Of a DNA stretch of 64,000 nt, positions 1-64,000 are shown one piece after another; position 1 is the stretch's first letter, and every line of letters starts with the position of its first letter. Origin of the DNA: Thalassia testudinum (lineage: Eukaryota > Streptophyta > Magnoliopsida > Alismatales > Hydrocharitaceae). Location of the stretch: NCBI GenBank assembly GCA_037157565.1, contig JAZHRO010000012.1, positions 54,179,501 to 54,243,500 on the forward strand, written 5' to 3'. A model generated the notes under the pieces. It made no database searches. It saw only the letters and a program-made list of their open reading frames with translations, and was not told the origin of the DNA. The translations under genes and the position numbers were made by a program.

Positions 1-1442
1 CTCCATCCTATCCTCTCTCTTTTCCCCCTGTTATCTCATCTGATTACCCCTCGACCGACGCTGACCACCCTCATCTTCCACATCACCGACCGAACTCCGG
101 CGAGCCGCCCACACCACTCCGCCACTCCACACGGCTCGCCAACCACCTCGTGAGCTCCGCCTCACCACCAGGAACTCGCTCCACCCCACAACTGCCACTC
201 CAGACCTCCATAACCACCCCCCGAACAACCCACCATCTCCGGCCACAGGTTGACCTAGGCGGGCACGCCTAGGCCGACCGGCAACCTGCAGCATCACCCA
301 CCGCCTTCGCCGTGCTACGGCGAAGGTTTCCAACTATTCTAATTGGGCCAATAGGCCGTTCTGTGGAAGTTCAGGTAAACGCTCCGGCCGCCATTAACAG
401 TCGAAGCAGCAGGAAGCTTGGAGCAGCAGCAGGCGTCAGGCTTCCCAGGCGGCAGGTGCAGCAGACTCTCGCAAGTGTTGCGAGGTGACTGAGTTCAGCA
501 AGGATCAGCAGCAGGGCCTTCAGCGTGGGCAATTGCACACGAGAGTCTGCGGGCGCACGCAAAGGAAGGGCGGAACGTTTAGTCCCACATCGTGGAATCT
601 CAAGGCACAGGTATGGTATAAAGGTTTTTTGTGATATACGTTTACTGCCTCGAAAGCACAGGGGTGAGGTCCCTCACTGACCCCACCCGCCTCGTCCGCG
701 GCCTGACCACGCGGACCTGGCGGATCCGACCCGACCTAGACCTACGCACTCCTCGCGCATCACACACCTGCAGGTGCGCCTGGTCCCGGGTACGATCCGC
801 GACCCGATTATGGCTGTGGCTCTGGGAGAGCGGTTTGAGTGAATTGCTTGAGAGAGAGAGATGCGCGGGTAGAGGGAGAAGGGTTAGGTTTTGCTCCTGT
901 GCAGGCAGGCTGAACGCAGGAGAAGGACTTGGCCGCGAGAAGGAAAAGAAAGAAAGAAGAAGGAACGGCAGAGAAGAATAGAAGAGGAAGAAACAAGGCA
1001 GAGAAGAAGAAGCAAGAAAGAAGCCTTCGCAGGAGAAGAAAGAAAAGAGCAAGCCAGAAGCAAAGGCATAGAGAAGCCAAGTGGAGACTTTGCAGAGATC
1101 AGAAGAAGAAAAGAAAGAGCAAAGACTGCAGCAGAAGAAGAAGAATAATCAAGAAGAAAAGGAGAAATGCTTTTAAGACGTCTGATCTTGTGATCAGACG
1201 TCCAATTTCATATTTTCTTGCCCTAACTCCTTTTAATCGCATACATTCATACCTGAATTGACATTTTGAGTAAATTAGAGTGTTCAATTACATTTTGATT
1301 TAGTGGTAAGTTCCATTTGCTCCCTGTGTTCGACCTCGGATACTCTAGTTGTTCGAGTAATAAAAACTTTGTATTTGTTCGAACGTTTTGTCGGTTATAC
1401 TACAACATAATACGCTTTAAATCCACAGAAACGTTGACAACA
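1..1442 (+). repeat. LARD1 5' LTR, 3' part
   Basis: This is the last 1442 bp of the left LTR, ending ...GACAACA four bases before the primer binding site. I saw no difference from 7118-8559. It contains a GA-rich purine stretch (about 925-1165) that yields spurious Lys/Arg/Glu-rich frames, and a dyad of two GACGTC sites at 1177-1202. The motif CTCCCTGTGTTCGACCTCGG near 1319 resembles conserved sequence near the 3' end of the LTRs of elements D and F. Confidence 0.92.
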
Positions 1443-1445
1443 TTT

Positions 1446-1463
1446 TGGCGCCGTTGCCGGGGA
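1446..1463 (+). other. Primer binding site, tRNA-Asp
   Basis: TGGCGCCGTTGCCGGGGA is an 18-base perfect complement of the 3' end of plant tRNA-Asp(GTC) including CCA (tRNA sequence recalled, not searched). It lies three bases after the LTR. It would prime minus-strand cDNA synthesis. Confidence 0.88.
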
Positions 1464-2626
1464 GCACCGCACAATTTACCACTAGTCTCTACATTCTTTT
1501 TATCATATTGAACACTAACTTGCCCTACTTTTCTTTGATGTGATCTTGCAGTTACTTCATGAGAAAATCTCTCCCGCAAGTCAACCACTCCAGGGCAGGT
1601 AATTTCTTTTCTTCCTTAATCATCCCCTAATCTTTGAAAAACAAAAGGAAGAAAATCAAGTTAGGAATCAATTGCCTTCTTTATATAGTAATCACCATCT
1701 CTAAGGCAAAACATTTCTTGATTTTGCAAAAATTTCTGCAAATATTCTTGAAGTTGGAGTGATTTTTTTTCCATCCCACAAATTCTTGTGCCTAATTGAA
1801 AATAAACGCTTAATCTCGGCGGACCACACACTTCTTGTTTATAAGTCCAAAGAGAACTTTTGAAAAAGAAAAAGAGGATTGGAAATAGAACCAAATTAGG
1901 GTTTCCACATTAGGGTCTTGAAGCGCTAGTCACACATGCCTGTGTAAAAGGAAATAAACCCTCCCGCATCAGTGTGCTACCCAAGCCCTTGATTGAAGAA
2001 AGTTAAATAAGACAAACCCTAAAATTGAGCCCTAAAATCACTTGAATCTTAAAATTTTCTTTTGACCTAATAACCTGGGAGTCAAATCAGGGTGATCTCT
2101 AGGCTCCGAGCTTAGAATCATTCTGCCATCTATAGGACAGGTCAGGTGAAGTTGACCCCTTGGGTCAACCAACCTCTAAATTAGGTCACAATACCAAAAA
2201 CATCTAAAGTTCAAGTGAGAACCCTAAAAGCACCTTTGAAATAAAAAGTGATAGACTTAAGAGGTCAAGGTCCCCATTCTGGTTTACCTGGAATCTCAGT
2301 GACAAGAGAGGTCGGGTGGGGGAAACCCTGTAACCCGTAGGGACGCTCTACCGTGTAGGGGTCTTTGCAGGACTCTCCCTCTCTGGCTGCCCAGGTAATT
2401 CGCAGGTGGACGATCTTCGGATCCAGGGGTCCATCCGCCCCAAACCTCCATAGTCATCCAAACATCTTTTGGGTGTCTTGATTGGGTCAAGAACATCTCC
2501 AGTCCTGCATCTTTTCTCTGTAGAGCACACACACTCATTTTCAGTGGGACTCGTTATTCAGATCTGATCGCTTCATAACACATCTTGAGTCAAACTCTGA
2601 TCGTGATTCCACCACCTGATCCAAAT
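1464..2626 (+). other. LARD1 leader, non-coding
   Basis: The stretch between primer site and acidic frame has stops in all frames and no recognisable protein domain. It would hold any packaging signal. Nothing else is identifiable. Confidence 0.6.
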
Positions 2627-4258
2627 ATGCAGCCGAACCACCTAGGACTACCAGTCGAGAAACCTGAATACCGGAGATCCATGAGAGATAAAATGATTGA
2701 GGATGCCATGAGATTTTATGAAAATGAAGAAACCTCAACAACAGTAGGAAACATTCAGGTTGATGTCCCGACAACCACAACCTTTGTCATAACTTGTGCC
2801 CAAGTACTATTAGCAGAAGCCAACAAAGGATCAACCCGTGACTTGCTCATTACTGCATACATTGAGATAGAAAAATTGCATAATAGTGAATACCTTCAAT
2901 GTATGACAAATCCTCGACTTTGGAAGCAACACCAAGATAGTCTTGAAAAACGGGAAGAGATAATGAGATTAATAAAACAAGTGATTGATCAGAAATACCC
3001 GTACATACTGCCAACAGAGGATGAACTATCTTGGGACAACATCGAGGATAAATCTGATCTCGGGTTTGAGGCACAAAATGGTTGTGGATTCCCAACCCAG
3101 ATGGAGTATAATGCACCTAATATTGAAGAAGGTTGGGAAGCTCCAAATGCAGGAAAAGACCATGATGAACCCATTTTAGAATCCCAAGACTCCTGCAAGT
3201 ATGAGAGTAGAACTGAACCTCTCGCGGGTATAAATTCCGTCCCTTATTTTGATAAGGTGGCCCGCGAAGGTTATTCAGACCTAGATTCTAGTAATTCCAC
3301 CCACATCCTAAGCCTAGAACCTAGATCTGAAACCTATATTGAAGATTTCAAGGCCCCATATGAAGAAAATCAATCTCTTAATGAAGAATATGATTCTGGG
3401 CCTCGATTTGATGAATATCCCTCGTCAACCTCCTCAGAAGAACTAATCGAGTTTTCGGAAGTCATGCCAATCTACGATACAGAAACCGAGGACTTGGACG
3501 AGCGGGGTTTCGATTAGCTCTGCCCTACTAACCTTGAACCTGAGCCTCTTCCAGATAGGGACACCTTTGTAAGCTCAGAATTAACATTTAGGCTAGATCC
3601 CAGTCAGGCTGCTGAATATACAACATATGATTTATTCTATGGTGGAACTCATGATCTAGAATCTCATTCAAACTTTGATTTTCGCAAACTCTCCAACGAT
3701 CTCGAATCTGACCATAACATCGGAGAAAATCTACCTCTTGATTATAACATGTCAATCTTCTTTGAAGCCACCTGCTCCACATATACAGCACCAATCAAAA
3801 CCCGTTCCCCACCTCGACCCGCAACCGGACTCAATTTCTATTCTGATTCACCTCTCAATGAGCCGATTGTAGATGATTCAACTCCGTATCTATACCGGGT
3901 CTCGGACACTGATCAGACCACAAATCAGGAGCCTCCATCCTTTGACCGTCCCTGTAGGGATTCCACATCTTACATTGATTATTTTTCGGAACCCTACCCC
4001 CACCAGGCTGATTCGACTGAGCCCCAACTCGAGTTTTCACTTCCATATCTATCAGAACATCACTGCATTTGGTGGGTCCCACATCTGCTAATCTACATCT
4101 ATCAACCCACCAGACTTATTGGGTTTGGGCTGCATCATCAGCCCACTGATCTGAACAAGTACCTGGTTGGACCAACCAGGCTCTTAATCAAGGTGCTTGT
4201 TTTCCAAAACTCCATTGATTTGACCACTCCCTCTCCACCCCATTTTTCGCTCGGCTGA
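2627..4258 (+). pseudogene. Acidic protein of unknown function in LARD1, one internal amber stop
   Basis: One reading frame is open from the ATG at 2627 to 4258 except for a single TAG at 3515-3517. The upstream limit is a TAA at 2576-2578. Without that stop it would be about 543 residues. The N-terminal ~130 residues look helical and charged, with threonines near residues 40-50. The rest is rich in Asp, Glu, Ser, Pro and Tyr, low-complexity and probably disordered. No zinc knuckle, protease or gag motif is visible. Elements F (37554-39166) and D (45748-47183) carry acidic frames at the same place between primer site and 3' polypurine tracts, so it belongs to a recurring class. The bases after the stop (CTC) do not match the CARYYA readthrough context. 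It may be dead, read through, or dispensable. Confidence 0.6.
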
Positions 4259-4501
4259 AGGCATTAAATTTAGCGCTTAACGGGAGGCAACCCGTCATCT
4301 CAAAAATAGAGACCCGTCTGATTAGCCGTCTGTACTCCACGTCTATTGCACCTTGAGTTCAGCCTTAGACAGTTGATCCCACCTCTGGTACACGTATCAG
4401 AGCTTAAAATCATTCGCATCACTCATTCCCGACCCATTCACCCACCCGATATATCCTGTTCTAAGCCCCTGACCTCAACACTAATTCCCACCCTCTGTTT
4501 A

Positions 4502-4536
4502 CAATGAGGACATTGCAAAACTTAGGCATGGGGGGG
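4502..4536 (+). other. Internal hairpin plus second polypurine-like tract
   Basis: CAATG-AGGA-CATTG can form a 5-bp stem. It is followed by TAGGCATG and a G run. The same order (short hairpin, TAGGCATGGGGG) occurs at the true polypurine tract 1.3 kb downstream (5821-5858). Element D has the same pair on its own strand (45383-45416 and 44197-44229). A second tract could start plus-strand synthesis internally, like a central polypurine tract; that role is inferred. Confidence 0.5.
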
Positions 4537-5222
4537 TGATAAAGTGCATACATACAAAACCAAGAAAAAAATCAGAAGGATTCTCACAAAAAAATTCGCA
4601 TATGTCAAAAACACAAAAAATTGAAAAATTACGAAAAAGAACAAAAAAAAATGGGGAGGGAGGAAATGTTGTGAGCCATATAATCATAAGGAGGAGAAAA
4701 AGAGCAAAAATGAATAAAGGAGCACAAAAGGAAAAGAAAAAGAAAAAGTCATTAGTAAAAGATTAAGGGGTTAACTGAAGTTCTAGACCGAGTCAAGAAA
4801 AAGAAAAGAAAAATGCTACAGAGATATAACAAGAGATTAGCGGGAACGCTGGTCTTAGGCCTCTTGGGCTAGATTTTTAGCTTAAAAATTCACGTATCCG
4901 TTAAAATCTGGACAATCCTCAAGAGGTTGAGGAAAATGCAAAGCTTAAGTATTAGGTCTAAGGCTTAGGAAGTATTCGGCCTCGTTAACTGACCTCCGGT
5001 TTGCGGGATTCGGTAACCTAAGCACCCAAATTCACACACAGTCTGGTTCAGTGCGCATAAATATTCAAAACACGCAAGAGCGTTTAATACTCTGAAAAAG
5101 TCACCTAGATTAGGAGCGGCCAATCAACACAAGTTGATTTGGACAAGTTCCCAGCGCGGAGAGGCGGGAAATTCCCCTCGAAGATGCGTAACAACATATC
5201 GTCTCCTCGGTGCTTGTCTCTT

Positions 5223-5240
5223 AGGATATTTAAATATCCT
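5223..5240. repeat. Perfect 18-bp palindrome
   Basis: AGGATATTTAAATATCCT reads the same on both strands. It is AT-rich, lies in LARD1 non-coding DNA, and starts 53 bp before a tandem repeat. Confidence 0.85.
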
Positions 5241-5275
5241 ACTGGGGGCATGTAAGCACTCTGCTGGTTCAGATA

Positions 5276-5432
5276 CCATGGGTGGCATTATCACGAAATG
5301 TCGATCGCCAGGGTCTGAATTCGGCCACGGAACGCCATGGGCGGGATTATCTCGAAATCTCGAAAGCCAGGGTTCCGGGGGTTGCCATGGGCGGGATTAT
5401 CTCGAAATCTCGAAAGCCAGGGACCCTTGAGG
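5276..5432 (+). repeat. Three-copy tandem repeat in LARD1
   Basis: Units begin CCATGGG at 5276, 5335 and 5385 (spacing 59 and 50). Each continues with a GGATTATC-like block, then CGAAAT and GCCAGGG. The last two units are nearly identical for about 40 bp; the first is more diverged. Confidence 0.8.
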
Positions 5433-5820
5433 ATTGATGATGGGGACGAGGAATCCGATACAGACCGTGTTGAGAAGCTAATCCGAAGCTAGAAATAAAA
5501 AGAAAAGAGAGAGAAAAGCTCTCCAAACAAATAAATCCTCTATCTCTCTCTTACAAAAAAAACGCACTGCAAACTGAGCGTAGGCTAAAAATGTCTCAAG
5601 CACGGGTGCTTTAACCGCAGAGTCCAACAAACCCTAGGATAGTTTTTGTGGGCCGTAGAAACCTTTGCGAAGGACTGAGGCTAAAGCAGAACAGGTCCAG
5701 ATTTTGGTTGGTACTTGAGTACCTCTAGGCCTATTGTCGGCATTCCTACCTAATCACAAAAGAAGCACTTATCATAACTAAGGACACTTTGGGTCTAGAA
5801 TGGAAGTTAAAACTTTGAAA

Positions 5821-5858
5821 TTTTGCTAAGGGACTAGCAAAAGCTAGGCATGGGGGTA
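5821..5858 (+). other. Hairpin and 3' polypurine tract of LARD1
   Basis: TTTTGCTA (5821-5828), a six-base loop and TAGCAAAA (5835-5842) form a perfect 8-bp stem. TAGGCATGGGGG follows, then TA, then the LTR. The tract primes plus-strand DNA synthesis in LTR elements. Element D has the same hairpin with a 9-bp stem (44209-44229). Confidence 0.8.
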
Positions 5859-6795
5859 TGATGAGAGCCTCATCATGAGCCATAACTAGCTCATTTTGAC
5901 CCAATAAAGAAGATAAAAGCTCCTACATAACCTAGAAGAAGGCCTAACTGAAGGAACAAGTGCTCTGAGAAGAAAACATGAAATAAAGGTTAAAACTGCA
6001 ATTTTACCATTGCAGTAGATAAACAGGATTTCTTAGAGGCAAAACATAGGTCAAATGGTCTAAATGAGATAAAAAGTGGGTTGAGTCAATCAGAAATGGG
6101 TTCATGTGCAATCTAAGAACTAAAAGACACTTGGTAACCCTAAAACAGACCCGCTTAAATTAACAAGGTTTCGGTCAGAACAAAAAGCAAGTAAACCCTC
6201 TACAAATCATGGAAAAACATACTCTAGGGTTTAGAACACTTAATTTGGCCTTTGGAACCTAGTTTGACCTAGATTAGGGTCCTAGCTCTTCAATTAACCT
6301 AATTTGGGTTTTTACGCAAAATATCCAGTCAAACGAGGTCAAACCTGAAATCTAACTTCTCCATTGGATTCCTTAGGTCCAAATTAGGTTTGTACCAAAA
6401 TTTGGACCTAAGGGGAGGCCATCTTGACCTACTTTGCAAGTTAGTACACCCAAATCACAAAGAGGTCCCTATCTTTTGAATATCCTTGCAGAGAGCCCCC
6501 TAGGTTCCTCGCCTTCTTTGCAAACCGGTCCTGCCGCCATTGCTAGGGCAGAACCGAACTCCGGCGAGGTTCGGAGAGGGATTGCTCTCTAATCCCTCAG
6601 AGATTCCCTCCCAGAAATGGAAGGAGGATTCTCTGAGGAATTCCCTTCCTCATAAAGTCAATTACAATCGTTGGTGTGAACCCAATCTCTCGTGCGAACG
6701 CACGAGAGATTTGGGTATCCTAACTCCTTTCCATCTCCGGCGACCAACCTCAGGCAATTACGTGCCCTTCACGCCCTGCACACCAAGTCCAACGC

Positions 6796-6804
6796 CTATA
6801 TAAG
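6796..6804 (+). promoter_or_regulatory. TATA box of LARD1 LTR
   Basis: CTATATAAG lies 937 bp into the LTR and is followed by a C-rich leader, as expected for a plant LTR promoter. U3 would be about 0.97 kb. Confidence 0.6.
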
Positions 6805-8287
6805 AACCCACAACTCCGGCCGAAGAGGCTGAGCTTGATTTGGCCGAGTTTCCCCCTTCAATTCCTCTCCTCCTGCTCGGCCAAATGCCCCAGCTAGCTC
6901 CGGCGAGCCCCCCTCCCCTCCCTCTTCGCTCTGCCACAAAACCAGTGGCAGAGTTAGCTTCCTGACCTCCCTCCGCGTCGCGCAGTACCAGCGCACGCCG
7001 CCTCAGCCCCGTTGTCGCCGCCGTTCTCCCCCACTGGGCGTCATCTTCTCCGGCGACAGCAAGTACTGCTGTCCGCCCTCTGTCCCCTTTCGTCCTTACA
7101 ATTAGGTTAGAACTCCTCTCCATCCTATCCTCTCTCTTTTCCCCCTGTTATCTCATCTGATTACCCCTCGACCGACGCTGACCACCCTCATCTTCCACAT
7201 CACCGACCGAACTCCGGCGAGCCGCCCACACCACTCCGCCACTCCACACGGCTCGCCAACCACCTCGTGAGCTCCGCCTCACCACCAGGAACTCGCTCCA
7301 CCCCACAACTGCCACTCCAGACCTCCATAACCACCCCCCGAACAACCCACCATCTCCGGCCACAGGTTGACCTAGGCGGGCACGCCTAGGCCGACCGGCA
7401 ACCTGCAGCATCACCCACCGCCTTCGCCGTGCTACGGCGAAGGTTTCCAACTATTCTAATTGGGCCAATAGGCCGTTCTGTGGAAGTTCAGGTAAACGCT
7501 CCGGCCGCCATTAACAGTCGAAGCAGCAGGAAGCTTGGAGCAGCAGCAGGCGTCAGGCTTCCCAGGCGGCAGGTGCAGCAGACTCTCGCAAGTGTTGCGA
7601 GGTGACTGAGTTCAGCAAGGATCAGCAGCAGGGCCTTCAGCGTGGGCAATTGCACACGAGAGTCTGCGGGCGCACGCAAAGGAAGGGCGGAACGTTTAGT
7701 CCCACATCGTGGAATCTCAAGGCACAGGTATGGTATAAAGGTTTTTTGTGATATACGTTTACTGCCTCGAAAGCACAGGGGTGAGGTCCCTCACTGACCC
7801 CACCCGCCTCGTCCGCGGCCTGACCACGCGGACCTGGCGGATCCGACCCGACCTAGACCTACGCACTCCTCGCGCATCACACACCTGCAGGTGCGCCTGG
7901 TCCCGGGTACGATCCGCGACCCGATTATGGCTGTGGCTCTGGGAGAGCGGTTTGAGTGAATTGCTTGAGAGAGAGAGATGCGCGGGTAGAGGGAGAAGGG
8001 TTAGGTTTTGCTCCTGTGCAGGCAGGCTGAACGCAGGAGAAGGACTTGGCCGCGAGAAGGAAAAGAAAGAAAGAAGAAGGAACGGCAGAGAAGAATAGAA
8101 GAGGAAGAAACAAGGCAGAGAAGAAGAAGCAAGAAAGAAGCCTTCGCAGGAGAAGAAAGAAAAGAGCAAGCCAGAAGCAAAGGCATAGAGAAGCCAAGTG
8201 GAGACTTTGCAGAGATCAGAAGAAGAAAAGAAAGAGCAAAGACTGCAGCAGAAGAAGAAGAATAATCAAGAAGAAAAGGAGAAATGC

Positions 8288-8323
8288 TTTTAAGACGTCT
8301 GATCTTGTGATCAGACGTCCAAT
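8288..8323 (+). promoter_or_regulatory. Paired GACGTC dyad in LARD1 LTR
   Basis: GACGTCTGATC (8294-8304), TTGT, then GATCAGACGTC (8309-8319) form a perfect 11-bp inverted repeat. The two GACGTC cores are 20 bp apart. The same dyad is at 1177-1202 in the 5' LTR. The flanks (TTTTAA before, AATTT after) match two-site modules in unrelated LTRs here. It lies in the transcribed part of the LTR, so it could act as DNA sites or as an RNA hairpin. Confidence 0.7.
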
Positions 8324-8886
8324 TTCATATTTTCTTGCCCTAACTCCTTTTAATCGCATACATTCATACCTGAATTGACATTTTGAGTAAATTAGAGTGT
8401 TCAATTACATTTTGATTTAGTGGTAAGTTCCATTTGCTCCCTGTGTTCGACCTCGGATACTCTAGTTGTTCGAGTAATAAAAACTTTGTATTTGTTCGAA
8501 CGTTTTGTCGGTTATACTACAACATAATACGCTTTAAATCCACAGAAACGTTGACAACAAGTTCATTTCACGCCATAGGTTTAATTAAGTTATTTTAAAC
8601 ATGCACTTAATTTTATTAAATCTTGATTTTAAAGCAAACCACTCTACCGTGAAACACGGCAGGAATGGGGGCTAGAACCGCAAGTCCTGTCGCCTCCACG
8701 GGCCCCACGTACTCAACTGGTTGGAGACCTATACAATTGACCAACCACATCAAGAGAGTCCAAAACTGTATACAAGTGACACTAACTCGTAGAGAAATGC
8801 AAGCGAAAAACAATGGTACTTCATTTGAGGAAATCCGATTCCGTTTGGGTCCTAAACGGGCCAAAGACACGCATACTGTCTAAAAT

Positions 8887-9289
8887 CAGACGTCTGGGAC
8901 TAGGCCCAGACGTCTTAAAAGACGTCAGGACTCACCCTGTGTTTCCTGCGGCTTCCTTGGACATTCGGATCCTTCCGTAATCGTTTGAGGGGAGCCCCAG
9001 ACGTCGGACTCTCCTTCCGATCGTCTGGGAGTACAGTCAGACGTCTAGCGATGTGCCCAGACGTCCAAAAGTGCCTCGAAGGATGCATTGCACACCTTTC
9101 CAATGCTCTGTACCTACGTATGCACGCGCAGAGCCAAAAATGGCTAAGTATCCCGTTTGCATGGCTAGAACCTGTGTAGAAATGCGTACCTCTGCACCAA
9201 ATGTGCTTTCAGACATCTGGCTTCAGTTCCGGACATCCCACTGCTACTCCAGACGTCTGGTAGATGCTCCAGACATCTGATACTGGAAA
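8887..9289 (-). promoter_or_regulatory. GACGTC palindrome array, downstream side of B-type LTR
   Basis: There are about ten GACGTC or one-base variants, including exact CAGACGTCTG at 8887 and 9250. They lie downstream of the minus-strand TATA box at 9653-9661. Confidence 0.7.
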
Positions 9290-9652
9290 AGATCTAGTTC
9301 GCAGAACTCTCCCGCGAGCCTTCTTCTCCGTGCGGACTCCTCCGCGTCGCCTGCAGCTGCTACGCTAGCAGCCTCAGGAGATCTCGAAGCTCCCCTTCGT
9401 GAGCTCCTCCTTACATGACTCTCTTCTCGCATGAGCTCTCAACCATGCACTCGTGAGCTCCCCCGAGTCTTCGTCTCTCCCATGCTCTCGCTCCTCGCTC
9501 ACACTCTCCTCTCCTTCTCCTTCGCGTCCCGTCCCTCATCTTCCTCTCTACTCGTTGCGCTGGGGGCGGGGGAAGAAGGTGGCTGCCAGCAGGGGAAAGG
9601 AGATGGAGGTGGGGGCTGGTGGTGATGGGGAGAAAGAGGAAGGGTGTGGGGG

Positions 9653-9661
9653 TTTAAATAG
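9653..9661 (-). promoter_or_regulatory. TATA box of B-type LTR
   Basis: The minus strand reads CTATTTAAA. GACGTC sites lie on both sides (9776-9820 upstream, 8887-9289 downstream), the same layout as in A and B solo LTRs. A long G run is at about 9696-9709. Confidence 0.5.
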
Positions 9662-9852
9662 GTGGTGATTAGGGTTTTGGGTGAGGAGGCCGGAGGGGGG
9701 GGGGGGGGGCAGTGAAACGCATGTGTGTCTCATGCGTTTGAAAAGCAAAAGAACATACGGTTTTCCCTACTTTCAGACGTCCTGCCATCTATCCAGACGT
9801 CTGATGAACACTCCAGATGTTTTATCCAACCAAAGAGTGGCAGGTCATTTCA

Positions 9853-11503
9853 TATAAAGTGTAGAATTATGTAAACCATCTCACAAATAGCATAATCACA
9901 CAATAGGCACAAGAATTTTTAGGTGGAAACCCAAACCGGGTGAAAACCACCACCTAACCCTTTCGAGTTAAGATTTCCCGATCGACAAAGTCGATCAAAT
10001 CCATTGACGAATTACTTTAACGAGGGTAGTTCAACCTCAATTACAACCACGCTACAAGTATGAGGGTAGCATTCCTCAACCCTTCCTCTTCACAAGGAGG
10101 ATTTTGTCTCATGAAGGAGACGGGAATTCGTAATGCGAATACCCAACATAATTACAAAGAAAAATTACAAAATAACCTATAAAGCCAACAAAGATTAACC
10201 TAGCTACTATAGGTAAGGATATTTCCCTTTGTTGGAAGAGCATAGACAAAAGATGCGGATGCGTGAACCACGCTTCGGCACTTCATCGCTCTCGTAATTG
10301 CAAAGGGAGAGCGGGAGTGCAGCGAGAAGAAAGCTCTCAAGATGTGGAACGGTGAAATGGAGAGCAAGATCTTCTTCTAAAGTGTTTTGGACACAAATAG
10401 ATGTGGAAATGTGTTGCTTGGGTGTGTTTTCACAAGGCAAGGGTCCTCCTCTATTTATAGAGGGCCTAGGAAGGCTTTGGAAGGCCTTAGAAGGCTTTCA
10501 TAGCCATTGGGGTGGAACCCAAGATGAAACAGGCCGCAATCAGAATCATTTATGATTCTGACAATGTATCAGACGTCTGGTCTAGGCATCAGACGTCTAG
10601 AAAACTGGTTTAAGACGTCTGGGAAATAAGTCAGACATTTGATTCTAGGTGGGTTTCTTTCCTGACTTGGTTCAGACTTAAACAGGGTTCTAGTGTAAGG
10701 CCATCAGACGACGTACAGGACGTCTGGCACTAGGTCTGGACATCTGGAAACCTATTGTACTATGGGAATGGATTCCCAAGATACGTTAACCGTTAGAAAA
10801 TCTGATAAAGGTGATTTTGGGTTAGCCAAGGCTCAACGGTCACATATCAGACGTCTAGGGTCCTCTATGGACGTATGATACGAGCTTAACGGTTATTTTC
10901 TCAACGTTTATTATGTTAGAAAATGTTCCACTAATTAGACATCTGGCACAACCATCAGATGTCTTCTAAGACATCTATACTAAGATCTAGTCATCTGATT
11001 TCATCAGACAGAACCTACTAAGTCCAGCTTAAGTTATTGGATGTCTGAGTCAACAGTTAGACGTTTTAAAAGTCACTATCTGACGTCTGATTTCCAAATT
11101 AAACATCTGATTAGGCTATCAGAACCCTATTTTGGTTTTCTAAGTTCTCTATATAAAACCTAAGTAACCTAGGGTTGTGCAAGTGTTCCTAGGACTCCTT
11201 TAAGGGTTCTTTGAGGCTCTTTAACATAAAATATAAGAAATAAAGAGCAAAAACAAAGTACAAAATACAATGAAGGAAATCTATCCTATTCTTCATCTCC
11301 TTCCTTCTTCAAACTTTCACTCCTTGCGAAGCTCCTTCTCCTCTGTTAAGCTCTTCCAATCTGCCATGGATGTGAGTTCGAATTCTGTCTAAACACGTTT
11401 CCATTTGCAAATATCCTGAAATCTAAGAGTTCAAATGCAAATGTTAAATAACACATATTTTGTTATCAACAAAATAAACAATCGTGGTGCTCTAGCACCA
11501 ACA
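9853..11503 (-). repeat. Copia LTR C3
   Basis: The right edge ...CACCAACA (minus: TGTTGGTGC) matches C1. The body shares the AGGTGGAAA-CCAAACC block and the exon-like GA-rich block with C1 and C2 but is more diverged. The left edge is lost at the B-type LTR. The minus-strand TATA box TATAAATAG is at 10451-10459. Confidence 0.7.
10561..11110 (-). promoter_or_regulatory. GACGTC array in copia LTR C3
   Basis: Cores start at 10572, 10592, 10614 and 10634 (spacing 20, 22, 20), with about ten decayed sites to 11110. All lie upstream of this LTR's minus-strand TATA box, that is, in U3. Confidence 0.75.
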
Positions 11504-11511
11504 ATTTATTG

Positions 11512-12400
11512 TATCTCTCCTCCTCCTTCTTCTCTATCTTTAGAAGGGGCATTCGGGTCTAATATGCCCTTTCTTGTTGTAATGATAGCAACAAGTTGGG
11601 CTCTCCTTCTTCTCCTTCTTTGAATCTCTACAAAACTTAGAAAATTTTTTAAATAAAATTCTAAGATCTTCGTCATCGAAACTTACCTCGCTATCAGAAG
11701 CAGCTTTGAAGGTGAGGGTCTTTCTTGGCTTCAGCTCTGATGTGTCCTTTTGTTTCATCTTCGTCTCATAGGCCATGAGATTGCCTAAGAGATCCTTCAT
11801 GTTGAATTCCTCTACTTTGTTCACCTCTTCAATGGCGGTGACCTTTTGTTCCCATTCTGGTCCAAGGGAACGAAGAAGCTTTCTTTGAAGCTCCCCCTTG
11901 ATAAAGGTCTTTCCTAAAGCTCTTAAGTTGTTCACTATAAGAATGAACCTAATTTACATCTCACTCAACAATTCATTAGGTTTGATAAAGAGAGATTCAA
12001 AATCTTGAGATAAAATATTAATCTTAGACGTTTTTACCTTAGATGTACCTTCATGTGTTACCTCGAGGGTGTGCCATAACTCGTATGTGGTGGCACATTG
12101 AGATATCCAATTGAACTCCTCTTGGCTTAACGTGCAGTACAATGCGTTCATTGCTTTCGTGTTGAGGGAAAGCTTTTGAGTTTGTTGTTGGGAGTAACTT
12201 GCCTCGGGCCTTTCTGGGATGACATATGGCACTTCGCACTACTGCCATATCGTGTAGTCATTAACTTGAAGCCAAGTCTTCATCTAGAGCTTCCAATACG
12301 AGTAGTTGCTCTTGTCGAAGAATGGCGGGTAGGTAGTGGACTGCCCCTCGGATGGTATCGCAACAAAGATGCTTTCCTCCATGATCTCGCCGGGTGTGAC
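11512..12400 (-). pseudogene. Ty1/copia gag remnant (left body)
   Basis: The minus-strand frame starts near 12400 with a FDKSNYSYWK-like motif (N-terminal gag domain) and continues through a UBN2 domain (CTLSQEEFNWISQCATTYELW). It ends in a zinc knuckle at about 11540-11600, CYHYNKKGHIRPEC. A TAA at about 11945 replaces the Tyr expected in the EMY-RF-LIVNNL motif. The knuckle lacks its second Cys (Tyr instead), so zinc binding should fail. Gag would package the element RNA. The sequence stops abruptly at LTR C3, so pol is deleted. Confidence 0.85.
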
Positions 12401-12419
12401 TCCGTGAATGCGATAACAT

Positions 12420-12431
12420 ACTCTGATACCA
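12420..12431 (-). other. Primer binding site, initiator tRNA-Met
   Basis: The minus strand reads TGGTATCAGAGC, the standard copia primer site, two bases from the CA end of LTR C2. Confidence 0.9.
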
Positions 12432-12433
12432 AT

Positions 12434-14222
12434 TGCAATTCCCTAGATGGAGGGGGTGAGATTGAGTGTGATAAAAAAAGATGCGGAAATAATATAACAA
12501 TCACACAAAAGCTAATCTCACAAGCACATAAAGTATTTTTAGGTGGAAATCCAAACCTGGGTAAAAACTACCACCTAAGCCTCTTGACTTAGGATTTCCT
12601 GATTGACCTAGTTGATTAAATCCACTAACCAAGTCACTTAAACGAGGGTGACTTAACCTCTTACAACCACCCTACTTTATACCTGAGGGTAGGGTAACCT
12701 TAAACCCCTCCTCTTCTCAAGGAGTTTTTGTCTTGCGATAGAGACGGAAAATCGCAAAGCAAATACCTAACCAAAAGCAAAGTTACAACAGTCCTACAGA
12801 GGTCAAATAAGTATATATGAAATCTAGCTACTATAAGCAAAGGAAACTTCCTATTGATGGAAGTGCGTTGCCTAGCAACGTGTCGTGCGTGAACCATGCA
12901 AGGCACTAAGATGTTCTCATAAATGGAGACGGGAGAGCCGGTGCGTGGCGAAGATGTTGCTCTCTAGAGTATAGACAAGGGCTTGGAGAGCAAGATCACT
13001 TTTTATCTCTTCTTTTTGGACACAATATAAGTGGAAGTAGTTTCTCCAGGTGTCCTTAGCTTAGGAAGGGTGCTCCTCTATTTATAAAGGTCCTAAGAAG
13101 GCTTTGGAAGCCTTTTATAGCTGTTGGAAACAAGGCTCAAGAGAGTGGTCCAAAATCCCAACGAAATCAAGGTCATTTATGACTCTGACAGGGTTATTAG
13201 ATGTATGGTATTATTGTCAGACATCTAGGTCATCGTCTGATCTGATGGTTTGTCATTTGATCTAGAAGAGTTGATCATCTGGACGATGTTGTATCAAGAC
13301 GGAAATCTAAGAGTGTAGTTTAAGACGTTTGAGAATTTAATCGGATGTCAACTTTAAGATGAGTTATTCCTATTTTCACAAGATTGAAACGGGGATCTAA
13401 AGTGTGTTGCACAGACGACAGGTCGGACGTCTGGCAATGTGTCTGGACTTTAGGAAAGAGGATTCCCTGTGGGAATTGATTTCCCGAAGCTCAAATAGCT
13501 ATGTGGTCTGACAAAAGTGATTTGGGTCAGATTTTAGTTTAATGACTATTTATCAGACGTTTGGGATGCTCTATAGACATTTGGAAAGCTAATTAGATAT
13601 AATCATAAGTTAATCCTCCAAGATTATGTCTGACAGGCCAATGATCCTTTAGTTAGACGTCTGGCAAGATTTTCAGACATCTGAACTATGGGCTGATCGT
13701 CTAAAACCAAAGAACAAAATACACTAAATCCAACTTAAGTGTTTGGACGTCTAGAGAAAAGGGCGGACGTTTTAAAGTTCAAGATCAAACGTCTGAGGTC
13801 CACATTGGATGTCTGATCAGGCTATCTGATTACTGTTTTGATTTTCTAAATGGTTTCTATATTGTCTAAGTATCCTAGGGTTGTATAAGTGATCCTAGGA
13901 CTACGGTATGTTATTTTGGGGATCTTTAACAATCATCTAAGAAATAAAAAGCAAAGAAAAAGAGACAAATATATGAACAAGATGAACATTCAAAATAAAT
14001 CTAAGTCATATTCTTCATCTTCATGAATCTTCGAGCTCTTACTCCAAGCGAAGCTCCATCTCCTCCATCAAGCTCCTCCAATCCACCATGGACGCGAGCT
14101 TGAATTCCTTTAGACTTGAATCCATTTGCATTATTCTTGAAAACTCAAACTCAATGCAAATATTAAATATCAAGTATTTTGTTATCATCAAAATCAACGA
14201 TCGTGGTACCCTTGCACCAATA
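12434..14222 (-). repeat. Copia LTR C2 (shared by two bodies)
   Basis: It is colinear with C1 over its whole length (1789 against 1798 bp). The minus-strand start is TATTGGTGC instead of TGTTGGTGC. The TATA box is at 13078-13086. Decayed GACGTC sites at 13200-13820 lie upstream of it. Confidence 0.8.
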
Positions 14223-14347
14223 ATCTTTCCCTTTTTGATGATAACAAGCCCACACATAATAATAAAAAATTCTCCCCCTTTGTGACATCATGAAAAAGAT
14301 TTGATTGATTTTAGTTATATTATCCTATGCTCCCCCTTAAAACATGC
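14223..14347 (-). other. 3' end of copia body with polypurine tract
   Basis: The minus strand reads ...ATCAAAAAGGGAAAGATTA directly before LTR C2, the usual copia tract. A second purine block (AAAGGGGGAGAA) lies about 40 bp further. The region continues across solo LTR A1 at 17083. Confidence 0.7.
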
Positions 14348-14379
14348 TGTAAAGACCCATTCTGTCTTGAGTCTTTTAA

Positions 14380-14421
14380 GACGTCTGGACTGTTGGCCAA
14401 ACGTCTAGTCAGACGTCTGGA
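14380..14421 (+). promoter_or_regulatory. Upstream GACGTC sites of A1
   Basis: Cores are at 14380, 14400 (AACGTC) and 14412 (spacing 20 and 12). They lie 110-150 bp before the TATA box. Confidence 0.75.
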
Positions 14422-14531
14422 AAATCGAAATTTTTGGTACGAGCTTTGCATCTGTGCGCAGGTTGCGCGCAGACAGTACCCTCCTTCTCGCTCTTTCCCT
14501 CTCCCCTCCTCCACTGAACCCTAATGCGCCT

Positions 14532-14539
14532 CTATAAAA
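14532..14539 (+). promoter_or_regulatory. TATA box of A1
   Basis: CTATAAAA is followed by CCCCTCTCCCC and a CT-rich leader. Equivalent boxes are in A2 (27303-27310), A3 (58272-58278), B1 (32894-32900) and B2 (25577-25584). Confidence 0.6.
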
Positions 14540-14881
14540 CCCCTCTCCCCCTCTTCTTTCTTCCTCACTTCACCTAGCCAGCCACCTTCTTCTCTTCCTC
14601 TCCACCCCAGTGAGAGGAGCTAGCGCGAGAGAGAGAGCGCGAGAGCGGCGGCGAGGAGGAGAGGCGGAGTGAGGAGAGGAGGAAGAGCCGGGCTCGAGAG
14701 CTTGTGGGAGCTCATCGGAGGGCACACAGCTGGAGCGGCTCGTGCGGGAGGAAGAGGAGTACGTCGGGGGAGTCGTCCCCATCACTACTGCAGCTGGAGC
14801 TACAGGCGAGGAGGCGAGGCTGCGGCTGCGTGCGGCGAGGGAGAGCAGGAAAAGGTTCTGATTCTGGGATTTTCCCATAAT

Positions 14882-15275
14882 CAGACGTCTGGTGTGACAT
14901 CTAGACGTCGGGGTGGACGTCTGGTGATTACACTAGACGTTGAAGGCAGATCTTCGCGAAGGTACGTCCTTTTGCGAATACGGCCATGCAAGCCGCTCCG
15001 CAGCTACGTTTTGCGTGGCTTATTGTGGGAGATTTGCTGTCGCGTACAGGGATAGCTTCGGGAAGGCGTGGGACACTCCCTCCCACGCGTGTCAGACGTC
15101 TGGGTAGCTTACCAGGCAACTGGAAGCACTCCCAGACGTTCGGAGAGGAGGTCGGACGTCTGGAGTTGGGTCCAGATGATCCAGAAGAGGTCCTGGACGT
15201 CTAAGGTCAACGTAGAGCCTGAGGTGCATTTCTGGTCACTTTTAAGACGTCTGGACATTGTGCCAAACGTTTGAT
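14882..15275 (+). promoter_or_regulatory. Downstream GACGTC array of A1
   Basis: This is a run of CCAGACGTCTGG-like sites. From 15093 the spacing is 20, 20, 20, 20 and about 21. It ends with the two-site module TTTTAAGACGTCTGG...AACGTTTGATTT. It is in the transcribed part of the LTR. Confidence 0.75.
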
Positions 15276-17082
15276 TTGAGTTTGTAGCTCTGTTTTTGAC
15301 CCGTTTAGGGTCCATTTGGGGTTCGTTTTACGCAAATAAGTTATTGGTATTTTTCTTGAGAGTTCCTCTACTTGTTAGAAGGCCTTTTATACCGTTCTGA
15401 ATATTCTCTTGTGATTGTTCCTTGTTATAGGACTTCGTTCCGTTGCAGGTTCAGGGCTTGCTGAGGCATGTGAGCCTGCCGTTTGAGCCCCCAATACTCC
15501 TGGGTTGTCTGGTAGAGTAACTTTCCCTAATTTAATTATAAACTTGAATGCATGTGTGGATTAAATAACTAGAACCTAAGATATGGCAGGAATCCTAAGA
15601 TGAGAAGTTACTTGAAATGTCTGTATGCGTGATTGATTTGCAGTCTTGAATGAATAAATAGAAATGATAACAATTGCCTGTTAATGAACAAGAGCTGCCT
15701 GTGAAATATGAATTACCTGTGTTAGTTAAACAGTTACATGTGACATTACCTGTTGTATACGCTAAATGATAGAAATATGAACTGCTTGTGTATAACCTGA
15801 GAATGGAAATGTGAATGATAGAAATACAAGCTGCATGTGTATAACCTGAGAATGGAAATGTGAATGATGAAACCTGGTATGGAATGGCATGAGAAATATG
15901 AGCATGAACCCTACGGGGAATTAGGAGTAGAGCTCCTGGAAAAAAATGGAATGGATCTGGAAATGTGAATGGGAAGTGTGCTTGCCCTTGAGTACGTGGT
16001 ACCAAGGGGGAGCAACTGTCCCCTTTTTAGTGTAGAGCGGAGCTAGCCGCCCTTGGATTGGGACTCGGGGTTAGGAATGGCCACTCTACACCGACTACTG
16101 TTGGCCCTCGCGTACACAGTACCGAGGAGAGCTATTAGTGTAGGGAGGGAGCTAGCTACCCCACGGGGCCTGGGGTTAAGCTAGCCAACCTACACCGACT
16201 TTTCTTTGGCCCTCTGGGCAAACCGCGGTAGTAAGACGAGGGTGCACGGACTGTGGAGGGGCGAGACCCCTGTTTGGTTCTGAGAGGCTAGACCCCTGTT
16301 ACTGAGAGGGCTAGCCTTATACTGTTCTGTGTTGTACTTTGGGCGTACCCGCTAGCGGAAATGACTGACCACGTGCCAGTGCGGGATAGCTACCCGTGCA
16401 TTTATCGTGCGTGCCGTAGTCACCGTTACGTCTAGATAGTGACCCTGGGGTAGTTGACTGAGTGTAGGATTATCACGGAGGACTCTCTCATCCAGGAAAG
16501 CACCATGTGTGCCTTCTACTCTTCAGAAAAGACTGCAATCAAGATCGTTCCCACGAGAAACATTTGAGATCAAGAAAAGTATCTGAAAAATAAACCAATG
16601 GGTGAAAAGGAATAACTTGCAAAATAAAGAAATTGGAATAGATAGTTACCTGTGCACTTTTACTGCTTTAGTTAGTTGGTTGCCACTCTACTTAGCGTTC
16701 GCTGACTTTGTTACTCATAACCCTTTTTAGGTCCAGGTGTTGAGCAGCCCGAGTCTTCGGCTATAAAGGGTGCTGGGCCCAGTAGAGAGCATTAGCTGTA
16801 GTCTTCTGTTGTAGTACTTTCTGTTGTTAGTGAGTTTCAGACTTTTGTATCTTTACATTTCTGTACCTTGTTTCCGTTTTACTGTTGTGATGGTGATATG
16901 TACTATAGCAGCTTTCCTTTCCTTACTACTTGTAGTTTTTTTTTACTGTTAGTTACATAGCATAGTGATTGTGGTTTACTTTTCTGTTTTTTGGTTATCT
17001 CTTGTTGAACGACTAGGTCTTGTGATTAGTCGAGTTGGGCCGGTCTCGTGTCCTATAAGGATCCGGGAACCGAGTCGTAACA

Positions 17083-17345
17083 CATGCTTTGCTAATTTTG
17101 GATTAAATCCCCCTTTGTTGAGATAAGAAAGCATGAATAATATTCTCTCCCTTTTATTATAATAAGATAGCTATTTAATTATCTCCCCCTTTCTAATGGA
17201 AATATAGCTATGTCATTAAGATCTCCCTCTATCTAAGTGAAAGAAATCTTTCTACCCCTTAATGATTAACATAAAGCTTATCAAGTTTTTAACTCTCCCT
17301 ATCTAGATGCTATTGATAAAAAATAGGGCAAAGAATTTACCTCAC
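17083..17345 (-). other. Copia 3' non-coding region with repeated polypurine tracts
   Basis: CTCCCCCT/CTCCCTCT-like blocks (purine tracts on the minus strand) recur about every 40-60 bp, interleaved with short A/T-rich segments. Multiple polypurine tracts before the 3' LTR are a recalled Sirevirus trait. Confidence 0.6.
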
Positions 17346-19145
17346 TTACCAAGGCCAATAGAATGACTCAAATGGAGGTTGATGGCAAAATGGATGGGGC
17401 TCCCATCCGTAACTTGGAGGTCCAAGCATCAGTACCGGTCTCCACTCGATCAGATGACGTATGGTGGTTCGATTACCCGTTGGTCTTCTCGTTTCTTCTT
17501 TGGTCTGCTCCTTGGTCCTCCCAATTTGAGTTGACCATTTTTCATCTTGTAAGTCCAATCTTTGATATTGAAGTCTTCTTTGTAACCTACAAAACAAGTT
17601 TCAAGTTCTCTTTTCGGTATTAAGTCAATTCGGATTCGAATTTGTTAGTGGGTCTCCTTGAAGGAGATCTTTTTTCAACATTTTGACTAGTTTTTTTATT
17701 AGAAAAATATCTAGTCCACTCATCAAATTTTCGAAAATTTTCCTAAGACATGTAAGTTCTTTTTTCATTACATGCATCATGATTTTTAGATCAGAAATTT
17801 CCATTTTTAAACTAGTATTTTCCTCAATCAATTTACTATTTTCATTGATTAGGTTATGATTCTCTAGTAATAAATTATCCTTTTAAGGAATGTTAGGACT
17901 AGAACTAATTTCTAGATCCTTAATTTGAATTTCTAACATTTCATTTTCAGATTTAAGAAAACTAGGATTCTTTTTCATGCTCTTGTTTTCTATTTTCAAT
18001 GACTTACTAAGATTATATAGTTCTTTAAATACATCTTGTAATTCATTAATAAAACTTACCTCCTTGTTGTAATCTTCATCCTTGCTATCACTCACAATAG
18101 TCATGAATCCCATGCAAGCGATTTCGTCATTGGTCTTAGGATCCTCCTCTTCCTCCTCCTCCAAGGTCGAGTCATCCCAAGTGGCTTGGAATGTTTTCTT
18201 CATGTATCTTTTCTCCTCTCCTTCTTCTTCTCTTTCTTTAGAAGAGGGCATTCGGGTCTAATATGCCCTTTCTTATTGCAATGATGGTAACGAGTTGGTC
18301 TCTCCTCCTTCTCTTTCTCCTTCTTTGAATCCCTACAAACTTAGAAAATTTTTTAAATAAAATTCTAAGATCTTCGTCATTGGAACTTACGTCGCTATCA
18401 GAAGCGACTTTGAAGGCAAGGGTCATTCTTGGCTTTTTAAAATAAAATTTTAAGATCTTCATCGTTGGAACTTACGTTGCTATCAGAAGCGGCTTTGAAG
18501 GCAAGGGTCATTCTTGGCTTCGGCTCCGGTGTGTCCTTTTGTTTCATCTTTGTTTCATAGGCCATGAGATTGCCTAAGAGATCTTTTATGTTGAGTTCCT
18601 CTAGCTACTTTGTTTGCCTCTTCAATGGGGGTGAGCTTTTGTTCCCATTCCGGTCCAAGGGAACGAAGAAGCTTTTCTTAAAGCTCCCCCTTGATAAGGT
18701 CTTCCCTAAAGCTTTTAAGTTGTTCACTATAAAAGTGAACCTAGGGTACATCTCACTAAACGATTCGTTAAGTTTCATAAAGAAAGATTCAAAGTCTTGA
18801 GATAAAACATTAATCTTAGACGTTTTTACCTTTGATGTACTTGCATGTGTTACCTCGAAAGTGTGTCATAACTCGTATGCAGTGGCACATTGAGATATCC
18901 GATTAAACTCCTCTGGGCTTAACGTGCAGTGCAACGTCTCAAGTTTGTTGTTGGGAGTAACCTACCTCGGGCCTTTCCGAGATGACGTATGACACTTCGC
19001 ACTACTGCCACATCGTGTAGTCATTAGCTTAAAGCCAATTCTTCATCCGAAGCTTCCAATATGGGTAGTTGCTCCCGTCGAAGAACAGCGGGTGGGTAGT
19101 GGACTGCCCCTTGGATGGTTTCGCAGAAAGATGCTTCCCTCCATG
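17346..19145 (-). pseudogene. Ty1/copia gag remnant (right body)
   Basis: It is homologous to the gag remnant at 11512-12400, with more 3' sequence. Recognisable pieces are the SDEDLRILFKKFSKF-like segment (18238-18462), an acidic block (17883-18251) and a coiled-coil segment (17625-17831). About 80 bp near 18370-18430 is duplicated at 18435-18510. The zinc knuckle has decayed beyond use. Frameshifts separate all pieces. Confidence 0.75.
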
Positions 19146-19179
19146 ATCTCGCCGCATCACTCCGTGAATGCGAGAACAT

Positions 19180-19191
19180 GCTCTGATACCA
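19180..19191 (-). other. Primer binding site, initiator tRNA-Met
   Basis: The minus strand reads TGGTATCAGAGC, two bases from the end of LTR C1, identical to the site at 12420. Confidence 0.9.
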
Positions 19192-19193
19192 AT

Positions 19194-20991
19194 TGTAATT
19201 CCCTAGATGAAAGGGGTGAGATCAAGTGTGATGCAAAAAGATGCGGAAATAATATAACAATCACACAAAAGCTAATCTCACAAGCACATAAAGTATTTTT
19301 AGGTAGAAATCCAAACCTGGGTAAAAACCACCACCTAAGCCTCTCGACTTAAGATTTCCTGATCGAGTTAGTCGATCAAATCCATTAACCAAGTCATTTA
19401 AATGAGAGAGACTTAACCTCTTACAACCACGATACTTTATACCCAAGAGTAGCGTAACCTTAAACCCCTTATCTTCACGAGGAGTATTTTGTCTCGCGAT
19501 AGAGACGGGAATTTGCAAAGCGAATACCCAACCAAAAGTAAAGTTACAATAGTCTTATAGAGCTCAAATAAGTATATATGAAATTTAGCTACTATAAGAA
19601 AAGGAAACTTCCCTTTGATGGAAGTGCATCGGCTAGCAACGCGTCGTGCGTGAACCATGCAAGGCACTAAGATGTTCTCGTAAACGAAGACGAGAGAGCA
19701 GGTGCGTGGCAAAGATGTTTCTCTCTAGAGTGTAGATAAGGGCTTGGAGAGCAAGATCACTTTTTATCTCTTCCTTTTGGACATAATATAAGTGGAAGTA
19801 GTTTCTTCAGGTGTCCTTAGCTTAGGAAGGGTGCTCCTCTATTTATAGAGGTCCTAAGAAGGCTTTGGAAGGCCTTGGAAGCCTCTTGTAGTTGTTGGAA
19901 ACAAGGCTCAAGGGAGTGGTCCAAAATCCCACCGAAATTAGGGTTATTTATGATTCTGACAGGGTTATCAGACATCTGGTATTATGGTTAGATGTCTGGG
20001 TCATCATCTGATCAGATGATTGGTCGTCTCATCTAGAAGAGTTGATTATCTGGATAGTGTTGAATCAAGACGGATGTCTAAGAGTGTATTTTAAGATGTC
20101 TGGGAATTTAATCGGACGTTTAACTCTAAGATGGGTTTCTTCTTGTTTTCACAAGATTGAAATAAGGATCTAGAGTGTGTTGCACAGATGACAGGTTGGA
20201 CGTCTGGTGATGTGTCTAGACGTCTGGAAAGAGGATTCCCTGTGGAAATTGATTTCCCGAAGCTTAAACGGCTATGTGGTCTGACAAAAGTGATTTGGGT
20301 TAGATCTTAGTCTAACGTCTATTTATTAGACGTATGGGATACTCTATGGACGTTTGGAAAGCTAGTTAGATGTAATCATAGGTTAATCCTCCAAGATTAT
20401 GTTTGACAGGCCAACGATCCTCTAGTTGGACGTCTGAACTATGGACCGATCGTTTGAAACTAACTAACAGAATACACTAAGTCCAACTTAAGTGTTTGGA
20501 CGTCTAGACAAAAGGTCAGACGTTTTAAAGTTTAAGATCAGACGTCTGAGATCTAGATTGTACATCTGATCAGATGTCTGATTGGGCTGTTTGATTACTG
20601 TTTTGGTTTCTTAAATGATTTCTAAGATTGTCTAAGTATCTTAGGGTTATGTAAGTGATCCTAGGACTATGGAATGTTACTTTGGGACTCTTTAACAATC
20701 ATCTAAGAAATAAAAAGCAAAGAACATAAAGAGACAAATACATGAACAAGATGGACATTCAAAATAAATCTAAGTCCTATTCTTCATCTTCATGAATTTT
20801 TGAGTTCTCACTCCAAGTGAAGCTCTATCTCATCCATCAAGCTCCTCCAATCCGCCATGGACACAAGCTTGAACTCCTTTAGACTTGAATTCATTTGCAT
20901 TCTTCCTAAAAACTCAAACTCAATATAAATGTTAAATATCAAGTGTTTTATTATCATCAAAATCAACGATCGTGGTACCCTTGCACCAACA
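19194..20991 (-). repeat. Copia LTR C1 (5' LTR)
   Basis: On the minus strand it runs from TGTTGGTGC (20991) to GGGAATTACA (19194). The TATA box TATAAATAG is at 19839-19847. Decayed GACGTC sites fill 19970-20590, including one exact CAGACGTCTG near 20540. Confidence 0.85.
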
Positions 20992-22084
20992 TTAATCCCT
21001 TACCTAACCCACCTCATTTTTGGCCCCATCCTTTCTCCTTTAGGTAGGGAGATCCACTCTTGCCTCACTTCCCTTAACTGTGGCATCCTCCACCCACCCC
21101 TACCACCTGAGGCCTCGTTTCTGCTCATCCACCCTTGAACCTTACAAAGTAGCTTATGATCTGCCGCCTTGGCCTCTTAAACAACTCTTTATTGGATCTT
21201 CTCCTCTAATGATTGGTAGGCCATCTTCATAAGCATCTTAGATCTTATGCTTACGATGCATCCCATAAGGTAGAGCTTCCTATGGAGAACTATTCTCTCC
21301 TGGTTTAGGTTTCTCTAACTAAGCCCATCTCTAATCTCCCATCCTGATCAACTATTCCACTACTTTGGTTATCCTAGATTTAAAATCTTGATCTGACAAT
21401 GACAAAGGGGATTGCTAATGGTGAATGATTTATAACCTTGGCTAGCATAGTTGCTCCTTTAGATGGATACTTAAGAGGAGTCCAATTTGAATTGGGTGGT
21501 TGCATGATCTTCTCCACATTCATGCCACTATTTGAGCCAATGTTTCCAAGTCTTAGTTGTGCTTTTCTATTCGAATGAAGTTTGGATGGGAGATGTTAGA
21601 TGTTGGTCACCCATGGAAAGGATGCATAATCACTATTGCAACTAGATTTGGGCTCAATTCTGACGAGAATAGCTTGGAGGACTCTTGTATTTCCCAAAAA
21701 GTAGTCAGAGCCTCAATCAAGCTTGAAGGTTCAAGAGTGAATTGATAGACATGCTAAATTTTGCTAAGATTTTAGGGCCATGCTAGAAATCAAGCATAAC
21801 ACAATTAGGTTCTAGATCAACTTGAAGTTGTTGGTTTTCACATCTCATATAAATCGTTGATTTTGTCTTTGGTGTTGTGAATTGTCGTCTAAACACTTCC
21901 AAACGCTATGAGCAAGTTAGATCGAAAATCACTTACATGTTTGTATGTTTCTTAGTTTTGCTTGTTGGAATGTTTGATGACTTATGCTTGAGTTCCCTCC
22001 CATTTTGGGCCAATCGAGTTCTCCTATTTAAGCTCATGTTATTTGCCTTCCTCTTTCATCCTACTAAGAGTTGAATCCTGACAT
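20992..22084. other. Low-copy region, nothing recognised
   Basis: There is no long open frame, no similarity to other parts of the window, and no obvious repeat. Short frames such as 21877-22074 have no supporting motif. Confidence 0.4.
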
Positions 22085-23110
22085 AATGATCCCAACTAAT
22101 AGGGATTATCTTTTGGGGGGGACAACAAGGACCTTCATTATTGTGACTTGTAATTCATATCTGCAATCACAACACACCACAATGATAGTTGTTCACACCA
22201 ATGTTTAAAAAATTAGACCATACAAGTTTGCTAGACAAGATGAACCAAGAACCTACCTTATGTCGATTGGTTCAAATGGCTCATCAATATAGAAAGAATG
22301 ACAACATAGACTAGATAGATTAGTACTCAGACCAATTGAATGGATTTGACTTTATCAAACTAAACCCCTTGGTCAAACCGTTTTGAGAGTCCTTGCTCAA
22401 GCCATATGTCTATTATAAGGGAAGACAGATGCTCATTTCTCATCTCTATCATGTTATCAAATCTTTTTTTTTTATGAAACTCAAATGTTAAGAGTTTTTT
22501 TTTTTTTTAGAATTGCTTTAAATTTTTTACATTGTTAATTATTTTTATAAGTTAGTTATATGGTTTATTATATGTTAGATTTTAATAAATACATAATTTA
22601 TGGTGGCTACATATGCATGGTGCCTTACAAGGTTTATTTTTATTTAGTTCAAAAATTTGGTCTAACCCATCCACCTACTTAACAATAAGTAGTCCAATTT
22701 TTTCATAATCTCTACGAATGATGATGCCAAGGTAGGGAGTCCTTATACCAATTTGACCAATATCATGAGCCATCGATTGGACCATGTTGAACCAGAACTA
22801 GAGCATTTTTTATTCAATGTCCGACCCAATTTATTAAACCTTGATACACACCACTTCATAGTTCAAAGATCAATTCATTTATAATCATGAATTTGAAGAA
22901 ATCAACTTGATTTGTGGATGGTTAAAATTTGATACTAGAATTAATGCTGAGCCTCAATGACATTTAAGCCGTAGCTTAATTTAGAGACACCGCAAATTTG
23001 ACAATCGGAATTTGTATAGTTTCAGCAACAACTTCTTATTAAAATATTCTGCTATATATAACAAGATCGAGACTCCAAAAAATCCTCAAAGCCTTGCCTT
23101 GCCTGATTCC
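22085..23110. repeat. Duplicated 3' flank of the lipid-transfer gene (copy 1)
   Basis: It aligns colinearly with 62444-63464, with many substitutions and small indels (I judge roughly 80 percent by eye). Anchors include GGGATTATCTTTT/AGAGATTATCTTTT and AATCACAACACACCACAATG. It ends at the terminal exon of the gene. It is likely 3' UTR plus intergenic DNA. Confidence 0.75.
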
Positions 23111-24298
23111 TCATGCCTTGCAGTACGGGGGCACGATGTAAGCTGTAACAAAAACCAGCAACCATTCACGTAATTAGAGTCATAAGAAAAATTTTTTTTC
23201 ATTTCTAACAAATACTAATACGATTGGTCTTAAAAGGAAGAAAGGAAAAAAGGAAAAAAAAAAAAGAAGGCTCTCAAGGAATGATGTATGGCAGGTAATT
23301 TTTTGTATAATATTCACCTACGGTGCCTTCATACTGATAATAATTAAATTTGGATTCAGCCGACGTAATATTATTATTCGTTCCAAAATATTTCTATAGA
23401 TAATGTTACACGAAATAATGAAGGACTGCTAATGGATAAATGGTTACAAATAAGATCAATCTAAGATCTCAATCAAAGCTAAGTCATTGTAACAAAATTC
23501 TCAAAATACATTAGCAGAGGGACATAAACGTAAACGCTGACAAACAAATCGGGATATCCATCACAGCTCACAACAATGAGAACTTAATTAAATTTATAAA
23601 ATAATTAATTTCTTTCTTTTTAAGATATATCCCCATGTTAAAGTAAACTCAAAATATGCAGCTTTACTCCCGGGTAAAGTTATTCTATCTATGAGATGGA
23701 ACAGACTTATGCCTATAATTTTGTACTTCTTTGATATGCAATTAATTAACATTAATTGCACATTTTTCAACACGATAAATTCAATCAACCATATCATAAT
23801 GATATCTTCTTTCTTAAGAAAAATGCGATCCGGTTCAGAATTTGACACAGTCCCAAACCAACCTACAAATAAAAACAAAAAGAAAAACGGTTAACTCAAC
23901 TCAGGATAACTTATTCCCCTCCATCCAAGGAGATGGAGGCACGTATGAAGGAAATATACATATGCGTAGGGTTAAGGGCACGTACTGCCGCAGTGGGTGC
24001 CGGGTTTGATAGGGTTCTGGCACATGCTGGCGACGTAGCACACCTTGTGCTCGACGGAGGGCAGCGGAAGGAGGCCCATGAACAGGCAGACACAGGTCAT
24101 GTCCGTATTCTTCACCACTTCGCAGCAGGCAGGCGACGGCGGCACGTCCGGCCCGACAGACAAGAACTTACCGCATAGAACGGTGAGCCCCATCACGTCG
24201 AACTTGCAGTGTAGTCGGCCTTCCACTTTCGCAATGCCGCCGAGGAGCAGCAAGGCCGCCAGGAGGGAAAGAGCCAAGTTGCAACCTTTGGAAGCCAT
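23111..24298 (-). CDS. Secreted non-specific lipid-transfer-like protein, FIL1/A9 (stamen-type) subfamily, two exons
   Basis: Exon 1 is 24298-23986 and exon 2 is 23142-23111; intron 23985-23143 (841 bp) starts GTACGT and ends TTACAG. The product has 114 residues. Residues 1-27 form a signal peptide (hydrophobic 8-23). The eight-cysteine pattern is complete: Cys31, 42, 58, 59, 69, 71, 93 and 103, with CC and CxC as expected, plus extra Cys87 and Cys112. Exon 2 supplies TYIVPPYCKA. KPGTHCGTYIVPP closely resembles the C-terminus of FIL1/A9-type proteins as I recall them, which supports the intron. Without splicing the frame ends at 23972 (108 aa). Such proteins are secreted and bind or carry lipids, often in the anther tapetum; tissue here is inferred from subfamily only. 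Confidence 0.85.
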
Positions 24299-24391
24299 GG
24301 AATCAGCTCTGTTTATATCAGCTAAAGCTAAACCAATGGATTACTTGATGTTGTGTATAAGCCTGAGGATATGGATGGAGGGGAGGGGGGG

Positions 24392-24401
24392 CCTTAAATA
24401 G
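24392..24401 (-). promoter_or_regulatory. TATA box of the lipid-transfer gene
   Basis: The minus strand reads CTATTTAAGG, 94-103 bp before the ATG, giving a 5' UTR of roughly 60-70 bases. A CCATTGG element lies in the presumed leader. Confidence 0.6.
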
Positions 24402-25353
24402 AGGAGAGTGTGGGGGTGGGGGGTGTGGCGGTGAGAGGGGGGCGCGCTGTGAGGTTTCACGTCGATGACGTGGGGAAGGGGAACTCGGTGTGTCGTAACG
24501 TCTTCGAGTAAGGCAGGATTTTGCGCTCAAAGTGGGAAGGTCGCCTGGCAATTAGCGTGTAATTAGTCGCGCCATTAAGGGCTGGTGGCAGTAAATTAAT
24601 GGCTTGACATTTTGTGCCCCTCCTTTTTTTTTTTAAAAAAAAATGAAATGGCACCGGTAACGGTTAAACTCAAATATATGAGATTGAACGTTAATCCAGT
24701 TACTTTCTGATAATAACATTTGCACCCGTGGGAAGTGTGTTTAACTTGTGATGTGGCGACTGTAGGTTATCTTTCTGCGGAATGATCACAATCACCGCGG
24801 GGTACTCCATTTGGTACGTGCGGTTTATGGAGAAATCTTACCTTTGATTCGAAGCAATATTCGCGTGGTTGGGTTATCCAGGTTGTGATGCAGCAAAATT
24901 TGGGATGTATGTTAACACGAAAGTATATCCAAAAGTTTATGTGCATCTTTTTAAGTAAATTTGAATCGATGATATTTAGGTATGGACGCGGGTATGAAAA
25001 TATATATTATAATATATTTTGTAACATACGACTAAAAATCACTAGAAATTAGTTCAAGAATCTAAAAGTGAAAATTAACTGGTTGAAAATTAAGAATGTT
25101 AAAATACATCGGTTGAAAATGATTTTCAATGGGTTGAAAATCAAAATATATCAAATGAAAATGAAAATATACTAGTGTGTTTTGTATTTTCACTTGGAAT
25201 ATTATTTTTACACTTATGGAAAATAATTTTCACTTGGAAAGTGATTTTTCATCGGAGAAAAGTGGTTTCCACCAGTGAAAATTAAAATACGTCAGTTGAA
25301 ACCATCATTCTCATTCGTATATTGTAAAACGCATTGCACAGTACATTTCTTTA
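24402..25353. other. Promoter-distal AT-rich DNA with GAAAAT/TTTTCAC repeats
   Basis: No gene is visible. From about 25020 to 25330 the motif (T)GAAAAT and its complement recur many times, first mainly in one orientation and then in the other, so the stretch is a loose inverted repeat, possibly a degenerate MITE. Confidence 0.4.
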
Positions 25354-25358
25354 CTTTT

Positions 25359-28300
25359 TGAATTGACCATTTCCTGGGGTTGTTTGGTATTTCCGGAATC
25401 CGTAGGGGTTTTCCTGCAATTTTAAACCCCCTTAGGCTTTATCTTGAGACTTGGGAGGAAGAGAGGATAATTACAAGGGTATCCCCTTAATTTTTCCTCA
25501 CCCCACCATCCCTCTTCCACGACACCCTTACCCTCCTTCATGCTGCTGGCCATCCTTCGCCCACACCTCCTCACTCCATAAAAGCCCCTCCCCTTCCTCT
25601 CATTTGCTCACCACTCAGTCGTCGAGCGAGAGGAGAGGGAGAGCGGAGGACCGAGGGATCGGAGGCCGAGATCGGAGGATTCGTGAAGGGAGCGAGGTGC
25701 TATTGTTGCCGTAGCTTCTGTGACGAGAAAAGATTCAAAACAGTTCTGCGGAATCATTTTTTCCCAGAATCAGACGTCTGAAGTAACCTCCAGACATCGG
25801 GCCAATCGTCTGAAGGTAGTATCAGACATCTGGTAAAGCATTTTCTTTCCATTATTTTCCTGCCAAAGTCCTGACCGAGTACGCGCATGTGTCAAAGGTC
25901 GGGAGGCACGTCGATGCGAGGATCGAGAAGGTTTCAGATGTTCGAGATCATCTCCAGACATCTGAAGGCACCCTCAAACACCTGCACTAAGTCCTAGACG
26001 TCCGAGGAAGGCACCCCGAGCAAGATATGCCTGTGAGTTCATTTAAGACACCTGGGACCTTTCTCAGACGTCTGATTTCAGTCAGGATTGGTGTTTTTGG
26101 GCCCGTTCAGGGCCCAAACAGTGTCGATTTTCCGCAAACAAAACGTCTTTGGATTTCGTGCGAGTTTCTCTATGTAATGGTATCTTGTTTGTGTTATCTT
26201 GAACACTTTTGACCTGTCAACCCCTGTCATAGGTCTCTAGTCCATTAAGTATACGGGACCTACGAAGATTTCGGGAGCTATTGTACGAGCCCCCATTCTA
26301 CCCAGTTACCCTGGTAGAGTGGTTCTTACCCTAACATTGAAATTAATAAAGTGCATGCATAAAATTAGTTGAACCTAGGATGTGAGATGAACCCTAGGAA
26401 GAAGTAAACACATGCTTTAGAATACATCATTCGATTGAACCTTAGGTTGTGATATGAACACTAGGGTTAGAGGGAATGCCTGTGCAGAGAAATGAATGAT
26501 TGAATAAATTATGAGCTGCCTGTACTACTTGAAATGAAGCACGTTATGAATAGAAAAACAAACTTGTACTACGATAAATATGGAAATTGAGCTGCCTGTT
26601 CTGTATGTAACAAATCAGATAAGAAAAGTTTATGTACGAACCCTACGGGGAATATTGAACGAGACAAGAATATGGTAGTACGGAGAACCGAATGGTTCTA
26701 GAACACGTCGCCACGGGTGGCTGTTCGGACTTGGTTTAGGGATGTGAGTTGGCCTTCGTGTACGTATTACCGAAAAGAGCAACTATCCCTTTTAGAGTAG
26801 AGGGGAGCTTGCCGCCCCTTGGGTGGAGACTTGACGTGGGTTTGGCCACTCTACGTCGACTCTTATTGGCTCTCGCATACGTGGTACCGAGAGGAGCTAG
26901 ATGCCCCAGGGGGCCCGGGGTTAGGACTGGCCACCCTACACCAACTCTTGTTAGGCTCACTAGGCAAACCGGGATAGTCAGACAAGGGTACGTAGATTGT
27001 GAGGGGCGAGACCCCTGTTCTGAGAGGGCCAGGCCCTGTGCTGTTCCATGCTGTACGTTTGGGTGTACCCGCTAGCGGAAATGACTGACCATGTGCGAGT
27101 GCGGGTTAGTGTAAAGACCCATTCTGTTTTGAGCCTTTTAAGACGTCTGGACTGTCAGTCAGACGTCTGGACCCCTTCCCAGACGTCTGGAAATTGAAAA
27201 ATCTGTACACAGGGTCGGTTCTGCACACTGGCTGCACGCAGACAGCTTTCCTTCTCTCTCTTCTTCTTTTCTCCTCCCTTACCGAACCCTAACCCCACCG
27301 CCTATATAAGTGCCCCCTTCCACCCCTCACCACTCCATCACCACCACCTTACTTCCTCTCTACTGCCGTGAGAGACATGAGCGAGAGAGAGGGAGCAAGA
27401 GTGAGGAGCGAGGAGGAGGAGCGGCATGAAGCAAGGGAGGAGGTTGAGCTCTCAAGCTCAGAGAGGCTTGCCGGAGTGCGCACGGCCGCCACGACACATG
27501 CGGGAGGAGGAGTGCATCGGGGGAAATTGTCCCTGACTTCCTGCAGCGGCCAGAGCTGCAGCCAAGAGGGAGGAGCCACGGCGGAGTGTAACGAGAAGAG
27601 AGGGAGCTCGCTCTGATACTGGGATTTTTCCAGTATTAGACATCCGGAGTGCCTTCCAGACGACGGGCTAGACGTTTGGTGACGACACCGGATGTCTGAA
27701 AGCAAGGTTTTGCGCAGGTACGTCATTCTTGCGATTACGGCCATGCAGGCCGCACCGCAGAGCTGATTTGTTTGGCGAAAAGGGGATTTGTTGCTCTGTC
27801 GTGCGCAGGAGCAGCTTTGGGAAGGCGTGCGGCATGCCCTCCCACGCGTTTCGGACATCTGGATAGATTACCAGACGACCGGAGGCACTCCCAGACAACT
27901 GGAGGTTAGGTCGGATGTTTGGAGCTGAGTCCAGACGATCAAGTAGGAGTCCTGGACATCTGAGGTCGACGTAGGGACTTGAGGTGAGACTTTGGTGACT
28001 TTTAAGATGTCTGGACCTTGTTCCAGATGTCTGATTTGGCTCTGTAGTTCTATTTTTAACCCGTTTAAGGTCCGTTTGGAGTCCGTTTTACGCAAATGAG
28101 ATATTTGTGTTTTCCTTGTGAGTTCCTCTACATGTTAGAAACCTTTTTATACTGTTTTGAACATTCCATTATGTTATGTTCCTTGGTATAGGACTTTGAT
28201 CTGTTGCGTGTTCGGGGCTTGTAGAGGCACGTGAGTTTGTCGTTCAAGCCCCCAGTACTCTCGGATTGTCTGATAGAGTGGTTTCCTCCTGTTTTACTTA

Positions 28301-30516
28301 TAAAATATGAATACATTTATGAAATTTAGACAACTAGAATCCTAGGATGTGGCATGAATTCTAGGACGAGAAATAGCTGCACTGTTTGTATGCGTGTTTG
28401 AGATTGCAGTCATAAATGAATGAGCTGAACTGTAAACAACTGCCTGTTAATGAATACGAGCTGTCTGTTATAATATGAAATGCCTGAAATAACTAAACAG
28501 TTACCTGTGATATTACTTGTTGCATATGTTGATTGTGGAAATACTAGCTGCATGTATATAATATGGGAATGGAGTTGTGAATGATAAAACTTGGTATGGA
28601 ATAATATGGTGAATATGAGCATGAACCCTACAGGGAGTTAGGAGTATAGCTCCTGTGGATAAATAGAAAGATCTGGAAATATGAGTGGGAAGTGTGCTGG
28701 CCCTTGAGTACGTGGTATCAAGGAGAGCGACTGTCCCCTGTTTAATGTAGAGAGGAGCTAGCCGCCCTTGGGTTGGGACCCGAGGTTAACACTGACTTCT
28801 GTTGGCCCTCGCGTACGCTGTACCGAGGAGAGCTAGTAATGTAGGGAGGGAGCTAGCCACCCCACGGGACCCGGGGTTCAGCTAGCTACCCTACACCGAC
28901 TTGTTAGGCCCGCTGGGTAAATTGGGATAGTCAGATGAGGGTGCGCGGACTGTGGAGAGGCGAGACCCCTGTTTAATTCTGAGGGGCGAGGCCCCTGTTA
29001 CTGAGAGGGCTAGGCCCTATATTGTTCAGTGTTGTACTTTGGGCGTACCCGCTAGCGGAAATGACTGACCGCGTGCAATGCGGGATAGCTACCCGTGCTC
29101 TTATCGCACGTGCCATAGTCACCGCTACGTCTGTCAATGACTTCGGGGTGGTTGACTGGGTGTAGGATTACCACGGGGGACTCTCTCGGCCAGGAAAGCA
29201 TCACGTGTGCCTTCTACTCTTGGAAAAGACTACAATCAAGATCGTTCCCACGAGGAACATTCGAGATCAAGAAAGAAATCTGAAAGTAAACCAATGGGTG
29301 AAAAGGAATTACTTGTAAATTAAAATAATTGGAAAAGATAAATGTACCTGTTAGGTTTTATTGCTTTAGATAGTTTGTTTACCACTCTACTCAGCGTTCG
29401 TTAACTTCGTTTTACTCATAACCCTTTTTAGGTCCAGGAGTTGAGCAGCCCGAGTCACCGGCTGCAGAGGGTGCTGGGCCCAGTCGAGCCCAACAGTAAT
29501 AGTCTTACTGTTGTTGTACTTCCTTTTTGTTAGTGAATTTCAGACCTTGTTTACTGTTTCTGTTACTGTACTTTGATTCTACTTTCCAGTTGTTGTGGTG
29601 GTATGTACTAATTAGCAGCTTTTACTTTCCTTACTGCTTGTACGCTTTTACTGTTAGTTACCTTGCATAGTGAATGTGGTTTATTTTCCTGCTTTGTGGT
29701 TGTTTCTTGTTGGACGACTGGGTCTTAGGATTAGTCAAGTCGGGTCGGTCTCGGGTCCTGTAGGGATTCGAGGACCTGATCGTAACAGTTAGCTACCCGT
29801 GCGCTTATCACGTGTGTCGTAGTCACCGCTACGTTGCGACTGTGACCTTAGGGTAGTAGACCGGGTGTAGAACTACCACGGGGGGCTCTCCCGGTTAGGA
29901 GAGTGCCACGCGTACATCCTACGTCGTGGGAAAACTACAAGCAAGATCGTTCTTTTAGGGAATAAGAAGATTGAGCAATGTCATGGAACTCGATTAAAGT
30001 ATTTAGATCGGCAACACGTAATAACATAATTGGAATCGGAAAATAATATTTTAAGCTGCTTGTTTAAATTACATTACATGTTTTAGCTACCACTCTACTC
30101 AGCGTTAGCTGACTCCACATGTTATAACTTTGTACAGGTCAGGGATTTGAGCAGTCAGAGCCACTGACTGCTGAGAGCGCTGGGCCTAGTCGAGTTCAGC
30201 TGTAGTTTCATTCTGATAATGGTTGTAATGAGTTCCTGTAGTTCATGTTTTTTTTCTTCTTCCAGCTATATGTGAACTACTTTTTGTTGTGATGGCTGTA
30301 TTCTGTACTAGTTCTGTTACAATGGCCTATAATATTATGGTAATTGTCGTTCTCTTGCTTTACTGTCACTTTTATATTTTACTACTTAGTTACATTACTT
30401 GTGTGGTTGTGGAATGAATGTGTATTTGATTATTTCTCATTGGACGACTAAATTTTGAGATTCATCGAGGTGACCTGTTCTCAAGTTCTATAAAGAGTCG
30501 AGAATGTGCCGTGACA
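25359..30516 (+). repeat. Solo LTR B2 (about 2475 bp net), interrupted by A2, target duplication CTTTT
   Basis: It begins TGAATTGACC and ends CCGTGACA. Exact CTTTT duplications flank it (25354-25358 and 30517-30521). Removing A2 and one copy of its GTTAG leaves 2475 bp, close to B1 (2460 bp). TATA is at 25577-25584, with GACGTC sites at 25770-26075 downstream. Sequence near 27059 (GTACCCGCTAGCGGAAATG) resumes correctly at 29788. Confidence 0.88.
27110..29787 (+). repeat. Solo LTR A2 (2678 bp) inside B2, target duplication GTTAG
   Basis: It begins TGTAAAGACCC and ends GATCGTAACA. GTTAG lies on both sides (27105-27109 and 29788-29792). It is colinear with A1. Upstream GACGTC cores are at 27142, 27162 and 27182 (spacing 20 and 20), TATA at 27303-27310, and a downstream array at 27640-28040. 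Confidence 0.92.
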
Positions 30517-30521
30517 CTTTT

Positions 30522-31370
30522 TGACTTTAGATATGCATATTTGATGATATTTGAATTTTAAATTAAATTATATCGACAATATTTGATATTTATTTTTATT
30601 CAAATATCATCTATTATATTAAAATATTTTTATATTAAATTAAATATATCATTGATAATTTTTTAATAACACCAATGCAATAAAGTAAATATTATTAATG
30701 ATATTCGTTTTATGAAAGATTGTTTGAATTATTAATGTTTTAAACAACGATTCAAATATATATAAATGCTATTGATATGACGTATTCACAAACTCAAAAT
30801 GACCTGGGAATCGATATTTTAATGTTTTTTCATGGACCTTACTTTTAATACCAAAATCATCCTCTGGACGGTTAATGTTGTTCAGAGCAAAGTTCTCTAT
30901 AGTCTATTGTATTTGGAAAGGGATAAAAAGCGGAAATGTCCCGTCATAAACAAAATTTCCTCGCGTGTAATATCGCTAGGTGCCTACTTTTATAACGCAT
31001 CGGTCGTTTTTAGTTTACAACTCTAATGGACCAGTAGCTCTTAGCACGCAATTGACATGAAATAGTGAGTTTTAGTATGTAAATAACACACTTCGGTGAT
31101 TTTTTTAATATATGATCGAAAAATACACCAATAATATTTAATATACAGTTGAAATACATCGAAGATTTTTAATGTATAACCAACGACAAGTACTATAAAA
31201 ATAATTATTATATAGAAAAGCATTAATAATATTTAATCTTAGAAGGTGACGCTTAAAGAAGTTGTTGAACTACACATTTTTAAAATTGTCATTTTTTTAA
31301 ATTTGAGAGGTTCACCTTCTTCCAATGGGTTGTTATCAATGAGATAAGTGTTATTGATATAGGAAGGAGG
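30522..31370. other. AT-rich intergenic DNA with an 11-bp inverted repeat
   Basis: No frame or repeat family is recognised. GATATTTGAAT (30546-30556) and ATTCAAATATC (30598-30608) form a perfect inverted repeat with a 41-base AT-rich spacer. Confidence 0.4.
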
Positions 31371-32543
31371 TTTAATTGTGTAATAAAATTTATAAATAAT
31401 TGCAACAAAAAAATGTAGGTATTTAGAGAGGAAACTATTGCGGAAAAAATCTTTACCTAGATCTTTTAATTTAGGATTTTGCCCCTACTCAAATAGGAAT
31501 TACTAACAAGTATTCTTACAATTCCTCTCTTTTTGGACAAACCCCAAGAAGAGTTTTACCCTTCTACTAAGAGGAAACGGGAAACTCACGGTTCGGGTAC
31601 TTCAAAAAACTATCAAAAATAGTAAAATATATTTCTATAAGCCTTGAATGAAATATGAAATAAAAGGATTAGAATACTCTCTTATCAAACTTATGAGTAG
31701 TAGGAAGAAGGTTTGCTCTTAAGAACTTAACACGAAGCAATAGCACAAGTGGAACACAAGAGAACACAAATGAGATTAAGAGCTTTTCAAATGAGTAGAA
31801 TATATTTTTCGTTGTTGTGTGTGCTTAAGGTTACCTATGGGATATATATAGGTGTATAGGGTCAGATTTAGGTCTAGGTAGTCGTTGGAATTTGAATTGA
31901 AATAGAATAAATTGAGGTAGAACGGCTATAATGCATTTACTCAAAGTCTGACTGGATAAGACGTTCGAAAAACCATGACAGGCGTCTGAAAAGATTATTT
32001 CAGACGTCTGAGAATAAACCAGGACGTTTGAAAAGGCTCCAGAGGAAAAGTAGTCGTTACTGGATTTTACAAAATCAAATACATTGACGTCTGAACAAAA
32101 AGATAGACATCCGAACAAATGGTTTTAGACGTTTGAAAATAAAATTGGATGTCTGAAGAAGCCTCAGGGTCAAAGTGATTGTTATTGGAATGAAGTTAGA
32201 TCCAAGTAGGGATCTAAAGACATATGATCAGACGTCTGACTGGACGTCTGGTAAAAGATGCAGATGTCTTAAAAAGAAGAATTAGATATTTGAATAAATG
32301 CAAAGACGTCTAATGGCCTACAATGTTCTAAAATCAAAGACTAATGAACATAATCAATTGTGACCAATTTTAACGATTGATAGAAAGTGAATGTTGGTCA
32401 TTTTTTAGACGTCTTAAGAAAACGATAGACGTCTGAAAGACAACTAAAATTATGACCATTGTTCTACTGAAATTAGAGAGACATCACAAGCTCGAAGAGG
32501 CATATGAAAGATACTATTAGACGTCTGAAGTAGAGAACATACG
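31371..32543 (-). repeat. Unclassified minus-strand LTR (H) with GACGTC array
   Basis: The layout resembles the copia C LTRs: a CAAATAGGAAT block, a minus-strand TATA box (CTATATATATC, 31841-31851) and, upstream of it, a GACGTC array to 32530. Cores at 32086, 32106, 32128 and 32148 are spaced 20, 22, 20. The left edge is approximate; the right edge is where F starts. Confidence 0.5.
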
Positions 32544-35500
32544 TGAACGGGGGATTTCGCTTGCAGAAAAATTACATCGTCGTAGTGTATAATCATGGTG
32601 GAAAATCCTAAACAAAAGTATTTTAATAAAAGTAACCACGAAGAGTTAGGTCATATCCACAGGGAGTGAAATGACTCGTCACCTTTTGGTCAATTAAGAC
32701 GTCTGGGATGTTCACCAGACGTCTGTCCAGACGTTTGAAGAGAAAGCCAAACGTCTGAAAATGCTTTTCTTTTCGGCGCGTACCATACGCACGCCACTCC
32801 CTCGCCCACGCCTCACACTACTCCCTGCGATGGCCATCCCCGCACCCACGCCTCTCCCTGCGACGCCACACCTCTCCCCTCACCTCCTCTCCCTTTATAA
32901 CCCTCTCCTCCTCCTCTCCATCTCACACCACCACAGTCGAGCGAGAGAGAGAGCAGGAAGCCAGAGCGAGGGAGAGTGGAGAGCTGATCGCGAATCTGAG
33001 CACGAGAGCGGAGGACGCTGTGCTGTTCTACTACACTGCCTGCGGCGAGGAAACCCAGAGCGGTTCCACGGAATCAAATGTTTAGAGCGACATCCAGACG
33101 TCTTACCGGACGTCTGAAGGTAGAGTGAGACGTCTGGTAGAGATCCATTTTCCGTATTTCTTCTCTGCCAAAGTCTTGACAGTGTACGTATATGTGTCAG
33201 AAGTTGGAAGGCAAACCGAGGCAGTTTCAAACATCCGGGAGCACCTCCAGACGTCTGATGGAACCCTTGGACGTTGGCACTGCGTTCCAGAAGTCCGATA
33301 GAGGTGCCCCGAGAGAGGTATGCTTGAGAGTTGATTTAAGACGTTTGGGATCTCTCCCAGACGTCTGATTTCTTTCAGAACCCTTATTTTTGGGCTAGTT
33401 CAAGACCCAAACGGTGTCAGTTTTCTGTAAACGGAACATCGTTGTTTTTGTACGAATTTCTTCACGTAATGGTAGCTTGTCTATATCTTTTGAAATCCTT
33501 TTGACCTATCCATCCACGTCTTAGGTCTCCAGTCCTTCGAGTTACGAGACCTACGGAAACGTCGGGAGCTACTGTACGAGCCCCCATTCCACCTGGTTAT
33601 CCTGGTAGAGTGGTTCTAACTAAATCTCCAATAAAATGCATGCAATTAGTTAAAACCTAGGATGTGAGATGAAGTCTAGGAAGAAATAAACGCATGCTCT
33701 AGAATACAGCTATCCAAGTAAACCCTAGGTTATGACATGAACACTAGGGATAAAAAAGACACATGTGTAGAAAGATGGATGATTAAATAAATCATAAGTT
33801 GCCTGTAATGAACTACATCATTGATAGAAAGAAAAAAGAACTCGTACGGTGGAAATTGAGATGCCTATTCTATATGTAACAAACCAGATATAGAACAAAG
33901 AAAAGTTCATGTATGAACTCTATGGGGTATGTAGAATGAGATAGAAACACTGCCGTACTAGAGAACTAGATGGTTCTGGAATTGCCGCCCGCGGGCGGCC
34001 GTTAAGGGAAGTGAGTTGACCTTTGTGTACATGGTACCGAAGAGAGCAGCTATCCCTTGTAGTGTAGAGGGGAGCTTGCCGCCCTTGGGTTGAGACCTGG
34101 GGTGGGTTTGGCCACTCTACGTCGACTCTTGCTGTCCCTCATGTACGTGGTACCGAGATGAGCTACTTAGTGTAGGGGGGAGCTAGCCGCCCTAGGGGGT
34201 TCGGGGTTAGGCATGGCCACCTACACTGACTCTTGTTAGCCCGTTGGGCAAATCGGGATATCGAACGAGGGTACGCGGACTGAGGAGGGGCGAGACCCCT
34301 GAGGGGTGAGACCCCTATTCTATTCTGTTTTGAGAGGGAAAGGCCCTATACTGTTCTGCACTGTACGTTGAGGCGTACCTGCTAGCGGAAACGACTGATC
34401 GCGTGCTAGTGCGGGGTAGCTACCCGCGCACTTATTACGTGCGCCGTAGTCACCACTACGTCACGACCGTGACCTCGGGGTGGTAAACCGGGCGTAGGAC
34501 TACCACGGAGGGACTCTCCCGACCAAGAGAGTGCCACGTGTGCATCCTACATCACGGGAAAGCCGCAAGCAAAATCGTTCCTTTAGGGAATAAGAAGATT
34601 AAGTAATGAGATGAGCCTTGATTAGAGATCTCTATACAGAAAATCGTTATAGGAAATTTATGGATCAGAAAATAATATGTTAAACTACCTATAAATGCAT
34701 TTTTATGTTCAACCACCACTCAACGTTAGCTGACTCCAGTTATATAACTTTATACAGGTTAGGGATTTGAACAGTCCGAGCTACCGGTTGCTCAAGACGT
34801 TGGGCCTAGTCGAGCCCAGTTATAGTTTCTACTGCTTGGTGTAGTGAGTTCCTGTAGTTATGTTTCCAGCAATTTCCGTTATGTTCTCTATTTGTACTAG
34901 TTTGTTGTGATGACAGTATTTCCTATTCTTGAAGGCATGTATTACTCTAGAATTACTGTTCTCTTTCTCCTTTCGTTGCCATTTTCTTTTTACTTAGCTA
35001 CTGTACTTGTGTGGTTGTAGATTGATGCATGTTATTTGGTTATTTCTCGTTGGACGACTCGGTCTTGGGATTAGTCGAGGCGAGCCGATCTTAGGTCCTG
35101 TAGGGATCTGGATTCAGGTCGTGACAAGGAGGAATAGATGCAATAAATTCACGAATATTTTCCTTTGTATCTGCCCAATCAGGTACCGAATTTTTGCCTA
35201 AATCTGTTGCGAAACGAGGTGAGAAGAAGGATGCACAAAATAATTTAAGAGTGCGAGGGTTATGTGTGCAATTTTCCCACAATGGCATGTAGGGTAAATA
35301 TAGTTAAAATCCAATAAATTGAGCTCTCTCATTTAATCATAGTCCGCATGTGTTGATACTTTATGCATGCAAGTTAAAAGTCAAATTCAACATATAAGAG
35401 TTGAGTGTATGAGAAAAATTAAGTGGAAACTTAAGGGCATGCATGAAATATCACATGAATAATTTAATTCATAACATAAATCAATAGTGCTGCGACAATG

Positions 35501-35860
35501 GCATAATATGTAAATACTAATTTGACCAAAAACAAAGCTTTTCTTTCCTTCGTACATACGAGACAACGAGGCCGCGACTGGCTGCGATAACTTCGGTGGA
35601 GGTTGGCCACGATGAGGGCTATGCATGGGTAGTGATGGCGCGTTGAACGGTGGCCGGAGCTCTCACCGGCAATGAGGGCTGGTGGCGGTGGTGGCGACTC
35701 ATCGGTGCTCGAGTTGTCGATTGGTGGCATGGATGGAGTGGAAGCACTCGTGAAGGCGAGGGGAGCGTGTTGGCGTCGACGATGCAGAGTGAAGGTGTTG
35801 GTGTGGGTAGTGTTGGTAGCTACGTGGGTGGTGACACATCCGTTCACTCCGCACACTAAA
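32544..35860 (-). repeat. F element LTR, left copy, interrupted by B1
   Basis: 32544-32666 and 35132-35860 match 40391-41200 closely (for example GTATAATCATGGTGGAAAAT and AAAACAAAGCTTTTCTTTCCTT). The break at 32666/35127 is the B1 insertion. The right end diverges from F2 after about 35790, where a copia fragment joins. It is probably the 3' LTR of the element whose 5' LTR is at 40391. Confidence 0.65.
32667..35126 (+). repeat. Solo LTR B1 (2460 bp)
   Basis: It begins TGAAATGACTCG and ends GGTCGTGACA. Flanks GGGAG (32662-32666) and AGGAG (35127-35131) are a target duplication with one change; the empty site is seen in F2 near 40525. Upstream GACGTC cores are at 32698, 32718, 32730 and 32750 (20, 12, 20), TATA at 32894-32900, and downstream sites at 33090-33370. 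Confidence 0.88.
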
Positions 35861-36297
35861 AAGTTCTATAAATCTCCGGATTTGAAAGATACTAACTCTA
35901 AAGGACCCACAAGAAAATAGGTACCTAGAAAAGATATTTGTTTTGCAAGAATAGATCAAAGTAATCAATAGGTGTTCAAGGCACATAACGGAACACTTTA
36001 ACGTTTCTATAGGTTGAATGAAGACTAAGAATGTTGGACGAGAGATGCTTGGTATCCACAAGCTTCATTTTACTATTGGTAAATTTTATGGTATGATATT
36101 TCTTCATTTTTTTGTGATTGACAAAAAGGGGGAGAAAGATAGAGGGCAAATAGCAATATTTTTTGGGGGAGCATATATTGAGGGGGAGGATTTAATTAAA
36201 AGTTTTTTTTCCTTCATATAACATTGTTAAAAATTATTTTTATTCTTATAATTATCTATTTGCAAGATAGTTTTGTCAACACCAAAAAGGGGGAGAT
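35861..36297 (+). mobile_element. Copia body fragment with several polypurine tracts
   Basis: 35886-35935 encodes SKGPTRK-stop-VPRKD, matching the GP...WVPK motif at the copia gag end with Trp changed to a TAG stop. The rest jumps to the 3' non-coding region, where purine tracts occur at 36125-36135, 36170-36195 and 36283-36297. Protease to RNase H is missing. Multiple tracts suggest a Sirevirus. Confidence 0.65.
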
Positions 36298-37530
36298 TGT
36301 TGGAACCTTGTTTCACATCTTATTTTGGTGTTAACAAAATTATTATGGATTAATGTTTGCAATTGAGTTCTTTCAGATTTAGGTGAAGATCAAGGTAAAC
36401 AGGAAATGATGGGGGCTTAATGAAAAGGAGAAGATCATGATAAAAAGGAGGCAAGATGATAAGGAAGAATCAAGGAGGAGAAGATCATCTTCGACCTTTA
36501 GTGTTTCTAGTTTAGATTTTTTATTTATAGATTGTATATGCCTCTTAACAAAGGAATATAACTTAGATCGTAAAAATAATTAGAGATAAATTAGGATTAA
36601 TATTGCGATCATTTTCAAAGAACGTAATTGATTAAATGACTTAAAAAGGTACTTGTTAACTCACAAGTACCGGTACTAAAGTTTAGTACCGGTACATGTG
36701 AGTTACAGGCTTGGGTTTTGTCAAGAAACAAACCTGTACCTAACAAGTACCTGTACTCATGATTAGTACTGGTACTGGAGGTAATGAGTACCGGTACTAA
36801 TGATCAGTACCGGTACAAGTGGATTACAGATTTATGTTAAGAATTTGAAACCCAAATCTGGAAGCAACGAGTACCGGTACCAGGTAGCCATTGTCTCAAA
36901 ACTGAACGGCTAGAAAATTTATTTTGGCTATATGAACGTTGGGATTTAAACCCCAACGTCTAGTAGACGAATCCTTGAGGTCCTAAACTCTATAAATAAA
37001 CCCTTGGACCCTTAGTTTGTATATGAGAAATAGAGAAGAAAAATTCTAGAGCTATATTTCATATTCTCACAATATTTTGAAGAAGAAGGAATAGTTTGCT
37101 GCTATCAATTTTTTTATTCTTTTGCAAACACTTCGACGTGATTTCTTTACGCATTGTCAAGGTATTCACGCTCATTCTAGGCTCTCAAATCGGTAACATT
37201 ATATTTACATATGTTGAGAGGCTTAGGAGCTTAGTTATAAGATCTTTCTTTCTTACACCTGTATTTCATTTGTTCTTGAGCATTTTCTCGTTGGGATGTA
37301 ACAAACTCATTTTTGTACTTGGGTTGAGGTAACCGTTAATTACCTCGGTTTAGTAAATTGATTTCCTCGGGGTTGAGGGAATCGGGTTAAAAACCCTAAG
37401 CTAGGAGGCTTAGGTAGTGGAGTACCCAAGGGAGGGGAACCACTATACATATTGTGCCAATTTTTTGTGGTTTGATTGATTGTGCAAATTGTCTTGTTAT
37501 TACTAATATTGTTCTTAAGTTTTTGTTTGC
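36298..37530 (+). repeat. Copia 3' LTR with GTACCGGTAC palindromes
   Basis: It begins TGTTGGAACC directly after the purine tract. TATA (CTATAAATAAA) is at 36990-37000. The 3' edge is not defined because no second LTR is present. An array of GTACCGGTAC palindromes lies upstream of the TATA box. Confidence 0.65.
36667..36880 (+). promoter_or_regulatory. Phased GTACCGGTAC palindrome array
   Basis: Ten-base palindromes or one-mismatch forms start at 36667, 36686, 36747, 36766, 36788, 36807 and 36871. Neighbour spacing within groups is 19, 19, 22 and 19. The array lies 110-330 bp upstream of the TATA box. Confidence 0.8.
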
Positions 37531-37553
37531 GTAGATAGCCATATATCCTATCT

Positions 37554-39166
37554 TTAGATCCTATTTAAGGGTTGTTTGTGGTGTTGGGAGGTAATGATTA
37601 AGTCCAAGGAGGGCTTAGTTCGTGTTAAGTCCAGCTCCAACAACAATTCAGATTCTGTATTATTCACTCTAATAGTTGTTGCAGAGAAATTCATGTCACC
37701 TTGCCTATCAGTAATGATTTCCTCAAGAATGGGAGTCATATTTTCACCTTCCAGTATATGTGAATCAATGGTGGACTCCAAATCACATTTATTTGATGGC
37801 AGGGTCGAAGCAACTGAATCATTATCACTAATTTCATCCCTGGATTCTTTTGGTTCACTTAAGTTTTCGTCGGGGTGTATATGTGATTCATTAGTAAAGG
37901 GAGGAGTTGCTTCAGTATCCTCAATTATTTCTGAAGGAGGATCAGTTTTAATGTTTTGGAGTAAGGCTATATCACTAAATTCTTTGTTATCCTCGGGGCA
38001 TAAATCCTCAACTGATGTGTATTGTCCCCAAGAGTCTCTTCTATGCTTCTCACTATTGTGTTCATCCTCCTCCAACATCAACTCCTTATCTTCTTGATTT
38101 TGCAGAGGATGCTTTTCAAAATCAAAAGTAGGAAGGAATCCGGATTTCACCAAATCATTAATATCCTTGGGGGGTAAGTCCTCAAATAACACATAATCCC
38201 CATGAGATTACTCCAAACTCTTAGTTTGGGTTCCTCTATTGGGTTATCATCCTCTTCTAAAATAAACTATTTGTATTCCTGAGACCAAAATTGATCCAAT
38301 TCATCTTCCATTCCTTTAGAGTCACCTTCATTGGGCACATGTAAATCCTTAGAATGATGAATGGTAGGTGTTGGTTCCCAAAGTGGAGGATCGGGATTAG
38401 TCTCACTTAGGGTAGAATGGGGTTCCACCACATGATTAATAGGGGAAGTGGCATGAACAATATGACCTTGACTTGATTTATCAGGGGTAAGAAAAATACT
38501 GTCAGCGGGATCAAGGTCCTCAAGTGGTACCATCTTCCCTTTCTTTTGACTCCAATATAGCTTGGGTGGATAATCATTAAGATAGTTCTCCTCTAGTGGC
38601 CTTGTCTCATGGAGAGAGTCTATGTGATAGCTACTCAAAACGGGATCCCTATTATTCCTTGTTTCCTTAGAATCTTTTTGACGATCACTGTTGTACAGGT
38701 AGGGACCAGAATCAATAGTAAGAGAGTAGCTAAGCTAACAAATTTTCTCATTCAATCGTTGACTATTCCTCAACATCTCTCCCATAGAATGCATCATTTC
38801 TTTTTGTTGTTCTTGCATTTCTATTATAAAAGAGGAGAGGCTGCTATCAGATTGGGGATGATAGTCAATCTTAGGCTCAGGTTGCCTAAGAGTGTTAGTC
38901 CAACCTTGATAAGAAAAATCATGAAGGGTGGGAGGGCTAGGCGTTGGCAAAGTAGTGGGGACTCCTGGGGTGGAAAATCCTACTCCAAGGTTCTACTCAA
39001 AAGTGGGAGTTATCGGGCTAATACTTCGAGGATAGGAATATGATTGATCTCATGAATTGTCCTTGTACCCATCAAAGGATGGATAAGCTCGGGACATGGG
39101 ATCCTGACTAAAAGATGGGAAGTATTGACTCTGATAATCTAAATGATAGGAGTAACGGTGATCCAT
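37554..39166 (-). pseudogene. Acidic ORF of element F, broken
   Basis: The minus-strand frame starts at ATG 39166 with an aromatic, Ser- and Gln-rich segment (MDHRYSYHLDYQSQYFPSF). It continues in one frame to 38267 with about three stops, through a coiled-coil-like piece (MQEQQKEMMHSMGEMLRNSQ, near 38800) and a DPADS-type acidic part. A frameshift precedes the last acidic 212 codons (37554-38192). No gag or pol motif is visible. The architecture parallels element D. Confidence 0.6.
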
Positions 39167-40370
39167 TTCTTTAAGCCAAACAGGTTTAACTCTCTTAGAA
39201 AGTAGAAGAAATCAGAATAAAACAGAAACTTCTTAGAGAGTTCTACCACTGTCAAAACAAATGCAAATACAGTGGAATGTGTTTTTAATAGATTCTAGGT
39301 CTTAGAATTAAGTATTTAGTTGGTGGCCAAACAAGTTTTGCAAGAATTACACTTCCTAGGACGACTTTTGTTGGTACCTACAACCTACTCACAAGGGATG
39401 GAAGTCTCGAATCGAGCCCATGCACGAGGAACTGAAGAAACTTGGTGGATAGGCTTGTTGATTTCCGACTAACTTCCCCTATGGTGCAAAGAGGAGAGGT
39501 AGAAATTTATCTAGTGACCTTATGTGTGATGTACACAATGTCTTAGGTGTGCAACACACGTATGCAGTTTGTATTTAAAATCTCGCAATCAAGTCCTTTT
39601 GCACACAATTTCAAGTCATTGATTTTAAGGTCCAACCTCTTAGCAGTCCTAATTTCTTAAAGTGAACACTGATTTAATTAGATTCAAATACTTTAGTGGT
39701 CTTAGATTTAAGTTCAATGCGGATGCATGACAGGTAATTGATGCTCAAGAAAAGAAGTACCTTACTCCAGCTTTCTTCAATACAGGATGTCTGCGATGCA
39801 CTTAAGATAAACTAGATGTTGCTCATTCAATCCTAGATGGTCGCCCTGTAGATATGTAGCTTCTAATAGGCAGCTCGAAAATTATTTTTTATTTATATTT
39901 TTTTATCAAACAAACCTAATATAATTTAGCTAACTAACTAACTAACATGCAATTCAAACAATTCAAATAAACCTATAATCTAAATAAAATGGGAACATGC
40001 TCCCAAAAAGACGCTCTCGCTTACAAGAGCAATAAGCAATAAAAAGTACTGGAAACATTTTCCTAAAAATGCCCAACACGGGTCTATAAGATAGAAATTA
40101 AATGCCTAATGTCTATCTAGCCTAATCTAAATCTAAAAGAAGCAAACAGGTCCTCGGTCGCCAATTCTCCCTCCACGCATGTGGGATCTAGGCCCACGTG
40201 TTCCTGTTATTGCCCTCTAGGTGGCGTCAAGGTCCACCAACCGTATTGTCTCTGGTGCATGCTCCTCCTTCTCATGAATGTACCTCGCACAGAAGAATAG
40301 AGAATGGTCAGATAAATGCGCACCTCAAAATAATAAGAAATAAACTGGTGAACCTACTGCGTCTGTTGCC
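39167..40370 (-). other. F element leader, non-coding
   Basis: The region between primer site and acidic frame has no domain and no notable repeat beyond short T/A runs near 39885. Confidence 0.5.
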
Positions 40371-40388
40371 TCCTCGGTAATGGCGCCA
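40371..40388 (-). other. Primer binding site of F, decayed tRNA-Asp type
   Basis: The minus strand reads TGGCGCCATTACCGAGGA. It differs from the LARD1 site at three positions, all transitions of the C-to-T type on the plus strand. Confidence 0.75.
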
Positions 40389-40390
40389 TT

Positions 40391-41345
40391 TGAATGGGGG
40401 ATTTCACTTGCAGAAAAATGATATGGCAGAAAATTATGTCATCGCAGTGTATAATCATGGTGGAAAATCTTGAACAAAAGTATTTTAATAAAACTAACCA
40501 CAAAGAGTTAGGTCGTATCCACAGGGAGGAATAGATGCAATAAATTCATGAATATTTTCCTTTGTAGCTGCCAAATCATGTACGAAATTTGTGCAAAAAT
40601 CTACTGCGAAACGAGGTGAGAAGAAGGATGCACACAATAATTTAAGCGTGCGAGGGTTATGTGTGAAATTTTCCCACAATGGCATGTAGGGTAAATATAG
40701 TTAAAATCTAAGAAATTGAGCTCTCTCCTCTAATCATGGTCCACCTATGTTGATACTTTATGCATGCAAGTTAAAAGTCAAATTCAACATATAAGAGTTA
40801 AGTGTATGAGAAAAATTGAGTGGACAGTTATGGGCATGATTGAAATATCACATGAACAATTTAATTCATAAAATAAATCAATAGTGTTGCAGGAATGGCA
40901 TAATACGTAAATACTAATTCAACCCAAAACAAAGCTTTTCTTTCCTTTGTACGTACACGATGATGAGGCTGTGGCCGGCCGTGAGAATTTCGGTGGAGCT
41001 TGGCCACGATGAGGGCTATGAATGGGCGGTGACTGCGCATCGAACAATGGTTGGAGCTCTCGCCGGCAATGAGGAGGGTTGGCGGTGGTGGTGGCGGCTC
41101 ATCGATGCATGGGTTGTTGGTTGGTGGCGCGGATGGTGTGGAAGCACTCGTGGAGGCGAGGGGAGCGTGTTGGCATCGACGGTGCAGAGTTTCGTGGCAC
41201 GTGGAGGTGGCTGCGCGGAGGATTCGGTTGGAGCTTTGGGTTCTCTTCTTGTTGGCGGTGATGAAGAAGATGAACAGTAAGCTTGGTGGGAAAGCTCGCG
41301 CGATCGAGGGAGGAGGTAGGCTGCTGTGGGTGCGCGCATGCACGC
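40391..41345 (-). repeat. F element 5' LTR, left part (F2)
   Basis: It starts next to the primer site and matches the left F LTR. It is broken at 41345 by solo LTR E and resumes at 50690. The GC-rich part near 41000-41340 gives overlapping frames on both strands that I do not regard as genes. Confidence 0.7.
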
Positions 41346-42541
41346 TGATGTAAACACATTTACACTACTTAAGATGTCTATTTATGCATGTTCTTAAGCA
41401 TAGGATTGCATTACATGCTATAAATATTACATAACATGCATCATCTTGCATTTAAAGTAGTTTGAATAAAATGGAGGTTAATTGTCTCCTTTTATGTGCT
41501 TGGACTGTGAAAACTTTTTATTGGGGCCTCGGATCGAAGATTCAACCGTATAGATGTGATCAGGACGACGATTGGAGTTCAACGGCTCCAAGATGACCCT
41601 AATCAGGCATCTGTAGCATCTGATAGTGACCGGGGAACCTTAGAAGATCAAGGGCCAAGATGGTGCAAATCCGCACTTCAAATGACAAATCTGACCGCAC
41701 GGATGGATTCGGATCGACGATCGCAGCTTAACGATGCAAAAATCGAGTCAATCCGACACCCGTGGCACCATCTACATCATCCAGAAGATGGACAGCCAAG
41801 ATGGCGCCACGTGGTGCCATCTTGACAGCCCAAACACCCGCACGCACCCGCTGAAGCTCCTGTGTCCGCCCTTCCCCGCTATTGGATCAAGATCCAACGG
41901 CTGTGGATGCAGCGCCTTGAAATCGACCGCACGACCATTTAGGCGAGGCAGCGCAGTGGTCCAGTGCCTTATCGCGAGGTGCTAGCGCGCGTTCGAGCCT
42001 CGCCAAGTGAAATCCGGAGCGGGGGCTGCACTTTCAATCAGCCGTCAGATCGCGATCCAACGGCCACGCGCGCCCGATAGCGTCCACGTGCTATTGTACG
42101 TGCGGCGTAACGCGGCATCGCACGCGTTGGAGCGGGTGCACAACGAAGCGGGCAAAGGCGCAATCTGAGTAGTCCGATCTCGCGATCGGACGGCTGTGGA
42201 CAGTTGAACGTGCGCAAGTGTTGCGTGCGTGAGCAGACGAGCGGGCGCTCACGGGCAACGCCCACTACGCCCATGATGGGGCTTTAACGACGGTTTTATT
42301 CGTCACTAAAGACCCCTTATTTAATGTTTTAAAGATGTAATGACCAATTTGCCCCTACTCCTTGCAACTATAAAAGGAGACCCCCTCCACACGAAATTCT
42401 CATCCCTTCCTTCTCTTCTCTACCTCTCCAAATCTCAAGATAAGCTTGTCCCACACCCGGGATGCTTCTTGCGAGATAAAGTCCAAATTTTCGTCCCCCT
42501 TCAGAAGTGGATCCCATGATGACGACGATGTGCTGCCCTGT

Positions 42542-42768
42542 TGTTGAACGGGTTTTTGCGAATCGCTACGCTTACGAGATTGGTTTTGGAAAACCTGTCG
42601 TTGTAGTTCAAAAAGCGAAGAATTCGTGTTCAACAAATAAAATTTATATCGAAAAAAATTTCGGGTCGAACACAGGGAGGCTACATTGATCTATATTCGC
42701 AGTTATATTTTTTTAGGATTTTTTTTGTTAAGCAAGGCGATATAATTACAATGGAGCTATCAAACTAT

Positions 42769-42802
<34 letters not shown>

Positions 42803-44192
42803 ACATGCATTCAATATTTTAATTGTTTATAAAAGTTACACTGGAAAGTGAAAAATCAATTACACTATAAAGTAGAAAATTCTACACTAGAAAAGCTGTA
42901 AATAAGAATGGGAGAGAGAAGTTATCCTCCTCGACGATTGCTTTGAGGACGAGCCGGACGAGACGACGCCTGGACGAAGGAGAACGAAGTAGGACGAAGG
43001 AGGACGAAGCAGAAGAATGGGAACGGAGCAGCACGCCGTCGTCGTCGCGGGATCCACTTCCGAAGGGGAACGAAAATTGGACTTTACCTCGTAAGAAGCA
43101 TCCCGGGTGTAGGACAAGCTTCTTTTGAGCTTTGGAGGGTAGAGAGGAGAAAGAAGGGATGAGAATTTCGTATGGAGGGGGTCTCCTTTTATAGTTGCAA
43201 GGAGTGGGGGCAAAATGGACATTACAACTTCAAAACAATAAATAAGGGGTCTTTAGTGACGGATAAATCCGTCACTAAAGCCCCGACGTGGCCATCGCCT
43301 TTGCGCCCAAGCGCGCCTCCTCGGCTGCCCGCTCCTCAACGCTTGCGCACGTCCAGCGCTTTTCAGCCGTCCGATCGCGAGATCGGATGGCTTAAGATGC
43401 ATCCGCGCCCGCACGCTACGCGCGTCTGATTGTGCGTCCGATTGCGTGTCCAATCGCGCGTTGGCGCTATTGGGCGCGCGTGGCCGTCCGATCTCCATCT
43501 GACGCTCCAATTGCTCGCGCCCGCCGCTCCTCGCCATGGCTCGAACCCGCGCCCCGCGCTCGCGATAGCGTGCTCGACCGCTGCGCTATGGGGCGCGGAT
43601 GGTCGAGCGGGCGTTTTTAAATGCGAGCGCCCACAGCCGTTGGATTAAGATCCAATGGCGGAGAGCGATTGGGCGCGGGGCTTTCACAAGATGCAGGCGG
43701 CCGTTTGGGCGGCTGAGATGGCGCCACGTGACGCTATCTTGGCCGTCCATCTTCTGGAAGTTGTAGATGGTGCCACGGATGTCGGATTGACTTGATTTTT
43801 TTGTCGTTGGGCTGCGATCGTCGATCCGAATTCATCCGTGCGGTTGGATTTATCATCTGAAGTGTGGATTTACACCATCCTGGCCCTTGATCTTCTAGGG
43901 TTCCCGGATCACTATCTGATGCTACGGATGCCTGATTAGGGCGATCTTGGAGTCGTTGAACTCCAATCGTCGCCTTGATCACATCCATACGGTTGGATCT
44001 TTGATCCGAGGCCCTGATAAAATATTTGCCCTGTTCAAGCACATAAGAGGAGACAATTAACCTCCATTTTATTCAAACTATTCTAAATGCAAGATGATGC
44101 ATGTAATGCAATATTTATATCATGAAATGCAATCCTATGCTTAAGAACATGCATAAATAGACATCTTAAGTAGTGTAAATGTGTTTACATCA
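42542..44192 (-). repeat. Element D 3' LTR (1651 bp)
   Basis: The minus strand runs from TGATGTAAACAC (44192) to ...GTTCAACA (42542). The TATA box CTATAAAAG is at 43186-43194. A dyad AGCCGTCCGATC-GCGA-GATCGGATGGCT (43365-43392) lies in U3, with one mismatch. A GA microsatellite is at 42769-42802. Confidence 0.9.
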
Positions 44193-44229
44193 TATCCCCA
44201 TGCCTATCTTTTGCTAGTCCCTAGCAAAA
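44193..44229 (-). other. Hairpin and 3' polypurine tract of D
   Basis: On the minus strand TTTTGCTAG-GGA-CTAGCAAAA (9-bp stem, 44209-44229) precedes TAGGCATGGGG and the LTR. LARD1 has the same module at 5821-5858 with a slightly different stem. Confidence 0.8.
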
Positions 44230-45382
44230 ACTATGTGCTATTTATAAAAGAATTAGGTTAGATTATTTGGTCTTGAGTTATTTTTCAATCATTAAGAAAT
44301 TGTCTACTTAGGAACTGAATCTTCAAAGACACAACAGTGCCCAGGTATCAGCCAAAATGCAGACCGCTTCAAGCCCTCGCCTTATTAAAAGAAAAATTTC
44401 TTTTTCTCTTTTTCTCTTTTCTAATTTTTTTGATTTTCAAATTTTTGGGTTTAAGAGTGGCTTTCTACGGCCATTCAACTCACCCAAAATTTGATGAGAA
44501 CCCTAAGCTTTAAGCATCTTATTGTGATTGTGATAGACTCGTTGACCGGCAATTAGAACGGACTTCGGATTTCTACGCCTTTAGGTGACCTAACCAGAAT
44601 TCTACCTAAAAGTGTATCTTTACAATCGGTAGCTTTCTCCCTACTTTTTTTTTAAACGGGGTCAACACAAGGGTGAATCCAGTGTATATCTCCCCAGTTT
44701 ATTCTACTTCTCCGCTTCTTCCTAAGTGTTTTGGGAATTTTTAGTGCATTTTCTGAGCTGGGTTCTAGACAACTGGTCGATGAGCTGTTACCACCGACAA
44801 CTTGCCAGCCATACTCGTGCGGCGAAGTGTGGCTTATTTCTTTTTATTCTTTTCTCCCTTTTTTTTTTTTTTTTTGAGAGTAGGTGGCTTCCCTAGTCTA
44901 AGATTTACCTAAATGCAGCAAACTAAGAAAGGTCCAGTGACTGGGCTCTGGACAACCTACCTATGGGCTGTTACCCACGATAACTTGCCTGCCATATCAC
45001 CCTAGAAGGTTCATTAGCTACCCAATTTCCGTTAGAATAGCCGAACAACGAGTCAGTGCAAAGAAAGTGTGTAGATGCTTAAAACTCAAAATTCCCACAA
45101 ATCAGAGGGCGGGTTGACAAGTCGTGTACTTATCACCCAAACTTATTTATTCCAATTATAATAGAATTAAGATGGCGAGGACTCAAAAATAAATCCACAT
45201 TTTAGTGGATACACAGGTTAATTAAGTCCAAAGACATGAGGGGTCTTTGTGTTCAGATCTTAATGTAGTTTTTTCTAAGATTGAAAATTTTCTTAAACCC
45301 AAATTCTCTTTCTTAATTTCGATTTTTTTTTTAATAAAACAAATCTACAGAGCTGACGAATGAATTCAGAGATAAATATCCA
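44230..45382 (-). other. Element D 3' non-coding region
   Basis: It has T- and C-rich runs and no supported frame. It corresponds to 4537-5820 of LARD1. Confidence 0.5.
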
Positions 45383-45416
45383 CCCCCCATGCCTATCTAA
45401 TGCAATGTCCTCATTG
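45383..45416 (-). other. Internal hairpin plus purine tract of D
   Basis: The minus strand reads CAATG-AGGA-CATTG (45403-45416), then TAGGCATGGGGGG, the same as 4502-4536 of LARD1. It lies about 1.2 kb before the 3' LTR. Confidence 0.55.
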
Positions 45417-45747
45417 TATTAAAAAGACATAAAAAATAGTGGAAAAGCGAAGAAAGCACCTGAATTACGTGAATGTCAGGTCTGCTCTGAGATGAAAAAT
45501 TAAAAAGAACCGTATAAGTGTTGAGTTTAGTGCCTTCAGCTAGGCACACTATACAAAGAAAAGAAATGAGGAATTCACATGTGCAGGTCAGAATTAGAAT
45601 GAACAGAAGAATCCTCTGACCTGTCAGCAGAGGCCCACAGATGTGAACCAGATTGTGGTGCAGACCCACACCCCATAATCGAGAAGATCTTAGGTTCTGG
45701 ATAAAAATTACCCAAAACCTAAAATCAGAATGTAAGCGGGATCGGGC

Positions 45748-47183
45748 CTACGATTTTTGAGGATGCAACCCAAGACCAAAAAGTCGGGTTACAGAGAATT
45801 GAAGCTTAAAAGGATAATCGTTGAATGTGTGCTTGGGTTGAACATCCTCGAAACAAATGTCGTAAGGGTTTTGGTTTGATGGTTTCAACTTAAAAGGAAC
45901 CCTTCGACTCAATCTTCCATTTCCTCCAGAATTAACTTCCCAAATCAAAACTTCCCAGCTCCTATCCTCCTCATTTAGCATATCAAATTCCAGGATCTCT
46001 TGTATATTCATCACCCTGTCTGAAATCTCCAAGTCTAAATGATGTGGCAGAATCAAAATTGACTTGGGTCTAATTATCACAGAATTAGAATCATCAATAA
46101 GCTCAACAGGGTGTAACTGATAATCAGGGCATTGAATTGATTCCCCCAGAAAATGCGATTCTGGATCCGTAATGTGTGCCCTAATAAGATCAGTGTCCTC
46201 AGTTGTTGGGCTATCAAATGATCTATCAGATTCCTCAGGCCCAATCGTCTCACAGAAATCGTGTTCAGAAAACTCGCGTGAGACTTTGTAACTTGAATCT
46301 TCACCAGCAGGATCCGTATCAATGTATGTCCCAAAATCATTTGTCACTTTCTGTTCCAAGGAGACATACGTTTCCTTATAACCCGGCTTAGGGATCTCAG
46401 GTGAAGAAATCAGATCATCCTTCATTGGTTGTTTTAATTCAATCTGGTCAGCCTCGTAACACGTGTCCCCCCAACAGGTGCCTGAGCGGGTTCTGTCATT
46501 GGCTTTCCTGAAGAGGGTTCATCCTAGGAATTATTCCAAGATTGAATTAAAGCAACCACAAATCTCATCCTCAATTTTGCTAATTTCCTAAGTAGAAACT
46601 CACTCGGGTTCTTATCCTTAACATCCTGGAGCCAATCCAACAAAGTCTTGTTTAAATCATCAATCATTTCAATCAGGGGCTCCAATCTCTCAATGCAAGG
46701 TATTGGCTGAACTTCTAAAGATTGAATGATATTTCTCAAGTTAGCCAGAACCTTATCTTGAACCTGATTAACCTGAACCAAATGAGTTGGTTCAGGGTTG
46801 GGCGGGTTTGACATCAATGCAGAAGAATTAACGAATTGAGATTCGTTATACCCTTCCTGATGATAGGTCATTTCAGATTGTTGAAAAGATGGTGATGACC
46901 TAAAAGCAGTGAAATCAGAGGATGGGTAAGGATCGGTGTATCCTTCTTGATTGTAGATCGTATTAGGTTGTGCATGAAAGGAAGACGATCTATAATCGAT
47001 GTAACTCTGAGAAGGATAGAAATCAGAATCAAAGTGTTTAGGGTTAGACCCTAAACACGGGGGTTCGGAATTGTATCCCCAATCCGAATTATCTCAACTG
47101 ATTGATGGTTGATTACAATACGAGTTGGGAAAATCGTCATGTTGAGGATAATTCACAATAGGAGGGAAAGAGCGGGAATGCAT
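45748..47183 (-). pseudogene. Acidic ORF of element D, broken
   Basis: The first frame runs from ATG 47183 to 46524 with one TGA near 47095. It has a Tyr/Ser/Phe/Gln-rich N-terminus and a helical middle ending near residue 219. The acidic part (45748-46425, 225 codons from its own ATG) is in another frame; a six-base G/C run near 46470 is a plausible slip site. It ends FGLGLHPQKS, like FGLHHQPTD near the end of the LARD1 frame. No known domain is seen. Confidence 0.6.
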
Positions 47184-48416
47184 GAAATATGTGGAAGGAT
47201 TCATGAGACACGGGAGGAAGAAAGGCGTCCTGCAATACAAACAATCAAACCTGTCCTTAAATGGGTTAGCCTACAGACCTACGGACTCTCAAAACCCGTC
47301 TTGAGATAAAGTAACGATTTGATCTACTTCTGTCTGTTCAATCCAACCAGTTAGAAGGAGGGACTGGGGAGGAGGTTCTTCCTTCAGCTTGCGCCTCCGG
47401 TTCCTAGTGTACCCCCCAACCGCGATCGTTTGACTCTACTCCCCTAGCTAGACATCAGATTGAACAGTAGAAATAGACTAATCGAAAATAATCTCGTTCT
47501 GAGTTCTGAAGAGCGAGTCCAATCCTTAAGGCCAACGTCTACTCTGTTTTATTTAGGGCTAGGTTTGAATGTGCTTTGGAATGTGATGGGCCCTTTAAAT
47601 GGGTTGTGCCCTTAATGATTGATTGAGATTTGTGTAAGTGCGTGCACAACCAGGGTTTTCAAGCAAGATTATTGATAATGAGTGAATTTTAATGTTCAAA
47701 TCTTGCTTAAGTAGCTTTTAGGGTTTCAAATTAGGTGAATTGTAATCAAGTTTCTAGGCAAACCAAGTTGTAAAACACAGGTGAAGATTGTTTTCCTTTA
47801 AAATCAGGAAGAAAGTGGAGTGCCTGGAATATACCTAGATTGAAAACCCTAAGGAGGAGCTACTTGATGAGTTGGTTTTAAAATAAAGTGGTGCGGCCCA
47901 AACAACTCAAACAACTGGCCACAAATGCACCACTAAGTTAGGCACTCAATGATGATTAACCTAGAATGATTTCTACTCTGTTATGTGTTGCTTTGTGTGT
48001 ACCGGTTCCATAGATCAGAACCCGGTTGAGTAGAAAACAAATCAAGTTGATCAAGTGCCTTGAATGTGGGTGTGTGTTTGTTGAAAATTACCTCACAAGA
48101 TTATCTTTTTGTTATTTTTTTTTTTTATGAATGAGGGTGGAATGAATGTGAGTGGAAATCCAAACAACCAAACTATTCCTAGGATTTATGCAAACACCTA
48201 GGTTAATTGGGATTTGGATTTAATGTGGCGAATGAAATCTATGGAGGGGGAAAGAATGGGGGAGCACTTACAGTTATCTTCAACTGCACTTTACTCTAGT
48301 CTACCGCTTGTTGATTCCTTGATGGAGGTCTCTGCAAAATAATAGATACAAAAGAAAGCTAGTTAGAAAACAAATAAAGTGCAAGAAATGCGAAGAAAAG
48401 ATCGGAAATTATTGCC
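47184..48416 (-). other. Element D leader, non-coding
   Basis: There is no domain or strong repeat. It lies between the primer site and the acidic frame. Confidence 0.5.
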
Positions 48417-48434
48417 TCCCCTGCAACGGCACCA
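48417..48434 (-). other. Primer binding site of D, tRNA-Asp type
   Basis: The minus strand reads TGGTGCCGTTGCAGGGGA, two mismatches from the perfect LARD1 site, three bases after the LTR. Confidence 0.8.
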
Positions 48435-48437
48435 AAA

Positions 48438-48664
48438 TGTTGAACGGGTTTTTGCGAATCGCTACGCTTACGAGATTGGTTTCGGAAAACCTGTCGTTGT
48501 AGTTCAAAAAGCGAAGAATTCGTGTTCAACAAATAAAATTTATACCGAAAAGAATTCTGGGTCGAACACAGGGAGGCTACGTTGATCTATATTCGCAATT
48601 ATATTTTTGTAGGATTTTTTTTGTTAAGTAAGGTGATATAATTACAATGGAGTTATCAAACTAT

Positions 48665-48704
<40 letters not shown>

Positions 48705-50078
48705 AAGAGAACATGCATTCAATATTTTAATTGTTTATAAAAGTTACACTAGAAAGCGGAAAATCAATTACACTATAAAGCAGAAAATTCTACACTAGAA
48801 AAGCTGTAAATAAGAATGGGAGAGAGAAGTTATCCTCCTCGACGATTGCTTTGAGGACGAGCCGGACGGGACGACGCCTGGACGAAGGAGGACGGAGCAG
48901 AAGAATGGGAACGGAGCAGCACGCCGTCGTCGTCGCGGGATCCACTTCCGAAGGGGAACGAAAATTGGACTTTATCTCGCAAGAAGCATCCCGGGTGTGG
49001 GACAAGCTTCTTTTGAGCTTTGGAGGTAGAGAGGAGAAAGAAGGGATGAGAATTTCGTATGGAGGGGGTCTCCTTTTATAGTTGCAAGGAGTGGGGCAAA
49101 ATGGACATTACAACTTCAAAATAATAAATAAGGGGTCTTTAGTGACGAATAAATCCGTCACTAAAGCCCCGACGTGGCCGTCGCCTCCGCGCCCAAGCGC
49201 GCCTCCTCGGCTGCCCGCTCCTCAACGCCTGTGCACGTCCAGCGCTTTTCAGCCGTCCGATCGCAAGATCGGATGGCTTAAGATGCGTCTGCGCCCGCGC
49301 GCTACGCGCGTCTGATTGTGCGTCCGATTGCGCGTCCAATCGCGCGTCGGTGCTATCGGGCGCGCGCGGACGTCCGATCTCCATCCGACGCTCCAATTGC
49401 TCGCGCCCGCCGCTCCTCGCCACGGCTCGAACCCGCGCCCCGCGCTCGCGATAGCGCGCTCGATCGCTGCGCTATGGGGCGCGGATGGTCGAGCGGGCGT
49501 TTTTAAATGCGAGCGCCCACAGCCATTGGATTAAGATCCAACGGTGGAGAGCGATTGGGCGCGGGGCTTTCACAAGATGCAGGCGGCCGTTTGGGCGGCT
49601 GAGATGGCACCACGTGACGCTATCTTGGCCGTCCATCTTCTGGAAGTTGTAGATGGTGCCACGGATGTCGGATTGACTTGATTTTTGTGTCGTTGGGCTG
49701 CGATCGTCGATCCGAATTCATCCGTGTGGTCGGATTTATCATCTGAAGTGCGGATTTACACCATCCTGGCCCTTGATCTTCTAGGGTTCCTGGGTCAGTA
49801 TTTGATGCTACGAATGCCTGATTAGGGCGATCTTGGAGTCGTTGAACTCCAATCGTCACCCTGATCACATCCATACGGTTGGATCTTTGATCCGAGGCCC
49901 TGATAAAATATTTGCCCTGTCCAAGCACATAAAAGGAGACAATTAACCTCCATTTTATTCAAACTATTCTAAATGCAAGATGATGCATGTAATGCAATAT
50001 TTATATCATGAAATGCAATCATATGCTTAAGAACATGCATAAATAGACATCTTAAGTATTGTAAATGTGTTTACATCA
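48438..50078 (-). repeat. Element D 5' LTR (1641 bp)
   Basis: It is colinear with 42542-44192. TATA is at 49073-49081, the AGCCGTCCGATC dyad at 49251-49278, and the GA microsatellite at 48666-48712. Confidence 0.9.
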
Positions 50079-50689
50079 CCTGTTCCCGTTCTTCTGCTTC
50101 GTCCTCCTTCATCCTGCTTCGTCCTCCTTCATTCAGGCGTTTTCCTGTCTGGCTCGTCCTCCAAGCGACTGTCGAGGAGGATATCTCTCTCCCTATTCTT
50201 TCTACTGCTTTCTAGTATAGATTTACTGCTTTCTAGAGTAGTTCTGCTCGTCCTCCAAGCGACCGTCAAGGAGGATATTTCTCCCTCTATTCTTTTAATA
50301 CTTTCTAGAGTAGATTTATTGCTTTCTAGTGTAATCATTTTACCGCTTTCTAGTGTAATGAACAATCGTTCTAATGATGAAATTCTATGTTTATTCTACA
50401 TCTCGTTTTGATTTCTGTTTGTACTATTCTCTCTCTCTCTTACTCTCTCTCTCTCTTCTATTTATTGTAAATAGTTAGCTAGTTTTAATTAATTGAATTA
50501 CTTCGTGACAAATAAAATCAAATGTGTAGTTTTTAAATCAAACGTCCGCCTCCCTGTGTTCGACCCGGAATTTTCATTTCGATATAAATTTTATTTGTTG
50601 AACACGAGTTTTTCGCTTTCATACTACGACGACAGGTTTTTCAAAACCGAATACGTTAGCGTAGCAATTTGAATGTTCAACACACACGC

Positions 50690-51740
50690 ACGCAAGGAGG
50701 GCGCGCAAGGAGGTGATGCGCTGCTAGTGGTAAGGCCAGGCGTGGCCGCGCAGGGAGTTTGGGTTATTCGGTGAGGAGTTGGCGGTGGTGGTTGAAGGTG
50801 ATGGGTGGCTACAGTGGTTTCTTCGAATGGGGGGTGCGGTTTGACAGGGAAGGTGGAGATGAAAATGAACAAGAAGAAAGGCGATGGTGGATGGTTGCGG
50901 GCTTGCGTGGAGAGGGAAAGTGGTGGTGATTTGTGGGGTAGGATGGTGAGAAGAGAGGTGAAGGACAGTGGTGTTGTGTTCGTACGCTGTCACCGTGTGA
51001 CCGGTGAAAGGAAGGAGCGGAGATGGAGCACGCCTATGCCATGGTGCACGCTGGGTCCACAGTGCAGGCTTTCTTTACGGTCTAGAGGATGGAGGAGGTC
51101 CCCACCAGGGGGGAGGATCATTGTCGTGAGGAAGGAGAGATCATTCCTTTTAAAAGTTCTCCCTTCGAGATCTCCTCTATTTGTTTCTTTCTTCGGCCGG
51201 AGGGTTCTCCAACCACTCAGCGAGGATTGTGAGTGGTTGGAACGGTAGGATAAGCTTTGGCCGTTCTTCATCAGACGTCTGATCAAAGCTCTAGATGTCT
51301 TAAAAAATGTAGTGTCAGTGAGTTTGTGCTGGCGGTTCCTAGACGTCTAATCTAAGCTCAGGACGTCTTATAGACGTAAAATTGGACGTTTGAACTCTTC
51401 CACCTAGCTTGCATCCATGAAACAAATTATGTTACCATATCATAAGTTATTAAATATAAAATTGACGCATAAAATTATATGCAGACTAAGGTGAATTATC
51501 ATATAACTCCTAATCAATTAATAACTCAGAATAACTAATTGAGAGTACTTAGGCCAAATAATGATCCACTAAAGTGGACTTATCAAGATGTCTGAAAGAC
51601 CTAGGTGACAGTGGTCAAAAAGACTGACTATGAATGTAGGCTCTGGACAAGATCCTAGGTGTCTGGTGGAGTATATCAGACGTCTTATAAATCAAACTCA
51701 GACGTCTGAAGGCAAAATGAGATGACTGAAAAAAAACAAC
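50690..51740 (-). repeat. F element 5' LTR, right part, with GACGTC array
   Basis: It continues F2 after the E/D stack. A possible minus-strand TATA (CTTTTAAAAG, about 51147-51156) has GACGTC cores upstream at 51274, 51294, 51342, 51362, 51373 and 51385 (20, then 20, 11, 12). More sites lie at 51590-51735. The outer edge of the LTR is not defined. Confidence 0.5.
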
Positions 51741-51959
51741 AGAAGTAAATCTTTACAAATTTAAGGATATGAATATGAATAGGAAGATTTTAAAGATATC
51801 CTAAAGATAATTCAAAGCTTTTTTACATACTAAACACCTAAAATAAACTATGAAAGAAGTTCTTTTGCCCTTCCTTTTCCTCGATCCTTTTTCTTAAATC
51901 CTTCCTGCAATATGTTAGTCCTTTCTAAGGAAACAACTCATTTGTCATTATCAAAACAT
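51741..51959. other. AT-rich stretch, nothing recognised
   Basis: No frame, terminus or repeat is recognised between the F LTR and the Athila gag remnant. Confidence 0.35.
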
Positions 51960-52625
51960 ATAATTACAAACAATAATGAGTATTGCAAAGTTGTTTTGTT
52001 ATTAATATGGAAGGTTTTGAAGATTTAGAAGGTTATTCCATTTGGGTACCTCATGGTGTAGACACTTTCTTAGTAATTCAATAATCTTTCACAGAATTAG
52101 TGAAATTGCTCCCCGTGCTTTTGTGTGAAAGTAGTAATAACCCTCTTAATAGCATTGGTTTGATCGATTAATAGGGAAAATTTTCTTTAGGAAGGTACCT
52201 TTGAGTTCAACCCAAGTGTTTATTGGCCTTCCTATTGTCATATACCAATGTGCTGCTTTATCCATGAGGGAATAGGGGAATAACTTCATCATCATATCAT
52301 CCACATTTGTGTTGGGTTTAGCGGTCTCCGTTAGGGTTGCTAAATTTTCCAGGTGCTGGAATGGATCCTTGTTGTTGTTCCCATAGAAGTGCTTAATCAA
52401 ACCCAGTATCTGTGCCTTAACCTTATAATCCCTCTCTGGGATTCTAACACCTGGCCTAGCTTTGTGGTTTGATGGATCATAGAAATCTTGTAATTTAAGC
52501 TTCTCTTCCTTAGGTTGGATCATTTGTTCCATGATCCATTCCTGGAGTTGCTACATTTGTGCAAGATCAGCATGTGGGTCATCAGGTTGGGGGTTTCCAG
52601 ATCTAGATCTAGATGGTTTAGCCAT
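51960..52625 (-). pseudogene. Athila-like Ty3/gypsy gag remnant
   Basis: The minus-strand frame runs from ATG 52625. It includes FYGNNNKDPFQHLENLATLT and LFPYSLMDKAAHW...TWVELKGTFLKKIFP, the retrotransposon gag core. A TAG lies just before 52532. After 52146, frameshifted sequence still resembles the ELLRKCPHHELPKW segment. It is truncated near 51960. This lineage could be the autonomous partner type of LARD1, D and F (inference). Confidence 0.85.
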
Positions 52626-53459
52626 AGATTCAGATTTTTCAAAATTAATCCTCTTTTTAGATTTGGGTTCAAAGGGTCCAACTAGATGTGGATTTTGGGA
52701 TCTCCTCCTGTGCATACACAGTAAGAAGAAACTACAGGAGATGCGAAGGGAATATAAGAGAGAAAAAGAGTCTCTAACTAATTAAAACAAGCAATCAAAA
52801 TCTAGCCCTAAAGTGTAACCCTATTGGACCTAAGCATTAAACTATATAAACATACCAATGAATAAATCCACCTTTGTATCCAATAGATAACCTGCTTAGG
52901 ATAAGATAGGTGGGACAGAGAGAGCATTTCCCAAATCATTGTTTAGGTGCCAATTGAGTCATTAACCTCAGCCTGGCTTAAGTTGTTCAACAATTAGACC
53001 CCTCAGCCTGACACCAAGTTATGTACTGACAGAGATGTGGGCAAACACACAGATATGCCTATACACCAAAGATTAGATTATCTTGACTAGGGCACTCTAC
53101 TCAATTTTAAGAGCTAGGACATTGGTGCTTCTAGAATGTGATGGGTGTAAGAGGGTGGTTTGCCTTAATTATCAAATTCAAATGTGTGTAGTCCAGTGCC
53201 AACCAAGCAAAAAAGGCTTTTAATTTAAGAATGAATGTATTTTAGGGTTAATGATGAGGTGCGACTCATCATACTAAAATGCCCAAGTTAAGTTAGTAAT
53301 TAGGTTAAACACTATCTAATTAACACAATAAATGAGTTAAGTGTGGAAATTAATGAAAATGACCTAAAACATTAAATTGGTGTTAAAAATGTATAATTAG
53401 TTTAATATATGAGATATTCTATACATAAACATAAATTGATGATTTAAATGTCAATTGAA
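52626..53459 (-). other. Probable Athila leader, no gene
   Basis: The upstream flank of the gag remnant has no clear primer site or LTR end. It is cut by the LINE at about 53460. Confidence 0.35.
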
Positions 53460-53672
53460 CATCTTTTTTTTGAGAACTCCGCCTATGTTGAGGTTCGTGT
53501 GCATTTTCATTGCTGGTCCCAAGCCCGGGTAAAGGAGGAGGGTTGCGTTAGGTAGCGGACAACCAGTGTAAAATTTGTTGGATCTTTAAACATGGATTCT
53601 AGCAAACACTCTGATTTTGTTGGGGGGTTACCTACTTGCGACGCGCTGCATTGACGCCCGGGTGTAGTGATA

Positions 53673-53899
53673 AATGAGCAAGGGTTCTCGCATGAGGAAC
53701 GCATGCGAGTAAAGAAGTTTGTTCCGCTACATCGCCGCCCAGATGTAGTCCAAAATGAGCAAGGGTTCTTGCATGAGGAACGCATGCGAGTAAAGAAGTT
53801 AGTTCCACTACATCGCCGCCCGGATGTAGTCCAAAATGAGCAAGGGTTCTCGCATGAGGAACGCATGCGAGTAAAGAAGCTAGTTCCACCACTTTGTCA
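53673..53899 (+). repeat. 81-bp tandem monomers in LINE 5' UTR
   Basis: Units begin AATGAGCAAGGGTTC at 53673, 53754 and 53835 (exact 81-bp period), with a partial unit to the left. Differences between units are a few bases. Because 81 is divisible by 3, the frame stays open (27-residue repeat). Confidence 0.9.
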
Positions 53900-53906
53900 T
53901 TGAAGT

Positions 53907-55320
53907 GTGTCACAAAGAATGTTGAGATTCGGTAGTTGGAATATTGGTACCTTGACCAGCAAGCTCATGGAGATTGTGGATACAATGGTAAGGAGAAGGA
54001 TTCAAATTCTTTACCTTCAAGAGACTAAGTGGGTTGGTGAAAAAGCAAAGGAAATCGAGAGAACAGGTTTCAAACTTTGGTATTCAGAAGGGACAAAGGT
54101 AGAAACGGCGTGGGTATTATAATTCATAAGGATTTGAAGGAGAGCGTGGCTGAGGTTAAGAGATTGGGTGATCGAATTATTTTGATAAAATTAATCTTAG
54201 AAGAAGAGATCTTGAATGTCATTTTAGTTTATGCACCTTAAGTTGGTCTAGAGGAAAGAATAAAGAACAAAATTTGGGGAGAGCTTGATATGATAATTCA
54301 AGGAATCCTTCAGATGGAAATGATTTGCTTGGGTGGAGATTTAAATGGGCATGTGGGAAAAGATGCTTTAGAGTATGCAGGAGTGCATGGAAATCATGGT
54401 TTTGGTGTCAGGAATGAAGAAGGGAAGACGTTCCTTGATTTTGCTATGGCTTATGATCTTTTCATAGCAAATATTTTCTTCAAAAAATGGGAAGAGCATT
54501 TGATTACCTATAAAAGTGGCTTAACAAGAACGCAGATCGATTACTTTGCTTTGAGAAGAAGGAATCGTTTATCTTGTAAGGATTGCAAGATTATTCCAGG
54601 GGAGAGTTTAACTGCTCAACATCGTCTTTTGGTGTTGGATGTTCATTTGAAGAAGGCAAAGAAGAGAAAATTAGTGCCTAAGAATTTGAGAATTAAATGG
54701 TGGAATCTTAAGAAAGAGCAAGTGAGATTTAAAGAGAAGATGATGCAACAAAAGGCTTGGGATCTTGATGGTAGTGCTGATGAAATGTGGTTAAATATGG
54801 CAAACTGTATTAGGAAGGTGGCAAAGGAGGTGTTAGGCGTGTCTAAAGGAGGTGTTCCAGGACAAAAGGAGGCTTGGTGGTGGAGTGAGGAAGTGTAGGA
54901 GAAGCTTAAAATTAAAAGAGCCTGTTTTAAAGCCTTATATCGAGATAAGACCGATGAAAATATGGAAAACTACAAAAGAGCAAAGAAAGAAGCAAAGAAA
55001 ATTGTTAGTGAAGCAAAAGCAAAAGCTTGGGAGCATTTTTATAAGAAACTTGATTCTAAAGAAGGTGAAAAAGATATTTTTAAGTTAGTTAAAGAAGAGA
55101 GCGGAAAGCAAAGGACCTTACGCATGTAAGATGCATCAAGGATGAAGAACGAAGGGTGCTTATAGCTAGTGAGGATATAAAGACAAGATGGAAAAGATAT
55201 TTTCATAAGCTATTTAATGAAAAACAAAAGAATGATATCATCTTAGTGGAGTTAGTTAACTTAGAAGAGTATGTGAATCAATCATGTTATCGAAGGATTC
55301 AAAAGAAAGAAGTAGAGGAG
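53907..55320 (+). pseudogene. LINE apurinic-endonuclease-like ORF, frameshifted
   Basis: Endonuclease motifs in order are GSWNIGTLTSK, LQETKW (catalytic Glu), GGDLNGHVG (Asp/Asn pair), TQIDYF and AQHRLLVLDV (catalytic His). This domain nicks the target DNA. Frames change near 54115, 54890 and 55130, and a TAA interrupts YAP near 54240. The basic linker runs to 55320; the YADD reverse transcriptase is absent. Confidence 0.88.
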
Positions 55321-55330
55321 TATTCATTTA

Positions 55331-58026
55331 TTCAGGCTCAACACAGTGAGCCCATTAGCTTAGCCCATACCTTTCTCTCTTTCAAAGGGATCATATGCTC
55401 TATGGGGATCCAACCCTTAGGCCTTCTCATGGCATTTAAGGAGTTAATTTAGGTATTAAATAATTATTTATTTTACAATTAAATTATATATATATGTAGC
55501 CAATACATAGGGCTTCTTATTAATATAGTTATTTTAACTTAATTAAATATATAAATATATTTAAAAATTCATTAAAGTTAGGTAAAACTACACGTTTAAT
55601 TTAGTATTTATTTCTTAATTAAAATATAAATTAATGAATTGATTGTACAATTAACTCTTGATTTAGTTAATTTATATAATTACAAGATTAAGAAATATTT
55701 TAAATTTATTTTTATTGATTTATTTTTATATTTACTCATTTAAATGCATAGTTTCAATAATATATATATATTTCTAATGTACATGGTAATTTACAGTATA
55801 GATAGGTCAATAAAGGCATTGAAAATATTTTAAATTATAGTATACAATAATACAACATGATCTAATTTAGTAGTTAATTAATTTACTAATTTATATTACA
55901 CTAACTTAATAATATACCTAATTAACTTATATACATATAAATATATACACTATCTATATAAATAAATATAGTTATCTTGCTGTACATAATAATTAGTATA
56001 AATTATATATGTAGCTATGCATATGTTTAGTAAGTATATATATAGTTATTTACATTTACATATAGATTAAATACATATGGTATAAATAATTATACAATAT
56101 ATACATAAATATATTACTATAGTATATAGCTTAACATAAACAATCAGTATAGCTTATTTACGTATAGATAGTGTAGATATAACATATATATACACTTATG
56201 TAGATATAACTTAATATATACTTAAGTTATGCATATTTACAAGTATTTACACAATATACATAGGTATTTTTATAGGTTTTTGGGTTTTTCAACTTTTTGT
56301 TTTGTTTTTTGGGTTTTATAAAGAAAGAGAGAGAGGAGGAAAGAAAATTGACAAGAGAAGAAAGAAGACTCTTTTTTGGTGTTTTGTTTTGTTTTATTTT
56401 ATTTACAAAACCTGAGAAGTATAAACCTCTGCAGGTATGTTCTCCTAGCTAACACATTCAAATTCTAAATCTAATGACTCACACACCTAAAATTAATCAT
56501 AGTCTAACTCAAGACACATTTATTTTTTTATTTACACTTTTTTTGTATTTTTCACACATTTAGTTATAGGAATGTTGGAAATAGGCTTTATAAGTGATAG
56601 AAAATTAATTCCAAGCCATAAAAATCATAAAAAAATGATGGAATAAAAGATTAAGGCATTATAAATTTAGACATCATTCAGAATCATATTCAATGACAAA
56701 AACATGTTCCATTCATTGAATTAAGGCTTAAAACACATTTCAGACAGTTTACAATTCTTCTACTGTTGACAGAAGAATTCTCACAGGTTTATGCAAACTT
56801 TCTACTTCAAATTCGAACCAATTAAAAATACAAGAATGCTTCTTATATCAGATTCTATCATTACACTCCTTTAGAACACTCAAGTGGATCTTTAAACAGT
56901 TCAGGGACCTTCAATTTAGCCTTCATTCAATCTTGACAGATTGTGAAATTATTGCTGCTATTCTAACATGTTTCAACTCTGATTTCATATTCAAACCAAG
57001 CAATTCAAAACTTCATTAAGTTAATGCCTTGTAAATCTATGCAATAGAAATCTTGCACTCAACTCAGACTTCAGATTAGCAACAAAAAACCATTTAAATT
57101 CACCCATTCAAAACCTGTTTAGAAATAGTAGCAACAACTGTTGGGCTGATCAAACAAGCTCAGATCTGATTGAGAGCTTAAACACCCCAGAAAGTCACTC
57201 AAACGTACTACAAAATAAGAGATAATCATCTTAAAACCTTGCCCACTCATTAGAACATTATTTTAAGTCCCAGGTATCCAGATGAACCTAGGATCTGGGC
57301 TATAAAGCCAAAAATCTCATATTACACTTGACTCCATTAAAAATTCCAATTAACTTGTCGTAAATGCTCATTGGATGATCTGGAAACTAACATAAATTGA
57401 TTTAACACTCAACAAGCTCTGAAAACCCTAATTGATTCTCCTCCATCGCCATAGACAACATAGGAGGAAAAATAAAGTCAGGCATTAAACCCAATTAAAA
57501 ATCAACTCCAGACCTTCATTCAAATCCCATAAAAAACTTTTGACTCCTTGTTGGGCAAATAAAACAATTCAAATCCACATATGAATATCGCCCAGGTAGG
57601 TGTTTGATGTGCATTCACTAGAATGATATGATAAACTAGGGTTCCTGCACACTATTGTTTAGTGTTCATGAACTCTAGGAAATGCTTAGCCATTAGGTCA
57701 CTGCTAATACCTCATTTCAGTGCATCAAATTCATAGGCATTAGCTACCTCAAACGATGAGCTCAAAACCATTATCAACATCCTAAATTGGGCACGAGCTC
57801 AATTTGTAATAAAAATCCAATCCAAAAAGCTCACACACTTCGCATTTAATTCAATTAAATAGATGTAGACTCAACTTGGTTGATTAAAACTGATTGGAAC
57901 TTAATTGGTTTAAAAATTTCTCAATCATTTGCGAAAAGCAAATCCAAAATTTGATTCAATCAACCAAATTGATCCAATTCAAAGCACTGGGAGAACCTTT
58001 GTGATCATATGAAATGGATGAGAAGC
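55331..58026. other. AT-rich DNA, nothing recognised
   Basis: 55450-56280 is extremely A/T-rich with TATA-type runs. 56430-58026 is more balanced but has no frame, LTR edge or similarity to other parts. 57900-58026 continues at 60711 across A3, so it is one older unit. Confidence 0.4.
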
Positions 58027-60710
58027 TGTTACGAACGCGTGCCCCGGACGTATTTTAAGACGTCTGGGAGGTGGCCCAGACGTCTGGGATCACATCCAGA
58101 CGTCTTGCCAGACGTCTGGGATGGTTTACAGACGTCTGAAAAACCGTTATTGTCCACACCCGTGAGTCGTCTGCGCGCCTGCGCGCGCAGACCGCATATT
58201 CGTTATTCCCTCTTTTTCTTCTGCGGCTGCAGACGCCTGCCGCGCCTTCTCTCTCTCCTCTCTGCGCGGCCTTAAAAGGGCCACGCCTCCCCTCCCGTCT
58301 CCACCGTCTCCTTCTTCTTCTCCTTCCTGTGCACGAGAACGAGCGAGCGCGAGGGCTGCAGCGGCGGCCGCAGTGAGCGCGGAGGAGGCACGGCGTGCGA
58401 GGGCGGAGCTCTGCCGTGAGGGCGAGCTCGCCGGAGCGGCTTGGCCGGCCGGCGGAGGGCGCAGGGGGCGCGGAACGACGCGGAGAGGGACCTGCTGCAG
58501 TCTGAGCAGCAGGAGCGCGAGGTACGACGCGGGCGGCGTCGCGAGCAGAGTCCGGGTCGCGCCCTGATTCTGGAAAAATTTCCAGAATCAGACGTCTTGG
58601 TTGATAGGCAGACGGCGAGGACGACGTCTGGTATCTCATACCGACGTCTGAAAGGTGAGTATTCCGTTTTCTTCTTCCTTCCTGTCGACTGACCGTACCG
58701 AGGGAGGGAGTTGGCTGTGCGCAGGTTCGCTGATTCGCCATCCTTTGCGAATCAGACGTCTGGAAGTTGTACCAGACGGCGGGAGTGACCTCCAGACGTC
58801 CGGGGTGACCATCGGACGTTTGGGAGCTAGGACAGACGTCCCCGTAGACTTCTGGACGTCTGGGAAACCACACTGAACATGTAATTCTCTGATCCACTGT
58901 TTAAGACGTCTCGAAGAAGTTCCAGACGTCTGATTTTGCACAGTATCGTCTTTTTCGACCCGTTTAGGGCCCGTTCGGGCTCCGTTTTCCGCGATTCGAG
59001 TTGCTTTCTTTTCAGAATTAATTCCTCTACACGTCTACTGTAGCTATACACTATTTTGAGACACTCCTTGTATTTGATCCTTGTGATAGGACCTCGTTCA
59101 GTTGCAGTCTTGGGAGTCGCGGAGGCACGCGGGATTCCCGATCACGTCCCCATTACTCCCGTTGTACCTGGTAGAGTGGCTTAAGTTTATTATTAAAATC
59201 TGTTAAAGTATGGAACCATAACTAGAATCTAGGACATTGCATGAATCCTAGGAATGAGAAATGTATGGAATGATAGCTCCTAGGTGATGCATGAATCCTA
59301 GGGCTGGAAAACTAGTTGTATGCTAGATCCTAGGATGTGGCATGAACCCTAGGATGGAAAAACTAGTGGAATGTATAATACTGCAGTCTTGGAAAAATGG
59401 AAAGGAATATAAAGCTGCCTGTAAATTGAATTAACAGCTGCCTGTTATGAATAAAGAAACATGATTGAGATCATGGATTGTGAGAACGTGAAACTGGAAA
59501 GTGAAACATATGATGTTCTGAGATAAAGAGCTGGAACCCTACGGGGAATTAGGAGTGGAACTCCTGGAAAGAAAAAGGAATGGAACTGAGATGTAGTTTG
59601 TACTGTCTCTTGGGTACGCAGTACCAAGGGAAGTACCTGTACCTATTTAGTGCAGAGTGGGGCCAGCCACCCCAGGGACCCGGGGTTAGGATTGGTCGCT
59701 CTGTACCGACTTGTTGGCCCTCGTGTACGTAGTACCGAGGAGAGCTACTAGTGTTAGGAGAGTACTAGCTACCCACGGGCCCCGGGGTTCTGCTAGCCTC
59801 CTTCACCGACTTGTTAGGCCCACTAGGGCAAACCAGGGTAGTCAGGCGAGGGTGCGCGGACTGTGGAGGGGCAAGGCCCCGGTTTGGTTACTGTGGAGGG
59901 GTTGGACCCCTGTTACTGAGAGGGCTCTGCCCTGGTTCCGTGCTGTGCTTTGGGCGCACCTGTTAACGGAAACGACTGACCGCATGCCAGTGCGGGCTAG
60001 CTACCTGTGCGTTTATCACGCGTGCCGTAGTCACCGTTACGTCTGTCAGTGACCTTGGGGTGGTTGACTGAGGGTAGGATCACCACGGGGGACTCTCCCG
60101 GTCAGGAGAGCACCACGTGCTACTTCTACTTTTGGAAAAGACTGCAATCAAGATCGTTCCCACGAGGACATTCGAGATCAAGTAAAGGATCTGAGAAATA
60201 AATGAAATAGTGAGAAAATTGAAAGATGTGAATAAAGGAAGTAATAGAACATAACAGCTATTGTACACTCTACTGTTGCCTTTAGTTAGTTTGCCACTCT
60301 ACTCAGCGTTTTGCTGACGTGTTACACTCATTACCTTTTTCAGGACCAGGTGTTGAGCAGCCAGGGTCGGCGGCTGCAGAGGACGCTAGGCCGAGTAGGG
60401 TCCAGTAGAGTTACCACAGTATTTTGTACCTCTTTTGTTTCTGTTCTAGTGAGTAGTTTTTGTTTCCGCTGTACCTTCTTTACCTGCAGTTCTTGTTATA
60501 TGATAAATGTTGTTCTACTGTTGTGGTGGTACCTACTGTAGTAGTTTCTTTCCTTACTGCTGTACTTTCTTACTGTTAGTTATATTCATGCTGAATGTGG
60601 TTTATTTTACTGTCTTTTGGTTACTTCCTCGTTGGACGACTAGGTCTTGGGATTAGTCGAGTCGGTCCGGTTCTCGTGTCTCGTAGGGACTCGGGAACCG
60701 GGTCGTTACA
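58027..60710 (+). repeat. Solo LTR A3 (2684 bp), target duplication GAAGC
   Basis: It begins TGTTACGAACG and ends GGTCGTTACA. GAAGC flanks both sides (58022-58026 and 60711-60715). Upstream GACGTC cores are at 58059, 58079, 58099, 58111 and 58131 (20, 20, 12, 20), TATA (TTAAAAG) at 58272-58278, and a downstream array at 58588-58936. It has the best-preserved CpG sites of the A copies. Confidence 0.92.
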
Positions 60711-60715
60711 GAAGC

Positions 60716-61375
60716 TCTCCAAGTGAAATTTAGCGCGCTTTAGATCTAGAAACTAGATAGCTTTAGATCTGAAGTTGCTCTAATGGAGGAGGTGATCAGG
60801 CAATTAAAACATGAAAAACTTGAGAAGAAGGTGATTGCAGAGTGAGGAGGGAGATCAGTGACTCGATATGGATCTATGGAGTCATCCTCTTTGATCTAAA
60901 TTGGTCAGAGAGGGTGGATTGGCAGAGAACTATAACTAAGCTAAACTACTCCTAATCTACACAATCAGGCGATGAATTCTAATCTAAACTATCTAAACTA
61001 ATCTAATCTAATATAGAAAGTGATAAATCTATCTAGGAAAGTAGTAAATTCTATCTATGAAAGCAATAAAGTCCTAGCTATTAGATGGAGTCTAAGGTCC
61101 ACCCATTGTTGGCAGGTGGCGATGAAATGGGAGAAGCCTCCAACGGAAGAAGGTAGTTCCTTGGGATCCACCAGTCATCGGCCGATGCTGAGGAATTGAG
61201 GGAGGAAGTGATTGCTGTCACCACTTTGCCTAGAGCACCTTCTTTGTAATCACCAACACATCCTGGTTGGTTTCCTGATGGGATTTCTATCTCCTTTAAG
61301 GTCTCTAGCATTAGTGCGTTCAGGTTCTTCTTGAGGGCCATTGTTTTCTAATAATAGCCTCTCAAGGAGGAAGGT
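60716..61375. other. Continuation of interrupted unit, no clear gene
   Basis: It carries on from 58026. A minus-strand 86-codon frame (61081-61341) starts 35 bp from the LTR end at 61376 but has no recognisable motif. Confidence 0.35.
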
Positions 61376-62340
61376 TGTTACGACTTGACGCGAACTCGGA
61401 TGAGAATCGAACCAGATCATGTTTCAATACCCAAGATCTAGTCATCCAACATGTAATAAATGTAAATCATAACATGCATTCCACATATACAATCGTAATA
61501 AAGCAAAATAGTTTAAAGAAAGTCGAGAAGACATACACTAGCTGAAGATAACTGCAATACATAACCAAACTTAGAGTGTAGAAAGGAAATAGTTTAGTTC
61601 CATAATATCAAAAGAACTACTATTGAAAAGAAGCTAAATTACCACTACCAATCCAAAGACTAACACAGCTATGGTGCGTGACTGGGTCTTGCACGGCCTC
61701 CCTCTGCAATTGTTGAAATTGGCTACTTATTAGCCTGACGAGAGCACACAAAACTAGGGTAAACCTTAACAAAACTGAGTAGAGTGGCTCAAGAAAAGTA
61801 AACGTGAATGAAATAGGGTAAAGGAAAGAAAGCGAGAGGTAGTAAGTGGTTGTTGTTAATTTACGTTGGCTCTATTATTATTCACTTGATTCCCTTTCTA
61901 TTCCTCTTGTAATAACATTGTAGTAGGTTAAGTTCTTTTCCAAAATCAATGCCTTGGTTGCAAAGATGATTTCGTTGTAGTTTTCCAAGTCGCAGGTGAC
62001 CACGGGACATTTTCTTAGCCGAGAGAACTCCTCGTACCTGCCTTAACATCTATTCTATTGCTCTGAGGTCACAACTATAGTGTAGTGCTGATTATGACAT
62101 GTGCGATAAGCACGTGGAGAGTTACTCTACATTGGCACACGGTTAGTCATTTTCACTAACGAGTACGCACAACAGAAACTAGCCACTCCTCTTTGCTATT
62201 GCGTACTCCTCACTCAGCTACTTCGGTTGGCCTAGCTAAAAGTTTATGCAGAAAGAATAACTCTCATAGGTTTCAAAACCGAGGAGGTTATCTCTCTTTT
62301 TGTGCAATGAGGTGGTAAGCTCTCATTGATACCTGTGTAT
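61376..62340 (-). repeat. A/B-related LTR, minus strand, incomplete
   Basis: The plus strand begins TGTTACGACTTGACGCG, the complement of the A-type end GTCGTAACA. Inside, complements of the A motifs CCACTCTACTCAGCG and ATGACTGACC occur in the right order (about 61785 and 62150). The far edge is unclear and I found no target duplication. Confidence 0.55.
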
Positions 62341-62443
62341 TTTAGGGTCGGCACATCCCTACACGTTAACCTCAACACGTCTGTCGCCCTCACTTCTCGA
62401 CATATCAAGTATCAGATAATGATCAAATTACCCTCTTCACAAC

Positions 62444-63464
62444 CTAATAGAGATTATCTTTTAAGGGGGGGGTGGGGGGAAAGAGAACTTTATTATTGTG
62501 AGTTGTAAACATGTTTTGCACCTTTTTAAAAATTTACACTTTAGCCCTTGGATTCTTGCAAATATGATTAGGTCAACATTTTTCTATCATAACATGTATT
62601 TGCAATCACAACACACCACAATGTGATACTCGCTCACAGCAATGTTTAAAAAATCAAACCTTAGACAGACTGAACCAAGAACTAGCCTTATATTGGTTGG
62701 TTCAAACATGGACCGTAGTGGTCATAGCAATTGAATGGATTTGATTTTATCAAATGAAATTCTTGGTCAAACCACTTTAAGAGTACTTCTTGCTTAAGCC
62801 ACATGAGTATCATAAGGAAAGACAACTACTCATATCTCATTTCTATCATGTTGTCAAAACATTTTCCAATGAAACTCAAATATTAAGAGTGAATATTTTT
62901 TTTGTAAAGTTACTTCAAATTTTTTATACGGTTAACTATTCTTATATGTTGGTTATATGGTTTACTCTATGCTAAATTTTGAGAAAGACAATATTTATGA
63001 AGGTTACATATGTATTATGACTTCAAAGTTTATTTTTATTTGATTCAAAAATTTAATCTAACCACTTATTCGATATTTCAAGCTGGTGTCCTAAGCAATT
63101 CAACGAATCTGGCCCTCTGATTGGACCACGTTGAACTAGTACTAGAGCCTTCCAGTTCGATGTCCAGCCCAACTTATTAAACCTTTGCTTCACATCACTT
63201 CATAGTTCAAATACCAATTCATTGATAATCATGAATGTGAAGAAATCAAAATGGTTTATGGACACTTAAAATTAATTTTGAAACTAGAATTAATGTTGAG
63301 CCTCAATGGCATTTAAGCCTTAGCTTAACTTCCGAAGCAATGCAAAATTCGATACTTGAAATTTGTATAGTTTCAACAACAATTTCTTATTTAAAATAAC
63401 CTACTCCACACGACAAGGGCGAGACTCGAGCGAAATCCTTGGAGCCTTTGCCTTGCTTGATTCC
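62444..63464. repeat. Duplicated 3' flank of the lipid-transfer gene (copy 2)
   Basis: It is colinear with 22085-23110, with an extra block of about 100 bp near 62510-62590. It leads into a copy of the terminal exon and intron end, so a second gene should start just right of the window. Confidence 0.7.
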
Positions 63465-63495
63465 TTATTTGCAGGACTGGGGGACGATGTGTAAC
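63465..63495 (-). other. Probable last exon of a second lipid-transfer gene copy
   Basis: The minus strand reads ...ATGCAG then GTTACACATCGTCCCCCAG and a TAA aligned with the gene copy at 23111-23142. With the same intron phase a small length difference shifts the frame past that TAA. It is either a pseudogene or has a different C-terminus. Exon 1 would be beyond 64000. Confidence 0.4.
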
Positions 63496-64000
63496 CTGCA
63501 TCAAAAACCATCACCCAATCACGTAATTAAGATAATAAGAAAAAACAAGTTCCATTTCTAACTAATACTAACATCAATATTTTAAATATAGAATCAAACT
63601 AATGGACGATAAATGTCAAAATTGATACCAACCAATCAAAATCGAGTCAAACTGACTCATTTCGTTAATTCAGCCATCAGATTTGACCGTCCTGTTAATA
63701 GCTAAGAAATAATAAACAAATAAAATAAAAAATGTAACTTTAAAATTTGCAACAAAAATGTAAAGATGTATCTATTTTTCAAAGATAGAGTGGCTAGATT
63801 TAAATTTCAATTATACATTTTAGTTTTATTTAGTAATAGATAAAAACATACTAATTTTAATATAATTAAAATTATAAATTAATTTTTCCTACTGCACATC
63901 TTCGGTGAGTTTTCATAATGTTATCACGTTGACTCATCACATGTTATTTGAATTACTAAAATATTAGATTAACACCTAACAAATTTAATTTTTGAAACAT
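63496..64000 (-). other. Probable intron of the second lipid-transfer gene copy
   Basis: The first about 80 bp align with the intron of copy 1 (CACGTAATTA near 63520 matches 23168). The rest is AT-rich with no other feature. Confidence 0.4.

Follow-up and report, generated by a model that had tools for sequence, protein, structure and literature searches.

What could place one 12-bp palindrome, repeated at a fixed step, in the long terminal repeats (LTRs) of unrelated retrotransposons? The question is raised by a stretch of 64,000 nucleotides from Thalassia testudinum, here called the window. It holds 24 exact CAGACGTCTG sites, matching the two dozen or so counted in an earlier sequence-only reading. 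Allowing one mismatch raises the count to 66, whereas shuffled sequence gives an expectation of 1.21. GACGTC occurs 77 times against 6.8 expected. The sites had been described as nearly confined to LTRs, and all 66 do lie in LTR or LTR-like segments (23.6 kb) with none in the remaining 40.4 kb, although the R32 and H segments, with 8 of the sites, were delimited from the sites themselves. The LTRs of the window's two other Asp-PBS families, K4 and K5, contain no site with at most one mismatch. Across the 4.3-billion-base genome, exact CAGACGTCTG occurs 455,398 times and the backwards-read control pattern 2,620 times. The pair pattern had no matches in viral and prokaryote sequence collections.

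The sequence logo of the site is YCAGACGTCTGR, with 12 bp conserved; position 3 is G in 12% of 112 anchors. We rejected a fixed unit, GTCTGG-N8-CCAGAC, as a replacement for the 12-bp site: there are 67 such units, but 33 of them keep both outer halves as well, so the 12-bp site was kept as the unit. Covariation within the site was negative, a result that match-based site selection would itself produce and that was therefore left unused.

Genome-wide, 22,560 pairs of exact sites stand 20 bp apart, compared with 199 at all steps from 13 to 19 bp together, 52 at 21 bp and 83 at 22 bp. The excess proposed earlier for steps of 20–22 bp is thus a general rule at 20 bp but not at 22 bp, which we rejected as a general step for exact pairs; the mean profile has no 22-bp signal either. 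Among sampled sites with up to three mismatches there were 14 pairs at 12 bp, 68 at 20 bp, 22 at 32 bp and 22 at 40 bp, with just two pairs at 13–19 bp and one at 21 bp. Tandem duplication was ruled out as the origin of the step: the 8-bp spacers of neighboring pairs resemble one another no better than chance would give (1.87 of 8 positions identical vs 2.18 when permuted), so the arrays are not recent tandem duplications. Between arrays, a phase of about 10.2 bp was found in nine de-duplicated LTRs and none of 5000 jittered sets scored as high, a result to be read knowing that the period was picked after an earlier look at partly overlapping LTRs and that decayed sites within 12- and 20-bp chains could yield the same phase.

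The carriers belong to two superfamilies. The first is copia with Sirevirus marks, represented in the window by three LTRs on the minus strand. That of C1 (9853..11503) has eight sites with up to three mismatches, 414–924 from the LTR start, and a TATA box near 10459. That of C2 (12435..14222) has seven, all upstream of TATA boxes at 1104 and 1137 from the LTR start, and that of C3 (19195..20991) has eight, upstream of a TATA box near 19847. A further copy, L010, has eleven, and in all four LTRs every site is upstream of TATA, with 109, 130, 120 and 97 or 130 bp between array end and TATA box. The array at 10569 re-measured as 20, 22, with a weaker fourth site at a further 20. The met-tRNA primer binding site (PBS) with TATCAGAGC is present in the C elements (TATCAGAGT in one copy), at 12420-12431 in C2 and 19180-19191 in C3. 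The conserved TATA box is CTATAAATAG in C1, C3 and L010 and TTATAAATAG in C2, and a poly-C signal near the LTR end reads CTCACCCC in C2 and C3 and CACCCC in L010. L010 also has six AGGGGGAG polypurine tract (PPT) copies in the roughly 270 bp before its 3' LTR, the last being AAAAAGGGGGAGAT followed by TGTTGG. The copia gag domain (PF14223) was detected in the C elements, with fragments at 11543..12238 (minus strand) in C2; a downstream coiled coil, judged by eye, is putative. The C-element copies looked at encode gag-like ORFs only, with no copia pol. A decayed, site-rich segment, R32 (31900..32540), is weakly similar to copia LTRs.

The second superfamily is Ty3-type, and comprises the related A and B LTRs, whose window copies are solo LTRs wherever both ends were found. 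The class assignment comes from L024, where an LTR end 90% like window positions 59191-60710 is followed by AGA, a met-PBS and gag PF03732 (E 1.2e-10); within the 1.5 kb past the LTR, L026 has a zinc knuckle only, and L025 has no ORF and no match. On the plus strand, the solo LTR at 14348..17082 (target site duplication, TSD, CATGC) has a promoter-proximal array at 14377-14420, a TATA-like box near 14533 and further arrays at 14881-15274 in a putative transcribed leader. The one at 27110..29787 (TSD GTTAG) has an array at 27139-27190 and a TATA-like box near 27303; it splits another LTR at 25363..27109, whose start was estimated from an alignment with 33071 and whose sites lie at 25770-26075. 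The solo LTR at 32667..35126 is nested in another LTR (flanks GGGAG/AGGAG, four of five positions alike), with an array at 32695-32758 and leader arrays at 33094-33368, and the one at 58027..60710 (TSD GAAGC) has a five-site array at 58056-58139 and leader arrays at 58588-58933. A partial, reversed A copy (8560..9852, minus strand) has eight one-mismatch sites. The spacings first given for the arrays at 58056 (20,20,12,20), 27139 (20,20) and 32695 (20,12,20) were reproduced exactly. Six Ty3-type LTRs have a TATA-like box, three of the six chosen by eye, about 112–139 bp beyond the end of the promoter-proximal array, and most arrays of these LTRs are downstream of it.

Two further carriers are less easily placed. 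The element with a tRNA-Asp PBS (F/LARD1) bears one unit only, a site pair at 1174..1205 in the 5' LTR (PBS at 1446) and an identical pair at 8291..8322 in the 3' LTR, each with its partner at 20 as first described; across 1442 bp the two LTR pieces show 100% identity. No place matching a reported F spacing of 20,11,12 was located. Segment H (51200..51760), a carrier without class assignment, is less clean than its reported 20,22,20, re-measuring as 21, 22 at the three-mismatch level. The claim of at least five carrier families is insecure: A and B are related, R32 is only weakly copia-like and H has no class. The possibility that all the LTRs are one family, which would have undone the idea of sharing, fails at the superfamily level. 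Ten ORFs of the window gave nothing above curated Pfam cut-offs; in protein searches, the best plant relatives of a LINE ORF were 60–61% identical and those of a transposase at most 48%.

The same palindrome and 20-bp step near promoters in both superfamilies suggest one DNA-binding protein serving both. We lean modestly toward reading the palindromes as a putative array of DNA binding sites, occupied by a host protein with a part in LTR transcription. Each YCAGACGTCTGR would be a binding site, paired with another 20 bp away across a free 8-bp spacer, with pairs added at further steps; at such steps, the bound protein would face one side of the helix. The protein, a sequence-specific factor and probably a dimer, would occupy the array a short way upstream of the TATA box and take part in transcription of the LTR. 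Use by both copia (Sirevirus-like) and Ty3 elements could reflect convergence, or old exchange with spacers that have diverged since. The enhancer array shared between elements that was proposed at the outset fits the shared sites, the 20-bp rule and the location upstream of a TATA-like box. bZIP proteins are a candidate binder only: GACGTC is the bZIP C-box, with an ACGT core, according to the relevant part of PMC6914869, and that central hexamer is common to both, but here 12 bp are conserved and pairs stand 20 bp apart.

Comparisons between copies are partly in keeping with selection on the sites, read with the caution that picking sites by match inflates their apparent conservation. Between C1 and L010, identity is 90% in sites, 59% in the flanking 8 bp and 76% in the rest, and between C1 and C3 it is 83%, 50% and 67%. 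Pairs of Ty3 LTRs have slightly more conserved sites (78–83% vs 72–76%). No extra site conservation was seen between C2 and C3 (sites 89% and 75%, rest 89%).

The sequence-only reading had also raised the idea that the palindromes act in RNA, which we consider unlikely as a general account. Two sites would pair into a 12-bp stem around an 8-nt loop, and such hairpins would be a source of small RNAs or have a role in the element's own RNA, an idea put forward for the palindromes in Sirevirus LTRs of maize. There, small-RNA hotspots lie at the palindromes (Bousios 2016, as related in passages of PMC10760457 and PMC5311732). The single strand at 58050-58145 folds at −51.6 kcal/mol (z −7.2), but any palindrome folds by construction, and a stem does not need a loop of exactly 8 nt. 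Pooled 20-bp pairs have weak antiparallel covariation (36 compensated vs 27.0, p 0.015). The 17 pairs upstream of TATA have none (p 0.44 and 0.46), which leaves RNA hairpins unsupported in that region; leader pairs reach only p 0.07 and 0.06, and spacers outside the F-like set are non-complementary (51 pairs vs 59.7 expected). An RNA role may apply to sites in the transcribed leader and to the tRNA-Asp element, whose 11-bp inverted repeat with a 4-nt loop forms a perfect stem; in L001 and L012, 2 of its 11 pairs carry changes to both partners.

Two other explanations keep a DNA-binding protein and change its role; we hold both improbable. By analogy with VANC and the VANDAL elements of Arabidopsis, the arrays might be recognized by an anti-silencing protein that an element encodes, with unrelated elements sharing or hijacking them. 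In the parts of PMC5735166 on these targets, VANC proteins bind short motifs densely arrayed in non-coding parts of the elements, and the VANC6 motif also occurs in an unrelated element, AT9TSD1. VANDALs differ in being DNA transposons with an element-encoded binder, and their motifs arise by same-orientation tandem repeats and are not reported there as palindromes, whereas the spacers here are unrelated; nor was any such protein found in the gag-only copia copies. Alternatively, a host repressor or chromatin factor recognizing LTRs might bind sites that elements retain for their overlap with promoter sequence that is required. A single motif shared between superfamilies, at very high copy number, would suit such a general recognizer, yet an element would benefit from losing these sites, and they outlast their flanks in several comparisons. 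Least probable of all is spread without function, in which a few LTR families multiplied and exchanged the sequence: among the first 50 of the 22,560 pairs there are 25 spacers in four similarity groups, one of which holds 42 of the 50, but unrelated LTRs with unrelated spacers keep the same spacing, and the sites are kept while flanks change.

Returning to the proposed DNA binding array, its closest known counterpart is the repeated motif (RM) of Sirevirus LTRs. The sections of PMC2829016 on this motif concern copia elements with multiple PPTs, in which each LTR has many palindromic boxes in its upper half, upstream of the conserved TATA box; they call the motif Sirevirus-specific among copia and absent from classic copia. 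The Usier box, GTCGGACGTCCGAC, has the GACGTC center in common with our sites. At least eight boxes upstream of TATA are expected of an RM; C1, C3 and L010 have eight or more and C2 has seven. With the exception of Tnd-1, the core of the published boxes is CGG-CCG; that of ours is CAG-CTG. An RM forms a CpG island; there is none in the site regions of C1 and L010, which resemble the remaining LTR (GC 0.40 and 0.43, CpG ratio 0.72 and 0.85), and the boxes are not confined to Sireviruses, since Ty3-type LTRs carry them too. In the PMC2829016 text the word 'spaced' is absent and 'helical' appears in the reference list only. Maize Sirevirus palindromes are likewise clustered in the LTR cis-region with a different sequence (CACCGGACNNNGTCCGGTG), and passages of PMC10760457 and PMC5311732 place a maize copia palindrome in Helitrons also, a precedent for sharing across superfamilies. 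Of 16 papers containing CAGACGTCTG, none is on plant transposons by its title; two papers have AGACGTCT together with retrotransposons, and further literature searches gave no earlier report of this motif among the matches listed. A similar motif was thus already known in Sireviruses; the CAG-CTG form, the occurrence in Ty3 LTRs, the 20-bp rule and the scale are new.

Fifteen years have passed since palindromic boxes were described in Sirevirus LTRs, with no known binder; in this one genome the same box and spacing are found again in LTRs of Ty3 type, with 455,398 exact copies. The binder can therefore be sought directly, since a protein with affinity for the 32-bp pair is predicted to bind LTRs of both kinds. 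More tentatively, one host- or element-derived protein may read some half a million sites of nearly identical sequence, driving the LTRs of both main superfamilies by a fixed-spacing code. The LTRs would then form one regulon by convergence, and how much of the protein is available would restrain or set off most LTR elements active in the genome. The binder would show how unrelated elements come to share one control, and what portion of a transcription factor's supply a genome's repeats may hold.

The window contains 24 exact copies of the palindrome CAGACGTCTG and 66 sites within one mismatch of it, versus 1.21 expected. It was the top palindromic 10-mer there, making up 24 of 114, and the runner-up reached 5. 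Across 14 random 10-kb genome pieces, four of which contained it, it tied with TATATATATA (15 of 219 palindromic 10-mers). All 66 one-mismatch sites lie within LTRs or LTR-like segments of the window, and the LTRs of K4 and K5, two families there with a tRNA-Asp PBS, have none. K5 (41346-50078), which lacks the motif, has long repeats in both inverted and direct orientation whose arms are 79-94% identical. Allowing three mismatches, we counted 225 motif sites in our sample versus 74 for the best and 36 for the median of 59 control palindromes built from the same half-site letters. Genome-wide (4.26 Gb, 237 contigs), there were 455,398 exact motif copies versus 2,620 of the reversed pattern.

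The sequence-only reading had proposed spacings of 20 and 22 bp. The first was borne out by 22,560 exact pairs genome-wide, with 199 for 13-19 bp summed (many resembling one-base deletions of 20-bp families), 52 at 21 bp and 83 at 22 bp. Averaged over 112 anchor sites, the surrounding match was highest at 20 bp (6.4/12; background 2.9), with secondary peaks at 12, 32 and 40 bp (about 4) and no signal at 22 bp. The 22-bp step is therefore limited to some arrays and is not a rule. Among the 225 sample sites, neighbors were 12 (14 pairs), 20 (68), 22 (6), 32 (22), 40 (22), 42 (7) or 52 bp (15) apart; only 2 pairs fell at 13-19 bp and 1 at 21 bp. The first 50 of the listed 20-bp pairs had 25 distinct spacers in 4 groups, one of which accounted for 42 of the 50, so copy number comes largely from few families.

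The claim that unrelated elements share this array held: it is real, phased and present in two superfamilies, copia and Ty3-type, between whose LTRs no DNA similarity was reported at E 1e-8. The C elements of the window are copia by gag (PF14223) and have a met-PBS. We filed them with the Sireviruses, whose marks they carry: six PPT copies ahead of the 3' LTR, the terminal one abutting TGTTGG, a poly-C signal and a TATA box. The C2 LTR has a second TATA box, 1104 bp from the LTR start. A decayed, site-rich segment (31900..32540) weakly resembles copia LTRs, and a further site-bearing segment, H (51200..51760), is left unassigned. Outside the window, L010:1-4200 is a gag-only, non-autonomous, Sirevirus-like copia element; its LTRs are 97% identical across the 968 bp compared, and the ORFs inside are all gag-like, one of them containing a stop. 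A LINE endonuclease-like ORF lies at window 54242-54895, and its best database match, a 2.9-kb contig labelled Yersinia pestis, looks like plant contamination.

The Ty3-type A and B LTRs span 2.5-2.7 kb and have TG..CA termini. Three of them (14348-17082, 27110-29787 and 58027-60710) are solo LTRs, since they have matching 5-bp flanks (CATGC, GTTAG, GAAGC). Solo LTRs nested inside related LTRs were seen among the window's Ty3-type LTRs and in another genome piece (L020). The A/B LTR end was followed by a met-PBS at 11,471 places in the search. One further LTR (L024), 90% like window 59191-60710, continues into a Ty3-type gag (PF03732, E 1.2e-10); the array-bearing first part of the LTR lies outside that piece, so array and gag are linked by family. 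Six Ty3-type LTRs have their first array close to the LTR start, with about 112-139 bp separating its end from a downstream TATA-like box (TATAAAA, TATATAA, TTATAA, TATTTAAA or TTAAAAGG), which a CT-rich stretch follows. Additional arrays lie downstream of the box, in the putative transcribed leader.

The motif logo is Y-C-A-G-A-C-G-T-C-T-G-R. Pairs at 20 bp read (T)MAGACGTCTGG-N8-YCAGACGTCT (67 units). Those at 12 bp read YCAGACGNC-N6-GNCGTCTGR (33 units, a few by chance); here each site retains its nine outer bases but not the inner three. The 8-bp spacers of neighboring pairs were no more alike than random spacers. In homologous copia LTRs, sites varied less than the adjacent 8 bp and the remainder, with identities of 90, 59 and 76% for C1 and L010 and 83, 50 and 67% for C1 and C3. 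No extra site conservation was found between C2 and C3 (89 and 75% vs. 89%), and the site excess was smaller in Ty3-type pairs (78-83, 70-75 and 72-76%).

It had also been suggested that the palindromes act in RNA. The 55 pooled 20-bp pairs showed weak antiparallel covariation (36 compensated vs. 27.0, p 0.015). Upstream of TATA this alternative was not supported, with no covariation in 17 pairs (p 0.44 and 0.46); leader pairs showed a trend (20 pairs, p 0.07 and 0.06). The spacers of site pairs were not complementary, except in the F unit. This is the single site pair near the LTR end of F/LARD1, an element with a tRNA-Asp PBS and a TATA-like box at 6797. Including its spacer, the unit forms a perfect 11-bp stem with a 4-nt loop in three related LTRs (window 8291-8322, L001:918-964 and L012:9600-9646), and 2 of the 11 stem pairs are changed on both sides between families. 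The F unit may well act as RNA.

Gaps between arrays preferred steps of about 10 bp. Across 9 de-duplicated LTRs (110 distances), the score at 10.2 bp, a period chosen after an initial scan of a larger, redundant LTR set (p 0.002 over all periods), was 0.576 versus 0.226 ± 0.094 in 5000 jittered sets, none of which scored as high. This phase could be a by-product of lost sites in 12- and 20-bp chains.

According to PMC2829016, Sirevirus LTRs carry 8-32 palindromic repeated motifs per element upstream of TATA; these are termed Sirevirus-specific, classic copia elements being described as without them, and 12 of 13 published motifs contain CGG-CCG. The closest of those to our palindrome is Usier GTCGGACGTCCGAC. 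Such palindromes were later tied to small RNAs, and the maize copia palindrome was also found in Helitrons (PMC10760457, PMC5311732). Our motif works like the Sirevirus repeated motif. We do not class it as one because tests for a CGG core, a CpG island and confinement to Sireviruses were all negative. On balance, we lean toward a reading in which a single host protein would bind this array close to the LTR promoter.
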